A stretch of DNA of 64,000 bases from positions 1 through 64,000 of the forward strand of contig JAHBUL010000022.1 of the NCBI GenBank assembly GCA_019638085.1, read 5' to 3'. How positions within the stretch are numbered: position 1 is the stretch's first letter; the number at the start of each line of letters is the position of its first letter. The notes under the pieces were generated by a model. That model was not told where the DNA came from and ran no database searches. It saw only the letters and a list, made by a program, of their open reading frames with translations. The position numbers and the translations under genes were made by a program. Shown here piece after piece: positions 1-64,000 of this stretch. This stretch comes from Flavobacteriales bacterium. Lineage in GTDB: Bacteria > Bacteroidota > Bacteroidia > Flavobacteriales_F > PHOS-HE28.

Positions 1-49
1 GCCCAGCGGCCCTTCGAGGGCCTCAGGGACCACTGGGTCAGAGATCAAG

Positions 50-108
50 CCGAAGGGCCGTTCCGTTCCGATATATATCGGAAGGGACGGTCCTTCGGGC
101 TTTTGGCA
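50..108 (+). terminator. Hairpin with short T run, probable terminator of the gene upstream of the window
   Basis: A long imperfect inverted repeat has its left arm at 50-73 and right arm at 76-98, closing on a TAT loop, and is followed by GCTTTTGG. The stem has more than 20 pairs with two or three mismatches. The first 48 bases contain further GGCCCTTCGAGG-type inverted segments, a motif that recurs near 3675. The T tract is short, so a repeat element is also possible. Confidence 0.45.
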
Positions 109-144
109 GCCGGCAATGCTGAAGTTCCGCTTTTACTGCTACGT

Positions 145-152
145 TATCTTTG
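145..152 (+). promoter_or_regulatory. Bacteroidetes -7 promoter box (TATCTTTG)
   Basis: TATCTTTG matches the Bacteroidetes -7 consensus TAnnTTTG exactly and lies 19 bases before the ATG at 172. No clear -33 TTG is present at the usual spacing. The box supports a start at 172 rather than an upstream in-frame codon, because transcription would begin just after it. Confidence 0.5.
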
Positions 153-171
153 CCCCCTTACTTCACAACAT

Positions 172-1185
172 ATGTTCATCCGTACACTTCTCTTTGGCTT
201 CATTGCCGCAGCTGTATTGGCCTCGTGCAATACAGATCTCGATATCACGGCGCCGTACAAGGAGAACACCATCGTGTATGCCATGCTGGATAAGGACAGC
301 ACCACCCAATACGTGAAGATCAACAAGGCATTCCTTGGACCGGATAATGCTTTTGTTTACGCGCAGGTAGCCGACTCCAGCGAATACACGGATGCCCAGC
401 TTCAAGCTGTGGTCCAAGAAGTGAAGAACGGAAGCGTGGTGAACACCTATGCGCTCAGCGACACGATGCTTCCACATGACCCCGGGGTGTTCGCAGGTCC
501 TCTGCACAAGCTGTACTACTTCAATGCGGTATTGGATTCATCTGCAACCTACCGTGTGGAGGCCACCGCTAAAGGGAACCAAGTATCCGCCACAACCCCG
601 ATCGTATCCAAGATCACCCCCACGGGTGCCATCCTTAGCCAGCCCTTACGGTTGATGTCAGTGGGCGGAGGCTATGGTGCGCAGACCATCAAGTGGAACA
701 GTTCGGTGAATGGCAAGCGTTACGATGTATCCTATCGCTTCCGTTGGGACGATGTAGCGGGTACCGATACCACCCCTCGCAGCTTTACCCAAAGGATCTC
801 CACGGTGGTTTCCAACAGTACCGCAGGCGGTGAAAATATGGATGTGGTCCTTGACGGCGAATCGTTCTTTCAAACCGTAGGACTGCGTGCTGCAGGCGGG
901 CCCAATGTCAGCCGTCGCATTTATCGGGGCGTGGATATCCTCTGGGCTGTTGCCGGACCGGATCTCCACTTGTACTTGCAGCTGAACAGCCCCATCTCCG
1001 GCCTGGTTGAAGAACGGCCTTCCTACACCAACGTAAACAACGGCTACGGACTCTTCTCCACGCGCCGCTTTTTGGTATTGCCGGTCAATGGGCTGCACTC
1101 TTCCACCGCACCAGAACTGGTCCAGGGGCAGTATACAGCAGGTCTCAACTTCTGTATCCCCAATAGTGATTTCGATTGCAATTAG
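172..1185 (+). CDS. Putative outer-membrane lipoprotein, DUF4249-like
   Basis: A 337-residue protein with a lipoprotein signal peptide: MFIRTLLFGFIAAAVLASC gives a lipobox (LASC) with Cys at residue 19. The mature part opens with TDLDITAPYKENTIVYAML, resembling Bacteroidetes lipoproteins with an N-terminal Ig-like fold (DUF4249 and relatives), which often accompany surface nutrient-uptake systems. No SusC/SusD partner is visible, but the neighbour on the left is outside the window. The start at 172 is chosen because the signal peptide begins there and a -7 box lies at 145-152. Family assignment rests on pattern memory only; it could be an unnamed lipoprotein family. No catalytic motif is seen. 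Confidence 0.6.
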   Translation: MFIRTLLFGFIAAAVLASCNTDLDITAPYKENTIVYAMLDKDSTTQYVKINKAFLGPDNAFVYAQVADSSEYTDAQLQAVVQEVKNGSVVNTYALSDTMLPHDPGVFAGPLHKLYYFNAVLDSSATYRVEATAKGNQVSATTPIVSKITPTGAILSQPLRLMSVGGGYGAQTIKWNSSVNGKRYDVSYRFRWDDVAGTDTTPRSFTQRISTVVSNSTAGGENMDVVLDGESFFQTVGLRAAGGPNVSRRIYRGVDILWAVAGPDLHLYLQLNSPISGLVEERPSYTNVNNGYGLFSTRRFLVLPVNGLHSSTAPELVQGQYTAGLNFCIPNSDFDCN

Positions 1186-1348
1186 GACATTCTGTCCATT
1201 TGTCAGGGACGAATTCGCCACATTGGACGTGCCTCTGCCATTCCGCGCATAGCGGAATGCACTGGCATGATCGTTGGAGATGGCGCAATCGCCAACACGA
1301 GATCAAATACCAAAGGACCAGACCATATGGTCCGATAACAAAAGAACA

Positions 1349-3262
1349 ATGAGCAAGATCATAGGTATCGACCTAGGCACCACAAACAGTTGCGTAGCCG
1401 TGATGGAAGGCAACGAACCAGTGGTGATCAACAACAGTGAAGGGAAGCGCACCACTCCTAGCATCGTCGCATTCGTTGAGAATGGTGAACGCAAAGTGGG
1501 TGATCCCGCTAAGCGACAATCCATCACCAACCCCCACAATACGGTGTATTCCATCAAGCGATTCATGGGCAATACCTATGAAGAGGATGCCAAGGAGATC
1601 GAGCGCGTGCCATATGAGGTGGTCCGTGGTGATGGAGGAATGCCTCAAGTGAAAATCGGCGACCGCAAATACACCCCGCAGGAGATCAGTGCGATGATCC
1701 TGCAGAAGATGAAAAAGACGGCTGAGGATTACCTCGGCACCACGGTGAGCGAGGCGGTGATCACCGTGCCTGCATATTTCAACGATGCACAGCGCCAAGC
1801 CACCAAAGAGGCCGGCGAGATCGCGGGCTTGAAAGTACGCCGGATCATTAACGAACCCACCGCTGCAGCGTTGGCCTATGGCCTCGACAAAAAGCACAAG
1901 GACCAGAAGGTGGTTGTATTCGACTGCGGTGGAGGCACACATGACGTGAGCGTCCTCGAACTGGGCGACGGGGTCTTCGAAGTGAAGAGCACCGATGGCG
2001 ACACCCATTTGGGTGGCGACGACTTCGATCAGGTCCTGATCGATTGGTTGGCAGATGAGTTCAAAAGCGATGAGAACATCGACCTTCGTAAGGATCCCAT
2101 GGCCCTGCAGCGCCTGAAGGATGCCGCCGAGAAAGCCAAGATCGAACTTAGTAGTACTACCAGCACGGAGATCAACCTACCGTACATCATGCCGGTGGAT
2201 GGCATCCCGAAGCATTTGGTGCGCACCCTGAGCCGTGCCAAGTTCGAACAACTTGTGGACCCCTTGGTGAAGCGCACCATCGCCCCCTGCGAAAGCGCTT
2301 TGAAGAACGCCGGGTTGAAGCCAAGCGATATCGATGAGGTGATCCTCGTAGGAGGAAGCACACGCATGCCTGCCATACAGGAAGCCGTCAAGAAGTTCTT
2401 CGGCAAGGAGCCAAGCAAGGGTGTGAACCCGGACGAAGTGGTGGCCGTGGGTGCCGCCATCCAAGGAGGTGTCCTCACCGGTGAGGTGAAGGATGTGCTT
2501 CTCTTGGACGTTACTCCCTTGAGCCTCGGGATCGAGACCATGGGCGGGGTGATGACACGCCTGATCGAGGCCAACACCACCATTCCTACGAAAAAGAGCG
2601 AGACCTTCAGCACGGCCAGCGACAACCAACCCAGCGTGGAGATCCACGTGCTGCAAGGTGAGCGCCCCATCGCCTCCGGCAACCGCACCATCGGTCGCTT
2701 CCACTTGGACGGTATTCCGCCGGCCCGCCGAGGAACTCCGCAGATCGAGGTCACCTTCGACATTGATGCGAACGGTATTCTGCACGTAGGTGCCAAGGAC
2801 AAGGCCACGGGCAAGGAGCAGAGCATCCGGATCGAGGCCAGCAGTGGCTTGAGCAAGGAGGAGATCGAGAAGATGAAGAAAGAGGCCGAGGCCAACGCTG
2901 AAGTGGACAAGGCCGCTCGTGAAAAGGCCGATAAGCTCAATCAGGCTGACAGCCTGATCTTCCAGACCGAAAAGCAACTTGCGGAATTCGGGGATAAGCT
3001 GCCAGCTGATAAAAAGGCACCTATCGAGGAAGCTGTGGCCAAGCTGAAAAAGGCCCACGAAGCACAGGACCTGCCCGCTATCGACACGGCCATGAACGAA
3101 TTGAACACCATCTTCTCCAGTGCAAGTGAAGAGATGTACAAGGCCGCACAAGATGCCCAAGGCAATGGAGCTACGGCATCGGATGGAAGCAGCCAAGGTG
3201 CACCGGCCGATCAGGAAGTCACCGATGTCGACTTTGAAGAAGTGAAGGACGACAAGAACTAA
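1349..3262 (+). CDS. dnaK: Molecular chaperone DnaK (Hsp70)
   Basis: An ATP-dependent chaperone of 637 residues, the family's usual length. The N-terminal ATPase domain starts with [18 protein letters not shown]; the substrate-binding domain contains [14 protein letters not shown] and [19 protein letters not shown]; the lid ends in [12 protein letters not shown]. The start at 1349 puts the conserved [12 protein letters not shown] at the N-terminus; an in-frame ATG at 1274 would add 25 unrelated residues. The phosphate-2 loop reads [11 protein letters not shown] (residues 191-201) rather than the more common DLGGGTFD. The catalytic Thr197 is kept, and GGGTHDVS is probably a lineage variant. 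dnaJ and grpE are not adjacent and no CIRCE operator is seen. A 12-base palindrome GACCATATGGTC at 1321-1332 lies just upstream. A strong terminator follows. Confidence 0.97.
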
Positions 3263-3278
3263 AGCAAGCCCTCAACGC

Positions 3279-3316
3279 AAAAAGCCGCCCCCGGAGATCC
3301 GGTCGGGCGGCTTTTT
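3279..3316. terminator. Bidirectional rho-independent terminator after dnaK
   Basis: AAAAAGCCGCCC at 3279-3290 pairs perfectly with GGGCGGCTTTTT at 3305-3316 around a 14-base loop. It has an A run on the left and a T run on the right, so it can stop dnaK on the plus strand and any transcript coming from the convergent gene on the minus strand. Confidence 0.9.
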
Positions 3317-3757
3317 ACGTTCGGACTATTCGTTGTGGATTCTGAGTTCAGCACGACACATCCAGAGGAGAACCCTCAGCGTAGTATTGATAACCGGTGG
3401 ATTTCGCCCTCCAACGGCCGATCAACATCCCCTGATCTGCGCGCTAAGCTCGGTGCCTGAGGTTTTGGGCCATGAGAAACTCGAAGGTACTGTGTTAACA
3501 TCCAAAGATTTTCCGTGATCACGCGTACGAACGATGGCCCTTCAAGCCTACCCACCCATAAAAGATCCGTGCGGGAGATCTGTGGGGTTTAGACCAGTGA
3601 ACCCGGTCCCGAAGGTTCTCGAAGGGCCGAGTTCACAGCCAAAAAATGAACGTGCTGATCCATCGAAAGTAACCGGCCCTTCGAGGCCCACTGGGGCCGG
3701 TTTCCAGATCCTAGGCGATCAGTCTGGATGGTTGCCCAGCCTTCCGGGCCGACTCGA
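3317..3757. other. 440-base intergenic region between convergent genes; hairpins only
   Basis: No convincing gene is seen; the short open frames here lack start context and family resemblance. The right half holds inverted repeats. GTGAAC (3597-3602) pairs with GTTCAC (3631-3636) around a GAAGG/CCTTC-rich core. AACCGGCCC (3671-3679) pairs with GGGGCCGGTT (3693-3702). The second hairpin could terminate the minus-strand gene that ends at 3758. The GGCCCTTCGAGG core also occurs near base 8 of the window, suggesting a small dispersed repeat. Confidence 0.4.
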
Positions 3758-5101
3758 CTAATCATATAACTCCTTGAGGATCTGCCTGAGTTCTTGGGCA
3801 TCCGTGGGTTTGGCCACGATCTTCATGGCCCTATCGAGCAGGAACAGTGCCGGTGTGGCCTTGACTTGGAAAGCCTGGGCCGCTTTGGAGCCCCAGCCAT
3901 TGAATTCGCTGTAGCACCTCCAGGGTATCGCATTCTCCCGGATGCTGCGTAGGAAATCAGTGCTATCCACATCCAAGGCAATACCGATCACATCGAAACC
4001 TCTTTTTTGGTAGGTGCTGCGATCTGCCTTTAAGCCCGGCATCTGGGCATGGCAATGCTCACATGTACTCGAATAAAAGAATACCGCAGTATAGGTGTTC
4101 GCTTTCACCAACTGGGATAGCTGAAATTTCGTTCCATGATCATTCAGTTCCACGTCGGGGGCCGTACGGCCTACGGAAACATGGAGGAGGGCATCCACCT
4201 TTTGTCGCACGGTAGCTGATACGGCCGTGCTTCCACCATAGGGTGCTACATAGCGATCGATCATGTGCTGCAAGGCCGATTCGGGGCCGTAGGTGGCGAA
4301 CAGATCTATCAGATGCTCCAACATGTACGCCTTGCACGCAGTGTCCCCACTGGCCAGTTGCATCAGGGTATCAGCTGCATTGGCAAACTGGACCTCGCTT
4401 ACCGCATTGAGGTTCTGCATAAAGGCCATTACGGCCTTATCGTAAACCGTGGACCGCAAGAGTTCTGGATCACTGAAATCGCATGCTGCCGCCACCGCCA
4501 TCGGCCCCCCACCTCGCGCACCTTGCACGGCTTGATCCACACGAAGGGCTTTCGCAAAAAAACTGGTAGGTGCCTGCACAGCCAGTTCCTCCAAGTACTG
4601 CTCCTGGGTGTGGATGGCTCGTTGCTCCACCCTGTCCAAGGCATCCAGTTCGAGCGTATCGGTGGGGAGTAATCGGCTCTTCTGCTCGGCAACCGCAGCT
4701 TTCACTGCTTGGGTTTCCTTGGTGACGTACTGTAGTTCCCAAAGCCGCTTGTTCTCATCCGAGGCTTGCACACGGACATGATCGGCCAGTGGGCGTCCCA
4801 CGAATCGAAGGTCGACCAACGGTTCACGTGCATCCAGGATCAGGTTGACCTGATCGGTATCGCTAAGGGCAAGCTGATAGAAACCGGTGGCATTGAAGCG
4901 GTCGTGGAAGTTGAAATCCCCGGATGGTCCTATATGGGTTGAATCCACGAGCGTGAAGGATGCTCCTCTTGCTTGGTACAGCTTGAGCATTCCGCCTGTG
5001 CTGGCGGTATCATGAATATGGCCTTTCAGCTGTTGTGCATGCAACGCTGGCATGATCAGCCAGGCCATGGCGGCAATAAGAAAGCGGTGGACGTTCTTCA
5101 T
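3758..5101 (-). CDS. Secreted TlpA-like thioredoxin-fold protein
   Basis: A 447-residue protein with a signal peptide (MKNVHRFLIAAMAWLIMPALHA, then QQ). The N-terminal 120 residues are a beta-rich DUF4369-like region, followed by a helical middle. The C-terminal 130 residues are a thioredoxin fold with the redox motif CEHC (C347-C350) in FFYSSTCEHCHAQMPGL and the cis-Pro loop VKATPALFLLD. Proteins of this build are periplasmic or membrane-attached thiol:disulfide oxidoreductases of the TlpA/ResA group, common in many copies in Bacteroidetes; the substrate cannot be told. It is transcribed alone, converging on dnaK. A TTCCTTTG box (complement of 5111-5118) stands 9 bases before the ATG, suggesting a very short leader. 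Confidence 0.85.
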   Translation of the reverse strand: MKNVHRFLIAAMAWLIMPALHAQQLKGHIHDTASTGGMLKLYQARGASFTLVDSTHIGPSGDFNFHDRFNATGFYQLALSDTDQVNLILDAREPLVDLRFVGRPLADHVRVQASDENKRLWELQYVTKETQAVKAAVAEQKSRLLPTDTLELDALDRVEQRAIHTQEQYLEELAVQAPTSFFAKALRVDQAVQGARGGGPMAVAAACDFSDPELLRSTVYDKAVMAFMQNLNAVSEVQFANAADTLMQLASGDTACKAYMLEHLIDLFATYGPESALQHMIDRYVAPYGGSTAVSATVRQKVDALLHVSVGRTAPDVELNDHGTKFQLSQLVKANTYTAVFFYSSTCEHCHAQMPGLKADRSTYQKRGFDVIGIALDVDSTDFLRSIRENAIPWRCYSEFNGWGSKAAQAFQVKATPALFLLDRAMKIVAKPTDAQELRQILKELYD

Positions 5102-5147
5102 GTGCGATCACAAAGGAAACATCATGCCGGTCCTGTTGGGATAGGCA

Positions 5148-5185
5148 CAAAAAAAAGAACCCCGCCTTTTGAGGGGCGGGGTTCA
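5148..5185 (-). terminator. rRNA operon terminator
   Basis: On the minus strand GAACCCCGCCCCTC/TTTTGAGGG-type arms form a GC-rich hairpin followed by a run of eight T directly after the 5S gene. It lies between the 5S rRNA and the start of the TlpA-like gene. Confidence 0.85.
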
Positions 5186-5187
5186 GA

Positions 5188-5299
<112 letters not shown>

Positions 5300-5379
5300 A
5301 ATCGTAAACACGATCAAGTGAGATATTATTAGACTGAACCAAAACAGACGATCGTCGAATCCACCGTGAAGACCTTTGC

Positions 5380-8272
<2,893 letters not shown>

Positions 8273-8401
8273 GACCTCTTATGGTCTTACTCGGTGGACC
8301 GATCTCTCGGTCTGTCTTGGTCAGTCTAACAATACGTCAAAGAACAGTGCGCCCTTTCGGGCAATGTGTCCGCCGTCGCCTTCGCTGAAGCGGACATTTG
8401 G

Positions 8402-8475
8402 TGGAGAATATCGGAGTCGAACCGATGACCTCCTGCTTGCAAAGCAGGCGCTCTAGCCAGCTGAGCTAATCCCCC
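8402..8475 (-). tRNA. tRNA-Ala (anticodon TGC)
   Basis: The minus strand folds as a cloverleaf starting GGGGGATTAGCTCAG with anticodon loop TTTGCAA and T arm GGTTCGACTCC. The acceptor stem contains G-T pairs and the discriminator is A. CCA is not encoded (next bases are C-A-A-A). It sits in the 16S-23S spacer, the usual place for this tRNA. Confidence 0.95.
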
Positions 8476-8488
8476 GTTTCCTAATCCC

Positions 8489-8565
8489 TGGTAGTCCTGC
8501 GCAGATTTGAACTGCGGACCTCTACATTATCAGTGTAGCGCTCTAACCAGCTGAGCTACAGGACT
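8489..8565 (-). tRNA. tRNA-Ile (anticodon GAT), CCA encoded
   Basis: The minus strand begins AGTCCTGTAGCTCAGCTGG, has anticodon loop CTGATAA and ends CAGGACTACCA, so the CCA tail is in the DNA. It is paired with tRNA-Ala in the 16S-23S spacer, the standard arrangement. Confidence 0.95.
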
Positions 8566-8673
8566 AGGAGACGGCAACGGATGGCACCGTTATGCTTATT
8601 ATCCATCTGAGAGAAAGCAAGTGTCGAACAATGCTTGCGCATTGCCCAGAAACCCTTAAAGAGCAGTCCTCTA

Positions 8674-10195
<1,522 letters not shown>

Positions 10196-10379
10196 AAGTG
10201 TTGTTTGATCTGGCTCTTTTATAGTGTCTCCCATGTGCACCTTACAGCACACAAGGACACTCACTTTTCTCAAATGGACAATAAATCAAAGAACGTGATC
10301 AAGATCCCGGGGTTCATTCCGGGCCTGAAAATTCGTATTGTGCGCCTTCCGTTCAAAAACGTATCCCGGAAGGGGGGTG

Positions 10380-10409
10380 CAAATGTAAGCCGATCTTTCG
10401 ATCCACCAA
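10380..10409 (-). promoter_or_regulatory. rRNA promoter, proximal copy
   Basis: On the minus strand TTG (complement of 10407-10409) is followed by exactly 19 bases and TACATTTG (complement of 10380-10387), the Bacteroidetes housekeeping consensus. Transcription would start near 10375, giving a leader of about 180 bases before the mature 16S rRNA. Confidence 0.85.
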
Positions 10410-10507
10410 GCGTTGTTGAAAATATACTTCCCAACACTCCCTTGGACTCGGTTTACATCACATCCCCAAAACCGGGGCGCTCAAAGAACGATTTCTGAAA
10501 GCGGCTG

Positions 10508-10537
10508 CAAATGTAAGCCTAATTTCCGATCTACCAA
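10508..10537 (-). promoter_or_regulatory. rRNA promoter, middle copy
   Basis: TTG (complement of 10535-10537), 19 bases, then TACATTTG (complement of 10508-10515). Spacing and sequence are identical to the proximal promoter, 128 bases further upstream. Confidence 0.85.
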
Positions 10538-10635
10538 GCTTTGTTGAAAATAAACTTTCCAACTCCCTCTTGGGTCGGGCTTGATTCACATCCCCAAAAC
10601 GGGGCGCTCAAAGAACATTTTGTTGAAAGCGGCTG

Positions 10636-10670
10636 CAAATGTAGAACGCATTTCCATACGTCCTAATCAA
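10636..10670 (-). promoter_or_regulatory. rRNA promoter, distal copy (weaker)
   Basis: TACATTTG (complement of 10636-10643) is intact, but the nearest upstream TTG is 24 rather than 19 bases away, because the 128-bp repeat breaks off here. It may be a weaker promoter or a remnant. Confidence 0.5.
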
Positions 10671-10697
10671 GACATGGGAATAATTCAGCGGAGCGGT

Positions 10698-11420
10698 TCA
10701 AGGAGTGCTCACCGCAAAGGGTAACACCTTGCCGTTGAAGAACTTATGCCCTTCCAGAATAAAGCGCGCCAAGTAGCTCCCCACCTCTACCGGGCCTACC
10801 GGGGCCGTATATCCGGGGAAGGCGGCACGCAACATCGCGGTGTCAACCGCACCCAAGCAGATGCAGTTGCAACGCACGTCCCGGTCCTTCAACTCCTCCG
10901 CCAAGCACTCGGTAAGGTTGGCCAATGCCGCCTTACTGGCGCTGTAGGCAGCTAAGCCGGGGAACTTCACGCTTCCTTGAAAGCCGCCCATGCTGCCAAT
11001 GTTGACCACATGGCCCGGCGGATCGCCTTGCAGTTCGGGGGCCAAGGCCTGGGTGAGCAACAACGGGACGGATGCATTCAGCTGGAACATGCGCTGCGTA
11101 TCGTCCGCGGTCCAATCACCGAAGCTGCGCGTGATCAAGAGCCCGGCGTTGTTCAATAAGCCATGCACACGTCGGCCGTCCACGGCTTGCTTCACCGCTG
11201 CCACGGCCCCGTCATGCACCAGGTCCAACGCCAATGGCCGCAACTCGCCCGGTAGGCCTTCGCACTCGCGAGCGAGTTCTTCCAGCCAAGTAGCATTGCG
11301 CGAGATCGCGATCACGGTGCAGCCATGCTCCTTTACAAGTGCCTTGGCCGTGGCCCGGCCCACACCGGCGCTGGCACCGGTGACGATCACTGTCCTCTTC
11401 TCCTTCCCTGTTGCTGTCAT
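10698..11420 (-). CDS. Short-chain dehydrogenase/reductase (SDR)
   Basis: A 240-residue classical SDR. The Rossmann nucleotide-binding motif is TGASAGVG (14-21); the structural NNAG is at 90-93; the catalytic tetrad is Asn115, Ser143 (in NIGSMGG), Tyr159 and Lys163 (YSASK). The protein is cytosolic and probably NADP-dependent, judging by Arg41 after the second strand, which is an inference. The substrate is unknown; many Bacteroidetes relatives are annotated only as SDR oxidoreductases. It lies between the rRNA promoters and mtgA and is read in the same direction as the rRNA operon. A possible TACATTGG box is at the complement of 11465-11472. Confidence 0.88.
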   Translation of the reverse strand: MTATGKEKRTVIVTGASAGVGRATAKALVKEHGCTVIAISRNATWLEELARECEGLPGELRPLALDLVHDGAVAAVKQAVDGRRVHGLLNNAGLLITRSFGDWTADDTQRMFQLNASVPLLLTQALAPELQGDPPGHVVNIGSMGGFQGSVKFPGLAAYSASKAALANLTECLAEELKDRDVRCNCICLGAVDTAMLRAAFPGYTAPVGPVEVGSYLARFILEGHKFFNGKVLPFAVSTP

Positions 11421-11552
11421 GATAGGATGCTGTTCCGGCCATCATGCCGTTATGTTGTGCCGGACCAATGTAATGGCGGTCGGTCACGTTGTCATCAAGG
11501 TCCACTTCGTGAAACCTTGATTGAGTGAGAGTGGGACATTGATGGAACTGTT

Positions 11553-12284
11553 TCAGCGTTTCTTCCGGTTCTCCCTTTTCTCACGCAGTTCCTGTATGCG
11601 CGCCCGCTCCACGGGGTCGATCAGGTTACCCAATTGGCTCATCTGCCGTTGCACCCAGGCTTGTCTGCGTTGCACGAAGGCGCTTGGAGCGCAGGCATTG
11701 TAGCGGCGGGGCGAGGGCAGCACTGCCGCGATCAGCGCGGCTTGGCCCGATGTGAGCTTGGCTGCCGGCCGTTTGAAACAGGCTTTTGCGGTGGCTTCAA
11801 CTCCGAAGCGGCCTTTACCCGTTTCCGCAACATTGAGATAGACCTCTATGATGCGCTCTTTTCCCCAGAGTCCTTCAATGAGCAGGGTGAACCAGACCTC
11901 CATGCCTTTTCGCAAAAAATTCCTTCCCGGCCAGAGGAATACATTCTTGGCGGTCTGTTGGCTGATGGTGCTTGCCCCGCGCTTGCGCTTGCTCCGTTGG
12001 TTATGATCGAGCGCCTTGCGGATCGCCTCCATCTCAAAGCCCTGATGCCCGAAGAAGCCTTGGTCCTCCGCAGCGACCACCGCCAACGGCATGGCGGGAG
12101 CGATGGCACTCAGCGGTTTCCACGTGCGTTGCACGCCGCCCTGCTCTTGGGCTTGAACCGCCATCACCCATGTAACCGGCGGCGGCATGAAGCGAAGCAC
12201 GCCCACCCAAAGGATGCAAACCACAATGAACCAGCCTGCAATGGCCAATAAGGTGCGGAAGAGTCGTGCCATGCCCTGTTTCAT
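11553..12284 (-). CDS. mtgA: Monofunctional biosynthetic peptidoglycan transglycosylase
   Basis: A family GT51 glycosyltransferase of about 243 residues that polymerises lipid II into glycan strands at the periplasmic face of the inner membrane. One N-terminal membrane segment (LLAIAGWFIVVCILWVGVL) is followed by the GT51 motifs AAEDQGFFGHQGFE with the catalytic Glu, RGASTISQQTAKNVFLW, and LIEGLWGKERIIEVYLN. There is no transpeptidase domain, as expected for MtgA. Start at 12284 (MKQGMARLFRT) is preferred over 12314 and 12272: a TTGCTTTG box lies 7 bases upstream (complement of 12292-12299). The C-terminal tail is rich in Arg and Lys. Confidence 0.93.
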   Translation of the reverse strand: MKQGMARLFRTLLAIAGWFIVVCILWVGVLRFMPPPVTWVMAVQAQEQGGVQRTWKPLSAIAPAMPLAVVAAEDQGFFGHQGFEMEAIRKALDHNQRSKRKRGASTISQQTAKNVFLWPGRNFLRKGMEVWFTLLIEGLWGKERIIEVYLNVAETGKGRFGVEATAKACFKRPAAKLTSGQAALIAAVLPSPRRYNACAPSAFVQRRQAWVQRQMSQLGNLIDPVERARIQELREKRENRKKR

Positions 12285-12318
12285 CGATGCACAAAGCAAG
12301 CACACGGCACGCAACCGA

Positions 12319-12645
12319 TCAGACCGGCTTGCGGAAACGGAAGTAAAAGAGGATCATGACCAGGCCCACGAAGAAGATGACCGGACCGAAGTAGACCCAC
12401 GGCTGCTCGATGTTGGTGTATATGTCGAGCAAGTATCCGCAGCCGAGCCCCACGGCCACGGCGATCAGTTGCATGCCGTTCTTCAACGACTTCTCGGGGT
12501 CGGACGTGCGGGATCCTTCATTGGGGTTTATGCCCCTTTGGATCATCGCCATGCGTTCCCGGTGGCGGGTGCTCATAACTATGTACACGATGCCGAATGC
12601 GGTGCTGAAAGTGGCGATGATCGCAATGATACCTTCAATGTCCAT
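12319..12645 (-). CDS. Small two-helix membrane protein, DUF6249-like
   Basis: A 108-residue protein with an N-terminal membrane segment (IIAIIATFSTAFGIVYIVM), a cytosolic stretch RHRERMAMIQRGINPNE, then two more hydrophobic segments (LIAVAVGLGCGYLLDIY and WVYFGPVIFFVGLVMILFYF). The motif HRERMAMIQRG is typical of the DUF6249 group often encoded beside ECF sigma factors in Bacteroidetes. That fits here: it is divergent from the sigma factor starting at 12829. Function is unknown; a link to envelope-stress signalling is inference from context. Confidence 0.7.
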   Translation of the reverse strand: MDIEGIIAIIATFSTAFGIVYIVMSTRHRERMAMIQRGINPNEGSRTSDPEKSLKNGMQLIAVAVGLGCGYLLDIYTNIEQPWVYFGPVIFFVGLVMILFYFRFRKPV

Positions 12646-12828
12646 GATGTTCCGGTTAATGGTTTAAGGACCCTACCTGTGGGCCTTGTGCTGTTTGTCC
12701 ATAGGTCGCGCGTTCCACTGGTCCGGTTACAACCAACCATGGAGCCAGGCCCCCACTTGAACGGAAATCGAACTACGCGACGATCGAAATTGCAATTTTG
12801 TAACCGAAGCGCCTTCCCCCTTCGTCCC

Positions 12829-13407
12829 ATGGAGCAACGAATGGACCATGCCGAGCTGATCCAGCGCATCCTATCCGGGGAGAGCCGTGCCTTTGGTGAG
12901 CTGGTGGAGCTTTACCAACACATGGTATACACGGTGTGCATGCGCGTGCTTCGCAATCCCGAGGATGCACAGGAAGCCTCCCAGGATGCCTTTGTGAAGG
13001 CGTACCGCAACCTGAGCGGATTCAGCGGCAGTTCCAAATTCTCCACATGGCTTTACACCATCGCATATCGCAGCGCGATCTCCCGCGCACGGCAACGGCG
13101 TACGGATACGGACCATTTGGATGATCTGACCCACCAACCCAGTGCCGCAGGCACCGGGGAAGCGCTGCACAAAAGGGATGTTCGGCAGTACCTCAACCAA
13201 GCGCTGGAAAAGCTGACACCCGAAGAGTCCACCATCCTCAGCCTTCACTACTTGGATGAACAAAGTGTAGAAGAGATCGTCACCATTACCGGGCTGAGCG
13301 CGTCCAATGTGAAAGTGCGCCTGTTCCGTTCGCGGAAGCGATTGGAAGCGGTGCTGAACAAGGAGTTGAACGGCGAAGCACGGAGCTTACTTTTGAACGA
13401 TGCCTGA
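12829..13407 (+). CDS. RNA polymerase ECF-type sigma factor (RpoE-like)
   Basis: A 192-residue extracytoplasmic-function sigma factor. Region 2 spans about residues 20-90, with VYTVCMRVLRNPEDAQEASQ and the promoter-melting segment FSTWLYTIAYR. Region 4 spans about 125-175, with LSLHYLDEQSVEEIVTITG and the recognition helix SASNVKVRLFRSRKRL. The start at 12829 excludes a long in-frame upstream extension without sigma similarity. The downstream small membrane gene overlaps its last 8 bases, the usual arrangement for a sigma factor and its membrane anti-sigma. Upstream, CAATTTTGTAACC at 12793-12805 could be its promoter, possibly self-recognised; that is speculative. Confidence 0.93.
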   Translation: MEQRMDHAELIQRILSGESRAFGELVELYQHMVYTVCMRVLRNPEDAQEASQDAFVKAYRNLSGFSGSSKFSTWLYTIAYRSAISRARQRRTDTDHLDDLTHQPSAAGTGEALHKRDVRQYLNQALEKLTPEESTILSLHYLDEQSVEEIVTITGLSASNVKVRLFRSRKRLEAVLNKELNGEARSLLLNDA

Positions 13408-13783
13408 ATTGAGCGACAACGAATTACGCAAGCTGTTCCAGCAAGCTGGCCACGCCCATGCGCCGGATGCATTGCACCAAACGGTAATGGAGCAGGTGAT
13501 GGGTATCGGCACCGCCCCCGCCGTCAAGCCGTTGATCGCTCCACGGCAGTGGGTTTGGGTGGGCTTGGCCTTGGCCGCCATCACCGCATTGGTCTGGATT
13601 CTTTCCAGCATTGCGCCAGGTGAAGCGGCCAAGCGCTTCACGTCACCCGTCCATCTGGACCTGTCGGCTCTTGCGCAGGCATTGCAGTACTCCACGTGGA
13701 TCGCCATGGCCATGGTGCTGGCCTTCGCGCTTACGCTGGTGGATCGAGTGCTTTCAGGCGCGCATCATCGCGCTTCGCACTGA
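13400..13783 (+). CDS. Putative membrane anti-sigma factor
   Basis: A 127-residue protein overlapping the sigma gene by 8 bases, implying translational coupling. The N-terminal 50 residues are soluble and acidic-to-neutral (MPELSDNELRKLFQQAGHAH). Two membrane segments follow, WVGLALAAITALVWILSS and STWIAMAMVLAFALTLVD, and the tail is short. It has no zinc-finger HxxxCxxC motif, so it is not a classical ZAS anti-sigma. The role is inferred from position and topology; it could be a membrane protein of another function. Confidence 0.6.
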   Translation: MPELSDNELRKLFQQAGHAHAPDALHQTVMEQVMGIGTAPAVKPLIAPRQWVWVGLALAAITALVWILSSIAPGEAAKRFTSPVHLDLSALAQALQYSTWIAMAMVLAFALTLVDRVLSGAHHRASH

Positions 13784-13903
13784 GCCGGTCCACACCAGCA
13801 TCTTCACTATCCGCGAGCGCGGCATCATGGTCCGGTTCAGTGGTACCCTCGGGCACTACGCCCAACTTGTCCAAGCAAGAGTGGTCACTGTTCCACGGTT
13901 GGA

Positions 13904-16177
13904 TCAATGTTCGTCCATGATCGCCGGAATGGCGTCCTCATAGACCGCGCGGGCGTCCTCAATGAACCCGAAGGACTCGTCATCCACCATCAGTTTGCCC
14001 TTGGTGACATGACCCAGCAGGATGAAGGGAACCTTGCTCAAGCGCATCAGGTCCAGGAAGCCGTCCTCCTGATCTTCCGTGATGGCAACTGCCACGCGGC
14101 CTTGGCCTTCACCAAAGAGGAATGCATCCGGACGGATCTCGCTATCGGTAACAATGTCGAAGCCCAAGCCATTGGGCAGGCCCATCTCCACCAAGGTGGT
14201 CCAGAGCCCACCGTCGCTGACATCATGCGCCGACGTGATCAGCTCGCGCTTGATCAAATGCGTGACGATCACGTGGACCAAGTGCTCTTGTGCGAGGTCG
14301 AAGTACGGAGCAGGAGAGCTGACCACGTTGTGGTGCTTCACCAAGTATTCGCTGCTGGCAATATCGTCAGTGATCTTTCCGATGAGGAAGATCAGATGGC
14401 CCTTGGCCTGGAACGCCAAGGTCATGCGCTTGCTGATGTCCTCCACCACACCGACCATGCCGATGGTGGGTGTTGGGAATACGGCCACTTCCTTGCCGTC
14501 GATCAACGACTGGTTGTAGAAGCTGACGTTGCCGCCGGTAACCGGCGTTTTGAATTCGATGCACGCCTCGGACATGCCTTTGATGGCTTGCTCAAACTGC
14601 CAGTAGACCTCGGGGTCATACGGGTTGCCGAAGTTGAGGCAGTTGGTCACGCCGGCCGGCTCTCCCCCACTGCACACGATGTTCCGTGCGGCCTCGCTTA
14701 CGGCGATCATGGTGCCCACGTACGGGTCCGCGTTCACGTAGCGTGCGTTGCAATCCACCGTTACAGCCAGTGCTTTTTTGCCACCGGCCTCCTTCAGCAG
14801 CACCAGGCCCGCATCACTGGGGGCGTTCGTGCTCATGTTCAGGGTGCGGACCATGGTATCGTACTGTTCATGGATCCAGCGCTTGCTGGCGATGTTCGGG
14901 CTGGCCAAGAGTTCATAGGCCACTTGCTCCAGATCCTGCGGTACAGGCACCATGTCCGTCTTGAACTTGCGGTTCTCCGCAATGCTCGCGGGCTCCTTCC
15001 GCTCCCGATGGTACACGGGTGCGCCGCCTCCGAGCACCAAGCTTTCCGCAGGCACTTCGGCCACGAGCTCACCGTGCCAGAAAAAGCGCAGGTTGTCCCC
15101 CTCGGTCACGGTGCCGATCTCCACGCAATGGAGATCCCACTTATCAAAAATGGCCTTTACCTCTTGGTCACGTCCTTTCTTCACAACCACCAGCATGCGC
15201 TCTTGGCTTTCGCTGAGGAGGATCTCCCAAGGCTGCATGTCCTGCTGGCGCAAGGGCACTTTGTCCAAGGTGATGTCCATGCCGCAGCCTCCTTTGGCGC
15301 TCATTTCGCTGGTGCTGCAGGAAATGCCCGCTGCGCCCATGTCCTGCATGCCGATGATGGCATCGGTCTCCGCGAGTTCAAGCGAGGCCTCCAAAAGCAG
15401 TTTCTCCATGAACGGGTCCCCTACCTGTACGGCAGGCAGGTCGTCCATGCTGGTGCCGGTGATGTCCTTGCTGGCGAAGGAAGCTCCGTGGATGCCGTCC
15501 TTGCCGGTGGCACTGCCCACGATGTAAACCGGGTTGCCCACCCCGTGTGAGGTGGCGCTGATCACCTTGTCCGCGCGGACGATGCCCACGCTCATGGCGT
15601 TCACCAACGGGTTGGTGGTGTAGCAGGGATCGAAGTAGGCCTCACCGCCGAGCACGGGCACGCCGAAAGCATTGCCGTAGTCACCGATACCCTTTACCAC
15701 ACCGCGCATGTGCCAGCGGCTGCTGGCCTGGTTGGCGATGTCGCCGAAGCGGAGTGAGTTGAGCTGGGCGATGGGGCGCGCACCCATGGTGAAGATGTCG
15801 CGGTTGATGCCGCCCACGCCGGTGGCGGCGCCTTGGTAGGGCTCGATGGCACTGGGGTGGTTGTGGCTTTCGATCTTGAAGGCACAGGCCCAGCCATCCC
15901 CGATATCGATCAGGCCGGCGTTCTCCTGTCCGGCCTCGGCCAGGATCTTCGGACCGGTACGCGGCAGGGTCTTCAACAGGGCGATGGAGTTCTTGTAGGA
16001 GCAGTGTTCGCTCCACATCGCGCTGTAGATGCCGAGTTCCGTGAAGTTGGGTGTGCGGCCCAGGATCTCCTGGATCTTCTCGAATTCCTCTTTCAGCAGG
16101 CCGAGCTTCTTCGCGGTTTCCAGCGTTGCCTCTTCCTGTATGGTCGCCTCGGGGGCGTTCTTGGTCTTTGTTGCCAT
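13904..16177 (-). CDS. purL: Phosphoribosylformylglycinamidine synthase, small PurL type
   Basis: The 757-residue PurL catalyses the ATP-dependent amidation of FGAR to FGAM in purine synthesis. It is the short form that needs PurQ (glutaminase) and PurS; neither is in the window. Motifs include [39 protein letters not shown] and the second AIRS-like half with [16 protein letters not shown]. The start at 16177 ([10 protein letters not shown]) is favoured over 16210 because TTTCTTTG (complement of 16186-16193) stands 8 bases ahead and the extra residues are not family-like. It is a single transcription unit. Confidence 0.96.
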
Positions 16178-16289
16178 TGCGAGTGCAAAGAAACGGCTTA
16201 TACCCTGCATGGGGAACTTGGATGAGCGCAGAAATGGGTAGGTTCTGACACAAAGCCACAGATCCTAGCAGAAGAACGGTGGGCCTTAA

Positions 16290-16345
16290 GAAGGGAAAAC
16301 CGCAGATAGCGCAGATTTACGCAGATGGATGCGCGCAGATAGTGT
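16290..16345. repeat. Intergenic CGCAGAT repeats
   Basis: The segment between purL and the next gene contains CCGCAGATAGCGCAGATTTACGCAGATGGATGCGCGCAGATAG-like spacing, with four CGCAGAT units in about 40 bases. A similar stretch (ACGCAGATGACGCGGA) lies at 59926-59942. Such units are dispersed between genes in many Bacteroidetes genomes; no function is known to me. Confidence 0.5.
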
Positions 16346-16435
16346 TGGGCGCACTTCGCACCGGGGCTGCTCGCGGATGCGGGGTGCCGATCTAGCGGGA
16401 AGAACTGAAGAGCAATTGGCGGGCAAAGTACTTGC

Positions 16436-16768
16436 TTACCGTGCGTGAGAACCAGAGGGGACAGCTTCGTTTGGTACCAGCACATACTGATACTGCAGGT
16501 CCAGCTTGCTCGCATCCAAGGTATCCAACATCCCTTGTGTAAGCCGAATGGGATACAGCGAACGGTTCACCGGCTTTTCCATCATGCGCAGCCAATCGGC
16601 TGCGGCCATGTCCTTGGGGCAGTTGGCGAGTAGCACGGCGCGGGTTGGGGCGTTCAAGCCCTCATCCCCCGGCCCCTTCTCCGAGGGAGAAGGGGAGTCG
16701 GGGGGTGCTTGCGCCCAAACCAACACCGGCACAAAAGCCAGCAAGAACACCAATTTTCGCATCTTCAT
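16436..16768 (-). CDS. Small secreted protein of unknown function, carrying a repeat insertion
   Basis: A 110-residue protein with signal peptide MKMRKLVFLLAFVPVLVWA. The ATG overlaps the stop of the preceding T9SS gene (ATGA at 16765-16768), so the two are co-transcribed. Residues about 22-37 (PPDSPSPSEKGPGDEG) are encoded by a GC-rich palindromic repeat at 16659-16702, apparently inserted in frame. The rest (PKDMAAADWLRMMEKPVNRSLYPIRLTQGMLDTLDASKLD) resembles no family I know. The native protein without the insertion would be about 90 residues. Confidence 0.55.
   Translation of the reverse strand: MKMRKLVFLLAFVPVLVWAQAPPDSPSPSEKGPGDEGLNAPTRAVLLANCPKDMAAADWLRMMEKPVNRSLYPIRLTQGMLDTLDASKLDLQYQYVLVPNEAVPSGSHAR
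16659..16702 (+). repeat. CCCTCA-CCCCCGGCCCC palindromic repeat, copy 1
   Basis: A GC-rich interrupted palindrome, CCCTCATCCCCCGGCCCC followed by TTCTCCGAGGGAGAAGGGGAG, lying inside the small secreted protein gene. A second copy in the opposite orientation is at 17006-17042. The family is the dispersed element whose translation reads LTPGPSPxERG in many bacteria. Confidence 0.75.
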
Positions 16769-18297
16769 GGCGCAACAATTAAGCGTGTGGATATGGACCG
16801 AACGCCCCACCGCAAGGTACAGTTGTACATCCTTGCCGCCTGCCCAGCCAGCTCCACTTGGTGTACCGTGCTCCACTGCGGGATGCGTTCCCGCAGCATC
16901 ATGCGGCCCGCTACATCCCGCACCTCCAACCACCCCACGCCAGCATGGGCCGGGTAGCCCAGCACAAAGCGCCCATCCGCACTGGGGTTTGGAAATGCAC
17001 GCACCGCCCCCCTCTCCTTGGGAGAGGGGCCGGGGGTGAGGGCAGTACTCAACCCCAAGCTATCGCAAACACTCCCCACCACCGGCCCCAAAAAGTAGTT
17101 GGGGTGGTTGGGTAGTGAGTTTGAGTAGTACCTAGGCAACTCAACCCCGTGCTGCTCCATATTGCAGGCCAAGCCCGGCTCATCCGGGTTGTGGATCACA
17201 TGTAGGCGCAGGGTGCTACTGCCAGTGCCGAAGTACACATGTCCATCCGGAGCTAATTGTGCAAGGTCAAACGCAGTTGCGAAAGGTGGGGAGGGCGAAT
17301 AGGTGCTATCCCAAGCTGCAATATGCACCATGCTGGCACCAATGTCATCCGCATCGGTATCGTATTGGTAGACGTTCAATACCGCAGAGGTATAGAGGAA
17401 GCGGCTATTGGGTGAAAAGGCCAAGCCGACCCCGAGAAGGGTATCTGCCGTTTGTACATGGACCGCGTTGGAAAATAGCCCCGTGCAACGATCGAAATCG
17501 AACACGTCCAAGTGGCCGAAGTTGCCCAGCTTGGCGTAGTAGGCATAGCGGCTACCATCTGGCGAGAAGCAGACCTGGCCAAAATCGGGTGGACGGACCA
17601 CCCCCACGGCTTGCTCACCATCCACGCTCACTCCTTCCGGAGAAACCAACAAGCGGTGATAGATATTGCTGTTTGCCTCATGGCAGAATACCCACCAGTC
17701 CCGTCCATTGGCGTGGCGAACTGCGGTGATCCGTCCAATATTCAGGGTATCATGGATCAGCACTTGGTTTTTGACCACCACACCGCCCAAGCCATTATCC
17801 AAGGTGGTGTTCACTGTGGTCAAATACAGATAATGTGCAGTTGTGGCGAGCGGGTCGTCCAACGTTCCGTGAAAGAGGTAATAGATGTTCGGGTCGTCCG
17901 GCTTGGGTAGGATCAAACATGCCTGTGGGATCAGTAGGCCATCCGGGTGCTGGGATTGCTGTGAGGTGTACCAACTGGGGTTGAGCCCCCCTCCGTTCAG
18001 CATGGTATCGCCAGTGGCGTTGGCAATGCGCACACCGTTGGTGCTGAAGAGCAGGTTACCTTGCTCGTCAGTGATATTGGCGCTCGTGCGGAAGAAATTC
18101 ATGTTCCTGTCCACGGTGGAAATGACCCGGGTACCAGAGATGAAATCTATATCAACCCCACCCAAAGCCGTGTCGATTCCTGCAGCCACATACCCCCCCA
18201 TCCACAGGTTGTTCACCCCTTGCTGGGCTCGCACATTCATGGAAAAACAAGCCATGGCGAGCACTAACGTCACACAAACCCTGATCAAGGGATTCAT
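16765..18297 (-). CDS. Secreted beta-propeller-like protein with T9SS sorting domain
   Basis: A 510-residue protein with a signal peptide (PLIRVCVTLVLAMACFSMNVRA). The body has repeated strands such as QVCFSPDGSRYAYYAKLGN and LAFSPNSRFLYTSAVLNVYQY, typical of WD40/PD40-like propellers. The C-terminal 85 residues form a T9SS type A sorting domain: RAFPNPSADGRFVLGYP, WLEVRDVAGRM and a terminal TRLIVAP. The protein should be exported across the outer membrane and attached or released. Between propeller and sorting domain, residues LTPGPSPKERGA come from a palindromic repeat (17006-17042). The start at 18297 gives the cleanest signal peptide; 18327 is also in frame and overlaps the upstream gene's stop. 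Confidence 0.85.
   Translation of the reverse strand: MNPLIRVCVTLVLAMACFSMNVRAQQGVNNLWMGGYVAAGIDTALGGVDIDFISGTRVISTVDRNMNFFRTSANITDEQGNLLFSTNGVRIANATGDTMLNGGGLNPSWYTSQQSQHPDGLLIPQACLILPKPDDPNIYYLFHGTLDDPLATTAHYLYLTTVNTTLDNGLGGVVVKNQVLIHDTLNIGRITAVRHANGRDWWVFCHEANSNIYHRLLVSPEGVSVDGEQAVGVVRPPDFGQVCFSPDGSRYAYYAKLGNFGHLDVFDFDRCTGLFSNAVHVQTADTLLGVGLAFSPNSRFLYTSAVLNVYQYDTDADDIGASMVHIAAWDSTYSPSPPFATAFDLAQLAPDGHVYFGTGSSTLRLHVIHNPDEPGLACNMEQHGVELPRYYSNSLPNHPNYFLGPVVGSVCDSLGLSTALTPGPSPKERGAVRAFPNPSADGRFVLGYPAHAGVGWLEVRDVAGRMMLRERIPQWSTVHQVELAGQAARMYNCTLRWGVRSISTRLIVAP
17006..17042 (-). repeat. CCCTCA-CCCCCGGCCCC palindromic repeat, copy 2
   Basis: On the minus strand CCCTCACCCCCGGCCCC is followed by TCTCCCAAGGAGAGGGGGGC. 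It is translated in frame as LTPGPSPKERG in the T9SS protein and sits in the linker before the sorting domain, where an insertion is least harmful. It is inverted relative to copy 1. Confidence 0.8.
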
Positions 18298-18323
18298 GCG
18301 GCGCGCGTGTATTTGACAGCGGT

Positions 18324-18650
18324 TCATCGACTGATCGCCAGTTTACCTTCACCTATTAGGTTCAAAGGACCACGTACCTGATAGTGGTAGAGTGCAGGCG
18401 AAAGTCCGGAAGTACTGAACTCAAATCGAACTGTTTCAGCAGGCAGGTTGTAGCGCATTACTTCTGCGCCGATGGTATTGAACACGACGAATACACTTGG
18501 TGTACTCAGTTCTTCCGTGAGCACCAACGTGGCCCGATCCCTTGCCGGGTTGGGCACCACACCAACGTAAGTAGCATCCTGTGCCTTAATGCTCTTCACG
18601 ATGATACCATGTGGCAGGCACAACTGCTGATCGTCGAAGTAGATGGACAT
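18324..18650 (-). pseudogene. Orphan T9SS sorting domain, probable 3' remnant of a larger cargo gene
   Basis: The 108 codons encode almost only a T9SS type A C-terminal domain: VGVVPNPARDRATLVLTEEL, VFNTIGAEVMRYNLP, LSPALYHYQVRG and terminal GEGKLAISR. There is no signal peptide, and T9SS cargo must first cross the inner membrane by Sec, so the product could not be exported. The 170 bases upstream (18651-18820) are AT-rich and lack a recognisable coding extension. The simplest reading is a truncated gene. Its last four bases overlap the possible start at 18327 of the next cargo gene. Confidence 0.65.
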
Positions 18651-18824
18651 CGGGTGAGGGGTTGGGGATTTACGCTACTATATTAGAGAGTAATATTCAG
18701 TTGACTAACCATTTACGCAGACCAATTTCTGGGAAACTCTTCCTTTTATAGCGAATAGAACACCAGTTTCTCATCCAACATCTAATTAAAGCGGATCCAG
18801 GAGTCCGAAGCACCCGAAGCTCCA

Positions 18825-20060
18825 TCAAGGCTCAGCGTACAACAGGTACGGCTTCCTCATCACCCTGAAAGCATCCAAGTCCTTCTGCCAACCGGCCCGG
18901 ATCACCTCTTCGGACTTACCGGCTTCCACGGCCTTTCGCAGGGTGGAGTTGCCAGCCAGCTTGTCGAAGAAGGAATTGAAGAACTTCTTCTTGTCCACGC
19001 TGTTCGTGTACATACCGATGAGCCATTCCAGGTTCAATCGGTGATCAAGCCTGCTGTAGATCTCTCCGTAGGAACTGAGGTCCAACCCCGTGCAGAGCTG
19101 ATCGCGATAGGGTGGATCCTTGGCCCCTGGAACCGAGCGCGGCGTGAAGGTGAACGCGCCCAAGGGGCAATCGGGATAGCCGATGCACTGAAAAGGCTGC
19201 GCCGTGCCGCGGCCTACGCTTACGATGGTGCCTTCGAAAAGGCCGAGCGCGGGATAGAGGTAAATGGCGGACATGTTCGGCAGGTTGGGCGATGGTTTTA
19301 TCGGTAGCTCGTAGTAGCTGCTGTGGTCGTAGCCGGTGCAGGCGATCACGCTAAGATCGCACTTCACGCCTCCTTTCAGCCATCCCTCGCCGTTGATCAT
19401 GCGCGCGTATTCGCCCATGGTCATGCCGTGTACCAGCGGCACGGGGTGCATGCCCACGAAGCTGCGGAAGGCGGTATCCAGCACCGGCCCGTCCACGAAG
19501 AAACCGTTTGGGTTGGGGCGGTCCAGCACGATCACGGCCTTGTGCTCCTCGGCTGCTGCCTCCATCACGTAGTGCAAGGTGCTGATGTAGGTGTAGAAGC
19601 GCACACCCACGTCCTGGATGTCGAATACCAGCACGTCCACATCCTTCAGCTGCTCGGCACTGGGCTTTTTGTTCTTTCCGTAGAGCGAGACCACTTGCAG
19701 CCTGGTCCGCTTGTCGCGTTCATTGGCCACCTGCTCGCCCGCATCGGCTTCTCCGCGGAAGCCATGTTCCGGCGCGAAGACCTTCACGACGTCCATGCCG
19801 ATGGAAAGCAGTGAATCCACCAGGTGGGTAGGACCGATCATGCCGGTCTGGTTCGTTACCACTGCGATGCGTTTTCCGCGCAGCAGCGGAATGTATTGGT
19901 CGGTGCGTTCGGCCCCCACCTGGATCGGTGCATTGGCGAAAGTGGGCACCTGCTCGGGCTGTGCCGCTTGTTCCTGCGCAGGTGCCGGAACCTGGCAGCT
20001 TACAAGCACGAGGAGTGCGGCTATCTTCGCCGCGAACCCCATGGGCTTCGCACATTTCAT
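18825..20060 (-). CDS. Exo-beta-N-acetylmuramidase NamZ-like lipoprotein (DUF1343)
   Basis: A 411-residue lipoprotein (signal peptide ending LLVLVSC, Cys at residue 22). The DUF1343 core is evident: GKRIAVVTNQTGMIGPTHLVD, FAPEHGFRG, VFDIQDVGVRFYTYISTL, VLDRPNPNGFFVDGPVLD, PSPNLPNMSAIYLYPALGLFEGT and SVGRGTAQPFQ. Characterised members (NamZ, GH171) remove N-acetylmuramic acid from the non-reducing end of peptidoglycan fragments, a wall-recycling step. The start at 20060 yields a normal lipoprotein signal; 20042 would also work. Both overlap the divergent permease gene starting at 20041. Confidence 0.88.
   Translation of the reverse strand: MKCAKPMGFAAKIAALLVLVSCQVPAPAQEQAAQPEQVPTFANAPIQVGAERTDQYIPLLRGKRIAVVTNQTGMIGPTHLVDSLLSIGMDVVKVFAPEHGFRGEADAGEQVANERDKRTRLQVVSLYGKNKKPSAEQLKDVDVLVFDIQDVGVRFYTYISTLHYVMEAAAEEHKAVIVLDRPNPNGFFVDGPVLDTAFRSFVGMHPVPLVHGMTMGEYARMINGEGWLKGGVKCDLSVIACTGYDHSSYYELPIKPSPNLPNMSAIYLYPALGLFEGTIVSVGRGTAQPFQCIGYPDCPLGAFTFTPRSVPGAKDPPYRDQLCTGLDLSSYGEIYSRLDHRLNLEWLIGMYTNSVDKKKFFNSFFDKLAGNSTLRKAVEAGKSEEVIRAGWQKDLDAFRVMRKPYLLYAEP
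20022..20029 (+). promoter_or_regulatory. Putative -7 box TATCTTCG for the permease gene
   Basis: TATCTTCG differs from TAnnTTTG at one base and lies 11 bases before the permease ATG at 20041, inside the coding sequence of the divergent NamZ-like gene. Transcription from it would give a leader of only a few bases. Confidence 0.4.
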
Positions 20061-21573
20061 CGCCCGCCGCATCCTCAGCGACAGGGACCGGCAGGACCGG
20101 CTCTCGCGTCCTATCGTGCTTATTGCAATACTTGGCATTGTGATCGGTATGGCGGTGATGATACTCACCGTGGGTATCAGTACGGGGTTTCAAGGCGAAG
20201 TCCGGGCCAAAGTAACAGGTGCCGGGGCGCATATCGAGATCGTTCCGCTCTCCCAGTCGGATGTGAACGAATCTTCCCGGGTACGGATCGATCAGCCATT
20301 CTATCCCTGGCTGGATACCGTGCCGGGCATTGCCCACATCCAGATCTTCGCGCTGAAGCCGGGGATCGTGGAAACGGACGAGGACATCCAAGGCGTAGTG
20401 GTGAAGGGTGTCGGGGCCGACCACGACTGGACCTTTCTACAGCGGCACTTGATCGCCGGCACGGTGCTTTCCATCGGCGACAGCGTGCGGCCGCAAGTGC
20501 TGATCAGCAACTGGATGGCGAAGCGCCTGCGCCGGGTCCTTGGGGACGAGCTCACTGTTTACCTGATCAAAGGGCGGGAGGACATCCGCCCGCGGAAATA
20601 CCAGATCACGGGCATCTATGAGACGGGCTTGGAAAAAGTGGATCACCAAGTGGTCTATGTGGATATCGGCCACATCCAGCGCTTCGCGCAGTGGGGCTTG
20701 CAGGCCGAGATCGCTGCTTCCGATGCGGTGACGGGTAAAGGCATCGCCATCGAAGGGCTGGCTTTCGGGGGTGATGGTGACTTCAGCTATGATTGGCCGG
20801 GGACATCCCTTTACGGTAAAGGCCCGCATACCATCTGCACGCGGAAGGACACCACCCTGATGCTGGTGGTAAGCGATAACGCCGGGGCCCTCCCGGACAC
20901 CGCATGGGTGACCATTCGCCCAAAAGCCGGAATGGCCGACAGCCCCTGCATCGCCTATGCTTCGACGGACATCATCCGGCGAACCAGCGGAGGCAGCTAC
21001 AAGGACTATTGCGGCGGATTCGAGGTCTCGCTGAAGGACTATCGCGACCTGGCCACCATGGACGACCTGATCTACCGCGACTACCTCGGTGCCGGGCTAC
21101 GGACGGTCACGGTCCGGCAGAAGTTCCCCGAGATCTTCTCCTGGTTGGAATTGCTGGACACCAATGTAGTGGTGGTGATCCTGCTGATGGTGATCGTGGC
21201 CATCATCAACATGACCTCGGCCTTGTTGATCATCATTTTGGAACGCACGAACATGATCGGCGTGCTGAAGGCACTGGGCACCGGCAACCGGACCATCCGG
21301 CGGATCTTCCTGATCGATGCAGCCTACATCATGGGCATCGGCATTATCCTTGGGGATGTATTGGGGATCGGGCTGGCTTTGATACAAAAGCAATTCGGCC
21401 TCGCCCGCCTGCCGATCGAGAGCTACTACGTGGACCAAGTTCCGGTGGACCTCTCTCTTTGGCCGATCCTGGCCTTGAACATCGGGGTGCTGGTGGTGTG
21501 CGTGCTGGCACTGGTGTTGCCGAGCATGTACGTGTCGCGCATCGCCCCGGCCAAGGCGATCCGGTTCGAGTAG
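20041..21573 (+). CDS. LolC/LolE-type ABC transporter permease with inserted beta domain
   Basis: A 510-residue permease of the FtsX/MacB class used by the Lol system, which releases lipoproteins from the inner membrane. The N-terminus (ARRILSDRDRQDRLSRP) and first membrane segment (VLIAILGIVIGMAVMILTVG) match the family. Three more segments lie near the C-terminus (VVVVILLMVIVAIINM, YIMGIGIILGDVLGIGLAL, ILALNIGVLVVCVLALVLP), and it ends in RIAPAKAIRFE. The periplasmic domain is interrupted at about residues 218-323 by roughly 105 residues with a PKD/Ig-like strand pattern (LMLVVSDNAGALPDTAWVTI); typical members are about 400 residues. No ATPase gene is adjacent. The start overlaps the divergent NamZ-like gene by 20 bases. 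Confidence 0.85.
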   Translation: MGFAHFIARRILSDRDRQDRLSRPIVLIAILGIVIGMAVMILTVGISTGFQGEVRAKVTGAGAHIEIVPLSQSDVNESSRVRIDQPFYPWLDTVPGIAHIQIFALKPGIVETDEDIQGVVVKGVGADHDWTFLQRHLIAGTVLSIGDSVRPQVLISNWMAKRLRRVLGDELTVYLIKGREDIRPRKYQITGIYETGLEKVDHQVVYVDIGHIQRFAQWGLQAEIAASDAVTGKGIAIEGLAFGGDGDFSYDWPGTSLYGKGPHTICTRKDTTLMLVVSDNAGALPDTAWVTIRPKAGMADSPCIAYASTDIIRRTSGGSYKDYCGGFEVSLKDYRDLATMDDLIYRDYLGAGLRTVTVRQKFPEIFSWLELLDTNVVVVILLMVIVAIINMTSALLIIILERTNMIGVLKALGTGNRTIRRIFLIDAAYIMGIGIILGDVLGIGLALIQKQFGLARLPIESYYVDQVPVDLSLWPILALNIGVLVVCVLALVLPSMYVSRIAPAKAIRFE

Positions 21574-21602
21574 GGGCCGAAGATCTTCGGCCCCTACTCG
21601 AA
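21565..21602. repeat. 38-base perfect palindrome at the permease stop codon
   Basis: TTCGAGTAGGGGCCGAAGA and its reverse complement meet at 21583/21584 with no mismatch. The permease stop codon TAG lies within the left arm. It may act as a terminator-like hairpin but has no T run. The GTAGGGGC outer arms resemble those of the palindrome at 21660. Confidence 0.85.
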
Positions 21603-21603
21603 T

Positions 21604-21691
21604 ACCGCGAGGTAAGGTCGATGCGTGCAGCGAGGTAAGGGCGATGCATGCCGCGCAGTAAGTAAGGGCGATGCATGCATCGCCCTTACTT
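21604..21691. repeat. GTAAGGGCGATGCATGC repeats ending in a 32-base perfect palindrome
   Basis: Three iterations of GCGAGGTAAGG(G)TCGATGCNTGC-like sequence lead into a perfect palindrome at 21660-21691 with centre GATGCATGCATC. Related GCATGC-centred palindromes lie at 38041-38150. The last arm (CCCTTACTTTCG) also supplies the putative -7 box TACTTTCG (21687-21694) of the next gene. Confidence 0.8.
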
Positions 21692-21700
21692 TCGCGGCGC

Positions 21701-23056
21701 ATGAAGATCCACGAGAACATCCTGTCCACCGTAGGCAACACGCCCATGGTGAAACTGAACCGCATCGTAGCCGACCTGCCTTGTACCGTACTGGCCAAGG
21801 TGGAAACCTTCAACCCCGGCAACAGCATCAAGGACCGTATGGCGTTGAAGATGATCGCCGATGCGGAAAAGAGCGGTGCGCTGAAGCCCGGCGGCACCAT
21901 CATCGAAGGCACCAGCGGCAACACCGGCATGGGCTTGGCGATGGCGGCGATCATCAAGGGCTACAAATGCATCTTCACCACTACCGATAAGCAGAGCAAG
22001 GAGAAGGTGGATGCCCTGCGCGCCTTCGGGGCCGAGGTGATCGTGTGCCCCACGAACGTGGATCCCGATGACCCTCGCTCCTACTACTCCGTCTCTTCGC
22101 GCTTGGTGAACGAAACGCCCAATAGCTGGAAGGCCAACCAGTACGATAACCTGAGCAACGGGCAGGCGCATTACGAAAGCACCGGTCCCGAGATCTGGGA
22201 CCAGACGGATGGTCGGATCACGCATTTGGTAGTGGGCGTGGGCACCGGTGGTACCATCACCGGAGCGGGGCGCTACCTGAAGGAAAAGAACCCCGCCATA
22301 AAGGTCTGGGGGATCGACACCTACGGTTCGGTGTTCAAGAAATACAAGGAGACCGGCATCCTCGACCCCAACGAGATCTATCCGTACATCACCGAAGGCA
22401 TCGGTGAGGACATGCTTCCGGAGAACGTGGACTTCAGCTTGATCGATCACTTCGAGAAAGTGACCGACCGGGATGCGGCGATCTACACCCGGAAGATCAC
22501 ACGCGAGGAAGGCATTTTCGTGGGCAACAGCGCGGGCGCGGCCATGGTCGGACTGATCCAAATGAAAGATAAGCTGAAGCCCAGTGATGTGGTGGTGGTG
22601 GTCTTCCACGACCACGGCACGCGCTACCTCGGCAAGATGTTCAACGATGATTGGATGCGCGAGCGCGGCTTCCTCGTGGAAGCGAAACCCACCGCCGGCG
22701 ACCTTCTGAAAGGCCGGGACGGAGAACTGGTGAGCGTGGAGGCGGAAGAACCGATCCTGCTGGCCATTGAGCGCATGCGTGCCCACAACATCGACCAATT
22801 GCCCGTGATGGAAGCAGGAGTTCCCGTGGGAACGATCACGGATGCACGCCTTTTTGATGCGATCCTGGAGGACAGCGATGTGCGCCTACAGAAAGCACGG
22901 GTGATCATGGACAAGCCGCTACCCGTGGTTGGTCCGGAAGCTACCTTGGAGGAGATCACCAAGGAACTGGGCAACGGCAGCCAGGCGGTACTGGTGAAGA
23001 TGCAGGAGCGCTACGGGATCATTACGAAGCAGGATATCATTGGGAAGTTGAAGTAG
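21701..23056 (+). CDS. PLP-dependent cystathionine beta-synthase-like enzyme with CBS domains
   Basis: A 451-residue fold-type II PLP enzyme. The N-terminal catalytic part (1-330) has ILSTVGNTPMVKLNRI, the PLP lysine Lys44 in NPGNSIKDRMA, the substrate loop EGTSGNTGMGLAMAA and the phosphate-binding GVGTGGTITGAG. The C-terminal 115 residues form a CBS-domain pair (ERMRAHNIDQLPVMEAGVPVGTITDARLFD). This architecture fits cystathionine beta-synthase (serine or O-acetylserine plus homocysteine); the shorter cysteine synthase lacks CBS domains. The exact substrate is not provable here. The start at 21701 follows TACTTTCG by 6 bases; an in-frame ATG at 21671 lies inside the palindrome and is rejected. 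Confidence 0.92.
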   Translation: MKIHENILSTVGNTPMVKLNRIVADLPCTVLAKVETFNPGNSIKDRMALKMIADAEKSGALKPGGTIIEGTSGNTGMGLAMAAIIKGYKCIFTTTDKQSKEKVDALRAFGAEVIVCPTNVDPDDPRSYYSVSSRLVNETPNSWKANQYDNLSNGQAHYESTGPEIWDQTDGRITHLVVGVGTGGTITGAGRYLKEKNPAIKVWGIDTYGSVFKKYKETGILDPNEIYPYITEGIGEDMLPENVDFSLIDHFEKVTDRDAAIYTRKITREEGIFVGNSAGAAMVGLIQMKDKLKPSDVVVVVFHDHGTRYLGKMFNDDWMRERGFLVEAKPTAGDLLKGRDGELVSVEAEEPILLAIERMRAHNIDQLPVMEAGVPVGTITDARLFDAILEDSDVRLQKARVIMDKPLPVVGPEATLEEITKELGNGSQAVLVKMQERYGIITKQDIIGKLK

Positions 23057-23103
23057 CGTCCCGTCGCAGGGTCCTCTGCGAGTGACCCTGCGGGGACTTA
23101 ACC

Positions 23104-23904
23104 ATGCGCACCGTCATTGACCAAATGCACCGCACGATCCAAGTGCCGGAGCATCCACAACGCATCATCTCCCTGGTCCCTTCCCAGACCGAGTTGCTCT
23201 TCGATCTCGGCTTGGACGAGCGCGTAGTTGGCATCACCAAGTTCTGCATTCATCCGGAGGAATGGTCCGATAGGTATCGGACCCACACGAAACCGCGCGT
23301 GGGTGGCACCAAGAACGTGGATCTGGAGAAAGTCCGCGCACTGCGGCCGGATCTGATCATCGGTAACAAGGAGGAGAACACCCAGGCGGAGATCGAAGCG
23401 CTGGCGCAGGAGTTCCCGGTATGGATGAGCGATGTGGAGGATCTGGAGGATGCGCTCACGATGATCGAGCGGATCGGTGATCTCGTGCATGAAGTGCCTG
23501 AAGCAACGAAGCTCAACAGCGGGATCAGATCCGCGTTCGCGGCACTGGAGCCACTCTCCTCCCCTCTTTCCGCAGCCTATTTCATTTGGCGGAGCCCTTG
23601 GATGGTCGCCGCCGACGCGACCTTCATCGGAGACATGCTCGAACGCTGCGGCTTCACCATGCCCACCACCGGGACACGCTATCCACAGCTCAGCGATGCG
23701 GAGCTGGCCGCGCTCGATCCAGATGTAGTGCTCCTATCAAGCGAACCCTTTCCTTTCAAGGAAGACCACATCCCTGCGGTGAACATGGTGCTCCCGGGCA
23801 CTCCGGTCCGCTTGGTGGATGGTGAAATGTTCAGCTGGTACGGCAGCCGCTTGTTGCGTGCACCCGCCTATTTCCAGGAGCTGATCGACCGGTTGGAGCA
23901 CTGA
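23104..23904 (+). CDS. BtuF-like helical-backbone substrate-binding protein without signal peptide
   Basis: A 266-residue protein of the BtuF/FepB fold: two lobes joined by a long helix. Typical elements are RIISLVPSQTELLFDLGLDERVVGITKFC, GGTKNVDLEKVRALRPDLIIGNKEEN and DAELAALDPDVVLLSSEPFPF. Family members bind cobalamin or ferric siderophores in the periplasm, but here the protein begins MRTVIDQMHRTIQVPEHPQ with no export signal or lipobox. No permease or ATPase genes are adjacent. Either the true start is missed or the protein works in the cytosol; the latter is plausible, since single-gene BtuF-like proteins without signals are common in Bacteroidetes. Confidence 0.8.
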   Translation: MRTVIDQMHRTIQVPEHPQRIISLVPSQTELLFDLGLDERVVGITKFCIHPEEWSDRYRTHTKPRVGGTKNVDLEKVRALRPDLIIGNKEENTQAEIEALAQEFPVWMSDVEDLEDALTMIERIGDLVHEVPEATKLNSGIRSAFAALEPLSSPLSAAYFIWRSPWMVAADATFIGDMLERCGFTMPTTGTRYPQLSDAELAALDPDVVLLSSEPFPFKEDHIPAVNMVLPGTPVRLVDGEMFSWYGSRLLRAPAYFQELIDRLEH

Positions 23905-23958
23905 GCCCCTCCGTAGAGCCACACTACCTTAGCAGCCGCCGTGGAAACGGTGTTGCAT

Positions 23959-26238
23959 ATGAGGCGAACCGCACCCTTTATCCTCGCGCTCCTGATCGCG
24001 ATCGCTGCCGATGCGCAGCGTGTCGGCGTAGTGCTTAGCGGTGGTGGCGCAGTGGGGCTCACGCACATTGGCGTATTGAAAGCTTTGGAGGACAACGATA
24101 TCCCCATCGACTACATCACGGGCAGCAGCATGGGAGCGCTGATCGGTGCCTTATATGCCTCGGGGATCTCGCCTTCGGAAATGGACTCCCTCTTCCAGAG
24201 TGACCTGTATCAAGCCATGGCCACGGGCGAGGTGGAACCACAGTACAAATACTACTTCAAACAGGATATGCCCGATGCCTCCATGATCACCTTGGGCTTG
24301 CGTGTGGACACCGCCTTGCAGATGTCCTTGCCCACCAACCTGCGTTCCCCGGTTCTGATCGACTTTGAGCAGATGCGGAGTTTTGCGGGGGCATCAGCGG
24401 CTTCCGGTTACAATATGGACAGCCTGTTCGTACCCTTCCGCTGTGTGGCCTCCGATATCACGGCCCGCAAGGAGGTGATCTTTTCCAAGGGCGACCTGGC
24501 CGTGGCCGTGCGCGCCAGTATGAGCTATCCGTTCTACTTCAAACCGATCCAGATCAACGGTAACCTGATGATGGATGGTGGCATGTACAACAACTTCCCG
24601 GCGGACGTGATGTATGACGCCTTCATGCCGGACTACATCATTGGGAGCAACGTGGCCTACAATGCGCCACCGCCGAGCGAGGATGATCTGATGAGCCAGT
24701 TGAAGGCCATCATGACCCAGCCGACGAACTATGTACTGCCCTGTGATCCCGGCGTGATCATCGAGCCGAAGACCGCTACAACGCTTTTCGATTTTGCCAA
24801 TGCAAAACAGGCCGTTGCCGATGGCTATGCCTCGGCGATGGAGCGCATGCCGGAGATCAAGGCGGAAGTAGCTCGGAGACGTGCCAAGGCCGAGGTGGAG
24901 CAGGCCCGGTTACGATTCAGGAGAAAATGTCCTCCAGTGGTCATCGGGGACATCCACTACCATGGCCTGAACAAGAACCAAGCGCTGTATTGCGAGCGCT
25001 TGCTGAACAAGCACAGCGAACCGCTCACCGGGGAGGAGCTCAAACCCCGCTACTTCAGGCTCTATGCGGACAACAATATCGGGGGGCTGTTCCCTCAAGC
25101 CACCTTTTCGCCCACACGCGGCAACTTCGATCTTGACCTGTACGTGAAACGTGAGCGCCGCTTGGAGGTGCAATTCGGCGGGCTGGTCAGTTCACGCCCG
25201 ATAAATACCGGCATGCTTGCCGCACGCTATAATGTATTCGGACGCACCAGCAGCCGGGTGGAAGCGCGAGGCTACTTCGGTAAGTTCTACACCTCGGGTC
25301 AGATACGCTGGCGTACCGACCTCAGTTCGCGCACCCCGCTCTATTTCGAGCCTGTCGCAACACTGAACCGATGGGACTTTTTCAGTGGATTCACCTCCTT
25401 TTTCCAAGAGGTTCGTCCCTCCTACATCGTGCGCAAGGAGTTGTGGGGAGGTGCCAACGTGGGCATGGCGGTCGGCACTAAGGGACTGCTTCGTTACGAT
25501 GCAAAGTACAGCCAGAGCAAGGACAGCTACTACCAGAACGGGGATTTCGATGCCTTGGATACGGCTGACGTGACCGAGTTCAATTATGTTACCACCGGGC
25601 TCACGTTGGAACGCAACAGCCTGAACCGGAAACAGCAACCCAACAGCGGTGAACTCCTCCGGGTGAGCATGCGTTACATCGGCGGCGACGAGAATACGCT
25701 TCCCGGCTCGCAGTGGTCCATGCGAGAACCATTCGAAGCCCGCCATGATTGGGTTGTGTTCAAGGCACGTTTGGACAAGTACTTCCTGCCCAAGGGGATC
25801 TTCAAGTTCGGCCTGCTTGCTGAAGGGGTGTACAGTACCCAGCCCTTCTTCCAGAATTACACCAGCACGTTGATCCAGACCCCGGTATTCCAACCCACCC
25901 CGGAGAGCAAGACCTACTTCCTGGAGAATTACCGTGCACCGCAGTATGTGGCTGCCGGCGTGCGTAGCATCATTGCCGTGGCCCGTAACCGGTTCGACCT
26001 GCGCTTGGAAGCGTATGTTTTCCAACCCTACAAAGCCCTTCAGCGGGAGGATGATAATGCGACCGGTGAAGGCACAGCAGTAAGCACCCGGAATTACATC
26101 GGCAGCGGTTCGTTGATCTATCAAAGTCCGTTGGGGCCGATCTGGTTCAACACCAGCTATTTCGATGGACTCAGCAATCCGTGGGTGTGGAGCTTGAACT
26201 TTGGCTATGTGATCTTCTCGCAATCCGCGCGGGAATGA
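23959..26238 (+). CDS. Patatin-like phospholipase with POTRA and outer-membrane barrel (type Vd-like)
   Basis: A 759-residue protein with signal peptide RRTAPFILALLIAIAADA. The patatin domain (about 20-310) shows the oxyanion loop GGGAVGL, the nucleophile elbow GSSMG and the catalytic Asp in DGGMYNN, giving a Ser-Asp dyad lipase. A POTRA-like segment follows (VVIGDIHYHGLNKNQALYCERLL). The last 380 residues have alternating strands ending NFGYVIFSQSARE, like Omp85/Bac_surface_Ag barrels. Type Vd proteins such as PlpD and FplA have this order. An in-frame GTG at 23941 is 8 bases after TACCTTAG and may be the true start (6 more residues). DUF2071 overlaps its stop. Confidence 0.88.
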   Translation: MRRTAPFILALLIAIAADAQRVGVVLSGGGAVGLTHIGVLKALEDNDIPIDYITGSSMGALIGALYASGISPSEMDSLFQSDLYQAMATGEVEPQYKYYFKQDMPDASMITLGLRVDTALQMSLPTNLRSPVLIDFEQMRSFAGASAASGYNMDSLFVPFRCVASDITARKEVIFSKGDLAVAVRASMSYPFYFKPIQINGNLMMDGGMYNNFPADVMYDAFMPDYIIGSNVAYNAPPPSEDDLMSQLKAIMTQPTNYVLPCDPGVIIEPKTATTLFDFANAKQAVADGYASAMERMPEIKAEVARRRAKAEVEQARLRFRRKCPPVVIGDIHYHGLNKNQALYCERLLNKHSEPLTGEELKPRYFRLYADNNIGGLFPQATFSPTRGNFDLDLYVKRERRLEVQFGGLVSSRPINTGMLAARYNVFGRTSSRVEARGYFGKFYTSGQIRWRTDLSSRTPLYFEPVATLNRWDFFSGFTSFFQEVRPSYIVRKELWGGANVGMAVGTKGLLRYDAKYSQSKDSYYQNGDFDALDTADVTEFNYVTTGLTLERNSLNRKQQPNSGELLRVSMRYIGGDENTLPGSQWSMREPFEARHDWVVFKARLDKYFLPKGIFKFGLLAEGVYSTQPFFQNYTSTLIQTPVFQPTPESKTYFLENYRAPQYVAAGVRSIIAVARNRFDLRLEAYVFQPYKALQREDDNATGEGTAVSTRNYIGSGSLIYQSPLGPIWFNTSYFDGLSNPWVWSLNFGYVIFSQSARE

Positions 26239-26984
26239 CCGAACGCCTGCGGCCATCTGAATTGCTGGAACGGACCGGGCATCGTCCGGATCCCTTGCCC
26301 GCCGGGCGCTGGAATTTTTATCAGGAATGGGTGGATGTGATCTTCCTTCATTACCAAGTTGACCTAGTCGGCCTCAGGAGCATGGTGCCGGAGGAACTTG
26401 AGCTTGATCTCTTTGAAGGGAAGGCATGGGTCAGCGTGGTTGCGTTCACCATGCAGAACGTGAGGCCACGTTGGCTACCGGCATGGCCACCTGTATCCAA
26501 CTTCCATGAAGTGAACGTGCGCACCTATGTCCGCGACTGGCACGGAACTCCCGGAGTGTACTTTCTTAGCATCGATGCGGCCAAGTGGGCATCAGTGGCC
26601 TTGGCGCGGGTGCTTTCCGCGTTGCCCTATCGCAAGGCGCACATCGTTCGCGGCCGATCCCCGAGGAAGTGGTTTGAAGCAAGGTCCAGGACCGGAATGC
26701 ACGTGCAGCTGGATCATCAAAACGATGGACCGATCGCTTTCCCTTCGCTCATGGATCGCTGGTTGGTTGAGCGCTACGCTTTGTTCGAGCTGTATAGGAA
26801 CGCGGTCTGGTGCTACGAGGTCCATCATTTGCCATGGCCGTTGGAAACGCTTCAGATCAACCATCTCCGCTTCGACCCTTCAGCGGAACTCCTTCCTTTA
26901 GGGCTTTCGAACAAGCCCCATCTCGCACACGGGTCGTCCGGGGTCCAGATCCTATCCTGGCCGCGGACGAAGGTCCCCGGTTAG
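26235..26984 (+). CDS. YqjF-like DUF2071 protein
   Basis: A 249-residue cytosolic protein. The DUF2071 pattern is visible: a Trp-rich start (GRWNFYQEWVDVIFLHYQVD), VPEELELDLFEGKAWVSVVAFTM, NFHEVNVRTYVRDWHGTPGVYFLSID and LFELYRNAVWCYEVHHLPWPL. The biochemical role of the family is not established. The ATG at 26235 overlaps the stop of the patatin gene (ATGA), so it is co-transcribed with it. The C-terminus runs close to a strong bidirectional terminator. Confidence 0.87.
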   Translation: MTERLRPSELLERTGHRPDPLPAGRWNFYQEWVDVIFLHYQVDLVGLRSMVPEELELDLFEGKAWVSVVAFTMQNVRPRWLPAWPPVSNFHEVNVRTYVRDWHGTPGVYFLSIDAAKWASVALARVLSALPYRKAHIVRGRSPRKWFEARSRTGMHVQLDHQNDGPIAFPSLMDRWLVERYALFELYRNAVWCYEVHHLPWPLETLQINHLRFDPSAELLPLGLSNKPHLAHGSSGVQILSWPRTKVPG

Positions 26985-26991
26985 GCTCGTT

Positions 26992-27043
26992 CACCCCCTA
27001 TTGAAAAAGCCCCGAGTGATCGGGGCTTTTTCAATAGGGGGTG
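26992..27043. terminator. Bidirectional terminator with 24-base perfect stem
   Basis: The arms at 26992-27015 and 27020-27043 are perfect reverse complements around the loop GTGA. The inner part is GAAAAAGCCCCGA/TCGGGGCTTTTTC, giving T runs on both strands. It separates DUF2071 (plus) from the convergent DUF3467 gene (minus). Confidence 0.92.
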
Positions 27044-27049
27044 GCTCGG

Positions 27050-27370
27050 TCATGCTTGCGCGGGAGGGCCACCGAAGTTCATTGGGATCTCCGGCATGTC
27101 GGTCTCGCGGATCGGGCCATGTACGGATTCAAACTTCTGTATGTTATCGGCCAAGGCACGCATCAGTCGCTTCGCATGTTGCGGCGTGAGCAATACCCGT
27201 GCCTTCACTTTGGCCTTGGGCACGCCGGGCATCACCCGCACGAAGTCCAGCACGAATTCCGAATTGCTATGGGTGATGATCGCGAGGTTGCTGTAGATGC
27301 CATCGGCCACCTCTTCACTGAGCTCAATGTTCAGTTGGTTCGGTCGGGCTTGATCCTTTTCGTCTGCCAT
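27050..27370 (-). CDS. DUF3467 protein
   Basis: A 106-residue cytosolic protein with the DUF3467 pattern NQLNIELSEEVADGIYSNLAIITHSNSEFVLDF, VRVMPGVPKAKVKARVLLTPQHAKRL and a C-terminal PIRETDMPEIPMNFGGP. The family is small, widespread in Bacteroidetes and of unknown function. It lies directly downstream of rpoC, behind the rpoC terminator, an order I recall from other Bacteroidetes. The start at 27370 excludes an upstream extension that runs through the terminator. Confidence 0.88.
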   Translation of the reverse strand: MADEKDQARPNQLNIELSEEVADGIYSNLAIITHSNSEFVLDFVRVMPGVPKAKVKARVLLTPQHAKRLMRALADNIQKFESVHGPIRETDMPEIPMNFGGPPAQA

Positions 27371-27432
27371 CTTTTTGTTCTGTTTGCTCCTTTCTCGGGA
27401 AAGGAAGTTGACCTGCCAAGAGCAGGCCGAAT

Positions 27433-27469
27433 GAAAAAAGAAACCCCTCTCCGATCGGAGAGGGGTTTC
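27433..27469 (-). terminator. Terminator of the rpoBC operon
   Basis: A 30-base perfect palindrome, GAAACCCCTCTCCGA joined to its complement at 27440-27469, is followed on the minus strand by CTTTTTTC. It starts 10 bases after the rpoC stop codon. Confidence 0.92.
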
Positions 27470-27479
27470 CACGGTGAGG

Positions 27480-30400
27480 TCACTCCTCGATCTCCTGTTC
27501 GGCGAGTTTCGCCGCCATCAAGCGGGTGTATTCGTCCTTGCCATAGACCAGGTTCCGCTGGAAGGATCGTGTACCTGTTCCCGCAGGGATCAAGTGGCCC
27601 ACGATCACGTTCTCCTTCAGGCCCTTCAGGTTGTCCTCCTTGGCGGCCACTGCGGCCTCATTGAGCACCTTGGTGGTTTCCTGGAAGGACGCTGCACTGA
27701 TGAAGCTCTCGGTCTGTAGCGAAGCACGGGTGATGCCCATGAGCAACTGGCGGCTGGTGGCGGGGGTGGCAGGGCGTGTCTCCACGAGCTTGCCATCCTT
27801 GCGCTTCAGTACGCTGTTCTCATCCCGCAACTTCCGCAGGTTGATGATCTGGCCTTCCTTCACATTCGCGCTCTCACCGGCATCGGTTACCACGAGCTTG
27901 TCGAACATGTCGTCGTTCTCCTCCATGAACTCGGCCTTCATCACGGCCTGGCGCTCCAGGAAACGGGTATCGCCCGGATCCTCGATCTCCACTTTCCGCA
28001 TCATCTGGCGCACGATCACTTCGAAGTGCTTGTCGTTGATCTTCACACCCTGCATCCGGTACACATCCTGTACCTCGTCCACCAAGTACTCCTGTACACG
28101 GGTGGGGCCTTGGATGTTGAGGATGTCGCCCGGAGCAATGGAACCATCGCTGAGGGATTGACCTGCTTTCACGAAGTCGTTCTCCTGTACGAGGATGTGC
28201 TTGCTCAGCGGCACCAAGTAGAACTTGTGCTCGCCGGTGCGGCTTTCCACGATGATCTCGCGGTTACCCCGCTTGATCTTTCCGTAGGATACGATGCCGT
28301 CGATCTCGCTGACCACGGCCGGGTTGCTCGGGTTCCGTGCTTCGAAAAGCTCGGTTACGCGCGGCAGACCACCGGTGATGTCACCACCCTTGCCGGAGCT
28401 CCGAGGGATCTTCACCAGAATATCGCCGGCTTCTACCTTATCCCCCTCGTTCACCGCGATGTGCGCGCCAACTGGCAAGGAATAGCTCTTGATCTCCTCC
28501 TTGGTCTTGGCATCAATGATCTTGATGGTCGGGTTCTTCCGCTTGTCGCGGCTCTCCACGATCACTTTCTCGGTGAAGCCTGTCTGCTCGTCGATCTCCT
28601 CCCGGAAGGTCACGCTTTCCTCGATGCTTTCGAAGGCGAGTTTTCCGGAGAGTTCAGAGATGATCACCGCGTTGTAGGCATCCCACTGGAAGATCATCTC
28701 ACCTTTCTTCACCTGTTTGCCAGGCTGCGAATAGAACATCGCCCCATAGGGAACGTTGCTGGTGGTGAGTACGATGCCCGTGTTGTTGTCCACGATGCGC
28801 ATTTCGGCACTACGGCTGATGACCACTTCGGCATCCTCGCCTTTGCGGCCTTTCTTCTTCACCGTACGGAGTTCATCGATCTCGAGCTTACCGTCGTACT
28901 TGGCAACGATCTGGCTGTCCTCGGTGATCTTGCCGGCCACACCACCCACGTGGAACGTACGCAGGGTAAGCTGTGTGCCCGGTTCCCCGATGGACTGTGC
29001 AGCGATCACGCCCACAGCTTCACCGATCTGGACCATGCGTCCGGTGGCCAAGTTGCGTCCGTAGCACTTCGCACACACCCCGTGGCGTTGTTCGCAGGTA
29101 AGTACGCTTCGCACCTCCACTTCCTCTATCGGGCTATTGCCAATGAGGGTAGCGGTTTCTTCATCGATATTTTCTCCGCTCGCAATGATCAGGTCGCCCG
29201 TTTGCGGATGTAGCACATCATGTACGGTGGTACGCCCGAGGATGCGATCGCGCAGGGATTCCACCACTTCCTCGTTCTTGATGAGGTCCGTGGCCACCAA
29301 GCCACGCAAGGTGCCGCAATCATCCGCAGTGATCACCACGTCCTGGGCCACGTCCACCAAACGGCGGGTGAGGTAACCCGCGTCAGCGGTCTTCAGTGCG
29401 GTATCGGCCAAGCCTTTACGTGCACCGTGGGTGGAGATGAAGTACTCAAGGATGGAAAGCCCCTCCTTGAAGTTCGAAAGGATCGGGTTCTCGATGATGT
29501 CCTGGCCACCGCCACTCTTCTGGGGCTTGGCCATCAGGCCACGCATGCCACTAAGCTGACGGATCTGCTCCTTGGAACCACGGGCACCGGAGTCCATCAT
29601 CATATAGATGGAGTTGAAGCCCTGATTGTCGTTCTTCAGGCGCTCCATCAACGTGAAGGTGAGCTTGCTGTTGGTGTGTGTCCAGATATCGATGGTCTGG
29701 TTGTAGCGCTCGTTGTTGGTGATCAAGCCCATGTTGTAGTTGCCCGTCACCTCATCGGCCTCATCCTGGGCCGCTTTGATCAGCGTATCCTTTTCCGCAG
29801 GGATCACCACATCGGCCAGGTTGAAGCTCAAGCCACCTTGGAAGGCATTCATGAAGCCGAGTTCCTTGATGTCGTCCAGGAACTGGGCAGCCTTGGCGGT
29901 ACCGCTTTCGCGCACCACGCGGCCGATGATATCCCTCAAGGAACGCTTCGTGAGCACCTCGTTGATGTAACCTACCTCCTCAGGTACCACGGCATTGAAG
30001 ATCACGCGACCGGTGGTGGTTTCGATGAGGCTGGTTTCCCCGTTGGGATCGGTCCAGCGCACCTTGATCCAGGCATGCAGGTCCAACTTCCCTTCGTTGT
30101 ATGCGATGTTCACTTCCTCCGGGCTGTAGAAGATGCTTCCTTCTCCCTTGATGATGTGTCCTTCTTCGCTCTTGCGCCCCTTGGTGATGTAGTAGAGGCC
30201 AAGCACCATGTCCTGGCTGGGCACCGCGATAGGCGCGCCATTGGCCGGGTTCAGGATGTTATGGCTCGCCAGCATCAGCAACTGAGCCTCCAGAATGGCG
30301 GCATGGCCCAAGGGCAGGTGTACGGCCATCTGGTCACCGTCGAAGTCAGCGTTGAAGGCGGTGGTCACCAACGGATGGAGCTGGATGGCCTTGCCTTCGA

Positions 30401-31784
30401 TGAGCTTCGGCTGGAAGGCCTGGATGCCCAAACGGTGCAGCGTTGGTGCACGGTTGAGGAGCACAGGGTGGCTCTTCAGCACGTTCTCCAGGATGTCCCA
30501 GATCACCGGCTCCTTCTTGTCCACGATCTTCTTGGCGCTCTTCACCGTTTTCACGATACCACGCTCAATGAGCTTGCGGATGATGAACGGCTTGTAGAGC
30601 TCGGCAGCCATATCCTTGGGCAGGCCGCACTCATGCAGCTTCAGATCAGGACCCACAACGATCACGGAACGTGCACTGTAGTCCACACGCTTACCGAGCA
30701 GGTTCTGGCGGAAACGGCCCTGCTTGCCCTTGAGCGAGTCGCTCAATGACTTCAGCGGGCGGTTGTTCTCGCTCTTCACGGCGCTGCTCTTGCGGCTGTT
30801 GTCGAAGAGGCTGTCAACGGCCTCCTGGAGCATCCGCTTCTCGTTGCGCAGGATCACCTCCGGCGCCTTGATCTCCACCAACCGCTTGAGGCGGTTGTTG
30901 CGGATGATCACGCGACGGTATAGGTCGTTCAGGTCGCTGGTGGCAAAGCGTCCACCGTCCAAGGGCACCAAGGGGCGCAACTCGGGCGGGATCACCGGTA
31001 CCACCTTCACGATCATCCATTCCGGGCGGTTCTCCCGGCGGCTGTTCGCGCTGCGGAAGGCCTCCACCACGTTAAGGCGTTTGAGGGCCTCATTCTTGCG
31101 CTGCTGGCTGGTCTCGGTATTGGCCTTGTGGCGCAAGTCGTAGCTGAGGCTATCCAGGTCAAGACGGCGCAACAGGTCGTACAGTCCCTCCGCACCCATC
31201 TTGGCGATGAACTTGTTCGGGTCCGTGTCCTCCAGGTATTGGTTGTCCTTGCCGAGGCCCTCGATGATGTCGAGATACTCTTCTTCGGTGAGGAAATCCA
31301 AGTACTGGACGGCCTCCCCTTCCTTGTTCATGATGCTTCCATCACCGGCCTGGATCACTACATAACGCTCGTAGTAGATGATCTGGTCCAACTTCTTGGT
31401 GGGCAGGCCCAGCAAGTAGCCGATCTTGTTCGGCAGGCTGCGGAAGTACCAGATATGCGCTACCGGTACGGTGAGTTGGATGTGGCCCATGCGCTCGCGG
31501 CGCACTTTCTTTTCGGTCACCTCCACACCGCAGCGGTCGCATACGATCCCCTTGTAGCGGATACGCTTGTACTTCCCGCAATGGCATTCGAAGTCCTTCA
31601 CAGGGCCGAAAATGCGTTCGCAGAAAAGGCCGTCGCGCTCGGGCTTGTACGTACGATAGTTGATCGTCTCCGGCTTGATCACTTCACCGTGGCTGCGCTC
31701 GAGGATCTTCTCGGGGCTGGCCAAACTGATGACGATCTTGTCGAACTGGCTGGAGAGTTTCATCTCCTTCTTGATCATGGTCAT
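27480..31784 (-). CDS. rpoC: DNA-directed RNA polymerase subunit beta'
   Basis: The 1434-residue beta' subunit. The N-terminal zinc-binding Cys cluster ([20 protein letters not shown]), the lid/rudder region, and the catalytic magnesium motif [15 protein letters not shown] are all present. The trigger-loop region and the second Cys site ([16 protein letters not shown]) follow. Length fits Bacteroidetes beta'. It starts 5 bases after the rpoB stop, in the same operon, and ends at a strong terminator. Confidence 0.98.
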
Positions 31785-31789
31785 GGTGC

Positions 31790-34700
31790 TCAGGAATTCG
31801 ACTTGTTATTGTTATCGCCCTCGTTCTCCAAGCTCACTTCCAAGGTGAGGCCGCGGAGTTCGTGCAGGAGGACGTTGAATGATTCGGGGATGCCTGGCAC
31901 CGGCATCGGATCGCCTTTCACGATGGATTCGTAGGCCTTGGCGCGGCCCATCACGTCATCGCTCTTCACGGTGAGGATCTCTTGCAGGATGTTCGCGGCA
32001 CCGAATGCTTCGAGCGCCCACACTTCCATTTCACCGAAACGCTGACCACCGAACTGTGCCTTACCACCCAACGGTTGCTGGGTGATCAAGCTGTAGGGTC
32101 CGATGGAACGTGCGTGCATCTTGTCATCCACCATGTGTGCCAGCTTCAGCATATAGATCACACCCACCGTCGCCGGTTGGTGGAAGCGCTCGCCCGTACC
32201 ACCGTCGTACAGGTAAGCTTTGCCGTAGCGTGGGATGCCGGCCTCATCGGTCTCGGCGTTGATCTCCTCGATGGAAGCTCCATCAAATATAGGCGTGGCA
32301 TACTTGCGGTCCAGCTTCATGCCGGCCCAACCGAGCACGGTCTCATAGATCTGTCCCAAGTTCATCCGTGAGGGTACACCCAGCGGGTTCAATACGATGT
32401 CCACCGGGGTTCCATCCTCAAGGAACGGCATGTCGGCGTCGCGAACGATCTTGGACACGATACCCTTGTTCCCGTGGCGGCCGGCCATCTTGTCCCCCAC
32501 GGTGAGCTTGCGCTTGTTGGCGAGGTATACCTTGGCCAGCTTCATGATCCCCGTAGGCAGCTCGTCACCGATGCTCACCTGGAAGTTCTTGCGCTTGTAT
32601 GTACCGCTGATATCGCTGTAGCGAATGGTGAAGTTGTGGATCAACTGGCGAACGAGTTCGTTGGTCTTCTTGTCCGCCGTCCAATCGGTCGGGTCCACAG
32701 TGATGTAGTCCACCCGCTCCAGCACCTTGGCACTGAACTTCACGCCTTTGCGGATCTGCTCCTCCTTGTACTTATTGAAGACACCGTTCGAATTGGTGCC
32801 ACCAATGAGGGACATGAGCTTCTCCACCAAGAGGTTCTTCAGGTCTGCAAGTTCCTTGGCCTCCTCCTTGGCGATCTGCTCCAATACGGCCTTTTCGTTG
32901 CCCTTCGTCTTTTTGTCCTTCACTGCACGGGCGAAGAGCTTCTTGTCGATCACCACACCCTTGGTACTGGGTGGCGCTTTCATGGAGGCATCCTTCACAT
33001 CACCGGCCTTATCACCGAAGATGGCGCGGAGCAGTTTCTCTTCCGGGCTGGGGTCGGTCTCTCCTTTCGGCGTGATCTTCCCGATGAGGATATCGCCTTC
33101 GCGCACCTCGGCACCGATACGGATCAAGCCGTTCTCGTCGAGGTCCTTGGTGGCTTCCTCGCTCACGTTCGGAATGTCTGCGGTGAGTTCTTCCTGGCCG
33201 CGCTTGGTATCGCGCACCTCCATGTTGTACTCATCGATGTGGATCGAGGTGAACATGTCCTCGCGGGCCACGCGTTCACCGATCACGATGGCATCCTCGA
33301 AGTTGTATCCCTTCCAAGGCATGAAGGCCACCACCAGGTTCCGGCCTATGGCCAACTCCCCATCTTCGGTGCTGTAGCCTTCGCAGAGCGTTTGCCCGTC
33401 CGTGACCTTCTCCCCCTTGCGAACGATCGGGCGCAAGTTCATGCAGGTGCTCTGGTTTGTCTTCCTGAACTTCGTGAGCTTGTACTCCTTCTCATCGCCA
33501 TCGAAGCTTACCGCGCGCTCCTCGTCGGTGCGCTTGTATTCGATCACGATGCGCTCGCTGTCCACATACTTCACGGTTCCTTCACCTTCCGCGGATAGCA
33601 GTACGCGGCTGTCGTGCGCTACCAGCTCCTCGAGGCCGGTACCCACGATCGGGGCTTCCGGACGAAGCAAGGGAACGGCTTGGCGCATCATGTTGGAGCC
33701 CATCAGCGCACGGTTGGCGTCGTTGTGCTCCAAGAATGGGATCAGGCTGGCTGCGATGGAGGCGATCTGGTTCGGCGCCACATCCATCAACTCCAGTTCG
33801 TCCGGACCAACCACGGGGAAGTCGCCCATCTGGCGGGCCTTCACACGGTCGCTCTGGAATTCGCCGCTTTGCGCCACATCGGCGTTGGCCTGGGCGATCA
33901 TTTTCATGTCCTCTTCCTCAGCACTGAGGTAGATGGGCGTGCCCTTCAGGTCCACCTTGCCGTCCTTCACCTCGCGGTATGGCGTTTCGATGAAGCCGAG
34001 GCTGTTGATCTTGCTATACACGCAAAGTGAGCTGATCAGACCGATGTTCGGGCCTTCCGGGGTCTCGATGGTGCAGAGACGACCATAGTGTGTGTAGTGT
34101 ACGTCGCGGACCTCAAAGCCAGCACGCTCACGGCTGAGACCTCCGGGTCCAAGTGCCGAGAGGCGGCGCTTGTGGGTGATCTCGGCCAGCGGGTTCGTCT
34201 GGTCCATGAACTGGCTCAACTGGTTCGTTCCGAAGAACGAGTTGATCACCGAGCTCAAGGTCTTGGCATTGATCAGGTCGGTAGGTGTGAACACCTCGTT
34301 GTCGCGCACGTTCATGCGCTCTCGGATGGTGCGTGCCATACGTGCAAGGCCCACGCCGAACTGGCTGAAGAGCTGCTCGCCCACGGTACGTACACGCCGG
34401 TTGCTCAAGTGGTCGATATCGTCCACATCAGCCTTGGAGTTCACCAATTCGATGAGGTAACGGATGATCGCGATGATGTCCTCCTTGGTAAGCACCCGCA
34501 CGCTGAGTTCGCTTTCCAGACCCAGCTTCTTGTTGATCCGGTAGCGCCCCACTTCGCCGAGGTCATACCGCTGCTCGCTGAAGAACAGCTTGTCGATCAC
34601 GCTGCGAGCCGTTTCCAGATCGGGTGGTTCGGCATTGCGCAGCTGACGGTAGATCACTTCCACGGCCTCCTTCTCGGAGTTGGATGTGTCCTTTTGCAAG

Positions 34701-35644
34701 GTGTTGTAGATCAGGGCATAGTCGGCTGCGTTCACACCCTCCTTGTGAAGAATGATGGTCTTCGCACCGCTCTCCATGATCAGTTCCACGTGCTCCTCCT
34801 CCAGGATGGTTTCCCGGTCGATCAATACCTCGTTCCGCTCAATGGAGACCACCTCACCGGTGTCCTCATCCACGAAATCCTCTACCCAGCTCTTCAGCAC
34901 ACGGGCAGCGAGCTTACGTCCCACGGCACTTTTCAAGGAGGCCTTGGTCACTTTGATCTCGTCGGCCAAGCCGAAGATCTCCAGGATCTGCTTATCGCTC
35001 TCGAATCCGATGGAACGCAACAGCGTGGTCACCGGCAGCTTTTTCTTCCGGTCGATATACGCGTACATCACGCCATTGATGTCCGTTGCGAACTCGATCC
35101 AGGATCCCTTGAACGGGATCACACGAGCGCTGTAGAGCTTGGTGCCGTTGGCGTGGCGGCTCTGACCGAAGAACACGCCGGGGCTGCGGTGCAGCTGGCT
35201 CACGATCACGCGCTCGGCGCCATTAACTACGAATGCCCCCTTGGGGGTCATGTAGGGGATCTGGCCCAGGTAAACGTCCTGAACGATGGTCTCGAAATCC
35301 TCGTGCTCCGGATCGGTGCAATAGAGTTTCAGTTTGGCCTTCAGCGGTACGCTGTACGTGAGGCCACGTTCAACACACTCCTCGATGCTGTACCGGGGAG
35401 GGTCGATGAAATAGTCGAGGAATTCGAGCACGAACTGGTTCCTGGTGTCCGTGATGGGGAAGTTCTCCATGAACACCCTATAGAGTCCTTCTGTCTCCCG
35501 GTTTTCGGGGAGGGTCTCTATCTGGAAGAACTCTTCAAAGCTCTTCAGCTGGATGTCAAGGAAATCCGGATACTGTGCCGGAAGGAAAGTGGAACCGAAA
35601 TCAATGCGCTTGTTCTTGCGCGGGAGGGACTTCGTCTGGGCCAT
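31790..35644 (-). CDS. rpoB: DNA-directed RNA polymerase subunit beta
   Basis: The 1284-residue beta subunit. The rifampicin-pocket segment [20 protein letters not shown] with [13 protein letters not shown] is unmodified relative to sensitive enzymes. The C-terminal region has the usual [25 protein letters not shown] clamp-contact motif. It follows rplL by 172 bases that hold a strong hairpin, and precedes rpoC by 5 bases. Confidence 0.98.
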
Positions 35645-35754
35645 AATGAAAAAGCTGGGGATTATCGAGCGACCGACGACCTACTGGTACCTGAAAAGCC
35701 CCCGGTACAAAGGGTTGGTTAATACTGCCCGTTAATGGGCAAAAGGACCCGATT

Positions 35755-35790
35755 GGCCGGGTGTTCTCGCCGATGGCGGAACACCCGGCC
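35755..35790 (-). promoter_or_regulatory. Strong hairpin in the rplL-rpoB spacer, possible attenuator or processing site
   Basis: GGCCGGGTGTTC (35755-35766) pairs with GAACACCCGGCC (35779-35790), and the inner TCGCC/GGCG extends the stem. On the minus strand it is followed by AATCGGGTCCTTTTGCCC and a small GCCC-GGGC hairpin. E. coli has an attenuator and an RNase III site in the same spacer; function here is inferred from position. Confidence 0.5.
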
Positions 35791-35816
35791 TACGCTGTCC
35801 TTCGGATAAGTTGGGC

Positions 35817-36194
35817 TTACTTAACCTCAACTTCTGCACCGGCTTCCGTCAGTTGCTGCTTCAGGTTCTCGGCGTCCTCCTTGGACACCCCTTCCTTGAT
35901 CGGCTTCGGGGCACCGTCCACGAGGTCCTTCGCCTCCTTCAGTCCGAGACCGGTGAGTTCCTTCACCAATTTCACCACGGCCAGTTTGCTCTGTCCGCCT
36001 GACTTCAGGATAACGTCGAAGCTGGTCTGTGCTTCAGCAGCGTCTCCGCCACCACCTGCTGCCGGACCGGCCACGGCCACTGCCGCTGCTGCTGGTTCGA
36101 TCTGGTACTCGTCCTTCATGTACTGAGCCAACTCACTCACTTCTTTCACGGTGAGTCCTACGAGCTGATCGCCCAAATTCTTGATGTCTGCCAT
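35817..36194 (-). CDS. rplL: Ribosomal protein bL12 (L7/L12)
   Basis: The 125-residue stalk protein. It has the N-terminal dimerisation helix ([25 protein letters not shown]), an Ala-rich hinge ([20 protein letters not shown]) and the C-terminal domain with [21 protein letters not shown]. It recruits elongation factors to the ribosome. It lies about 100 bases after rplJ in the rplKAJL order. Confidence 0.97.
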
Positions 36195-36293
36195 CTGTTT
36201 GTTTTGTTACTTACGGTTGTTGGGAAGCTATCGTGTGCGTAACGCGTTTAGTCTTTTTAGTGGGGCGCAGGATCCCGCGCCCGTTCGGGCTGC

Positions 36294-36827
36294 TTATGCA
36301 GCCCGCTCCTCGAGTGCCTTCACCAGACCGGCGATCTTGTGCCCGGCACCACCTTGCAGGGCGCTGATCACATTCATCATCGGGCTCTGGAGCATCAGGA
36401 TGATATCGCCGATGAGCTCCTCGCGGCCTTTCAGCTCGCTCAGCATCACCAGTTGGTCATCGCCGATGAACACGGCCTCATCGATCCACGCGCTCTTCAG
36501 TGCCGGGCGCGTGCCCTTCTTTTGACGGAAATCCTTGATCAGCTTCGCTGGGGCATTGCCCTTTTCAGCGAAGAGAAGAGCCGTTTGGCCAATGAGGGTC
36601 GGATACAGCTCGCTGTAATCCTTTCCATCCACCCCTTCCATCGCTTTGCGAAGAAGAGTGTTCTTCACCACCTTCATCCGGATACCGCCCTTATTACAGG
36701 CGCGACGGAGTTTGCTGGTGCTTTCGGCGTCCATGGAACTGGCGTCGGTAAGATACAGCACGTTGGTGCTCTTGATCTCACCGATCAATTCGGTGATGGC
36801 TTGGTCTTTTTGTGCGCGGGTTGCCAT
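36294..36827 (-). CDS. rplJ: Ribosomal protein uL10
   Basis: A 177-residue L10 that anchors L7/L12 dimers to the ribosome. Recognisable are TRAQKDQAITELIGEIKS, GIRMKVVKNTLLRKAMEG and the C-terminal helix that binds L12. The start at 36827 gives the usual N-terminus; the frame remains open further upstream without similarity. The rplA-rplJ gap is only 45 bases, too short for a canonical L10 leader structure. Confidence 0.95.
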   Translation of the reverse strand: MATRAQKDQAITELIGEIKSTNVLYLTDASSMDAESTSKLRRACNKGGIRMKVVKNTLLRKAMEGVDGKDYSELYPTLIGQTALLFAEKGNAPAKLIKDFRQKKGTRPALKSAWIDEAVFIGDDQLVMLSELKGREELIGDIILMLQSPMMNVISALQGGAGHKIAGLVKALEERAA

Positions 36828-36872
36828 TTTGATTCTTTTTCGTTGGGGTGCGAGATCTCGCGGCCACACTTT

Positions 36873-37565
36873 TTATCCCACTACGCGGGTATCTACTTTA
36901 ATGCCCGGTCCCATCGTGCTGCTGATGAAGATGCTCATCACATAGGTCCCCTTGGCCGTGTTCGGCTTAAGCTTCACCAAGGTCTGCAGCAGCTCGTTGG
37001 CATTCTCTTGGAGCTTCTCGGCATCGAACGAGGCCTTGCCGATCACCGCATGGATGATGCCGGCCTTGTCCACTTTGAAGTCGATCTTACCAGCCTTCAC
37101 CTCTTGTGTGGCCTTGGCCACATCCATGGTGACCGTACCGGTCTTAGGGTTGGGCATCAGGCCGCGAGGACCGAGGATCCGGCCCAACGCTCCCACTTTC
37201 GCCATCACGTTGGGCGTGCAGATGATCACATCCACATCCGTCCAACCGTTCTTGATCTTTTCCACGTACTCGTCCAGACCGGCCATATCGGCACCGGCGG
37301 CGAGCGCCTCCTCGGCCTTGACGGGATCGGCCAGCACCAGTACGCGTACCGCACGGCCGGTGCCGTGGGGCAGACTTACGGTGCCACGCACCATTTCGGT
37401 GCTTTTCTTGGGATCCACCCCGAGGCGGACGGCGATGTCCACCGTTGCGTCGAACTTGGTGGAACTCACTTCCTTCACGAGCTTGGCAGCCTCCAGGAGG
37501 TCATACGCCTTGTTGACGTCGATCTTGGCTGCGGCAGCCTTGCGCTTTTTTGTTAATTGTGCCAT
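36873..37565 (-). CDS. rplA: Ribosomal protein uL1
   Basis: A 230-residue L1 of the large-subunit L1 stalk. Motifs are the N-terminal [50 protein letters not shown] and the C-terminal [12 protein letters not shown]. It follows rplK by 9 bases, so the two are co-translated from one mRNA. Confidence 0.97.
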
Positions 37566-37574
37566 GGCTCCTGG

Positions 37575-38018
37575 TTATTTGCTGATGGGGCTTTCGCCAG
37601 TTACGGTGATACCCATGGAACGGGCCGTACCGGCCACCATGCTCATGGCACTCTCAACATTGAAGCAGTTGAGGTCGGGCATTTTATCCTCTGCAATGGC
37701 CTTCACTTGTTCCCAAGTGACGCTACCTACTTTATCCGTCTGTGGCACACCACTTCCTTTCTTGGCCTTGGCCAGGTCCATCAGCTGCACAGCTGCGGGA
37801 GGGGTCTTGATGATGAAGTCGAAGGACTTGTCGGCATATACCGTGATCACCACGGGCAGCACCTTGCCGGCCCTGTCCTGCGTGCGTCCATTGAACTGCT
37901 TGCAGAACTCCATGATGTTCACGCCCTTGGCGCCCAGTGCGGGACCAATTGGCGGAGCGGGGTTCGCCGCCCCTCCTTTCACTTGGAGCTTCACAAGCCC
38001 CGAAATTTCCTTTGCCAT
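37575..38018 (-). CDS. rplK: Ribosomal protein uL11
   Basis: A 147-residue L11 of the GTPase-associated centre. It contains [35 protein letters not shown], the proline-rich N-terminal domain, and the rRNA-binding C-terminal domain ending with [15 protein letters not shown]. It is separated from nusG by 123 bases that hold palindromic repeats. Confidence 0.97.
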
Positions 38019-38040
38019 CGTTTGGTTGTTGTGTCCTTGT

Positions 38041-38150
38041 TAACGTCCGTGCATGCGGACTTGGACTGGTTGTTTCATTTTATGCATCGTTAGGGCGAAG
38101 CATGCATCGCCCTTGGTGTGAGGACGAAGCATGCTTCGTTCCTACACCTC
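38041..38150. repeat. Three GCATGC-centred palindromes in the nusG-rplK spacer
   Basis: GTCCGTGCATGCGGAC lies near 38045-38060. An imperfect AGGGCGA-AGCATGCA-TCGCCCT lies near 38091-38113. GTGTGAGGACGAAGCATGC with its imperfect complement spans 38116-38147. They resemble the palindromes at 21565-21691. Spacers in this operon are otherwise short. Confidence 0.65.
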
Positions 38151-38696
38151 TTTTTCCACTTGCATGAAGCTCAATTCGAGGGGTGTCCTTCTGCCGAAGA
38201 TCTTCACCATCACCTTGAGCTTCTTCTTTTCCTCATTGATCTCCTCGATCGTACCGTTGAATCCGTTGAATGGTCCATCGATCACCTTCACGCCCTCACC
38301 CACATGGTAGGGGTTGTATGGGCTTTCATCCGCATCGGCCAGCTCATCCACGGTTCCGAGGATCCGGTTCACTTCGCTCTGCCTCAATGGCACGGGGTCT
38401 CCTCCCTTTTCTGCACCCAAAAAGCCGATCACATTGGTCATTTGCTTGAGCGTGTGGGTGGTCTCACCGCTCAGATCTGCTTCCAACAAGACATATCCGG
38501 GGAAGAAGTTGCGCTCCTTGCTCACCTTCTTACCATCGCGGATCTGGTAGAACTTCTCCATGGGGATCAGCACCTGGGAGATGTAGTTGCCCAAATTCGT
38601 CCGGCGTATTTCCGTATCGATCAGCTCCTTCACCTTCTTCTCCTTCCCGCTGATGGCGCGAAGCACATACCACTTCTTGGTGCTGGTAGCGCTCAT
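38142..38696 (-). CDS. nusG: Transcription termination/antitermination factor NusG
   Basis: A 184-residue NusG. The NGN domain begins [20 protein letters not shown] and contains [19 protein letters not shown]. The C-terminal KOW domain shows [20 protein letters not shown]. It binds RNA polymerase and links it to Rho or ribosomes. The start at 38696 lies directly next to the secE stop; an upstream in-frame start would lie within secE. The last bases overlap the palindromic spacer. Confidence 0.96.
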
Positions 38697-38697
38697 T

Positions 38698-38928
38698 CTA
38701 GTGTCCCATGAATTTGTAGATGAAACCCAGGAAACCCTTCCAGAAGCTGGAATTGCCCATGTTGTGCACCCCAAAGAGGAAATCCATCAGGAAGATGATC
38801 AACGAGACGATCAGCGCGGAGATCAACACCAGGATGGAACTGTTCTGCAGTTCCTTCCACGTGGGCCAACTCACTTTGTGGACGAGCTCATTGTAGCTCT
38901 CCTTCATGTATGTTTTGATGCTTGCCAC
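38698..38928 (-). CDS. secE: Preprotein translocase subunit SecE
   Basis: A 76-residue SecE with the amphipathic motif [19 protein letters not shown] and one membrane segment ([21 protein letters not shown]). GTG at 38928 is chosen ([15 protein letters not shown]) because it matches the usual SecE N-terminus. The longer frame would begin with a GTG at 38946 whose codon and the next (CCA) belong to the 3' end of tRNA-Trp, which must be cut there during tRNA maturation. Confidence 0.9.
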
Positions 38929-38940
38929 TGTTGTTCGCTT

Positions 38941-39016
38941 TGGCACGGGAGGCAGGAATCGAACCCGCAGCCTACGGTTTTGGAGACCGTCGCTCTACCA
39001 ATTGAGCTACTCCCGT
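38941..39016 (-). tRNA. tRNA-Trp (anticodon CCA), CCA tail encoded
   Basis: The minus strand begins ACGGGAGTAGCTCAATTGG, has anticodon loop CTCCAAA and ends CTCCCGTGCCA with encoded CCA at 38941-38943. It lies between tuf and secE, the conserved place for this tRNA. Confidence 0.95.
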
Positions 39017-39105
39017 TCGTTCCTGTAATCGATGCTGTTCCTTTCGGCGGCAAAGGCCGTCCACCTTTTCGGCGGACGGCCCCGTCGCAATTCGATGCAG
39101 TATTC

Positions 39106-40293
39106 TTATTTGATCACTTCGGTCACCTGGCCGGCACCCACGGTACGCCCACCCTCACGGATGGCGAAACGCAGACCCTTGCTCATGGCGATCGGCACGA
39201 TCAGTTTCACATGGATCGTCACGTTGTCACCGGGCATGATCATCTCACGACCTTCTTCCATGGTGATCTCACCGGTCACGTCCGTTGTGCGGAAGTAGAA
39301 CTGGGGACGATACTTGTTATGGAACGGGGTGTGGCGGCCGCCCTCTTCTTTCTTCAGGACGTAGATCTCACCTTTGAATTCAGTGTGCGGGGTGATGCTG
39401 CCTGGCTTGGCGATCACCATTCCGCGGCGGATCTGGTCCTTTTCAATGCCACGCAGGAGCATTCCGACGTTGTCGCCGGCCTCGCCACGATCGAGCAGCT
39501 TCTTGAACATCTCCACACCGGTGCAGGTGCTGGTCAACTTCTCCTCCTGCATCCCGATGATCTCCAGCGGGTCGCCGGTCTTCACGACGCCTGTCTCGAT
39601 ACGGCCGGTGGCCACGGTACCACGACCGGTGATGGAGAACACGTCCTCCACGCTCATCAGCAAAGGCTTCTCGGTATCGCGCGGAGGAATGGGGATCCAA
39701 GCATCCACAGCGTTCATCAGTTCCATCACGGACTCCACCCACTTGGCTTCGCCGTTGAGAGCACCGAGGGCACTACCACGGATCACCGGGGTATTGTCGC
39801 CATCATACTCATAGAAGGAGAGCAGTTCACGCACCTCCATTTCCACCAGGTCCAGCAACTCGGCGTCATCCACCAAGTCCACCTTGTTCATGAAAACAAC
39901 GATCTTGGGCACGCCGACCTGACGACCGAGCAGGATATGCTCGCGGGTCTGGGGCATGGGACCATCCGTGGAGGCCACCACGAGGATGGCACCGTCCATC
40001 TGGGCAGCACCCGTCACCATGTTCTTCACGTAGTCCGCGTGACCCGGGCAATCGACGTGCGCGTAGTGACGGGTCTCCGTGGAATACTCCACGTGTGACG
40101 TGTTGATGGTAATACCACGCTCCTTTTCCTCAGGAGCATTGTCGATGGAATCGAAGCTACGGGCTTCGGAATAACCTTTGTCCGCAAGCACTTTGCTGAT
40201 GGCTGCGGTCAAAGTGGTCTTGCCATGGTCAACGTGGCCGATGGTGCCGATGTTGAGGTGTGGCTTGGTGCGTTGATAGGTCTCCTTTGCCAT
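39106..40293 (-). CDS. tuf: Translation elongation factor Tu
   Basis: A 395-residue GTPase delivering aminoacyl-tRNA to the ribosome. G motifs: [10 protein letters not shown] (P loop), DCPGHADY and NKVD; the switch-I segment [13 protein letters not shown] is intact. Domains 2 and 3 include [11 protein letters not shown]-like [20 protein letters not shown]. It is transcribed with four upstream tRNAs and tRNA-Trp. Confidence 0.98.
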
Positions 40294-40403
40294 GTTCTAA
40301 CGGGTCGTTTGGTGTTGTTCTTTTTCTTTTCTGTTACGCGGGGTACTTCCCCTTGCTGTACTTGCCACCCACCACCGGTGAGTTTATCGTTGTCCACTTG
40401 GCC

Positions 40404-40478
<75 letters not shown>

Positions 40479-40532
40479 CATTGTGACTTTTAATCGGTCG
40501 CCCACCTTTGCATTTCAAGGGCGGGCCAGTAG

Positions 40533-40605
40533 AGCGGGAGACGAGATTCGAACCCGCGACATTCAGCTTGGAAGGCTGATGCTCTACCAACTGAGCTACT
40601 CCCGC
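40533..40605 (-). tRNA. tRNA-Gly (anticodon TCC)
   Basis: The minus strand begins GCGGGAGTAGCTCAGTTGG with anticodon loop CTTCCAA and T arm GGTTCGAATC. The discriminator T is followed by CTA, so CCA is not encoded. Confidence 0.95.
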
Positions 40606-40660
40606 TTGATGCCGGTCCCCCTTGTGGTACAAGGGCTTCCGGGTAATGGCTCCGTAATTG

Positions 40661-40743
40661 TGGGGAGAGCAGGATTCGAACCTACGAAGTCGTAAGACAG
40701 CAGATTTACAGTCTGCCCCCGTTGGCCGCTTGGGTATCTCCCC
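40661..40743 (-). tRNA. tRNA-Tyr (anticodon GTA)
   Basis: The minus strand begins GGGGAGATACCCAAGCGG, has anticodon loop CTGTAAA, and a long variable arm as expected for class II tRNA-Tyr. CCA is not encoded. Confidence 0.95.
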
Positions 40744-40757
40744 TGGTCCGTTCACGG

Positions 40758-40830
40758 AGCCAATGGAGGGACTCGAACCCCCGACCGGCTGATTACAAAT
40801 CAGCTGCTCTACCAGCTGAGCTACATTGGC
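40758..40830 (-). tRNA. tRNA-Thr (anticodon TGT)
   Basis: The minus strand begins GCCAATGTAGCTCAGCTGG with anticodon loop TTTGTAA and ends CATTGGCT without a CCA tail. It is the first gene of the tRNA-tuf transcript. Confidence 0.95.
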
Positions 40831-40896
40831 ATGTACAGCAAGAAAAAGAACGTTCCCGACCCTCTTCCGGAGTGAATACCCCCGGAATTGGGCCTG

Positions 40897-40926
40897 CAAA
40901 TGTATACAAAACCTCGACGCCACCAA
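40897..40926 (-). promoter_or_regulatory. Promoter of the tRNA-tuf-secE-nusG operon
   Basis: TTG (complement of 40924-40926), exactly 19 bases, then TACATTTG (complement of 40897-40904), about 67 bases before tRNA-Thr. It is the same layout as the first two rRNA promoters and the rpsU promoter. Confidence 0.85.
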
Positions 40927-40928
40927 AT

Positions 40929-40960
40929 GGGACGGCCATGAAAAACTTCATGGCCGTCCC
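40929..40960 (-). terminator. 14-base-pair hairpin after hpf
   Basis: GGGACGGCCATGAA (40929-40942) pairs with TTCATGGCCGTCCC (40947-40960) around AAAC. It lies between hpf and the tuf promoter. It lacks a T run on the minus strand, so termination efficiency is uncertain. Confidence 0.5.
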
Positions 40961-40999
40961 GAGTGACTGAAAAAGGGCCTCTTCGCCGACCCCGGCAGC

Positions 41000-41308
41000 T
41001 TACCCGCGCACCTCGCGCAAGCGCGTTTTATCCTTGTCAACTTGGCTGCGGAGGGCCTCAATGGTGTTCACCGCAGCTTCCTCGAAGCTCGTCGCTTTAC
41101 GCTTAGCGAATAGGTCGTTGCCCGGCACGGCCAATCGGATCTCAACATGTTTGTTCTCCGGCCGCTCACCATCGCTGCCCACGCGTAAGGTCACATCCGC
41201 GGACATGAGACTGTCGTGGAATTGGGTGAGCTTGTTCAACTTCTCCTTGATGAAATCGATGAGCTTGGCGTCAGCGTCAAAATGGAGGGAATGCACGATC
41301 ACGTTCAT
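41000..41308 (-). CDS. hpf: Ribosome hibernation-promoting factor
   Basis: A 102-residue short-form HPF/RaiA protein, which binds the 30S decoding site and silences ribosomes in stationary phase. It has MNVIVHSLHFDADAKLIDFIKEKLNKL, the beta strand VEIRLAVPGNDLFAKRKATSFEEA and a conserved helix EALRSQVDKDKTRL. It lies 23 bases after xerC in the order rpsU-xerC-hpf-tRNA-tuf. Confidence 0.93.
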   Translation of the reverse strand: MNVIVHSLHFDADAKLIDFIKEKLNKLTQFHDSLMSADVTLRVGSDGERPENKHVEIRLAVPGNDLFAKRKATSFEEAAVNTIEALRSQVDKDKTRLREVRG

Positions 41309-41331
41309 GTCACAGTTGGTTTTGAATGGTG

Positions 41332-42228
41332 TTATCTATCGTGGTTTCCACCGCGCGGATGGGCTTGGCGGTGGGCTTGTTTGAGCTTTTCCACTGTATT
41401 GTGGGTATACACCTGCGTGGCGGCAAGGTTCGCATGCCCCAATAGTTCCTTCACGGCGTTCAGGTCCGCGCCGTGCTCAAGCAGGTGTGTGGCGAATGTG
41501 TGGCGCAAGACGTGGGGGCTTCGTTTGTCCTGGGTTGTCACCGCACTAAGGTAACGTGTAACGAGCGATTGTACGGTACGTCTCGGCAAGGGTTTGCCAT
41601 CCGGCCGCACCAGCAATACGGTTCCAAGCGGAGGGGCCAGTTCTTCGCGTAGTCGCAGATGATCGCGAAGCAACTCCACCAAGGGCACGGCCAAGGGTAT
41701 GATGCGCTCCTTGTTCCGCTTGCCCAGTACGCGCACCGTGCCCCGCCTCAGGTCGATGTCGGCCGGGGACAACCCCATCAGTTCCGCTAAGCGCATGCCC
41801 GTCCCGTACAACAGCTCGAGGATGAGCCGGTCACGGCTCCCCACAAAACCTTCGGGCCAAGGCATCTCTTCCAGGAGGCGTTCCATATTTCGCTCGGCAA
41901 CAAATTCCGGAAGCCGTGTTGGCGTCTTGGGCGGATCTATCAGTGCTGTTGGATCGGCCTTTATCACCCCTACTGTCCGTGCAAAATGGAAGTAGGCCCT
42001 TAGTGCGCTCAGTTTCCGGTTCACCGATCGAGCGCTGACGCCACGCTCGAGCAGGCGCATCATCCACGCACGTACGGCCTTATCAGTAGCGGTTGCCGGA
42101 TCATCCACGCCCAACTCGCTCTTCAGGAATCCACTGAATTGCCCGATGTCCCCTCTATAGGCTTTCACCGTCAACGAGCTGGCGCGCTTCTCGAAGGCGA
42201 GGTGTTCCAGAAAACGTTCAACCAACAT
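41332..42228 (-). CDS. xerC: Tyrosine recombinase XerC
   Basis: A 298-residue site-specific recombinase that resolves chromosome dimers at dif. The N-terminal SAM-like domain starts VERFLEHLAFEKRASSLTV. The catalytic set is Arg146 (GTGMRLAEL), Lys170, His239 and Arg242 (HVLRHTFATH), His265 (GHANLAATQ) and the nucleophile Tyr274. The start at 42228 gives the normal N-terminus; the frame stays open through the rpsU terminator. No dif site was identified in the window. Confidence 0.94.
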   Translation of the reverse strand: MLVERFLEHLAFEKRASSLTVKAYRGDIGQFSGFLKSELGVDDPATATDKAVRAWMMRLLERGVSARSVNRKLSALRAYFHFARTVGVIKADPTALIDPPKTPTRLPEFVAERNMERLLEEMPWPEGFVGSRDRLILELLYGTGMRLAELMGLSPADIDLRRGTVRVLGKRNKERIIPLAVPLVELLRDHLRLREELAPPLGTVLLVRPDGKPLPRRTVQSLVTRYLSAVTTQDKRSPHVLRHTFATHLLEHGADLNAVKELLGHANLAATQVYTHNTVEKLKQAHRQAHPRGGNHDR

Positions 42229-42246
42229 GCACACAATGTACGGATG

Positions 42247-42281
42247 CAAAAAAGGCGAAAGGACCGATCGGTCCTTTCGCC
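42247..42281 (-). terminator. rpsU: Terminator of rpsU
   Basis: GGCGAAAGGACCGA and its complement form a perfect 28-base palindrome at 42254-42281, followed on the minus strand by TTTTTT. rpsU is therefore a single-gene unit, and xerC starts 19 bases beyond the T run. Confidence 0.92.
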
Positions 42282-42346
42282 CTTCAGCGTAAGTTATGTA
42301 CAAGATGGTGGTAAGAAGGAGGCTCCGTTAGCGGAGCAGTCCTACC

Positions 42347-42538
42347 CTACTGTTCTCCTCCGTACTTCTCCTCCTTATAGGCGGCACGCAGGAGCTCCCT
42401 GCGGCGTTCCACGGAAGGCTTGGTGAAGGATTGACGCTTGCGCAACGCACGCATCGTCCCCGTGCGCTCAAACTTCTTCTTGAATTTCTTAAGCGCCTTG
42501 TCAATGGGTTCGCCTTCTTTCACCGGGATGATCAGCAT
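42347..42538 (-). CDS. rpsU: Ribosomal protein bS21
   Basis: A 63-residue S21 with the hallmark MLIIPVKEGEPIDKALKKFK, RTGTMRALRKRQSF and VERRRELLRAAYKEEK. In Bacteroidetes bS21 with bS18 and bS6 buries the 16S 3' tail and so blocks Shine-Dalgarno pairing (established in Flavobacterium johnsoniae). rpsU itself is often controlled by a strong Shine-Dalgarno. Here the leader just before ATG is TTGAGAAAAAGAAC, whose AAAAAG can pair with the 16S tail CUUUUU, but the complement of the variant tail (AAAAAGGAGATG) is only partly matched. The gene has its own promoter and terminator. Confidence 0.95.
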   Translation of the reverse strand: MLIIPVKEGEPIDKALKKFKKKFERTGTMRALRKRQSFTKPSVERRRELLRAAYKEEKYGGEQ

Positions 42539-42560
42539 GTTCTTTTTCTCAATGGGGGTG

Positions 42561-42590
42561 CAAATATAACTTTTTCCTGGATCCGTGCAA
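42561..42590 (-). promoter_or_regulatory. rpsU: Promoter of rpsU
   Basis: TTG (complement of 42588-42590), 19 bases, TATATTTG (complement of 42561-42568), then 22 bases to the ATG. The mRNA leader should be only about 15-20 bases. Confidence 0.88.
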
Positions 42591-42694
42591 TGCGACGTGA
42601 AAGTGGTTGGTGTTTGACCAGGGCATCCTGAGCCTTGACCTACCCGATCACCAGCAACCGCCCGATGCATATCGGGACACAAGCCACCAGTGCT

Positions 42695-43837
42695 TTACCG
42701 CAGCACCTCCCTACTGATCACCAATTTCTGGATCTCCGACGTCCCCTCACCGATGGTGCAGAGCTTGCTATCGCGGTAGAACTTCTCCACGGGGTAATCC
42801 TTGGTGTAGCCATAACCACCGAAGATCTGCACGGCCTCCGTGCTGGCGTATACACTCACTTCGCTGGCGTAGTACTTGGCCATGGCACTTTCCTTGGTCA
42901 TGCGTTGGCCCTTGTTCTTCATGTCGGATGCTTGACGGATCAAGAGCTCGGAAGCTTCAATGCGCGTGGCCATGTCGGCGAGTTTGAAACTGATGGCCTG
43001 GAAATCCGAAATGGGCTTTCCGAACTGATGCCGCTCCTTGGAATAGGCCACACTGGCGTCCAGTGCACCTTTCGCGATGCCCAGTGAAAGTGCAGCGATG
43101 CTGATCCTTCCGCCGTCCAATACTTTCATGGCCTGCTGGAAGCCCTGCCCTACTTCACCGAGTACGTTCTCCTCAGGAATTCGGCAATTCTCGAAGATCA
43201 CCTCGGCAGTCTCGCTGGCCCGCATACCCAGCTTGTTCTCCTTCTTGCCGCCCTTGAGCCCAGGTGTGCCGCGCTCCACCACGAAGGCGGTCATGCCCTT
43301 GCTGTCCAGCAGTTCGCCGGTGCGGGCGATCACCACTACTGCATCACTACTAATGCCGTGCGTGATCCAGTTCTTCGTGCCATTGAGCACCCACTCCTTC
43401 CCTTCCTTCTTGGCTGTGGTGGCCATGCGCATGGCATCGCTACCGGTGCCTGCCTCCGTAAGGGCCCATGCGCCGAGCCATTCGCCAGAGGCGAGCTTTG
43501 GCAGCCACCGCTTTTTCTGCTCCTCGTTCCCGAAGTACATGATATGTCCGGTACAGAGCGAGTTGTGTGCAGCCACGCTGAGGCCGATGCTGCCACAGAC
43601 CCGGGCCACTTCCACGATCGTATCCACGTATTCGTGGTAACCGAGACCCGCGCCACCGTATTCCTCCGGCACCAGCACACCCAGCATACCGGACGGGCCG
43701 AAGTGTTTCTTGAAGAGGTCGATCGGCATGTGCTGGCTTTCGTCCCATTCCATCAGGTTGGGCCGCACCTCGCGTTCAACGAGGTCGCGCACGGCCTGTA
43801 CGATCATCTGCCGGTTCTCGGTAGTGCTGAATTCCAT
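42695..43837 (-). CDS. Acyl-CoA dehydrogenase
   Basis: A 380-residue FAD enzyme of beta-oxidation or branched-chain amino-acid breakdown. The family signatures are [54 protein letters not shown] and [19 protein letters not shown]. The catalytic base is Glu364 in IGEGTSEIQ, the position used by short/medium-chain types. Length is typical. It is monocistronic, and the substrate chain length cannot be fixed from sequence alone. Confidence 0.93.
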
Positions 43838-44014
43838 GTGTTGTGATAAGACCCCGCCGACTGAAATATGGTGAGCAAGGATGCCGTTCGGGGCCGCAAA
43901 TTAAACCCGATCTTGCTTAACGGGAGTTTAACGGATCGCAGGATCCCGGTTGGTAGGGACAGTGAAGGTGGTGAGAGTGGCGAGGATGATCAAACCGGTC
44001 GCGGGATGACCTGT

Positions 44015-44983
44015 TCAATTCTCGATCAGAAGGTAGGGCGCCAATCGTACTTGGATGCTATCGGTCATCAGGATGCAATTGGAGATTGCAGCCATATCCG
44101 CGAACGGTCCGTGCAGATCGCGATATGCAATAAGCGCTTTGGCCACCTTCCAATTGATATAAGGATGCGGCCCTAACTCATCCACGGTGCATGTGTTCAA
44201 GGGTATGCGCTTCACTAAGGACGGGTCCACGATCAATTTTTCCCGCAGCATTTCAATGGCTTCGGGTTTGTCCTTAAGGATGTAGACTTCGCTAAGTTAA
44301 TCGAGACTGGCAAAGCCACCGAGCCGGTCCCGATACTTGATGATGCTTCGGGCAAATGCCGGCCCGATACCCCTTACAGCGACCAATGCCGCGGAGTCCG
44401 CACCATTGATCTCCACGGGAAGATCCCTTTCCCGTTCAGCATAGCGAGGCCCATCCCCGGTGGCCCAACGGCCCGTGTCACGTGTCCACTGGCTTTGGCC
44501 CGCATAGGTGGTCCGCTGTTTCCGTGGAAGCGAGTCCGGCAATTGGATGTACGGTTCCCATTGCGCGAAGAGATGGGGATCCACTACCCGCATTTTAGCG
44601 AGATCCCTTTTGGTACGGAACATCCCGCCGCGCTCCTCATAGCGATGGAGAGCAGCCGCCTGCTTTTCACTTAGCCCCAGATCCACCCACCGTTCCACGG
44701 GCAATCCATTGGGATCGAACTTGAAGAGCCGGATATCGTCCGAGGAATTGTCCGGAATGCGTTGACCGTCCGCAGTGGTGTCCTGAAGGTTCCACCAGAC
44801 CATCTCCAAATGCTGTTGGTCCATCAAGGTCCGGGGCCGGATCCATTGCTCCCAAGTGACCCATGCTGCAGCTATCAGGCAAAGGCTGAGCAACACCACA
44901 AAAGCCGATCGATCCCCCTTGTCCATGGCGAAGAGGTCTTTCAACTCTTCTCTCCATGGTCGGGCCCTGCGACGACGTGCCAT
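44015..44983 (-). pseudogene. Helix-hairpin-helix (ComEA-like) membrane protein interrupted by an in-frame TAA
   Basis: The frame reads from 44983 to a TAA at 44297-44299 and resumes in the same frame to 44015, 322 codons in all apart from the internal stop. The first part has a cytosolic basic N-terminus, one membrane segment (AFVVLLSLCLIAAAWVTW) and two helix-hairpin-helix units, the second being VEINGADSAALVAVRGIGPAFARSII. The stop falls after GGFASLD, where relatives read Gln before LSEVY; one CAA-to-TAA change would explain it. The third unit, ending LAPYLLIEN, lies beyond. The 228-residue product may be stable, or the base may be a sequencing error. Confidence 0.8.
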
Positions 44984-44992
44984 GCTGAAAGA

Positions 44993-45895
44993 TCAGGGTT
45001 CGAACTGGGCGCGCAGCACCGCCAGCCCGTCCTCAAAGCCGTGCGGTGCATAGCCCAGGTCCCGGCGGGCCTTATCCAAGATGAAACCAGTGACCGGTGG
45101 GCGCTTGGCAGGTTGCCCCAAGGTATCGCTCTTGATCGGTGTGACCCCATCGGCCCTTAGGCCGAAGAATGCACCGGTGCGCTGCACAAGTTCAAGGATG
45201 CTCATCCCATCGGGACCGCTGAGGTGATAGATCCCCGTTGCGCCCTTTTCAGCAATACGGATGCAACCATCAGCGAGATCCTCGGCCAATGTGGGCATGC
45301 GCCATTGGTCGTCCACAACGTTGATCGGGCTGCCCTTTTCCAAGGCTCCCTTGGCCCAGAGCACCACATTGCTGCGGCTCAAGCCCTCGGCGATCCCATA
45401 CACGATAATGGTGCGGACAATGGCCCATCGCTTCAAGCCCGCTTCCTGTACGATACGCTCCCCATCCAATTTGCTTTGGCCGTAGATGCTCAGCGGCGCC
45501 GGTGTATCCTCCTCGCGATACGGTCCTGCCGCGCCATCGAACACGAAATCCGTGCTGAGGAAGATGAAGTGGCTCTTCTGCCGTTTGGCCGCCTCCACCA
45601 AGTATTCCGTAGCGGTGACGTTCTGGAGCTTGCAAGCCTCCTGATCCAGCTCACAGCTGTCCACGTTGGTCATGGCAGCGGTGTGGATGATGACCTCCGG
45701 ACGGAACGCATCGATCACCGCGTCCACCTCTTCCTTCCGGGTGATGTCCATGGAACGGTACCGCGCGCCAAGTGGTACTGCAGTGCGATCCGCACCACGG
45801 GAAGTGGCCAACAGCTCCACCGCAGGGTCATTCCGCAGAGCGACGACCAGTTTTTGACCCAAGAGACCGTTGCTGCCGGTGATCAGTAATCTCAT
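44993..45895 (-). CDS. rfbD: dTDP-4-dehydrorhamnose reductase family protein (RmlD-like)
   Basis: A 300-residue extended SDR. The nucleotide-binding motif ITGSNGLLGQKL is at residues 5-16; AAMTNVDSCELD and the active-site pair Tyr-x-x-x-Lys in SIYGQSK match RmlD, the last step of dTDP-L-rhamnose synthesis. The other rml genes are absent nearby, so it may be a stand-alone RmlD-like sugar-nucleotide reductase. TAGATTCG (complement of 45901-45908) is 5 bases before the ATG. It ends 9 bases before the broken HhH gene, probably in one operon. Confidence 0.82.
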   Translation of the reverse strand: MRLLITGSNGLLGQKLVVALRNDPAVELLATSRGADRTAVPLGARYRSMDITRKEEVDAVIDAFRPEVIIHTAAMTNVDSCELDQEACKLQNVTATEYLVEAAKRQKSHFIFLSTDFVFDGAAGPYREEDTPAPLSIYGQSKLDGERIVQEAGLKRWAIVRTIIVYGIAEGLSRSNVVLWAKGALEKGSPINVVDDQWRMPTLAEDLADGCIRIAEKGATGIYHLSGPDGMSILELVQRTGAFFGLRADGVTPIKSDTLGQPAKRPPVTGFILDKARRDLGYAPHGFEDGLAVLRAQFEP

Positions 45896-45943
45896 GAAGG
45901 CGAATCTAATGGACCGGGTGGAATACGGGATGTCCTATGCTGA

Positions 45944-45987
45944 TTGTCTTATGTCTTATGCATCATCGCGCATAGGACATAAGACAA
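45944..45987. repeat. 18-base inverted repeat (TTGTCTTATGTC)
   Basis: The arms 45944-45961 and 45970-45987 are complementary with one mismatch around CATCATCG-type loop bases. It lies between rfbD and the DUF1456 gene, both read on the minus strand, so it may end the DUF1456 transcript. There is no T run. Confidence 0.6.
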
Positions 45988-46001
45988 AGCCACACCTCCG
46001 G

Positions 46002-46241
46002 CTAATCCTTCTTCTTCTTCTCCGGCATGGGGCCGCGCAAGTGGATCACCAGACCGTTCAGGAAATTCCGAAGGACCTGGTCACCCGCCTCCTTGTACTT
46101 GGGATGATCCTCCGTTCGGAAGATGGCACCAAGCTCTGAAGTGGTCATATGGAAATCCACCAAGGCCATGATCTTCACGATGTCGGTATCGCGGAGCTTC
46201 AGGGCCACCCGAAGTTTCTTCAGGATATCGTTATTGGTCAT
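46002..46241 (-). CDS. DUF1456-like protein (YehS family, single repeat)
   Basis: A 79-residue protein, MTNNDILKKLRVALKLRDTD then IVKIMALVDFHMTTSELGAIF and a charged end (PEKKKKD). It resembles one half of E. coli YehS, which has two DUF1456 repeats. Function is unknown. It is 12 bases downstream of the PspC-like gene and probably co-transcribed. Confidence 0.65.
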   Translation of the reverse strand: MTNNDILKKLRVALKLRDTDIVKIMALVDFHMTTSELGAIFRTEDHPKYKEAGDQVLRNFLNGLVIHLRGPMPEKKKKD

Positions 46242-46253
46242 CGGTCACGGAGG

Positions 46254-46484
46254 TCAAAGTTCCCAAACGGTGCTCCGTTTGGCGAGTGGGCGCTTGATCC
46301 GCTCCTTGTGCTTGAGTATGAAGGCCATCACCAAATAGGCCACCACGTTGAGACCAGCCGTAACAAAGCTCAGGTAAATGAAGCTCAACCGCACCTGCTC
46401 CGTCTTGATATTGAGCTTGTGCGCCCACCATTCACAGACGCCGAACGCTTGGCGTTCAAAGTAGGTTTTGATGCTATCGATCAT
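46254..46484 (-). CDS. PspC-domain-like small membrane protein
   Basis: A 76-residue protein whose middle, GVCEWWAHKLNIKTEQVRLSFIYLSFVTAG followed by VVAYLVMAFILKHKERIKRP, resembles PspC: a G-x-C-x-W-loop, then a hydrophobic helix. PspC proteins sense membrane stress in some bacteria. The start at 46484 gives MIDSIKTYFERQAFG. It precedes DUF1456 in a small two-gene unit. Confidence 0.65.
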   Translation of the reverse strand: MIDSIKTYFERQAFGVCEWWAHKLNIKTEQVRLSFIYLSFVTAGLNVVAYLVMAFILKHKERIKRPLAKRSTVWEL

Positions 46485-46687
46485 TTTGCTTGAAGGCCCC
46501 ATTGCCGGGCTTGAACGCGGCAATTTACGCAACGCTGCTGCAGTTGGCGGATTTTTTTGATCCTCTTCACGCCCCTCTCTACCGTTGTGCGCAGTTCCAC
46601 ACCCGCTCATTCGTAGGAATGCCCCCGCGAATGAACCTCCGGATGGTTCGCGTGTAGGAGTGGGCATCAACTTTCATTCCCGCCACC

Positions 46688-48559
46688 ATGCGCCATCTCT
46701 TCCTCTTCGTTCATTTCATAGGCATCTCGCTTGCAGCTCTGGCCCAATCCCTCAGCGGCAACCTGAATACGGGCCGTGCCATGGAGGCCTTGGGCTACGG
46801 AAATGTGGACATCTATCGAGGTGATGACCTGGTGGCATCGGTGCTCACCGATCGCTGGGGCAATTTTCATGTGCGCTTGGACACAGGCATGTATAAATGT
46901 GTGGTGAGCTACGATGGCTACGAACCCTCCACCCGAATGGTGAAGGTGAAGGCGGACGAGAAGATGGATTTCTCGGTGGTGGAGGATGCCAGCAGGCCCG
47001 CACCAAAGCGTCGCCCGGCAGCCAGCATGGCAGAGAGCAGCAGCGATATGGCCATGGAGCACGACTATGAGGCACCTGCCACCTACAAGGGAAGGTCGCT
47101 CGCTGAACCAGCCCTCATTGCGCGCGGCCGGTCTGGCAGGGAGGAAGTGAGTGCGACCCACGGCCGATTGACCGCAGGAGAGGTCAATGATTTTTCAAAA
47201 TGGACCCAGTGGGGGGATCTGTCCGCTACTGTCCTCAGCGCCATGCGCAAGCAGTGGTCGATCGCCCCGAACGGCCGGTACACGCTGGACCTACAGACCA
47301 AGAGCGGTCTACCCATCGCTGATGCGGTGGTGCACCTGATGCGGAAGGACGGCATTAGGCTATATAGTGCCCGCACTGATAACACCGGCAAGGCGGAACT
47401 CTGGATGACGTTGGATGCACCGGACAGCATGAGCCATGGACGGATGATACTGGAGGTGATATACCAAGACCGGATCATCCGTGTGGAACGTGCCCGACCT
47501 TTCAAGCAGGGTGTGAACCGTCTGGTGCTCGATGTTCCGTGCGCTCCCAACGACAACGTGGATGTGGCCTTTGTTGTGGATGCGACCGGTTCGATGCAGG
47601 ATGAACTGGATTTTCTGCGGGCCGAGATGAACGACATCATCTTCCGTAGCAAACAGATCGGGGATCAGCTCAACTTCCGTTTCGCCAATGTTTTCTACCG
47701 GGACAGGGGAAGCAAGGAGGAATACCTCACACGAAGTATGGACTTCACCCGGGTACTTTCCGCAGCCGTGAACTTCATCTCGGACCAGCGAGCCGATGGC
47801 GGCGGTGATACACCTGAAGCGGTGGATGTAGCATTGGATTCGGCCATCAACAAGCTGAACTGGAGCGCCGAGGCGCGAGTGCGGATCATATTCCTGGTGC
47901 TCGATGCCGGCCCACACCCGGGTACAGAGGGTAGCATGCAGGAGTTGATCCGGCAGGCCGCAGCGAAGGGCATCCGCATCGTTACCGTGGCCGCCAGTGG
48001 CATCGACAAGCCGACGGAATATCTGATGCGCACCCTGGCCTTGGGCACCAATGGCACCTATACCTTCCTCACCGATCACAGCGGGGTGGGCGCCCCCCAC
48101 ATGGCTCCTACCACGGACAGTTATGATGTGGAGAGCCTGAACAACCTGCTCGTCCGTATCCTGAAGAGCTACACCTACATGCCCGATTGCGAGCAACACA
48201 TACCCGAGCTGGAGCTGAATTATCCGGATTCGGCCGTGGCCCTCCCCACTTCGGCGCAGGCAGACACTTCCGCAACTGATCTGGAAGGCCCCACCGTGAT
48301 CCCGCCAGCGAGCCCGGAGATCCGCTGGAGCTACTATCCGAACCCGACCACGGGGATCGTTCACCTCACATCGGATGTGGCCATTCCGGAGTTGTACATC
48401 ACCGACCTCAGCGGAAAGGTGCTGCAAGTGTTGAAGGGTCTGAAGGCCGATGAAGCGGTACAGATCGACCTCGGCAGCTATGCCACCGGCATCTACCTGA
48501 TCCGCTACCCGTTCGGCACCGGCTGGTTGAGCGGCCAGGTGGTCCTGCAAAGAAGCTGA
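46688..48559 (+). CDS. Secreted von Willebrand factor A protein with T9SS sorting domain
   Basis: A 623-residue exported protein (signal MRHLFLFVHFIGISLAALA). After it comes a carboxypeptidase-regulatory-like Ig fold (about 20-100: YGNVDIYRGDDLVASVLTDRWGNFHVRLD). A VWA domain begins near residue 292 with the metal site DATGSM at 298, and DTPEAVDVALDSA and LVLDAGPHP follow. The C-terminal 80 residues form a T9SS type A domain (YYPNPTTGIVHL, LYITDLSGKVLQVL, SGQVVLQRS). It is a likely surface adhesion or protein-binding factor. Confidence 0.9.
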   Translation: MRHLFLFVHFIGISLAALAQSLSGNLNTGRAMEALGYGNVDIYRGDDLVASVLTDRWGNFHVRLDTGMYKCVVSYDGYEPSTRMVKVKADEKMDFSVVEDASRPAPKRRPAASMAESSSDMAMEHDYEAPATYKGRSLAEPALIARGRSGREEVSATHGRLTAGEVNDFSKWTQWGDLSATVLSAMRKQWSIAPNGRYTLDLQTKSGLPIADAVVHLMRKDGIRLYSARTDNTGKAELWMTLDAPDSMSHGRMILEVIYQDRIIRVERARPFKQGVNRLVLDVPCAPNDNVDVAFVVDATGSMQDELDFLRAEMNDIIFRSKQIGDQLNFRFANVFYRDRGSKEEYLTRSMDFTRVLSAAVNFISDQRADGGGDTPEAVDVALDSAINKLNWSAEARVRIIFLVLDAGPHPGTEGSMQELIRQAAAKGIRIVTVAASGIDKPTEYLMRTLALGTNGTYTFLTDHSGVGAPHMAPTTDSYDVESLNNLLVRILKSYTYMPDCEQHIPELELNYPDSAVALPTSAQADTSATDLEGPTVIPPASPEIRWSYYPNPTTGIVHLTSDVAIPELYITDLSGKVLQVLKGLKADEAVQIDLGSYATGIYLIRYPFGTGWLSGQVVLQRS

Positions 48560-48568
48560 GTTAAAAGA

Positions 48569-49945
48569 TCAACGCTGAGCGGCAGTGGCTCCGATCCGTT
48601 TGTGTAAGCACGTTCCAATGGAGCAGGAGAGGCATTTGCGTTCTGCGCAGTAGTGCTTCTTCAATTCGAGAAGGGCCTGCCCGTGTGCGGCATTTTCAGC
48701 CCGGACCCCCAGATCGGCCCACATATCCACTATACTGTTCCGCTCGGCCGGCAGCTGCTCCATCAACCGCAACGCACGATCCATCCATGGCTGATGGCCC
48801 CGGATGCGCCCCATGGCAAAGAGGTAGGGAACGATGCTATTGATGATGATGCTATCCGCCGTGGACCGGCCCAAACGCTTGGGCCGGCTACCTACGGGTT
48901 GCTCAAAGCGATAGTGATCCGACCAATACCCACTGGCCTCCACCTGCAACAAAGCACAAATGGGTTCAGGATCATCATGTTCCAAGATCTGACCGTATGC
49001 ATTGTTGCTTCCGGTGATGAAGGCCGCCCATTGCGCCAAGCGGACCGTGGGAAAGTTGGCAGGGCGCATGCGTCCGAATTTCCACGCGGCCGCAGGCACG
49101 GGGCGAAGACCATGCAAACGCGCCAAGGGGGCGTGCTCCTGCTGCAAGCGCTGTGGATGGGCCTCGGTAAATGCTTCAGCGAGGAAACCGGCTTGCCCGA
49201 AGAGCAAGGCTTCTGTCCGGGTGGGATCATCGCGGTATTTCAGCAAGAGTTTCAGCGGCAGTGCATGGGCCAGCATGCCGAAGGGTTCTGCATTCACGTT
49301 TCCGCCGAGCCCACGCAAGAGCATGTGGTGGAAGGTCTCGGCCGCATCGTTGTCCAGCCTTTTATAGAGCGCCTCCACCTCGGTGGTCTTACGCTCCAAG
49401 CGCTCCACCAGCAAGCGCTCCAACCAAATTCGAATGCGACCAGCATCCACTTCCTGTATACGTGATGCACAGGGCACTGGACCCAAGCCGTTCATCAAGA
49501 CTTGATGCAGGTGAAGGTTCTCCTCGTTGATGCGCGCACGCAGCTCCACCGTGGGCGGACAGCGGCCATCCTCGGTCCTTACCTCGCCATCATGCAGGTA
49601 CACCGTGTGCAACACTACGTTGTTGTATGCTGGGTCATGTTGATGCCCATGCGCATTCCATTCACTGGCCCGCACGTGTACTTCAACGTTGCCCGCCCAC
49701 AACTGCTCACCGATCCGCACCAGTGCGTCGCGCAGGTCAGGGCCACTGTTCATCTGGATCCTCCCACGGCTTAGCAATTCCAACGGGATGCCTTCGGTGG
49801 TCCGGAGATCCTCGCGATCGAACAGTCCGGCTTCCCAAATGAATTGGAGTAGTTGTTCGCCATATGGGAACGAAGGGTCCAATAAAAGATCACTCCCTCT
49901 TGGCGTGACCTTGTTTTCCAGAATGGCTGATCCTGTTTCCTCCAT
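48569..49945 (-). CDS. DUF2851 protein
   Basis: A 458-residue protein of DUF2851, common in Bacteroidetes and of unknown function. Motifs: LLQFIWEAGLFD, RGRIQMNSGPDLRDALVRIGEQLWAGNVEVHVRASEWNAHG, AYNNVVLHTVY and LLLKYRDDPTRTEALLFGQAGFL. The C-terminus has a Cys cluster (CAERKCLSCSIGTC) that may bind metal. It converges on the VWA gene with 9 bases between stops. A role with pyrF nearby is not indicated. Confidence 0.88.
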   Translation of the reverse strand: MEETGSAILENKVTPRGSDLLLDPSFPYGEQLLQFIWEAGLFDREDLRTTEGIPLELLSRGRIQMNSGPDLRDALVRIGEQLWAGNVEVHVRASEWNAHGHQHDPAYNNVVLHTVYLHDGEVRTEDGRCPPTVELRARINEENLHLHQVLMNGLGPVPCASRIQEVDAGRIRIWLERLLVERLERKTTEVEALYKRLDNDAAETFHHMLLRGLGGNVNAEPFGMLAHALPLKLLLKYRDDPTRTEALLFGQAGFLAEAFTEAHPQRLQQEHAPLARLHGLRPVPAAAWKFGRMRPANFPTVRLAQWAAFITGSNNAYGQILEHDDPEPICALLQVEASGYWSDHYRFEQPVGSRPKRLGRSTADSIIINSIVPYLFAMGRIRGHQPWMDRALRLMEQLPAERNSIVDMWADLGVRAENAAHGQALLELKKHYCAERKCLSCSIGTCLHKRIGATAAQR

Positions 49946-50125
49946 GACGGTTTTCTCGGCGATCGAACGTCGATAAGATACCGTTCATTTTCTTGAAAAG
50001 GGTGATTAGTGAAGAGTGATCGGTGATTAGCGTCGACTGCAGGCTGTTTCTGCCTAACTGCCACTGCTGACTGCCACTGGCAACTGCCTCTGCCGGCTGC
50101 CGGCTACCACATTATAGCACAACCC

Positions 50126-50959
50126 TCAATCCACCAATCCTCGCTTGCGCAACGCTGCTTCCATGGTTCGCTGCAATGCTTCGGCCGCTTCACGCGCCAT
50201 GGGGATGGCTTGGTCCTCCTTGCCGGCATACAAAATGCCCCGCGAGCTATTGATCAGCAGGCCTCCGTCCTTGGTCATGCCTTCGCGGAGGACCCCAGCG
50301 AGGTCCCCGCCTTGAGCACCAACCCCCGGTACCAGGAGAAAATGGTCCGGTGCCATGGCGCGGGCTTGCCTCAGCAATTCGGGACGGGTGGCACCTGCAA
50401 CGAACATCAGTTCTTCCGGCCCACCCAGCTCCGTTGCACGCTCCATCACCCGTTCAAAAAGGCGCTGACGACCGTCCTCCACAGGCAGAAATTGGAAATC
50501 CAATGCGCCCTCGTTGCTCGTGATGGCCAGAACGATGGCCCATTTCCCCGGTCTGCCCAGAAAGGGCGTGATGGAATCACTTCCCATATAAGGCGCCACG
50601 GTCACCGCATCAAAATCCAAATGATCGAAGAACGCTTCCGCATACTTGCGCGCCGTGTTTCCGATATCACCGCGCTTGGCATCGGCGATGATCAGGCAAT
50701 CGCCCAAGCTTCGGATGTACGCCACCGTGCTTTCCAGATCACGCCAGCCCGCTGCACCATTGGCCTCATAAAAAGCAAGGTTCAACTTGTAGGCCACGGC
50801 CAAGTGGTTGGTCGCTTGGATGATCGCATGATTGAAGGCACGCACCGGATCGTGCAGGGTACGGAAGCGCTGCGGCAACAGATGCAGTTCCGTGTCCAAC
50901 CCCACGCAGAGCAGACTACGCTTCCTTTTGATGATGGCAATGAGTTCCTGTCTTGTCAT
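50126..50959 (-). CDS. pyrF: Orotidine 5'-phosphate decarboxylase, type 2
   Basis: A 277-residue enzyme making UMP from OMP. It is of the longer type 2 form. It has SLLCVGLDTE, the catalytic LIIADAKRGDIGNTARKYAE with Asp-x-Lys-x-x-Asp, TVAPYMGSDS and the phosphate site VPGVGAQGGD. It is transcribed alone. The region at 50040-50110 before DUF2851 has CTGCC-rich low-complexity sequence. Confidence 0.95.
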   Translation of the reverse strand: MTRQELIAIIKRKRSLLCVGLDTELHLLPQRFRTLHDPVRAFNHAIIQATNHLAVAYKLNLAFYEANGAAGWRDLESTVAYIRSLGDCLIIADAKRGDIGNTARKYAEAFFDHLDFDAVTVAPYMGSDSITPFLGRPGKWAIVLAITSNEGALDFQFLPVEDGRQRLFERVMERATELGGPEELMFVAGATRPELLRQARAMAPDHFLLVPGVGAQGGDLAGVLREGMTKDGGLLINSSRGILYAGKEDQAIPMAREAAEALQRTMEAALRKRGLVD

Positions 50960-51092
50960 TCTTGCGGATCACACTGTATCCGGCCGCAAAGGACGCGATT
51001 CGCGTGGAACATCCATCCATCGGAAAGTGGAGATCCTGTTAAACCAGTGGAGCGGTCGTACCAGGCGCAGGTCGGACTGCCCCACTCCCCGC

Positions 51093-51100
51093 TACATTTG
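51093..51100 (+). promoter_or_regulatory. -7 box TACATTTG, 6 bases before the start codon
   Basis: An exact TAnnTTTG box ends 6 bases before the ATG at 51107. If transcription begins 4-7 bases after the box, the mRNA is leaderless. No TTG is at the -33 position. Confidence 0.5.
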
Positions 51101-51106
51101 GCCGCG

Positions 51107-52417
51107 ATGGCGGGCATCCTGCTCACATGCGGCTATGTCGCACTCTTCCTCTACCTGATCGCTCGATGGCGCTTCTTTGAAGTGCCCAGCCTCAGCAAAC
51201 GCTCCATAGGTGCCCTGTTCCTACTGAAGGTGGTAGCAGGTACGGTGCTCTGGGGGGTGTACACCTATTACTATACCGATCGCTCAACGGCGGACATCTT
51301 CAAGTTCTTCGATGACGGCAACGTGATGTTCAGCGCACTACCCGCGCATCCACTGGATTACCTGCAGATGCTCACGGGTATCGGTAATGATGGACCCCGG
51401 TTCGATGAGCGCTATTACACGGTGATGAACCATTGGTACCGTCAGTATGATACGGGCTATTACAACGATGCCCACACCATGATCCGATACAGCGCGCTGG
51501 TGCGGCTTTTCTCCTTTGGGGTATACCATGTGCATACGGTCTTCTCCGCGTTCCTTTCACTGATAGGGTTGGTGGCGTTGTACAAGATCTTCATCGGTTT
51601 CGTGCCGGGCCTGGGCCGCTTGCTGATGGCCGGCCTGTTCCTGTGGCCCAGCGTACTCTTCTGGGGAAGTGCACCGATCAAGGAAGCCCTGCTCTTTCTG
51701 GGGCTGGGCTTGTTCCTGCTCCAAGTCTTCCGATGGATGAAAGGACCCTTACCGTGGACCGGCTGGCTGCTGATGCTCCTCGGGCTGCTGATACAGCTGG
51801 GGCTGAAATCCTATGTGCTGGCGTGCATGGTACCCGGCCTGTTCGCGCTCATCTGGTGCCGCCGTACCGGCGATCGGCATGCGGTACTGAAGTTCGGGGT
51901 GGCACATGTGATCGCAGCATTGATCATTCTGGCTCTGCCCATGGTCGCTCCCAGCCTTGATATATTGGGGATCATCCAGCAGAAACAACGGGACATGCTC
52001 GGCTTGGTGGCCGCCATGGCCCCGGGTAGTTATATCCCTACCCCGCTGATGGAGCCGACACTCATCGGCATGATCAAGCAGGTGCCACACGCTCTTTTCC
52101 TCACTTTTCTCTCTCCGCTGGTCACGTGGGACAGCGGGGCAATGGGGCTTCTGGGTGCGTTGGAGAACGTATTGCTCCTGCTGTTGGTCCCCGCAGCGAT
52201 CTTCTTCGCCAAACCGTGGCCCCGGATCGACCTTCCAATGCTCCTCTATTCCGTGGCTTTCTGCCTGATCCTCGGTTTGCTGATCGGCTGGACCACACCG
52301 GTGGTGGGTGCCTTAATGCGGTACCGGGTGCCGATGCTCCCGTTCTACGCCATGGCGCTCCTGCTGATCGTGGACCCACACAAATTGGCTCGTTGGCCGC
52401 TATTCCGAACACCATGA
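51107..52417 (+). CDS. Polytopic membrane protein of unknown function
   Basis: A 436-residue protein with about ten hydrophobic segments. Signatures: VYTYYYTDRSTADIFKFFDDG in an outer loop; LFLWPSVLFWGSAPIKEALLFLGLGLFLL; and YRVPMLPFYAMALLLI at the end. The layout (aromatic periplasmic loops, basic cytosolic ends) is like that of O-antigen polymerase or GT-C glycosyltransferase families, but no motif proves this. The start at 51107 follows the TACATTTG box; the open frame upstream overlaps pyrF antisense and is rejected. The amidohydrolase gene overlaps its stop, so both are co-expressed. Confidence 0.7.
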   Translation: MAGILLTCGYVALFLYLIARWRFFEVPSLSKRSIGALFLLKVVAGTVLWGVYTYYYTDRSTADIFKFFDDGNVMFSALPAHPLDYLQMLTGIGNDGPRFDERYYTVMNHWYRQYDTGYYNDAHTMIRYSALVRLFSFGVYHVHTVFSAFLSLIGLVALYKIFIGFVPGLGRLLMAGLFLWPSVLFWGSAPIKEALLFLGLGLFLLQVFRWMKGPLPWTGWLLMLLGLLIQLGLKSYVLACMVPGLFALIWCRRTGDRHAVLKFGVAHVIAALIILALPMVAPSLDILGIIQQKQRDMLGLVAAMAPGSYIPTPLMEPTLIGMIKQVPHALFLTFLSPLVTWDSGAMGLLGALENVLLLLLVPAAIFFAKPWPRIDLPMLLYSVAFCLILGLLIGWTTPVVGALMRYRVPMLPFYAMALLLIVDPHKLARWPLFRTP

Positions 52418-54057
52418 GAAACTTCACCCCTGCCCTGTTGGTAGCAATGCTTTTGCTGAACTCCTGCGCCTATAGGAACAAGGAGGCCGACCTGGTGGTG
52501 CGTAATGCACGGATCATGAGCATGGACGAGGCGGGCACCACCTATACCGCCATGGCGATCAAGGACGGTCGCATCCTGGAACTCGGGGCCGAATACCAGA
52601 TCCTGAACCGCTACCGCGCGAAAGAGGTGTTCGACGCAGGCACGCGTTTTATCTATCCCGGCTTCATCGATGGGCACTGCCATTTCCTGGGCTATGGCCT
52701 GAACAAACAGAAGGTGGACCTCTCCGGTGCGCAGAGCTGGAGCGAGGCGCTTCGCCGCATCGAGGACTATGCTAAAGCTCATCCGGGAACGGGCTGGATA
52801 CTCGGTCGCGGCTGGGACCAGAATCGCTGGCCCGATAAGGCGAACCCAACGAACGACAGCCTGAACATCCTCTTCCCCGAGAGGCCCGTGCTGCTGCAGC
52901 GTGTGGACGGACATGCGGCCGTGGTGAACCAAAAAGCATTGGACAGCGCGCAGCTGACCGCGGAAAGCACCATTGCCGGTGGACTGCTGGCAAAAAAGGA
53001 CGGAAAGCTCACCGGTTTACTACTGGACAATGCGGTGAGCGTATTCCAGCAGATCTTTGAAGATGTGGATGAGCCGACCAAGCGCCAAGCCTTGTTGGAT
53101 GCACAAAAGGACTGCTTCGCCGTGGGGCTCACCATGGTCTGCGATGCAGGCCTGGATGCAGGTACCATCGACCTGATGAAGCGGATGCAGGAGGAAGGCA
53201 CCTTGAAGATGAGGGTGTATGCCATGCTCGCAGATGACAGCCTGAATTTTCAACGCTTTGCGGACGGCCCCTTGATCAGCGACCGCTTGATCGTGCGTGC
53301 GGTGAAGTGTTATGCCGACGGTGCGCTGGGTTCCCGCGGAGCCTTGCTGTTGAAGCCCTATAGTGATGATCCCAGTGCTGGCCATGGCTTGCAGCTTGCT
53401 TCACGGGAGCACTTTGTAAAGGTGGCGCAGTGGTGCAAGGACAACGGCTTCCAGATGGCCACCCATTGCATAGGCGACAGTGCGAGCCGCCTGCTGCTCG
53501 GGGTTTATGGCGAAGTGCTCCAAGGCACCAACGACCTGCGCTGGAGGATCGAGCACGCCCAGTGCATGGATCCTGCGGACTTTGATCTATTCGGAAAATC
53601 CAACATCATTCCCAGCGTGCAGCCCACGCACGCTACCAGCGATATGCTTTGGGCCGTGGACCGCTTGGGGCCGGAACGGCTGGCGAATGCGTATGCGAAC
53701 AAGCGACTGATGCAGCAGAACGGCATGCTGGCCTTGGGAACGGATTTTCCGGTGGAGGGGATCGATCCCTTAAAAACCTTCTATGCCGCGGTGATCCGAA
53801 AAAACGATGCGGGCATTCCGCCAGAGGGATTCCAGATGAAGGATGCTTTGAGCCGTGAGGAGGCACTACGCGGAATGACGATCTGGAATGCGCTGGCCAC
53901 CTTTACAGAAAAGGATCTCGGCAGTTTGGAGGTGGGCAAGCGGGCGGATTTCACGGTGCTGGATCGTGACCTGCTACAAACGGAGGAAGATCAGTTGCTG
54001 AAGGCCAAGGTGCTGGCCACGTACGTGAATGGAGAGGCCGTTTGGTCTGAGCTTTAA
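52414..54057 (+). CDS. YtcJ-like amidohydrolase, lipoprotein
   Basis: A 547-residue metal-dependent hydrolase of amidohydrolase family 3. The lipobox is LLLNSC (Cys18). The metal-binding motif FIDGHCHFLGYG, the KCYADGALGSRGALLL segment, MATHCIGDSASR, IEHAQCM and the late LALGTDFPVEG place it in the YtcJ group, which act on unidentified amides or N-acyl compounds. Its ATG overlaps the stop of the membrane protein gene (ATGA). The TAA stop overlaps the stop of the convergent DinB gene. Confidence 0.88.
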   Translation: MRNFTPALLVAMLLLNSCAYRNKEADLVVRNARIMSMDEAGTTYTAMAIKDGRILELGAEYQILNRYRAKEVFDAGTRFIYPGFIDGHCHFLGYGLNKQKVDLSGAQSWSEALRRIEDYAKAHPGTGWILGRGWDQNRWPDKANPTNDSLNILFPERPVLLQRVDGHAAVVNQKALDSAQLTAESTIAGGLLAKKDGKLTGLLLDNAVSVFQQIFEDVDEPTKRQALLDAQKDCFAVGLTMVCDAGLDAGTIDLMKRMQEEGTLKMRVYAMLADDSLNFQRFADGPLISDRLIVRAVKCYADGALGSRGALLLKPYSDDPSAGHGLQLASREHFVKVAQWCKDNGFQMATHCIGDSASRLLLGVYGEVLQGTNDLRWRIEHAQCMDPADFDLFGKSNIIPSVQPTHATSDMLWAVDRLGPERLANAYANKRLMQQNGMLALGTDFPVEGIDPLKTFYAAVIRKNDAGIPPEGFQMKDALSREEALRGMTIWNALATFTEKDLGSLEVGKRADFTVLDRDLLQTEEDQLLKAKVLATYVNGEAVWSEL

Positions 54058-54653
54058 CGGACTGAAAGCACCGAAGCCTGCGCCGCCTCCAATTGAACCA
54101 AGGCGCGCGCTGCCTGAAGAAAGTGTCGCTCTTGATGTGCGATCATAAAGCGGAAGGCATCACCGATCTTGAACCTGAGGATCGGTCCGAGCGTGCTGGT
54201 GACACGTGGCCCTTCCCAACCCATCGTTCGTGCCTGCTCCAACAAGCTCAGCTGATCATCCAGCATGCGTTGAAATTCCCGTACGCTCTCCTTTCCCTTT
54301 GCGCCAGCGGCCTTAGGCTCAAATAGCCACAGGGTGCGCATGGGCTTGGGAATGAGGCCATCCGGCGAGGGCTTCATGCTCACTGTGAGTTTCCCCCCCC
54401 ATTTCCCGGGTGAGAATTCAGTGTCCATGGCCAGCGCCTCCTCCTTGGCATAGATCCGCTTCAACCGCTTGGTGTAATGGCCACTGTTGATGTTGAGGTG
54501 CTCGATCACTTCCAACATGCTCCACGCTTGGGGTGTTGGACGGGAGATCAAAAGCTCCAAGGGTAGTTCGGCCCATTTCCTCAACAGACTGACCTGATCT
54601 TCCACGGCAGCATGCAACTCGTCGATCAGGTTGATGGTCTTCATCGCATTCAT
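54054..54653 (-). CDS. DinB-family protein
   Basis: A 199-residue four-helix-bundle protein of the DinB/YfiT group. Typical features are PQAWSMLEVIEHLNINSGHYTKRL and MIAHQERHFLQAAR near the C-terminus, with His residues that may bind a metal. Members are often thiol- or metal-dependent transferases. The start at 54653 (MNAMKTIN) is taken because TTGCTTTG (complement of 54661-54668) is 7 bases upstream; 54644 is also possible. Confidence 0.82.
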   Translation of the reverse strand: MNAMKTINLIDELHAAVEDQVSLLRKWAELPLELLISRPTPQAWSMLEVIEHLNINSGHYTKRLKRIYAKEEALAMDTEFSPGKWGGKLTVSMKPSPDGLIPKPMRTLWLFEPKAAGAKGKESVREFQRMLDDQLSLLEQARTMGWEGPRVTSTLGPILRFKIGDAFRFMIAHQERHFLQAARALVQLEAAQASVLSVR

Positions 54654-54711
54654 GATGGTGCAAAGCAAGGCTGCATGCAGCAAAATTGCACTTGACCTAC
54701 ATCAAGAAGCT

Positions 54712-55275
54712 TCACCGCCGGGCACGCAGGCGACTGAAGGTCTCCGCGCTCATACCGAGGTAGCTGGCGATATCCTTCTGCGGCACCAACTGCAAAAGAT
54801 GCGGGCTTCTTGCCATCAAGCGATCATAGCGTTCCTGGGCTCCCATGGTGAGCTGCTCCACCTCGCGGGTTGCCCGTGCCACCACTACTTCCTCCAGCAG
54901 CAAGCGGCCAAAGCGCTCCATGACCGGAAACTGCTTGTACAATCGTTGCAGATCTGCATACCCGATGGAGAACAACACGGTGTGCGATACCGCCTGGAGC
55001 ACAAACCGACTGGGTGTCTGTGAAATAAAGGAGTCGTAAACACCACTCCAGCTGCCCCCATACGCGAAACCGATACAGGCCTCCACTCCGTCATGTTCGA
55101 AATAGATCCGCTGCACACCTTCCTTCACGATGCTGAACCACGCCTCCACCTGGTCCGTAGCCGTGATCACTGCACCCTTTTGGAATATCCGTTCCTGCCA
55201 ACAGGCGGCCACTTCCTCCCATTCAGCATCGCTGAGCACCACGTACCGCTCGATGGTAGCACGCACCGGCTCCAT
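54712..55275 (-). CDS. Crp/Fnr-family transcriptional regulator
   Basis: A 187-residue regulator with a cyclic-nucleotide-binding-like beta roll (about 25-115: ITATDQVEAWFSIVKEGVQRIYF) and a C-terminal winged helix (LVPQKDIASYLGMSAETFSRLRARR). The effector is unknown; there are no Cys residues arranged for an Fe-S cluster. It follows the patatin gene without any gap (TGA then ATG), so the two form an operon. Confidence 0.88.
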   Translation of the reverse strand: MEPVRATIERYVVLSDAEWEEVAACWQERIFQKGAVITATDQVEAWFSIVKEGVQRIYFEHDGVEACIGFAYGGSWSGVYDSFISQTPSRFVLQAVSHTVLFSIGYADLQRLYKQFPVMERFGRLLLEEVVVARATREVEQLTMGAQERYDRLMARSPHLLQLVPQKDIASYLGMSAETFSRLRARR

Positions 55276-56016
55276 TCAACGCTTTTTGGCCATTAACTCG
55301 GCGGCCCACGCATAGCCGATCTGCTCAATATTTGACATTTTGCTCAGCTCGAACATGTTGAAGCGCGAGAGTTCCGGCGGTTCAACGAAGAGGTAGCAGC
55401 CCCGCGCCGAACGCATCACCATCTCCCGGAAATTCAAGTGCCAGATGCGATCCATGGTGCGCATCACGCCGCGTTTGCCCGGTACAAAAACCGGCAGCGG
55501 GTTCACATGTACTGCTATCACGCGGTCCTTTTCCTTCAGAAAGGGTTCAACGGGTAGGTTGTTGCTCATTCCTCCATCCACATGGAAGATTCCGTTCACC
55601 TTCACCGGTGGAAATACCAAGGGGATGGCACATGAAGCCATCAAGGCCGGCAACAATTCGCCGTGGCTGAAGATGCGCTGTCCGCCGTTCTCCAGATCGG
55701 TGGCGGAGACGTGCAAGGGGATCGGCAACTCCTCGAAATACCGATGCCGGAGCGTTCGGCGCAGGAAACTCGCGATGCGCCTCGATGCAAAGGAGGGCCT
55801 GCGGATAAGTCTGGAACGCTTCAGTTCCGCGCTTATCAGCGTACTCACCTCAACTGTGCTGTATCCATCCGCGATCAATGCCCCGACCAATGCACCTGCA
55901 CTTGTTCCGGAGATCGCTGCAGGAATGACGCCCGCCTCGTGGAATGCCCGGAGCACCCCGATGTGTGCAGCACCGCGTATGCCGCCACCCGAAAGCACGA
56001 AGGGTCGTTTTTCCAT
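55276..56016 (-). CDS. Patatin-like phospholipase, cytosolic
   Basis: A 246-residue patatin-domain protein. The oxyanion loop is GGGIRGAAHIG, the nucleophile elbow GTSAG and the catalytic Asp in DGGMSNN; all are intact. It has no signal peptide or barrel, unlike the protein at 23959. It is the first gene of a two-gene operon with the Crp/Fnr regulator. Confidence 0.9.
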   Translation of the reverse strand: MEKRPFVLSGGGIRGAAHIGVLRAFHEAGVIPAAISGTSAGALVGALIADGYSTVEVSTLISAELKRSRLIRRPSFASRRIASFLRRTLRHRYFEELPIPLHVSATDLENGGQRIFSHGELLPALMASCAIPLVFPPVKVNGIFHVDGGMSNNLPVEPFLKEKDRVIAVHVNPLPVFVPGKRGVMRTMDRIWHLNFREMVMRSARGCYLFVEPPELSRFNMFELSKMSNIEQIGYAWAAELMAKKR

Positions 56017-56054
56017 CCGATTCTCGTGAACGACCGGGATACAAGCCGGAATCG

Positions 56055-58631
56055 CTATTCCTTAATGAAGCGCAGACCGGTGCCTGAAGGCATGCCGCGC
56101 AGATTCAACAGATACATTCCCGAACTTAATCCCACCACGGAGATCACTGCCGGAGCGCTATGCACTATACCGTGTTGCACGCGACGTCCGCTCACATCCA
56201 TGATCTCATATGTCACTTCACGGGTGGCAGGATCCAACCCGCGCAGGTTCAACCGATCAACTACGGGTACCGGCCATAGCTGCAGGTGCGTGGGGAGTTG
56301 TTCTTCGATCCCGACGGAGAAGATGAAGATGGTATCCGAGTTCGCGGAACAACCCATGCTGTCCGTGATGTGGACGAAGTAGTGGCCATTCTCCTCGGCT
56401 TCGATTTGCTGTCCTTCCGCACCCGGTATGGGCAGCGAATCCAAATACCACTGGTAGGTTGCTGCCAACGTACTTTCCAAGGTCAGGCCATCCGCTGTGA
56501 TCGTCACTTCCGGAAGCGGATTCGGCACTGCGATCAGCGTATCACTGGTTCCCAGACAACCTTCCGTTGTTTCCACCATGAGTTGCAGGGTATCGCCGGT
56601 GGTCCAAATGTCGCGTTGCTGCACACCGGTGCTCCACCAATAGCGGTACATGAAGTCCGGACCCGAGACCATCGCGCTATCCCCTTCGCAAAATGGCTGC
56701 TGCAACGTGAGTGGTACGTTCACATTGGTGGCGACCAATGCCGCAAAGGCATTCACCTTGCCGTGCCCGAAGCTGAAATTGGGCAATGTGTCGGTATAAA
56801 TATCGGAGAATGCCGAACCGATGATCGCATCGCGAACCGTGGTGTTCGTGGCACGCGGACATTTTTCCAACAGCAAAGCGGCTGTTCCCGCCACCACCGG
56901 GGAGGCGATGGAGGTGCCCCCGTTCCGCATGTGCAGGCTGTCGATCAGCTTCGCGGGATCGTTGGTCAGGAAGATCGCGAGGATATCCAACGGGCCCGCG
57001 CCGAAGGTGACATCGCCCGGTGCAGCTACATCGGGCTTTACCAAGCCCGTTCGCGAAGGTCCGCGGCTGCTGTTCATACTGATGTTCCCGGAGATGAAGC
57101 CAAGGTCCCGTGCGACGCCGCTAACATCTACATACTGCTGCTGATTGTTGTAATTGGCCACCGTGATCACCTGCGGTGAACAAGCCCACGAGTCCACCAT
57201 GCTCTGCTCATTGTCCGGAAGCACATACCGGGCTATGTCAGGGAAATCCACGCTATCGGGAATGTCCGAAATGATCTTCGAAGTGCCGAAAATGTCCGTG
57301 CTCCACACATCGAACAGGCCTGCACCAGTGGTGATGAAGCGGTAGTAGAGTTGCGATGTGGAATCCGGCTGGGGAATATAGACCTCCATGTGATATTGGC
57401 CACCCCGCAACTGCGCCTGCGTAAAGACCCTGCCGAGCTTATTCCCGCTCAGGGACCACAACGTATCCACCACGATCTGGCCCAAGGTGCCTTGGATGTT
57501 CCGGAAAGGGATCTGCCCCCTGAAGGAATAGCCACCGATCCGCTTGTCGGCTCCGATGCTGTACTGCACCTGGCGGAAGTCAGCCGTGTCGGCCCAGAGG
57601 TCGAAGTACACGGCCCCCACGTTCATGATGCTGTTCGGCTTGTATGCGAACCATGTGAAATTGGTATCCGCAGTAACCGTTGTGCGCAAATGGTACGGTG
57701 GGAAATTGCCGCTGTTCCCTGCGGCACAGACCAGCACGCGACCTGGCTGGTCCGTGATCAGCTGATCGATCATCAGCGCTGCAGGATCCAGCCCATCATG
57801 ACTGCCGTAGTACCCCCCCAAGCTGAGGTTGATGGCTACCGGACGCTGGAGCATGGCGGCTTGCTCCACAATATATCGCACAGCATCCACCACGGAACTG
57901 TTCCAATTGCTATGTCCCAGATCATTCGCCACGATGATGAGGTCCGCTTTGGGAGCAACACCTTCGCAATGCCCATTGCCATTGTTGTTGGCGGCTGCGG
58001 TGGCAGCTACCGTGGTCCCGTGGCCATACTGGTTGAACGGATCAACTGCCGGACATTCGCCTGCATTGATCGCTGTGCTGTCCCAAGCCTGACCATAGGT
58101 AAAGCCCGATGGCGTGAGCCAAGGATCGAAGGGGAAGGTCTGGTCCCAGTAGCGTAGCACACGGGTCCGGCCCGAGCTGTCCTGGAAATCCGGGTGCTGC
58201 AGTTCCAGTCCGGTATCGATAATGCCCATCAAAACGCCTTCGCCTTGATACGCTGATGGTAAGGGGTACAGCCCCGCATGCGCTTCATTCACATGGGCCT
58301 TCACCCGCATGCTGTCATTCAGCGTGTGCCCCTTGGACAGATCGAAAACGATGCTCCGGATGGCCTGCTCGTGTTCCAATTCCTTCACCCGATCCGCCGG
58401 AAAAGTTGCCTGCACCCAACCAGTGATGGCCATTTTCACCGTTCCCCCATGGGCGAGCGTGGCGCGTGAAACATCCACCGCATCTCCGCCGAGGAACAGG
58501 TCCACTTGGGCCGTGGGTTCGGCTGCTTCCAGCCATGCCTGCAACTGGAATCCCAATTTGGAAGGTCCTTGCGAAAAGGCCATGGACCCGATCGCCAGCA
58601 GGAGAACGAGGATTGAAGAACGTGATCTCAT
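56055..58631 (-). CDS. Subtilisin-like serine protease with T9SS sorting domain
   Basis: An 858-residue S8 peptidase with signal peptide SILVLLLAIGSMAFS. The catalytic triad is Asp139 (IIDTGLELQHPDF), His204 (YGHGTTVAATAAA) and Ser574 (GGTSIASPVVAGTAAL). After the protease domain come an Ig-like module and a C-terminal T9SS type A domain (LWPVPVVDRLNLRG, YEIMDVSGRRVQ, MYLLNLRG). It is an exported surface or released protease. TAACTTTA (complement of 58638-58645), one base off the -7 consensus, is 6 bases before the ATG at 58631. Confidence 0.92.
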   Translation of the reverse strand: MRSRSSILVLLLAIGSMAFSQGPSKLGFQLQAWLEAAEPTAQVDLFLGGDAVDVSRATLAHGGTVKMAITGWVQATFPADRVKELEHEQAIRSIVFDLSKGHTLNDSMRVKAHVNEAHAGLYPLPSAYQGEGVLMGIIDTGLELQHPDFQDSSGRTRVLRYWDQTFPFDPWLTPSGFTYGQAWDSTAINAGECPAVDPFNQYGHGTTVAATAAANNNGNGHCEGVAPKADLIIVANDLGHSNWNSSVVDAVRYIVEQAAMLQRPVAINLSLGGYYGSHDGLDPAALMIDQLITDQPGRVLVCAAGNSGNFPPYHLRTTVTADTNFTWFAYKPNSIMNVGAVYFDLWADTADFRQVQYSIGADKRIGGYSFRGQIPFRNIQGTLGQIVVDTLWSLSGNKLGRVFTQAQLRGGQYHMEVYIPQPDSTSQLYYRFITTGAGLFDVWSTDIFGTSKIISDIPDSVDFPDIARYVLPDNEQSMVDSWACSPQVITVANYNNQQQYVDVSGVARDLGFISGNISMNSSRGPSRTGLVKPDVAAPGDVTFGAGPLDILAIFLTNDPAKLIDSLHMRNGGTSIASPVVAGTAALLLEKCPRATNTTVRDAIIGSAFSDIYTDTLPNFSFGHGKVNAFAALVATNVNVPLTLQQPFCEGDSAMVSGPDFMYRYWWSTGVQQRDIWTTGDTLQLMVETTEGCLGTSDTLIAVPNPLPEVTITADGLTLESTLAATYQWYLDSLPIPGAEGQQIEAEENGHYFVHITDSMGCSANSDTIFIFSVGIEEQLPTHLQLWPVPVVDRLNLRGLDPATREVTYEIMDVSGRRVQHGIVHSAPAVISVVGLSSGMYLLNLRGMPSGTGLRFIKE

Positions 58632-58642
58632 CGGGGATAAAG

Positions 58643-59110
58643 TTAGTCGGGGTTCGCCGCGCACAACCGCTCGTAGGAAGGCACCGTGGACAGGAACTCA
58701 ATGCGCCCGTCCGCATGATCGATCCGGCAACAGAAATGCACCAAGCCGTTGGTCACCAGCAGGAAAGGCACCTTGAACACGGTATTGTATCGGGCAGCCT
58801 GCTCGAACGTGCTCCGGTCCACCTTCACTGCGGGGGCCTTGCACTCCACCAACAATACGGGTTTCCCCTGCCGGTCATGTACCAAGAGGTCGGCACGCTT
58901 GGTAAGCTTGTTCACCAATAGCTTGCGCTCCACGGCAACCAACGACAAGGGGCAACCGACATCATGCACCAAGTAGTTCAGCACGTGCTGGCGCACCCAC
59001 TCTTCAGGGGTAAGGAACACCCAAACGCGGCGGGCGGGATCGAAAATGTGTGCCCCCTCCGGCGCATGTTTAGTTTTGACACCATGATCGGGCAGGTTCA
59101 AGGCTTGCAT
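58643..59110 (-). CDS. HsdR-N-like (restriction enzyme N-terminal domain) protein
   Basis: A 155-residue protein with the HSDR_N_2 pattern: WVRQHVLNYLVHDVGCPLSLVAVERKL, then the nuclease-like core ADLLVHDRQGKPVLLVECKAP with D-x(n)-E-x-K residues, and a Gln-rich FEQAARYN. Similar stand-alone genes sit beside holA in Bacteroidetes. No HsdM, HsdS or other restriction gene is near, so it is unlikely to be a full restriction system. The start at 59110 lies 23 bases from the divergent AMP nucleosidase-like gene. Confidence 0.8.
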   Translation of the reverse strand: MQALNLPDHGVKTKHAPEGAHIFDPARRVWVFLTPEEWVRQHVLNYLVHDVGCPLSLVAVERKLLVNKLTKRADLLVHDRQGKPVLLVECKAPAVKVDRSTFEQAARYNTVFKVPFLLVTNGLVHFCCRIDHADGRIEFLSTVPSYERLCAANPD

Positions 59111-59133
59111 ACATCCACTAAGAACGAACAAAA

Positions 59134-59907
59134 GTGCATACCAAAGAAGACATCGTGAAGAATTGGCTGCCCCGGTATACCGGCGTGGCCTTGGAAGATT
59201 TCAAGCCGTACGTACTGCTCACCAACTTCGACAACTACCTGGACATCTTCGCGGAGCAGACCGGCGCCACCCAACATGGGCAGGGCAAACCGATGCAGGT
59301 GGCCATCGCCGAGGACATGGTGATGATCAACTTCGGGATGGGCAGCCCCACTGCGGCCACCGTTATGGACCTGTTGAGCGCCATCGCCCCGAAGGCCGTG
59401 CTTTTCCTGGGAAAGTGCGGTGGCATCAAGAAGAAGAACGAACTCGGCGACCTGATCCTGCCCATCGCCGCCATTCGTGGGGAAGGAACCAGCAACGACT
59501 ACTTCGCACCGGAGGTGCCAGCACTGCCGAGCTTCATGATCCACCGCGCAGTGAGCGGCGTGATCCGCGACATGGAACTGGACTATTGGAGCGGCACGGT
59601 CTATACCACCAACCGTCGCGTGTGGGAGCACGATGAAGTCTTCAAGGAGCGCCTGCGTCGCGACCGCTGCATGGCCGTGGACATGGAAACGGCCACGATC
59701 TTCATCACCGGTTTCTACAACGAGATCTCCACGGGTGCCCTGCTGCTGGTGAGCGATCAGCCCATGGTACCTGAGGGCGTGAAGACCAGCGAGAGCGATA
59801 AGAAGGTCACCGGCAACTTCGCGGAGAACCATGTGAAGGTGGGCATCGCCTCCTTGCGTGACATCATCAACGAAGGCCGCTCAGTGAAGCATTTGCGGTT
59901 CGAGTGA
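59134..59907 (+). CDS. AMP nucleosidase-like nucleoside phosphorylase
   Basis: A 257-residue phosphorylase-superfamily enzyme. It has NFGMGSPTAATVMDLLSAI, VLFLGKCGGIKKKNELGDLILPIAAIRGEGTSNDYF and the nucleoside-binding MAVDMETATIF. This set is the pattern of AMP nucleosidase-type proteins in Bacteroidetes, which release adenine from AMP or handle related nucleosides. The start is a GTG at 59134, since no ATG precedes the conserved region. Confidence 0.85.
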   Translation: MHTKEDIVKNWLPRYTGVALEDFKPYVLLTNFDNYLDIFAEQTGATQHGQGKPMQVAIAEDMVMINFGMGSPTAATVMDLLSAIAPKAVLFLGKCGGIKKKNELGDLILPIAAIRGEGTSNDYFAPEVPALPSFMIHRAVSGVIRDMELDYWSGTVYTTNRRVWEHDEVFKERLRRDRCMAVDMETATIFITGFYNEISTGALLLVSDQPMVPEGVKTSESDKKVTGNFAENHVKVGIASLRDIINEGRSVKHLRFE

Positions 59908-60006
59908 GGCAAGTGGGCAGAATAGAACGCAGATGACGCGGAAAGAGCGGATCAACGCTGACCTGAATGAGCGCGAACGGCCGGGCGGAATGAATACCTT
60001 GGTACC

Positions 60007-61020
60007 ATGAGCACGGGAGACGATTTTCGGAAGATCAGAAAGGAGATCGCCGCTGGCAACTTCAAGCCCATCTATTTCCTGCACGGTGAAGAGCCATTCT
60101 TCATCGATCGTTTGGCGGCGGAGATCGAGCTCCATGCCTTGCAGGATCACGAAAAGGATTTCAACCTCACTATCCTCTACGGTCGTGATACCGACCCGGA
60201 TACCGTGAAGGACGCCTGCCTGCGCTATCCCATGATGGCGGAGCGACAGGTGGTGGTGCTCCGCGAGGCACAGACCTGGCGGGTCGACGCTTTCGAAAAG
60301 ATGGAGGCCTACTTCAAGAACCCCACGCCCACCACCGTGCTGGTGATCTGCTACAAGCACAAGAAAGCGGACGGCCGAAAGACGTGGCTGAAGGACCTCG
60401 GCAAGAAACAGGTGGTCTTCACCAGCGATAAGCTCAAAGAGGAGAAGCTGCCGGAATGGATCCAGAAGTACGTCACCTTCCACAAGCGCCGGATCGGGCC
60501 GGTGGAATCGAAACTGCTGGCGGACCACCTCGGTAGCGACCTGGGCAAGCTCACGAACGAAGTGGAAAAGCTCTGCATCGTGATCGAGGAGGGCGGCACC
60601 ATCACCGGCGAGCTGATCGAGCGCAACGTAGGCATCAGCAAGGACTACAACATCTTCGAGCTGCAGAAAGCCATCGGCATGCGCGACCATCCGCGGGCGC
60701 AGCGCATCGCGCAATTCCTGTCCACGGACAAGAGTTCACCACTGGTCCTTACCGTGGGCCTGCTCAGCTCATACTTCGGAAAACTCGGCATCGTGCATGC
60801 GAACCAAGGCAAGGCGCAGGGCGAATTAGCCGCAGCATTGAAGGTCCCGCCGTTCTTCGTGAAGGACTACGCCAACGCCGCACGCTTCTATCCGCCTGAA
60901 AAATTGCGTGAGGTGCAACACCTGCTCCGCGAAACCGATCTGCGCAGCAAAGGCGTGGGCAACACGAGCGCGGACGGCGGAGAGCTTTTGCGGGAGCTTT
61001 TGGTCAGAGTGATGGTTTGA
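60007..61020 (+). CDS. holA: DNA polymerase III subunit delta
   Basis: A 337-residue clamp-loader subunit. It begins IRKEIAAGNFKPIYFLHGEE and has an AAA-like domain followed by helical domains (AIGMRDHPRAQRIAQFLSTD, LLSSYFGKLGIVH). A TACCTTGG box (59995-60002) is 4 bases before the ATG. The order HsdR-N, AMP nucleosidase-like, holA resembles the neighbourhood seen in other Bacteroidetes. Confidence 0.92.
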   Translation: MSTGDDFRKIRKEIAAGNFKPIYFLHGEEPFFIDRLAAEIELHALQDHEKDFNLTILYGRDTDPDTVKDACLRYPMMAERQVVVLREAQTWRVDAFEKMEAYFKNPTPTTVLVICYKHKKADGRKTWLKDLGKKQVVFTSDKLKEEKLPEWIQKYVTFHKRRIGPVESKLLADHLGSDLGKLTNEVEKLCIVIEEGGTITGELIERNVGISKDYNIFELQKAIGMRDHPRAQRIAQFLSTDKSSPLVLTVGLLSSYFGKLGIVHANQGKAQGELAAALKVPPFFVKDYANAARFYPPEKLREVQHLLRETDLRSKGVGNTSADGGELLRELLVRVMV

Positions 61021-61054
61021 GTCAGTTGTCCGTTGTTCGTTGTCAGGCGTTCAC

Positions 61055-61678
61055 ATGCGAAAGAAGCTACTTGTCATCGGTGTTGTTTTGCTGACTATTG
61101 GTGGCGGCTTTTACCTGTGGTATACATGTGGAATTCTCGAGCCGTTCAACCGTTGGACAGCCGTGCGCGATATGAATCAGGGACGAATTCAGCTTGTTCA
61201 AGTTGGATATCCGGGACCCGACTATCCTCAAGTTGAGCATCGCGCAAGATTATTCGGCTATGAGATTTATCCATATGGATGCAATGTCTCTGCAAGGGCT
61301 TTAAATGGGATCCAACAGTACAATGAGGTTATGTCGAACTATCTGGTGAAGCGCAATGGGAAGGACTTTTGGACCAAGGTCGAAAACACGGAACTCCCTA
61401 CTGCCAGAACTTCCGACCACGACGATCAGCTGAAGCAGGTGATCGACCTCGTCCAGTCGCAACGAAGAGTTATTGCGCGCGCCGGATACGTCGACAGTGC
61501 CTCCGGCGGAAAGCGGCATCTAGCATTGATGACCGAAATTATGGACAGCCTGAGGAATATCCATCGCGTGAAGGTCGTGGAGTACAATGGCGTGAACTAC
61601 GCTGTGCATTTCACCTATACGATCGATGCAACAGCGATGAAGGTCCTTTCCGATCAAACGGAAGATCCGACCCCATAG
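61055..61678 (+). CDS. Hypothetical membrane-anchored protein, AT-richer than its neighbours
   Basis: A 207-residue protein with one N-terminal membrane segment ([21 protein letters not shown]) and a soluble domain with [38 protein letters not shown] and [20 protein letters not shown] do not recognise the family. Base composition and codon use are visibly more AT-rich than holA and valS on either side. The ATG at 61055 is preferred to an upstream TTG at 61040. Confidence 0.6.
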
Positions 61679-61811
61679 CACCTTACCCCTTTCCTCCCTT
61701 TGTGTCCTTAGTGCCCTTTGTGGTATTGATCTCGTTGCGTTCGTTGCGAACGTTGTGGTTAAAAAGCCAACGACACCTGCGGCCACGCTCCGGATTACCT
61801 TCGCGGCCCTG

Positions 61812-64000
61812 ATGGAAAAGATGGAACTTCCGAAACGTTACGAGGCCAAGGAGATCGAAGGCAAATGGTACCAGTATTGGCTGGACAATGGCTACTTCCA
61901 TTCCGTCCCCGATGACCGCGAGCCGTACACCGTGGTGATCCCACCGCCGAACGTTACAGGCGTGCTGCACATGGGGCACATGCTGAACAACACCATCCAG
62001 GATGTGCTGGTGAGGCGCGCGCGGATGCAGGGCAAGAACGCCTGCTGGGTGCCGGGGACCGATCATGCGAGCATCGCTACGGAAGCCAAAGTGGTGAAGC
62101 TGCTGGCGGAGCAAGGGATCAAGAAGAGCGCGATAGGTCGGGAGAAATTCCTTGAACATGCTTTTGCGTGGAAGGAGAAATACGGTGGCACCATTCTGGA
62201 GCAGCTGAAAAAACTCGGCGCCAGTTGTGATTGGGACCGCACGCGCTTCACCATGGAACCTGCGCTGAGCGAGGCCGTGATCGATGTCTTCATCGACCTG
62301 CACAAAAAGGGACTCGTGTACCGCGACTTCCGCATGGTGAACTGGGACCCTGTGGCGCTCACCGCCGTGAGTGATGAGGAAGTGATGCACAAGGAGGTCA
62401 ACTCGAAATTGATCCATGTGCGCTACCGGGTGGAAGGCACCGATGAGTTCTTGACCATCGCCACTACACGCCCTGAAACCATCCCCGGTGATACGGCCGT
62501 GGCGGTGCATCCGGAGGATCCTCGCTATGCACATCTGAAGGGCAAGAACGTGATCGTACCGCTGGTGGAGCGCCCTGTGCCCGTGATCTTCGACGACTAC
62601 GTGGACCGCGAGTTCGGCACCGGAGCGCTGAAGGTGACACCTGCGCATGACACCAATGACCACGAGATCGGCAAGCGCCACAAGCTGGAGGTGATCGACA
62701 CCTTGGAGCCGAACGGCACCATGAGCGCAGCCGCGCAATTCTGTGTGGGCGAGGACCGCTTCGTCGCGCGGAAGAAGATCACCAGGATGCTGGAAGAGGC
62801 CGGCCACGTGGTGAAGGTGGAGGATATCGTGAACAAGATCGGCGTCAGCGAACGCACGGATGCCGTGATCGAGCCGCGTCTTTCGCTCCAGTGGTTCGTG
62901 AAGATGGGCGAGATGGCCAAGCCCGCGCTGGACGTGGTGATGAGCGGTGAGGTGAAACTGCATCCGCAGAAATTCACCAACACCTATCGCCACTGGATGG
63001 AGAACGTGCGCGACTGGTGCATCAGTCGCCAACTGTGGTGGGGCCAGCAGATACCGGCCTGGTACAACGAGGCTGGCGACGTTGCCGTGTGCAAGACCGA
63101 GTCCGAGGCGATCGCACAATTCACTTCCGCAGGTCAAAGTACCAAGGGCATCCGGCAGGACGAGGATGTGATGGACACCTGGTTCAGCAGTTGGCTCTGG
63201 CCCATCAGCGTGTTCGACGGTTTCGAGGACCCGGAGAACGCGGAGATCAAGTACTACTACCCAACGAACGACCTCGTCACTGCACCGGAGATCCTCTTCT
63301 TCTGGGTGGCGCGGATGATCATGGCCGGGCTGGAATACCGCAAGGAAGTGCCGTTCAAGAACGTATACCTCACCGGCATCGTGCGCGACAAGCAGGGCCG
63401 GAAGATGAGCAAGAGCCTCGGCAACAGCCCGGACCCCATCGAGCTGATCCAGAAGTTCGGTGCCGATGGCGTGCGCGTGGGCATGCTGCTCACCTCCCCC
63501 GCCGGCAACGACCTGCCCTTCGATGAAAGCCTCTGCGAACAAGGCCGAAACTTCAGCAACAAGATCTGGAACGCCTTCCGCTTGGTGCAAGGTTTTACGG
63601 TAAGCGATATTCCACAGCCTGCGAGCAGTGAAGCCGCCTGTGCTTGGATGCGTTCACGTATTTCCCGCGCCACTGCGGAGATCGATGGTCTTTACGCGCA
63701 GTTCCGCATCAGCGAAGCCTTGATGGCCACCTACAAATTGGTGTGGGACGACCTCTGCAGTTGGTACTTGGAAAGCATCAAGCCTGCTTTCGTTGACGGC
63801 GTTGCAGCACCGATCGATCGCACCACCTACAATGCCAGCATCGCGCTGTTCGAGGATGTGATGAAGTTGCTCCATCCCTTCATGCCCTTCCTGACCGAGG
63901 AGCTGTGGAGCCACCTGAATGAACGGAAAGGCCCGAAGGATGCCTTGATCATTGCCCAGTGGCCGAAAAGCGGAACCGGCGACCCCAAATTGGAAGCGGA
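61812..64000 (+). CDS. valS: Valine--tRNA ligase (5' part, continues beyond the window)
   Basis: The first 729 codons of a class I aminoacyl-tRNA synthetase. The HIGH-type motif is [15 protein letters not shown], the editing domain includes [22 protein letters not shown], and the KMSKS loop is [14 protein letters not shown]. The N-terminus [20 protein letters not shown] is typical of ValRS, and the specificity segment [16 protein letters not shown] also fits. TACCTTCG (61796-61803) is 8 bases before the ATG at 61812. The rest of the gene lies past base 64000. Confidence 0.96.

Follow-up and report, generated by a model that had tools for sequence, protein, structure and literature searches.

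Boxes of the form TANNTTYG stood directly before the start codons of a minority of genes in this Flavobacteriales bacterium and in its genus, and they are very probably -7 elements of the Bacteroidota type located immediately upstream of the start codon, with predicted leaders of about 0 to 4 bases. In the mechanism that we propose from motif and position, TANNTTYG, with about six C-rich bases behind it, would be the -7 element of the main (housekeeping) Bacteroidota sigma factor, and its placement would put the A of the ATG at the normal transcript start or a few bases downstream of it. Genes with such a near box would be transcribed with leaders of that length, and translation of their mRNAs would begin at an AUG at or near the 5' end. 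Near-box promoters would be the smaller class, with about a quarter of the detectable boxes. The boxes of leadered promoters would be spread roughly 9 to 68 bases upstream and be densest at 15 to 20, and the balance in the lineage would be shifted toward leaderless genes relative to the rest of the class.

Boxes at start codons in the window and the genome

The window, i.e., the whole stretch of 64,000 nucleotides that was analyzed, carries the 12 boxes listed in Table 1, six on each strand. Coordinates and box-to-start distances agreed with the preliminary description in 12/12 cases each; five boxes were strict TANNTTYG, and seven had one mismatch. The description had also noted that most boxes lack a -33 TTG, and indeed 11/12 had no TTG at a spacer of 17 to 20, the box at 58638 (spacer 18) being the only one that did. 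Its further proposal, a transcript start at or just before the start codon, was partly supported. The enrichment of the box speaks for it and, with a start 4 to 5 bases after the box as in Flavobacterium johnsoniae, gaps of 4 to 8 bases between box and start codon would give leaders of about 0 to 4 bases. Gaps of 9 to 11 would give about 4 to 7 bases, which is not strictly leaderless, and for the FtsX-type permease gene a leader of about 6 to 7 bases is expected.

Table 1. Boxes and 16S rRNA gene of the window
Feature	Coordinates	Strand	Location and gene
Box TTCCTTTG, 1 mismatch	5111..5118	-	9 bases 5' of ATG 5101, AhpC/TSA-redoxin protein gene (Pfam)
Box TTGCTTTG, 1 mismatch	12292..12299	-	7 bases 5' of ATG 12284, transglycosylase gene (Pfam)
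Box TTTCTTTG, 1 mismatch	16186..16193	-	8 bases 5' of ATG 16177, purL-like gene
Box TATCTTCG, strict	20022..20029	+	11 bases 5' of ATG 20041, FtsX-type permease gene (Pfam)
Box TACTTTCG, strict	21687..21694	+	6 bases 5' of ATG 21701, PALP-CBS enzyme gene (Pfam)
Box TACCTTAG, 1 mismatch	23925..23932	+	8 bases 5' of GTG 23941, 26 of ATG 23959, patatin gene
Box TAGATTCG, strict	45901..45908	-	5 bases 5' of ATG 45895, RmlD-type gene (Pfam)
Box TACATTTG, strict	51093..51100	+	6 bases 5' of ATG 51107, 436-aa protein gene
Box TTGCTTTG, 1 mismatch	54661..54668	-	7 bases 5' of ATG 54653, DinB-superfamily gene (Pfam)
Box TAACTTTA, 1 mismatch (weakly enriched form)	58638..58645	-	6 bases 5' of ATG 58631, subtilase gene
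Box TACCTTGG, 1 mismatch	59995..60002	+	4 bases 5' of ATG 60007, holA (DNA polymerase III delta)
Box TACCTTCG, strict	61796..61803	+	8 bases 5' of ATG 61812, class I tRNA synthetase gene
Box TATATTTG, leadered contrast	42561..42568	-	22 bases 5' of rpsU (bS21, 42347-42538)
16S rRNA	8675..10195	-	Tail AACATCTCCTTTTT instead of AACACCTCCTTTCT

One start codon probably needs revision. The GTG given earlier as the start of the patatin gene is probably not the start, because the in-frame ATG downstream of it opens a signal-peptide-like sequence; that ATG is likelier, and the gene is then probably leadered. The purL-like gene encodes AIRS domains and an FGAR-AT linker (Pfam), and the 436-aa protein matched nothing in Pfam at 1e-5; the patatin, subtilase, DNA polymerase III delta, and class I tRNA synthetase assignments are likewise Pfam matches. 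The last of these genes, which we take to be valS-like, is cut by the window end, and a 1,284-aa protein of the window is presumably RpoB.

Starts were called with a codon-based gene caller that is blind to the upstream sequence and to the box. It is a rough tool that overlooks some of the true starts (for some listed genes it picked a different one, e.g., 45751 rather than 45895), an error that would weaken, not create, a sharp box peak. In the window, boxes of the type listed in the preliminary description occurred at gap 4 to 11 before 6 of the 34 scorable called starts, compared with 0.3 on average in intervals of the same width at gaps 60 to 139 and 0 to 2 from gap 28 on. A genome sample of 1.264 Mb (58% GC) yielded 716 usable starts from 854 called genes, and 0.4 Mb of the congener G010 yielded 283 from 307. 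Genes with a short upstream region (fewer than 150 bases) or a poor coding score (138/854 and 24/307, respectively) were left out before counting, as were two short contigs, L242 and L250, of the class genome G044.

TANNTTYG was found 29 times at gap 3 to 8 before the 716 starts, where 2.0 or 3.4 were expected depending on the choice of far control, and 28 times at gap 15 to 20. The 9-to-14 interval still held 16 boxes, which counts against our reading. The corresponding numbers in G010 were 12 (gap 3 to 8), 1 (9 to 14), and 8 (15 to 20), and the 999 called starts of both genomes together had 41 boxes at gap 3 to 8 (the near boxes), 17 at 9 to 14, and 57 at 15 to 26. Only 2 boxes at gap 3 to 8 preceded 2,827 internal in-frame ATGs, taken as decoys at up to three per gene. 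When the letters of the box were reordered in 3,360 ways, TANYTTNG, a pattern that overlaps with the box, was the only order to tie with it in the genome sample (29 and 29) and to lead in G010 (13 versus 12). Some one-mismatch forms were also enriched at gap 3 to 8 in the two genomes: TTNNTTYG (15 versus 2.2 expected), TANNTTYA (4 versus 1.5), TANNTTGG (5 versus 0.8), and TANNTTAG (2 versus 0.2); TGNNTTYG was not enriched there (1 versus 2.6). Thus, positional enrichment of the box relative to start codons, the check that the preliminary description had proposed against shuffled controls, was confirmed in the genome sample and in the genus by permutations, decoy ATGs, and gap controls.

These three controls ruled out chance or local base composition as the cause of the placement. 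That the boxes are 12 loose matches picked from many starts would fit the mismatch needed in 7 of the 12 and the considerable one-mismatch background (26.5 expected of the 97 seen in the genome sample), but given the controls and the 6 of 34 called genes in the window we consider it extremely improbable. Chance is refuted for the set of 12 as a whole; individual one-mismatch sites, above all those at 58638 and 23925, may be chance matches. It is also highly improbable that the start codons were miscalled and that the genes, starting elsewhere, are leadered. In-frame ATGs do occur a few codons downstream of 54653 and 61812 and upstream of 21701 (30 bases) and 16177 (33 bases), and the reading frame of the gene at 51107 is open upstream of its ATG. 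The PALP-CBS query aligned from residue 1 to 3 in 36/39 genomes, a query that itself began there, so that an upstream start is possible. However, miscalling would blur, not make, a peak at 4 to 7 bases; the frames of the ATGs at 45895, 60007, and 5101 contain no start codon farther upstream, and the RmlD profile aligned with residue 1 at profile position 1.

Promoter or translation signal

We take the near box to be a promoter element, not a translation signal, on the strength of the features that it shares with more distant boxes and of the genes that it precedes. The -7 element TANNTTTG, of which TANNTTYG is the form with C also allowed at position 7, was enriched upstream of starts under the permutation control. 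That the near box is instead a Kozak-like or S1-binding U-rich element is quite improbable, even though its position is where such elements would act and A/T-rich signals before starts have been described for Bacteroidetes. Against that alternative, boxes 14 to 60 bases away consist of the identical 8-mer and are likewise followed by C-rich sequence from +1 to +6. Near boxes also favored divergent genes and were rare in tight same-strand runs, as a promoter should: 24 of the 41 near-box genes were divergent from their upstream neighbor, compared with 31% of genes without a box, and of the genes that follow a same-strand gene at a distance of less than 20 bases, 1/121 (genome sample) and 1/66 (G010), together 2/187, had a near box.

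A promoter should show a common -33 spacing, and none was clear, a point in favor of the translation signal. TTG stood at spacer 19 in 5/29 near boxes of the genome sample (other spacers averaged about 0.35) and in 0/12 of G010, while 93 leadered boxes had 13 TTGs at spacers 22 to 24 (4.4 expected) and 7 at 18 to 20; thus, the -33 test gave no single common spacing. Start codon usage was tried as a mark of leaderless genes and rejected, since ATG was the start in 40/41 near-box genes and in 89/93 leadered-box genes. Among all 66 reciprocal orthologue pairs of the two genomes, a strict near box was present in at least one genome in 6 pairs and in both in 1. In the 39 pairs with at least 50% identity, a count that drops the more distant pairs (below 45 to 60% identity), 4/4 directed cases (3 genes) kept the near box (up to one mismatch allowed, and the distance changed by no more than one base), against a base rate of 0.057.

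Share of near boxes and their distribution in the class

In the genome sample and G010 together, the strict near-box excess corresponded to 3.8% of genes (confidence interval [CI], 2.7 to 5.0) and 26% (19 to 33) of the box excess at gaps 3 to 60. Five class controls (G038, G042, G044, G047, and G054; 537 starts) gave 2.2% of genes (0.9 to 3.8) and 16% (7 to 29) of the box excess. With one mismatch allowed, the values were 9.3% of genes and 37% (29 to 46) of the excess versus 5.7% and 21% (11 to 32) in the controls. Gaps 3 to 14 held about 31% of the box excess, compared with 17% in the controls; both figures come from box positions, not from mapped starts. The latter value is close to the proportion of F. 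johnsoniae leaders no longer than 10 bases (13%), which supports the method. G038 and G042 alone had strict shares of 0.22 and 0.26, on few boxes. The strict shares of genus and class overlap, and the gene-call comparison alone does not separate them; the whole-genome counts do.

For these counts, which need no gene calls, TANNTTYG-N(gap)-ATG was scored at gaps 6, 12, and 18, all of which share one reading frame, with gap 12 as background although some real promoters fall there. All 45 genomes sampled from the order belonged to one genus. Its 35 counted members, including the genome studied here, had 1,418 matches at gap 6, 624 at gap 12, and 1,137 at gap 18. Gap 6 exceeded gap 12 in 34/35 genomes and gap 18 in 27/35. 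Two observations count against our reading: G011 had no gap-6 excess (61 versus 69 at gap 12), and gap 18 exceeded gap 6 in 8/35 genomes. In 23 class genomes the counts were 2,427, 2,294, and 2,768, with gap 6 above gap 18 in 4 and the reverse in 18. A wider draw of 149 genomes, which included most of these 23, comprised 143 genomes outside the genus from 62 families; these had 16,552, 15,736, and 18,077 matches, and gap 6 was above gap 18 in 43 and below it in 95. G098, with counts as low as those of the genus, showed no shift (39, 38, and 37). The genus is therefore shifted toward the leaderless box distance relative to the rest of the class, and leaderless placement is a large minority there and not absent elsewhere in the class.

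The shift was larger still in family f42, where 4/4 drawn genomes were shifted and the counts, at the three gaps only, were 311, 153, and 151; f59 and f63 each had one genome leaning the same way. It is a tentative suggestion, to which we give somewhat less than an even chance, that this order (one genus drawn) and f42 independently moved many promoters onto the start codon and that leaderless initiation is major, in f42 dominant, for the first genes of transcripts.

The 16S tail, related systems, and significance

The preliminary description had suggested initiation without leader pairing as a main mode and had tied it to the variant anti-Shine-Dalgarno (SD) sequence. Neither part is borne out. 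Near boxes make up about a quarter of the strict excess and 4 to 9% of genes, 28 of the 34 called window genes had no box with up to one mismatch at gap 3 to 11, and a strict box lay 20 to 42 bases 5' of rpsU in 24/24 genus loci fetched. The 16S tail of this genome reads AACATCTCC, and the TCTCC core was present in 12/12 genus tails read, of which one has AATATCTCC. Tails of class genomes were AACACCTCC in G036 and G038 and AACATCTCATTTT in G054. Tail and shift were uncoupled in three genomes, a very small number: G054 combines a variant tail with no shift (138, 159, and 201 at gaps 6, 12, and 18), while strings resembling canonical tails occurred in G121, one of the four shifted f42 genomes, and in G179, the leaning genome of f63. 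The variant as the cause of the shift was thus not supported.

That leaderless initiation is nevertheless the main mode of the lineage, favored by loss of the canonical anti-SD, is unlikely in our view. The uniform TCTCC core speaks for it, as do the genus excess at gap 6, which is larger than that at gap 18, and the share reached with one mismatch allowed. In addition, SD-like words at -20 to -4 preceded 32/397 starts, compared with 51 and 63 in two upstream control windows (all starts together), and words matching the variant tail were found 2 times versus 8 and 9. However, leadered boxes are still more numerous than near boxes, and the uncoupled genomes count against the link. Protein bS21 was found in 34/35 genus genomes (the remaining one is 83% complete), so that no loss of it was seen, and in Flavobacterium bS21, together with bS18 and bS6, already keeps the canonical tail hidden. 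A loss of the rpsU SD in the genus was also considered and dropped, since an SD-like AAAGGA-type word precedes rpsU in 10/24 genus leaders; it is not in the window's own leader, and where it occurs it could still pair with the tail.

Box-marked leaderless genes are known elsewhere. Zheng et al. (2011; PMC3160421) describe leaderless genes of Actinobacteria and Deinococcus-Thermus with a TANNNT box some 12 bases 5' of the start codon; in that survey, leaderless genes were called in 1/37 Bacteroidetes/Chlorobi genomes (2.4%), and only Pribnow-like boxes were sought. The arrangement found here shares with those genes a -10-type box fused to the start codon and found by its position relative to starts, whereas the box itself is the Bacteroidota TANNTTYG. 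Passages on F. johnsoniae (PMC6847099) give a predicted start 4 to 5 bases after the -7 element, a spacing that defined probable promoters in the RNA-seq data, as well as a weak -33 element and leaders longer than 10 bases in 87% of cases. The corresponding parts of the reports on F. psychrophilum (PMC9723704) and Bacteroides thetaiotaomicron (PMC7366714) give 5.5% leaderless genes and 3.7% of leaders shorter than 10 bases, respectively. As far as those accounts go, the -7 element is the same as ours, but C is common at the seventh box position here, and mapped leaders in the three species are mostly longer, in contrast to the share of the box excess that falls, by box position, at gaps 3 to 14 here. 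Anti-SD variants occur in Chryseobacterium, Riemerella, and other Bacteroidota (PMC6107228 and PMC10783764). An altered 16S tail core and SD-poor genes are common to them and to this lineage, in which the core is UCUCC in the 12 genus tails read. Searches of the open-access literature on leaderless genes in Bacteroidota brought up no report on this lineage.

The arrangement bears on how start codons are chosen without SD pairing in Bacteroidota, whose members mapped so far, which are cultured, have mostly leadered mRNAs that lack an SD, and a hidden anti-SD. In the uncultured lineage described here, the minority of genes with a probable promoter box at the start codon is unusually large; their messages would begin at or a few bases before the start codon, which is not common among relatives with measured starts. 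For annotation, the box would mark the true start codon of a sizeable gene set. With one lineage having both an altered tail and many near-start promoters and others having one of the two, these factors are separable and would offer a natural test.

Box placement in the genus and class

Whole-genome counts of the TANNTTYG box at fixed distances (gaps) from an ATG showed that leaderless-type placement in family f42, a family of the class outside the window's genus, exceeds that of the genus itself. In the four f42 genomes (G085, G121, G150, and G178; 1.9 to 2.3 Mb), gap 6 was counted 71 to 92 times per genome versus 30 to 47 for each of gaps 12 and 18, and one of the four carries a canonical-looking 16S tail string. 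Within the genus, G011 was the sole genome without a gap-6 excess (61 versus 69), and its gap-12 count was about fourfold that of the other genus genomes. G054, from another family of the class (locus L034), has a distinct 16S tail variant, AACATCTCATTTT; the promoter shift was absent from its whole-genome gap counts.

TTG spacing and a divergent gene pair

Upstream of leadered boxes, TTG was overrepresented at 22 to 24 bases (13 versus 4.4 expected; samples of the window's own genome and G010), unlike near boxes in the own sample, where TTG peaked at 19. At one divergent gene pair whose called start codons overlap, one start may be wrong, or the forward gene's box may lie inside the reverse-strand gene.

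Features located in the window
Feature	Position	Compared with
rpsU with upstream box	42347-42568	rpsU loci L203-L232
Overlapping start codons, divergent pair	20040-20043 (calls at 20041, +, and 20042, -)	

The rpsU locus

A strict leadered box preceded rpsU at all 24 genus loci. SD-like AAAGGA words varied, occurring at 10 of the 24 and being absent from the window's own rpsU; because of this variability, the known autoregulatory SD of bS21 may be decaying alongside the altered 16S tail.
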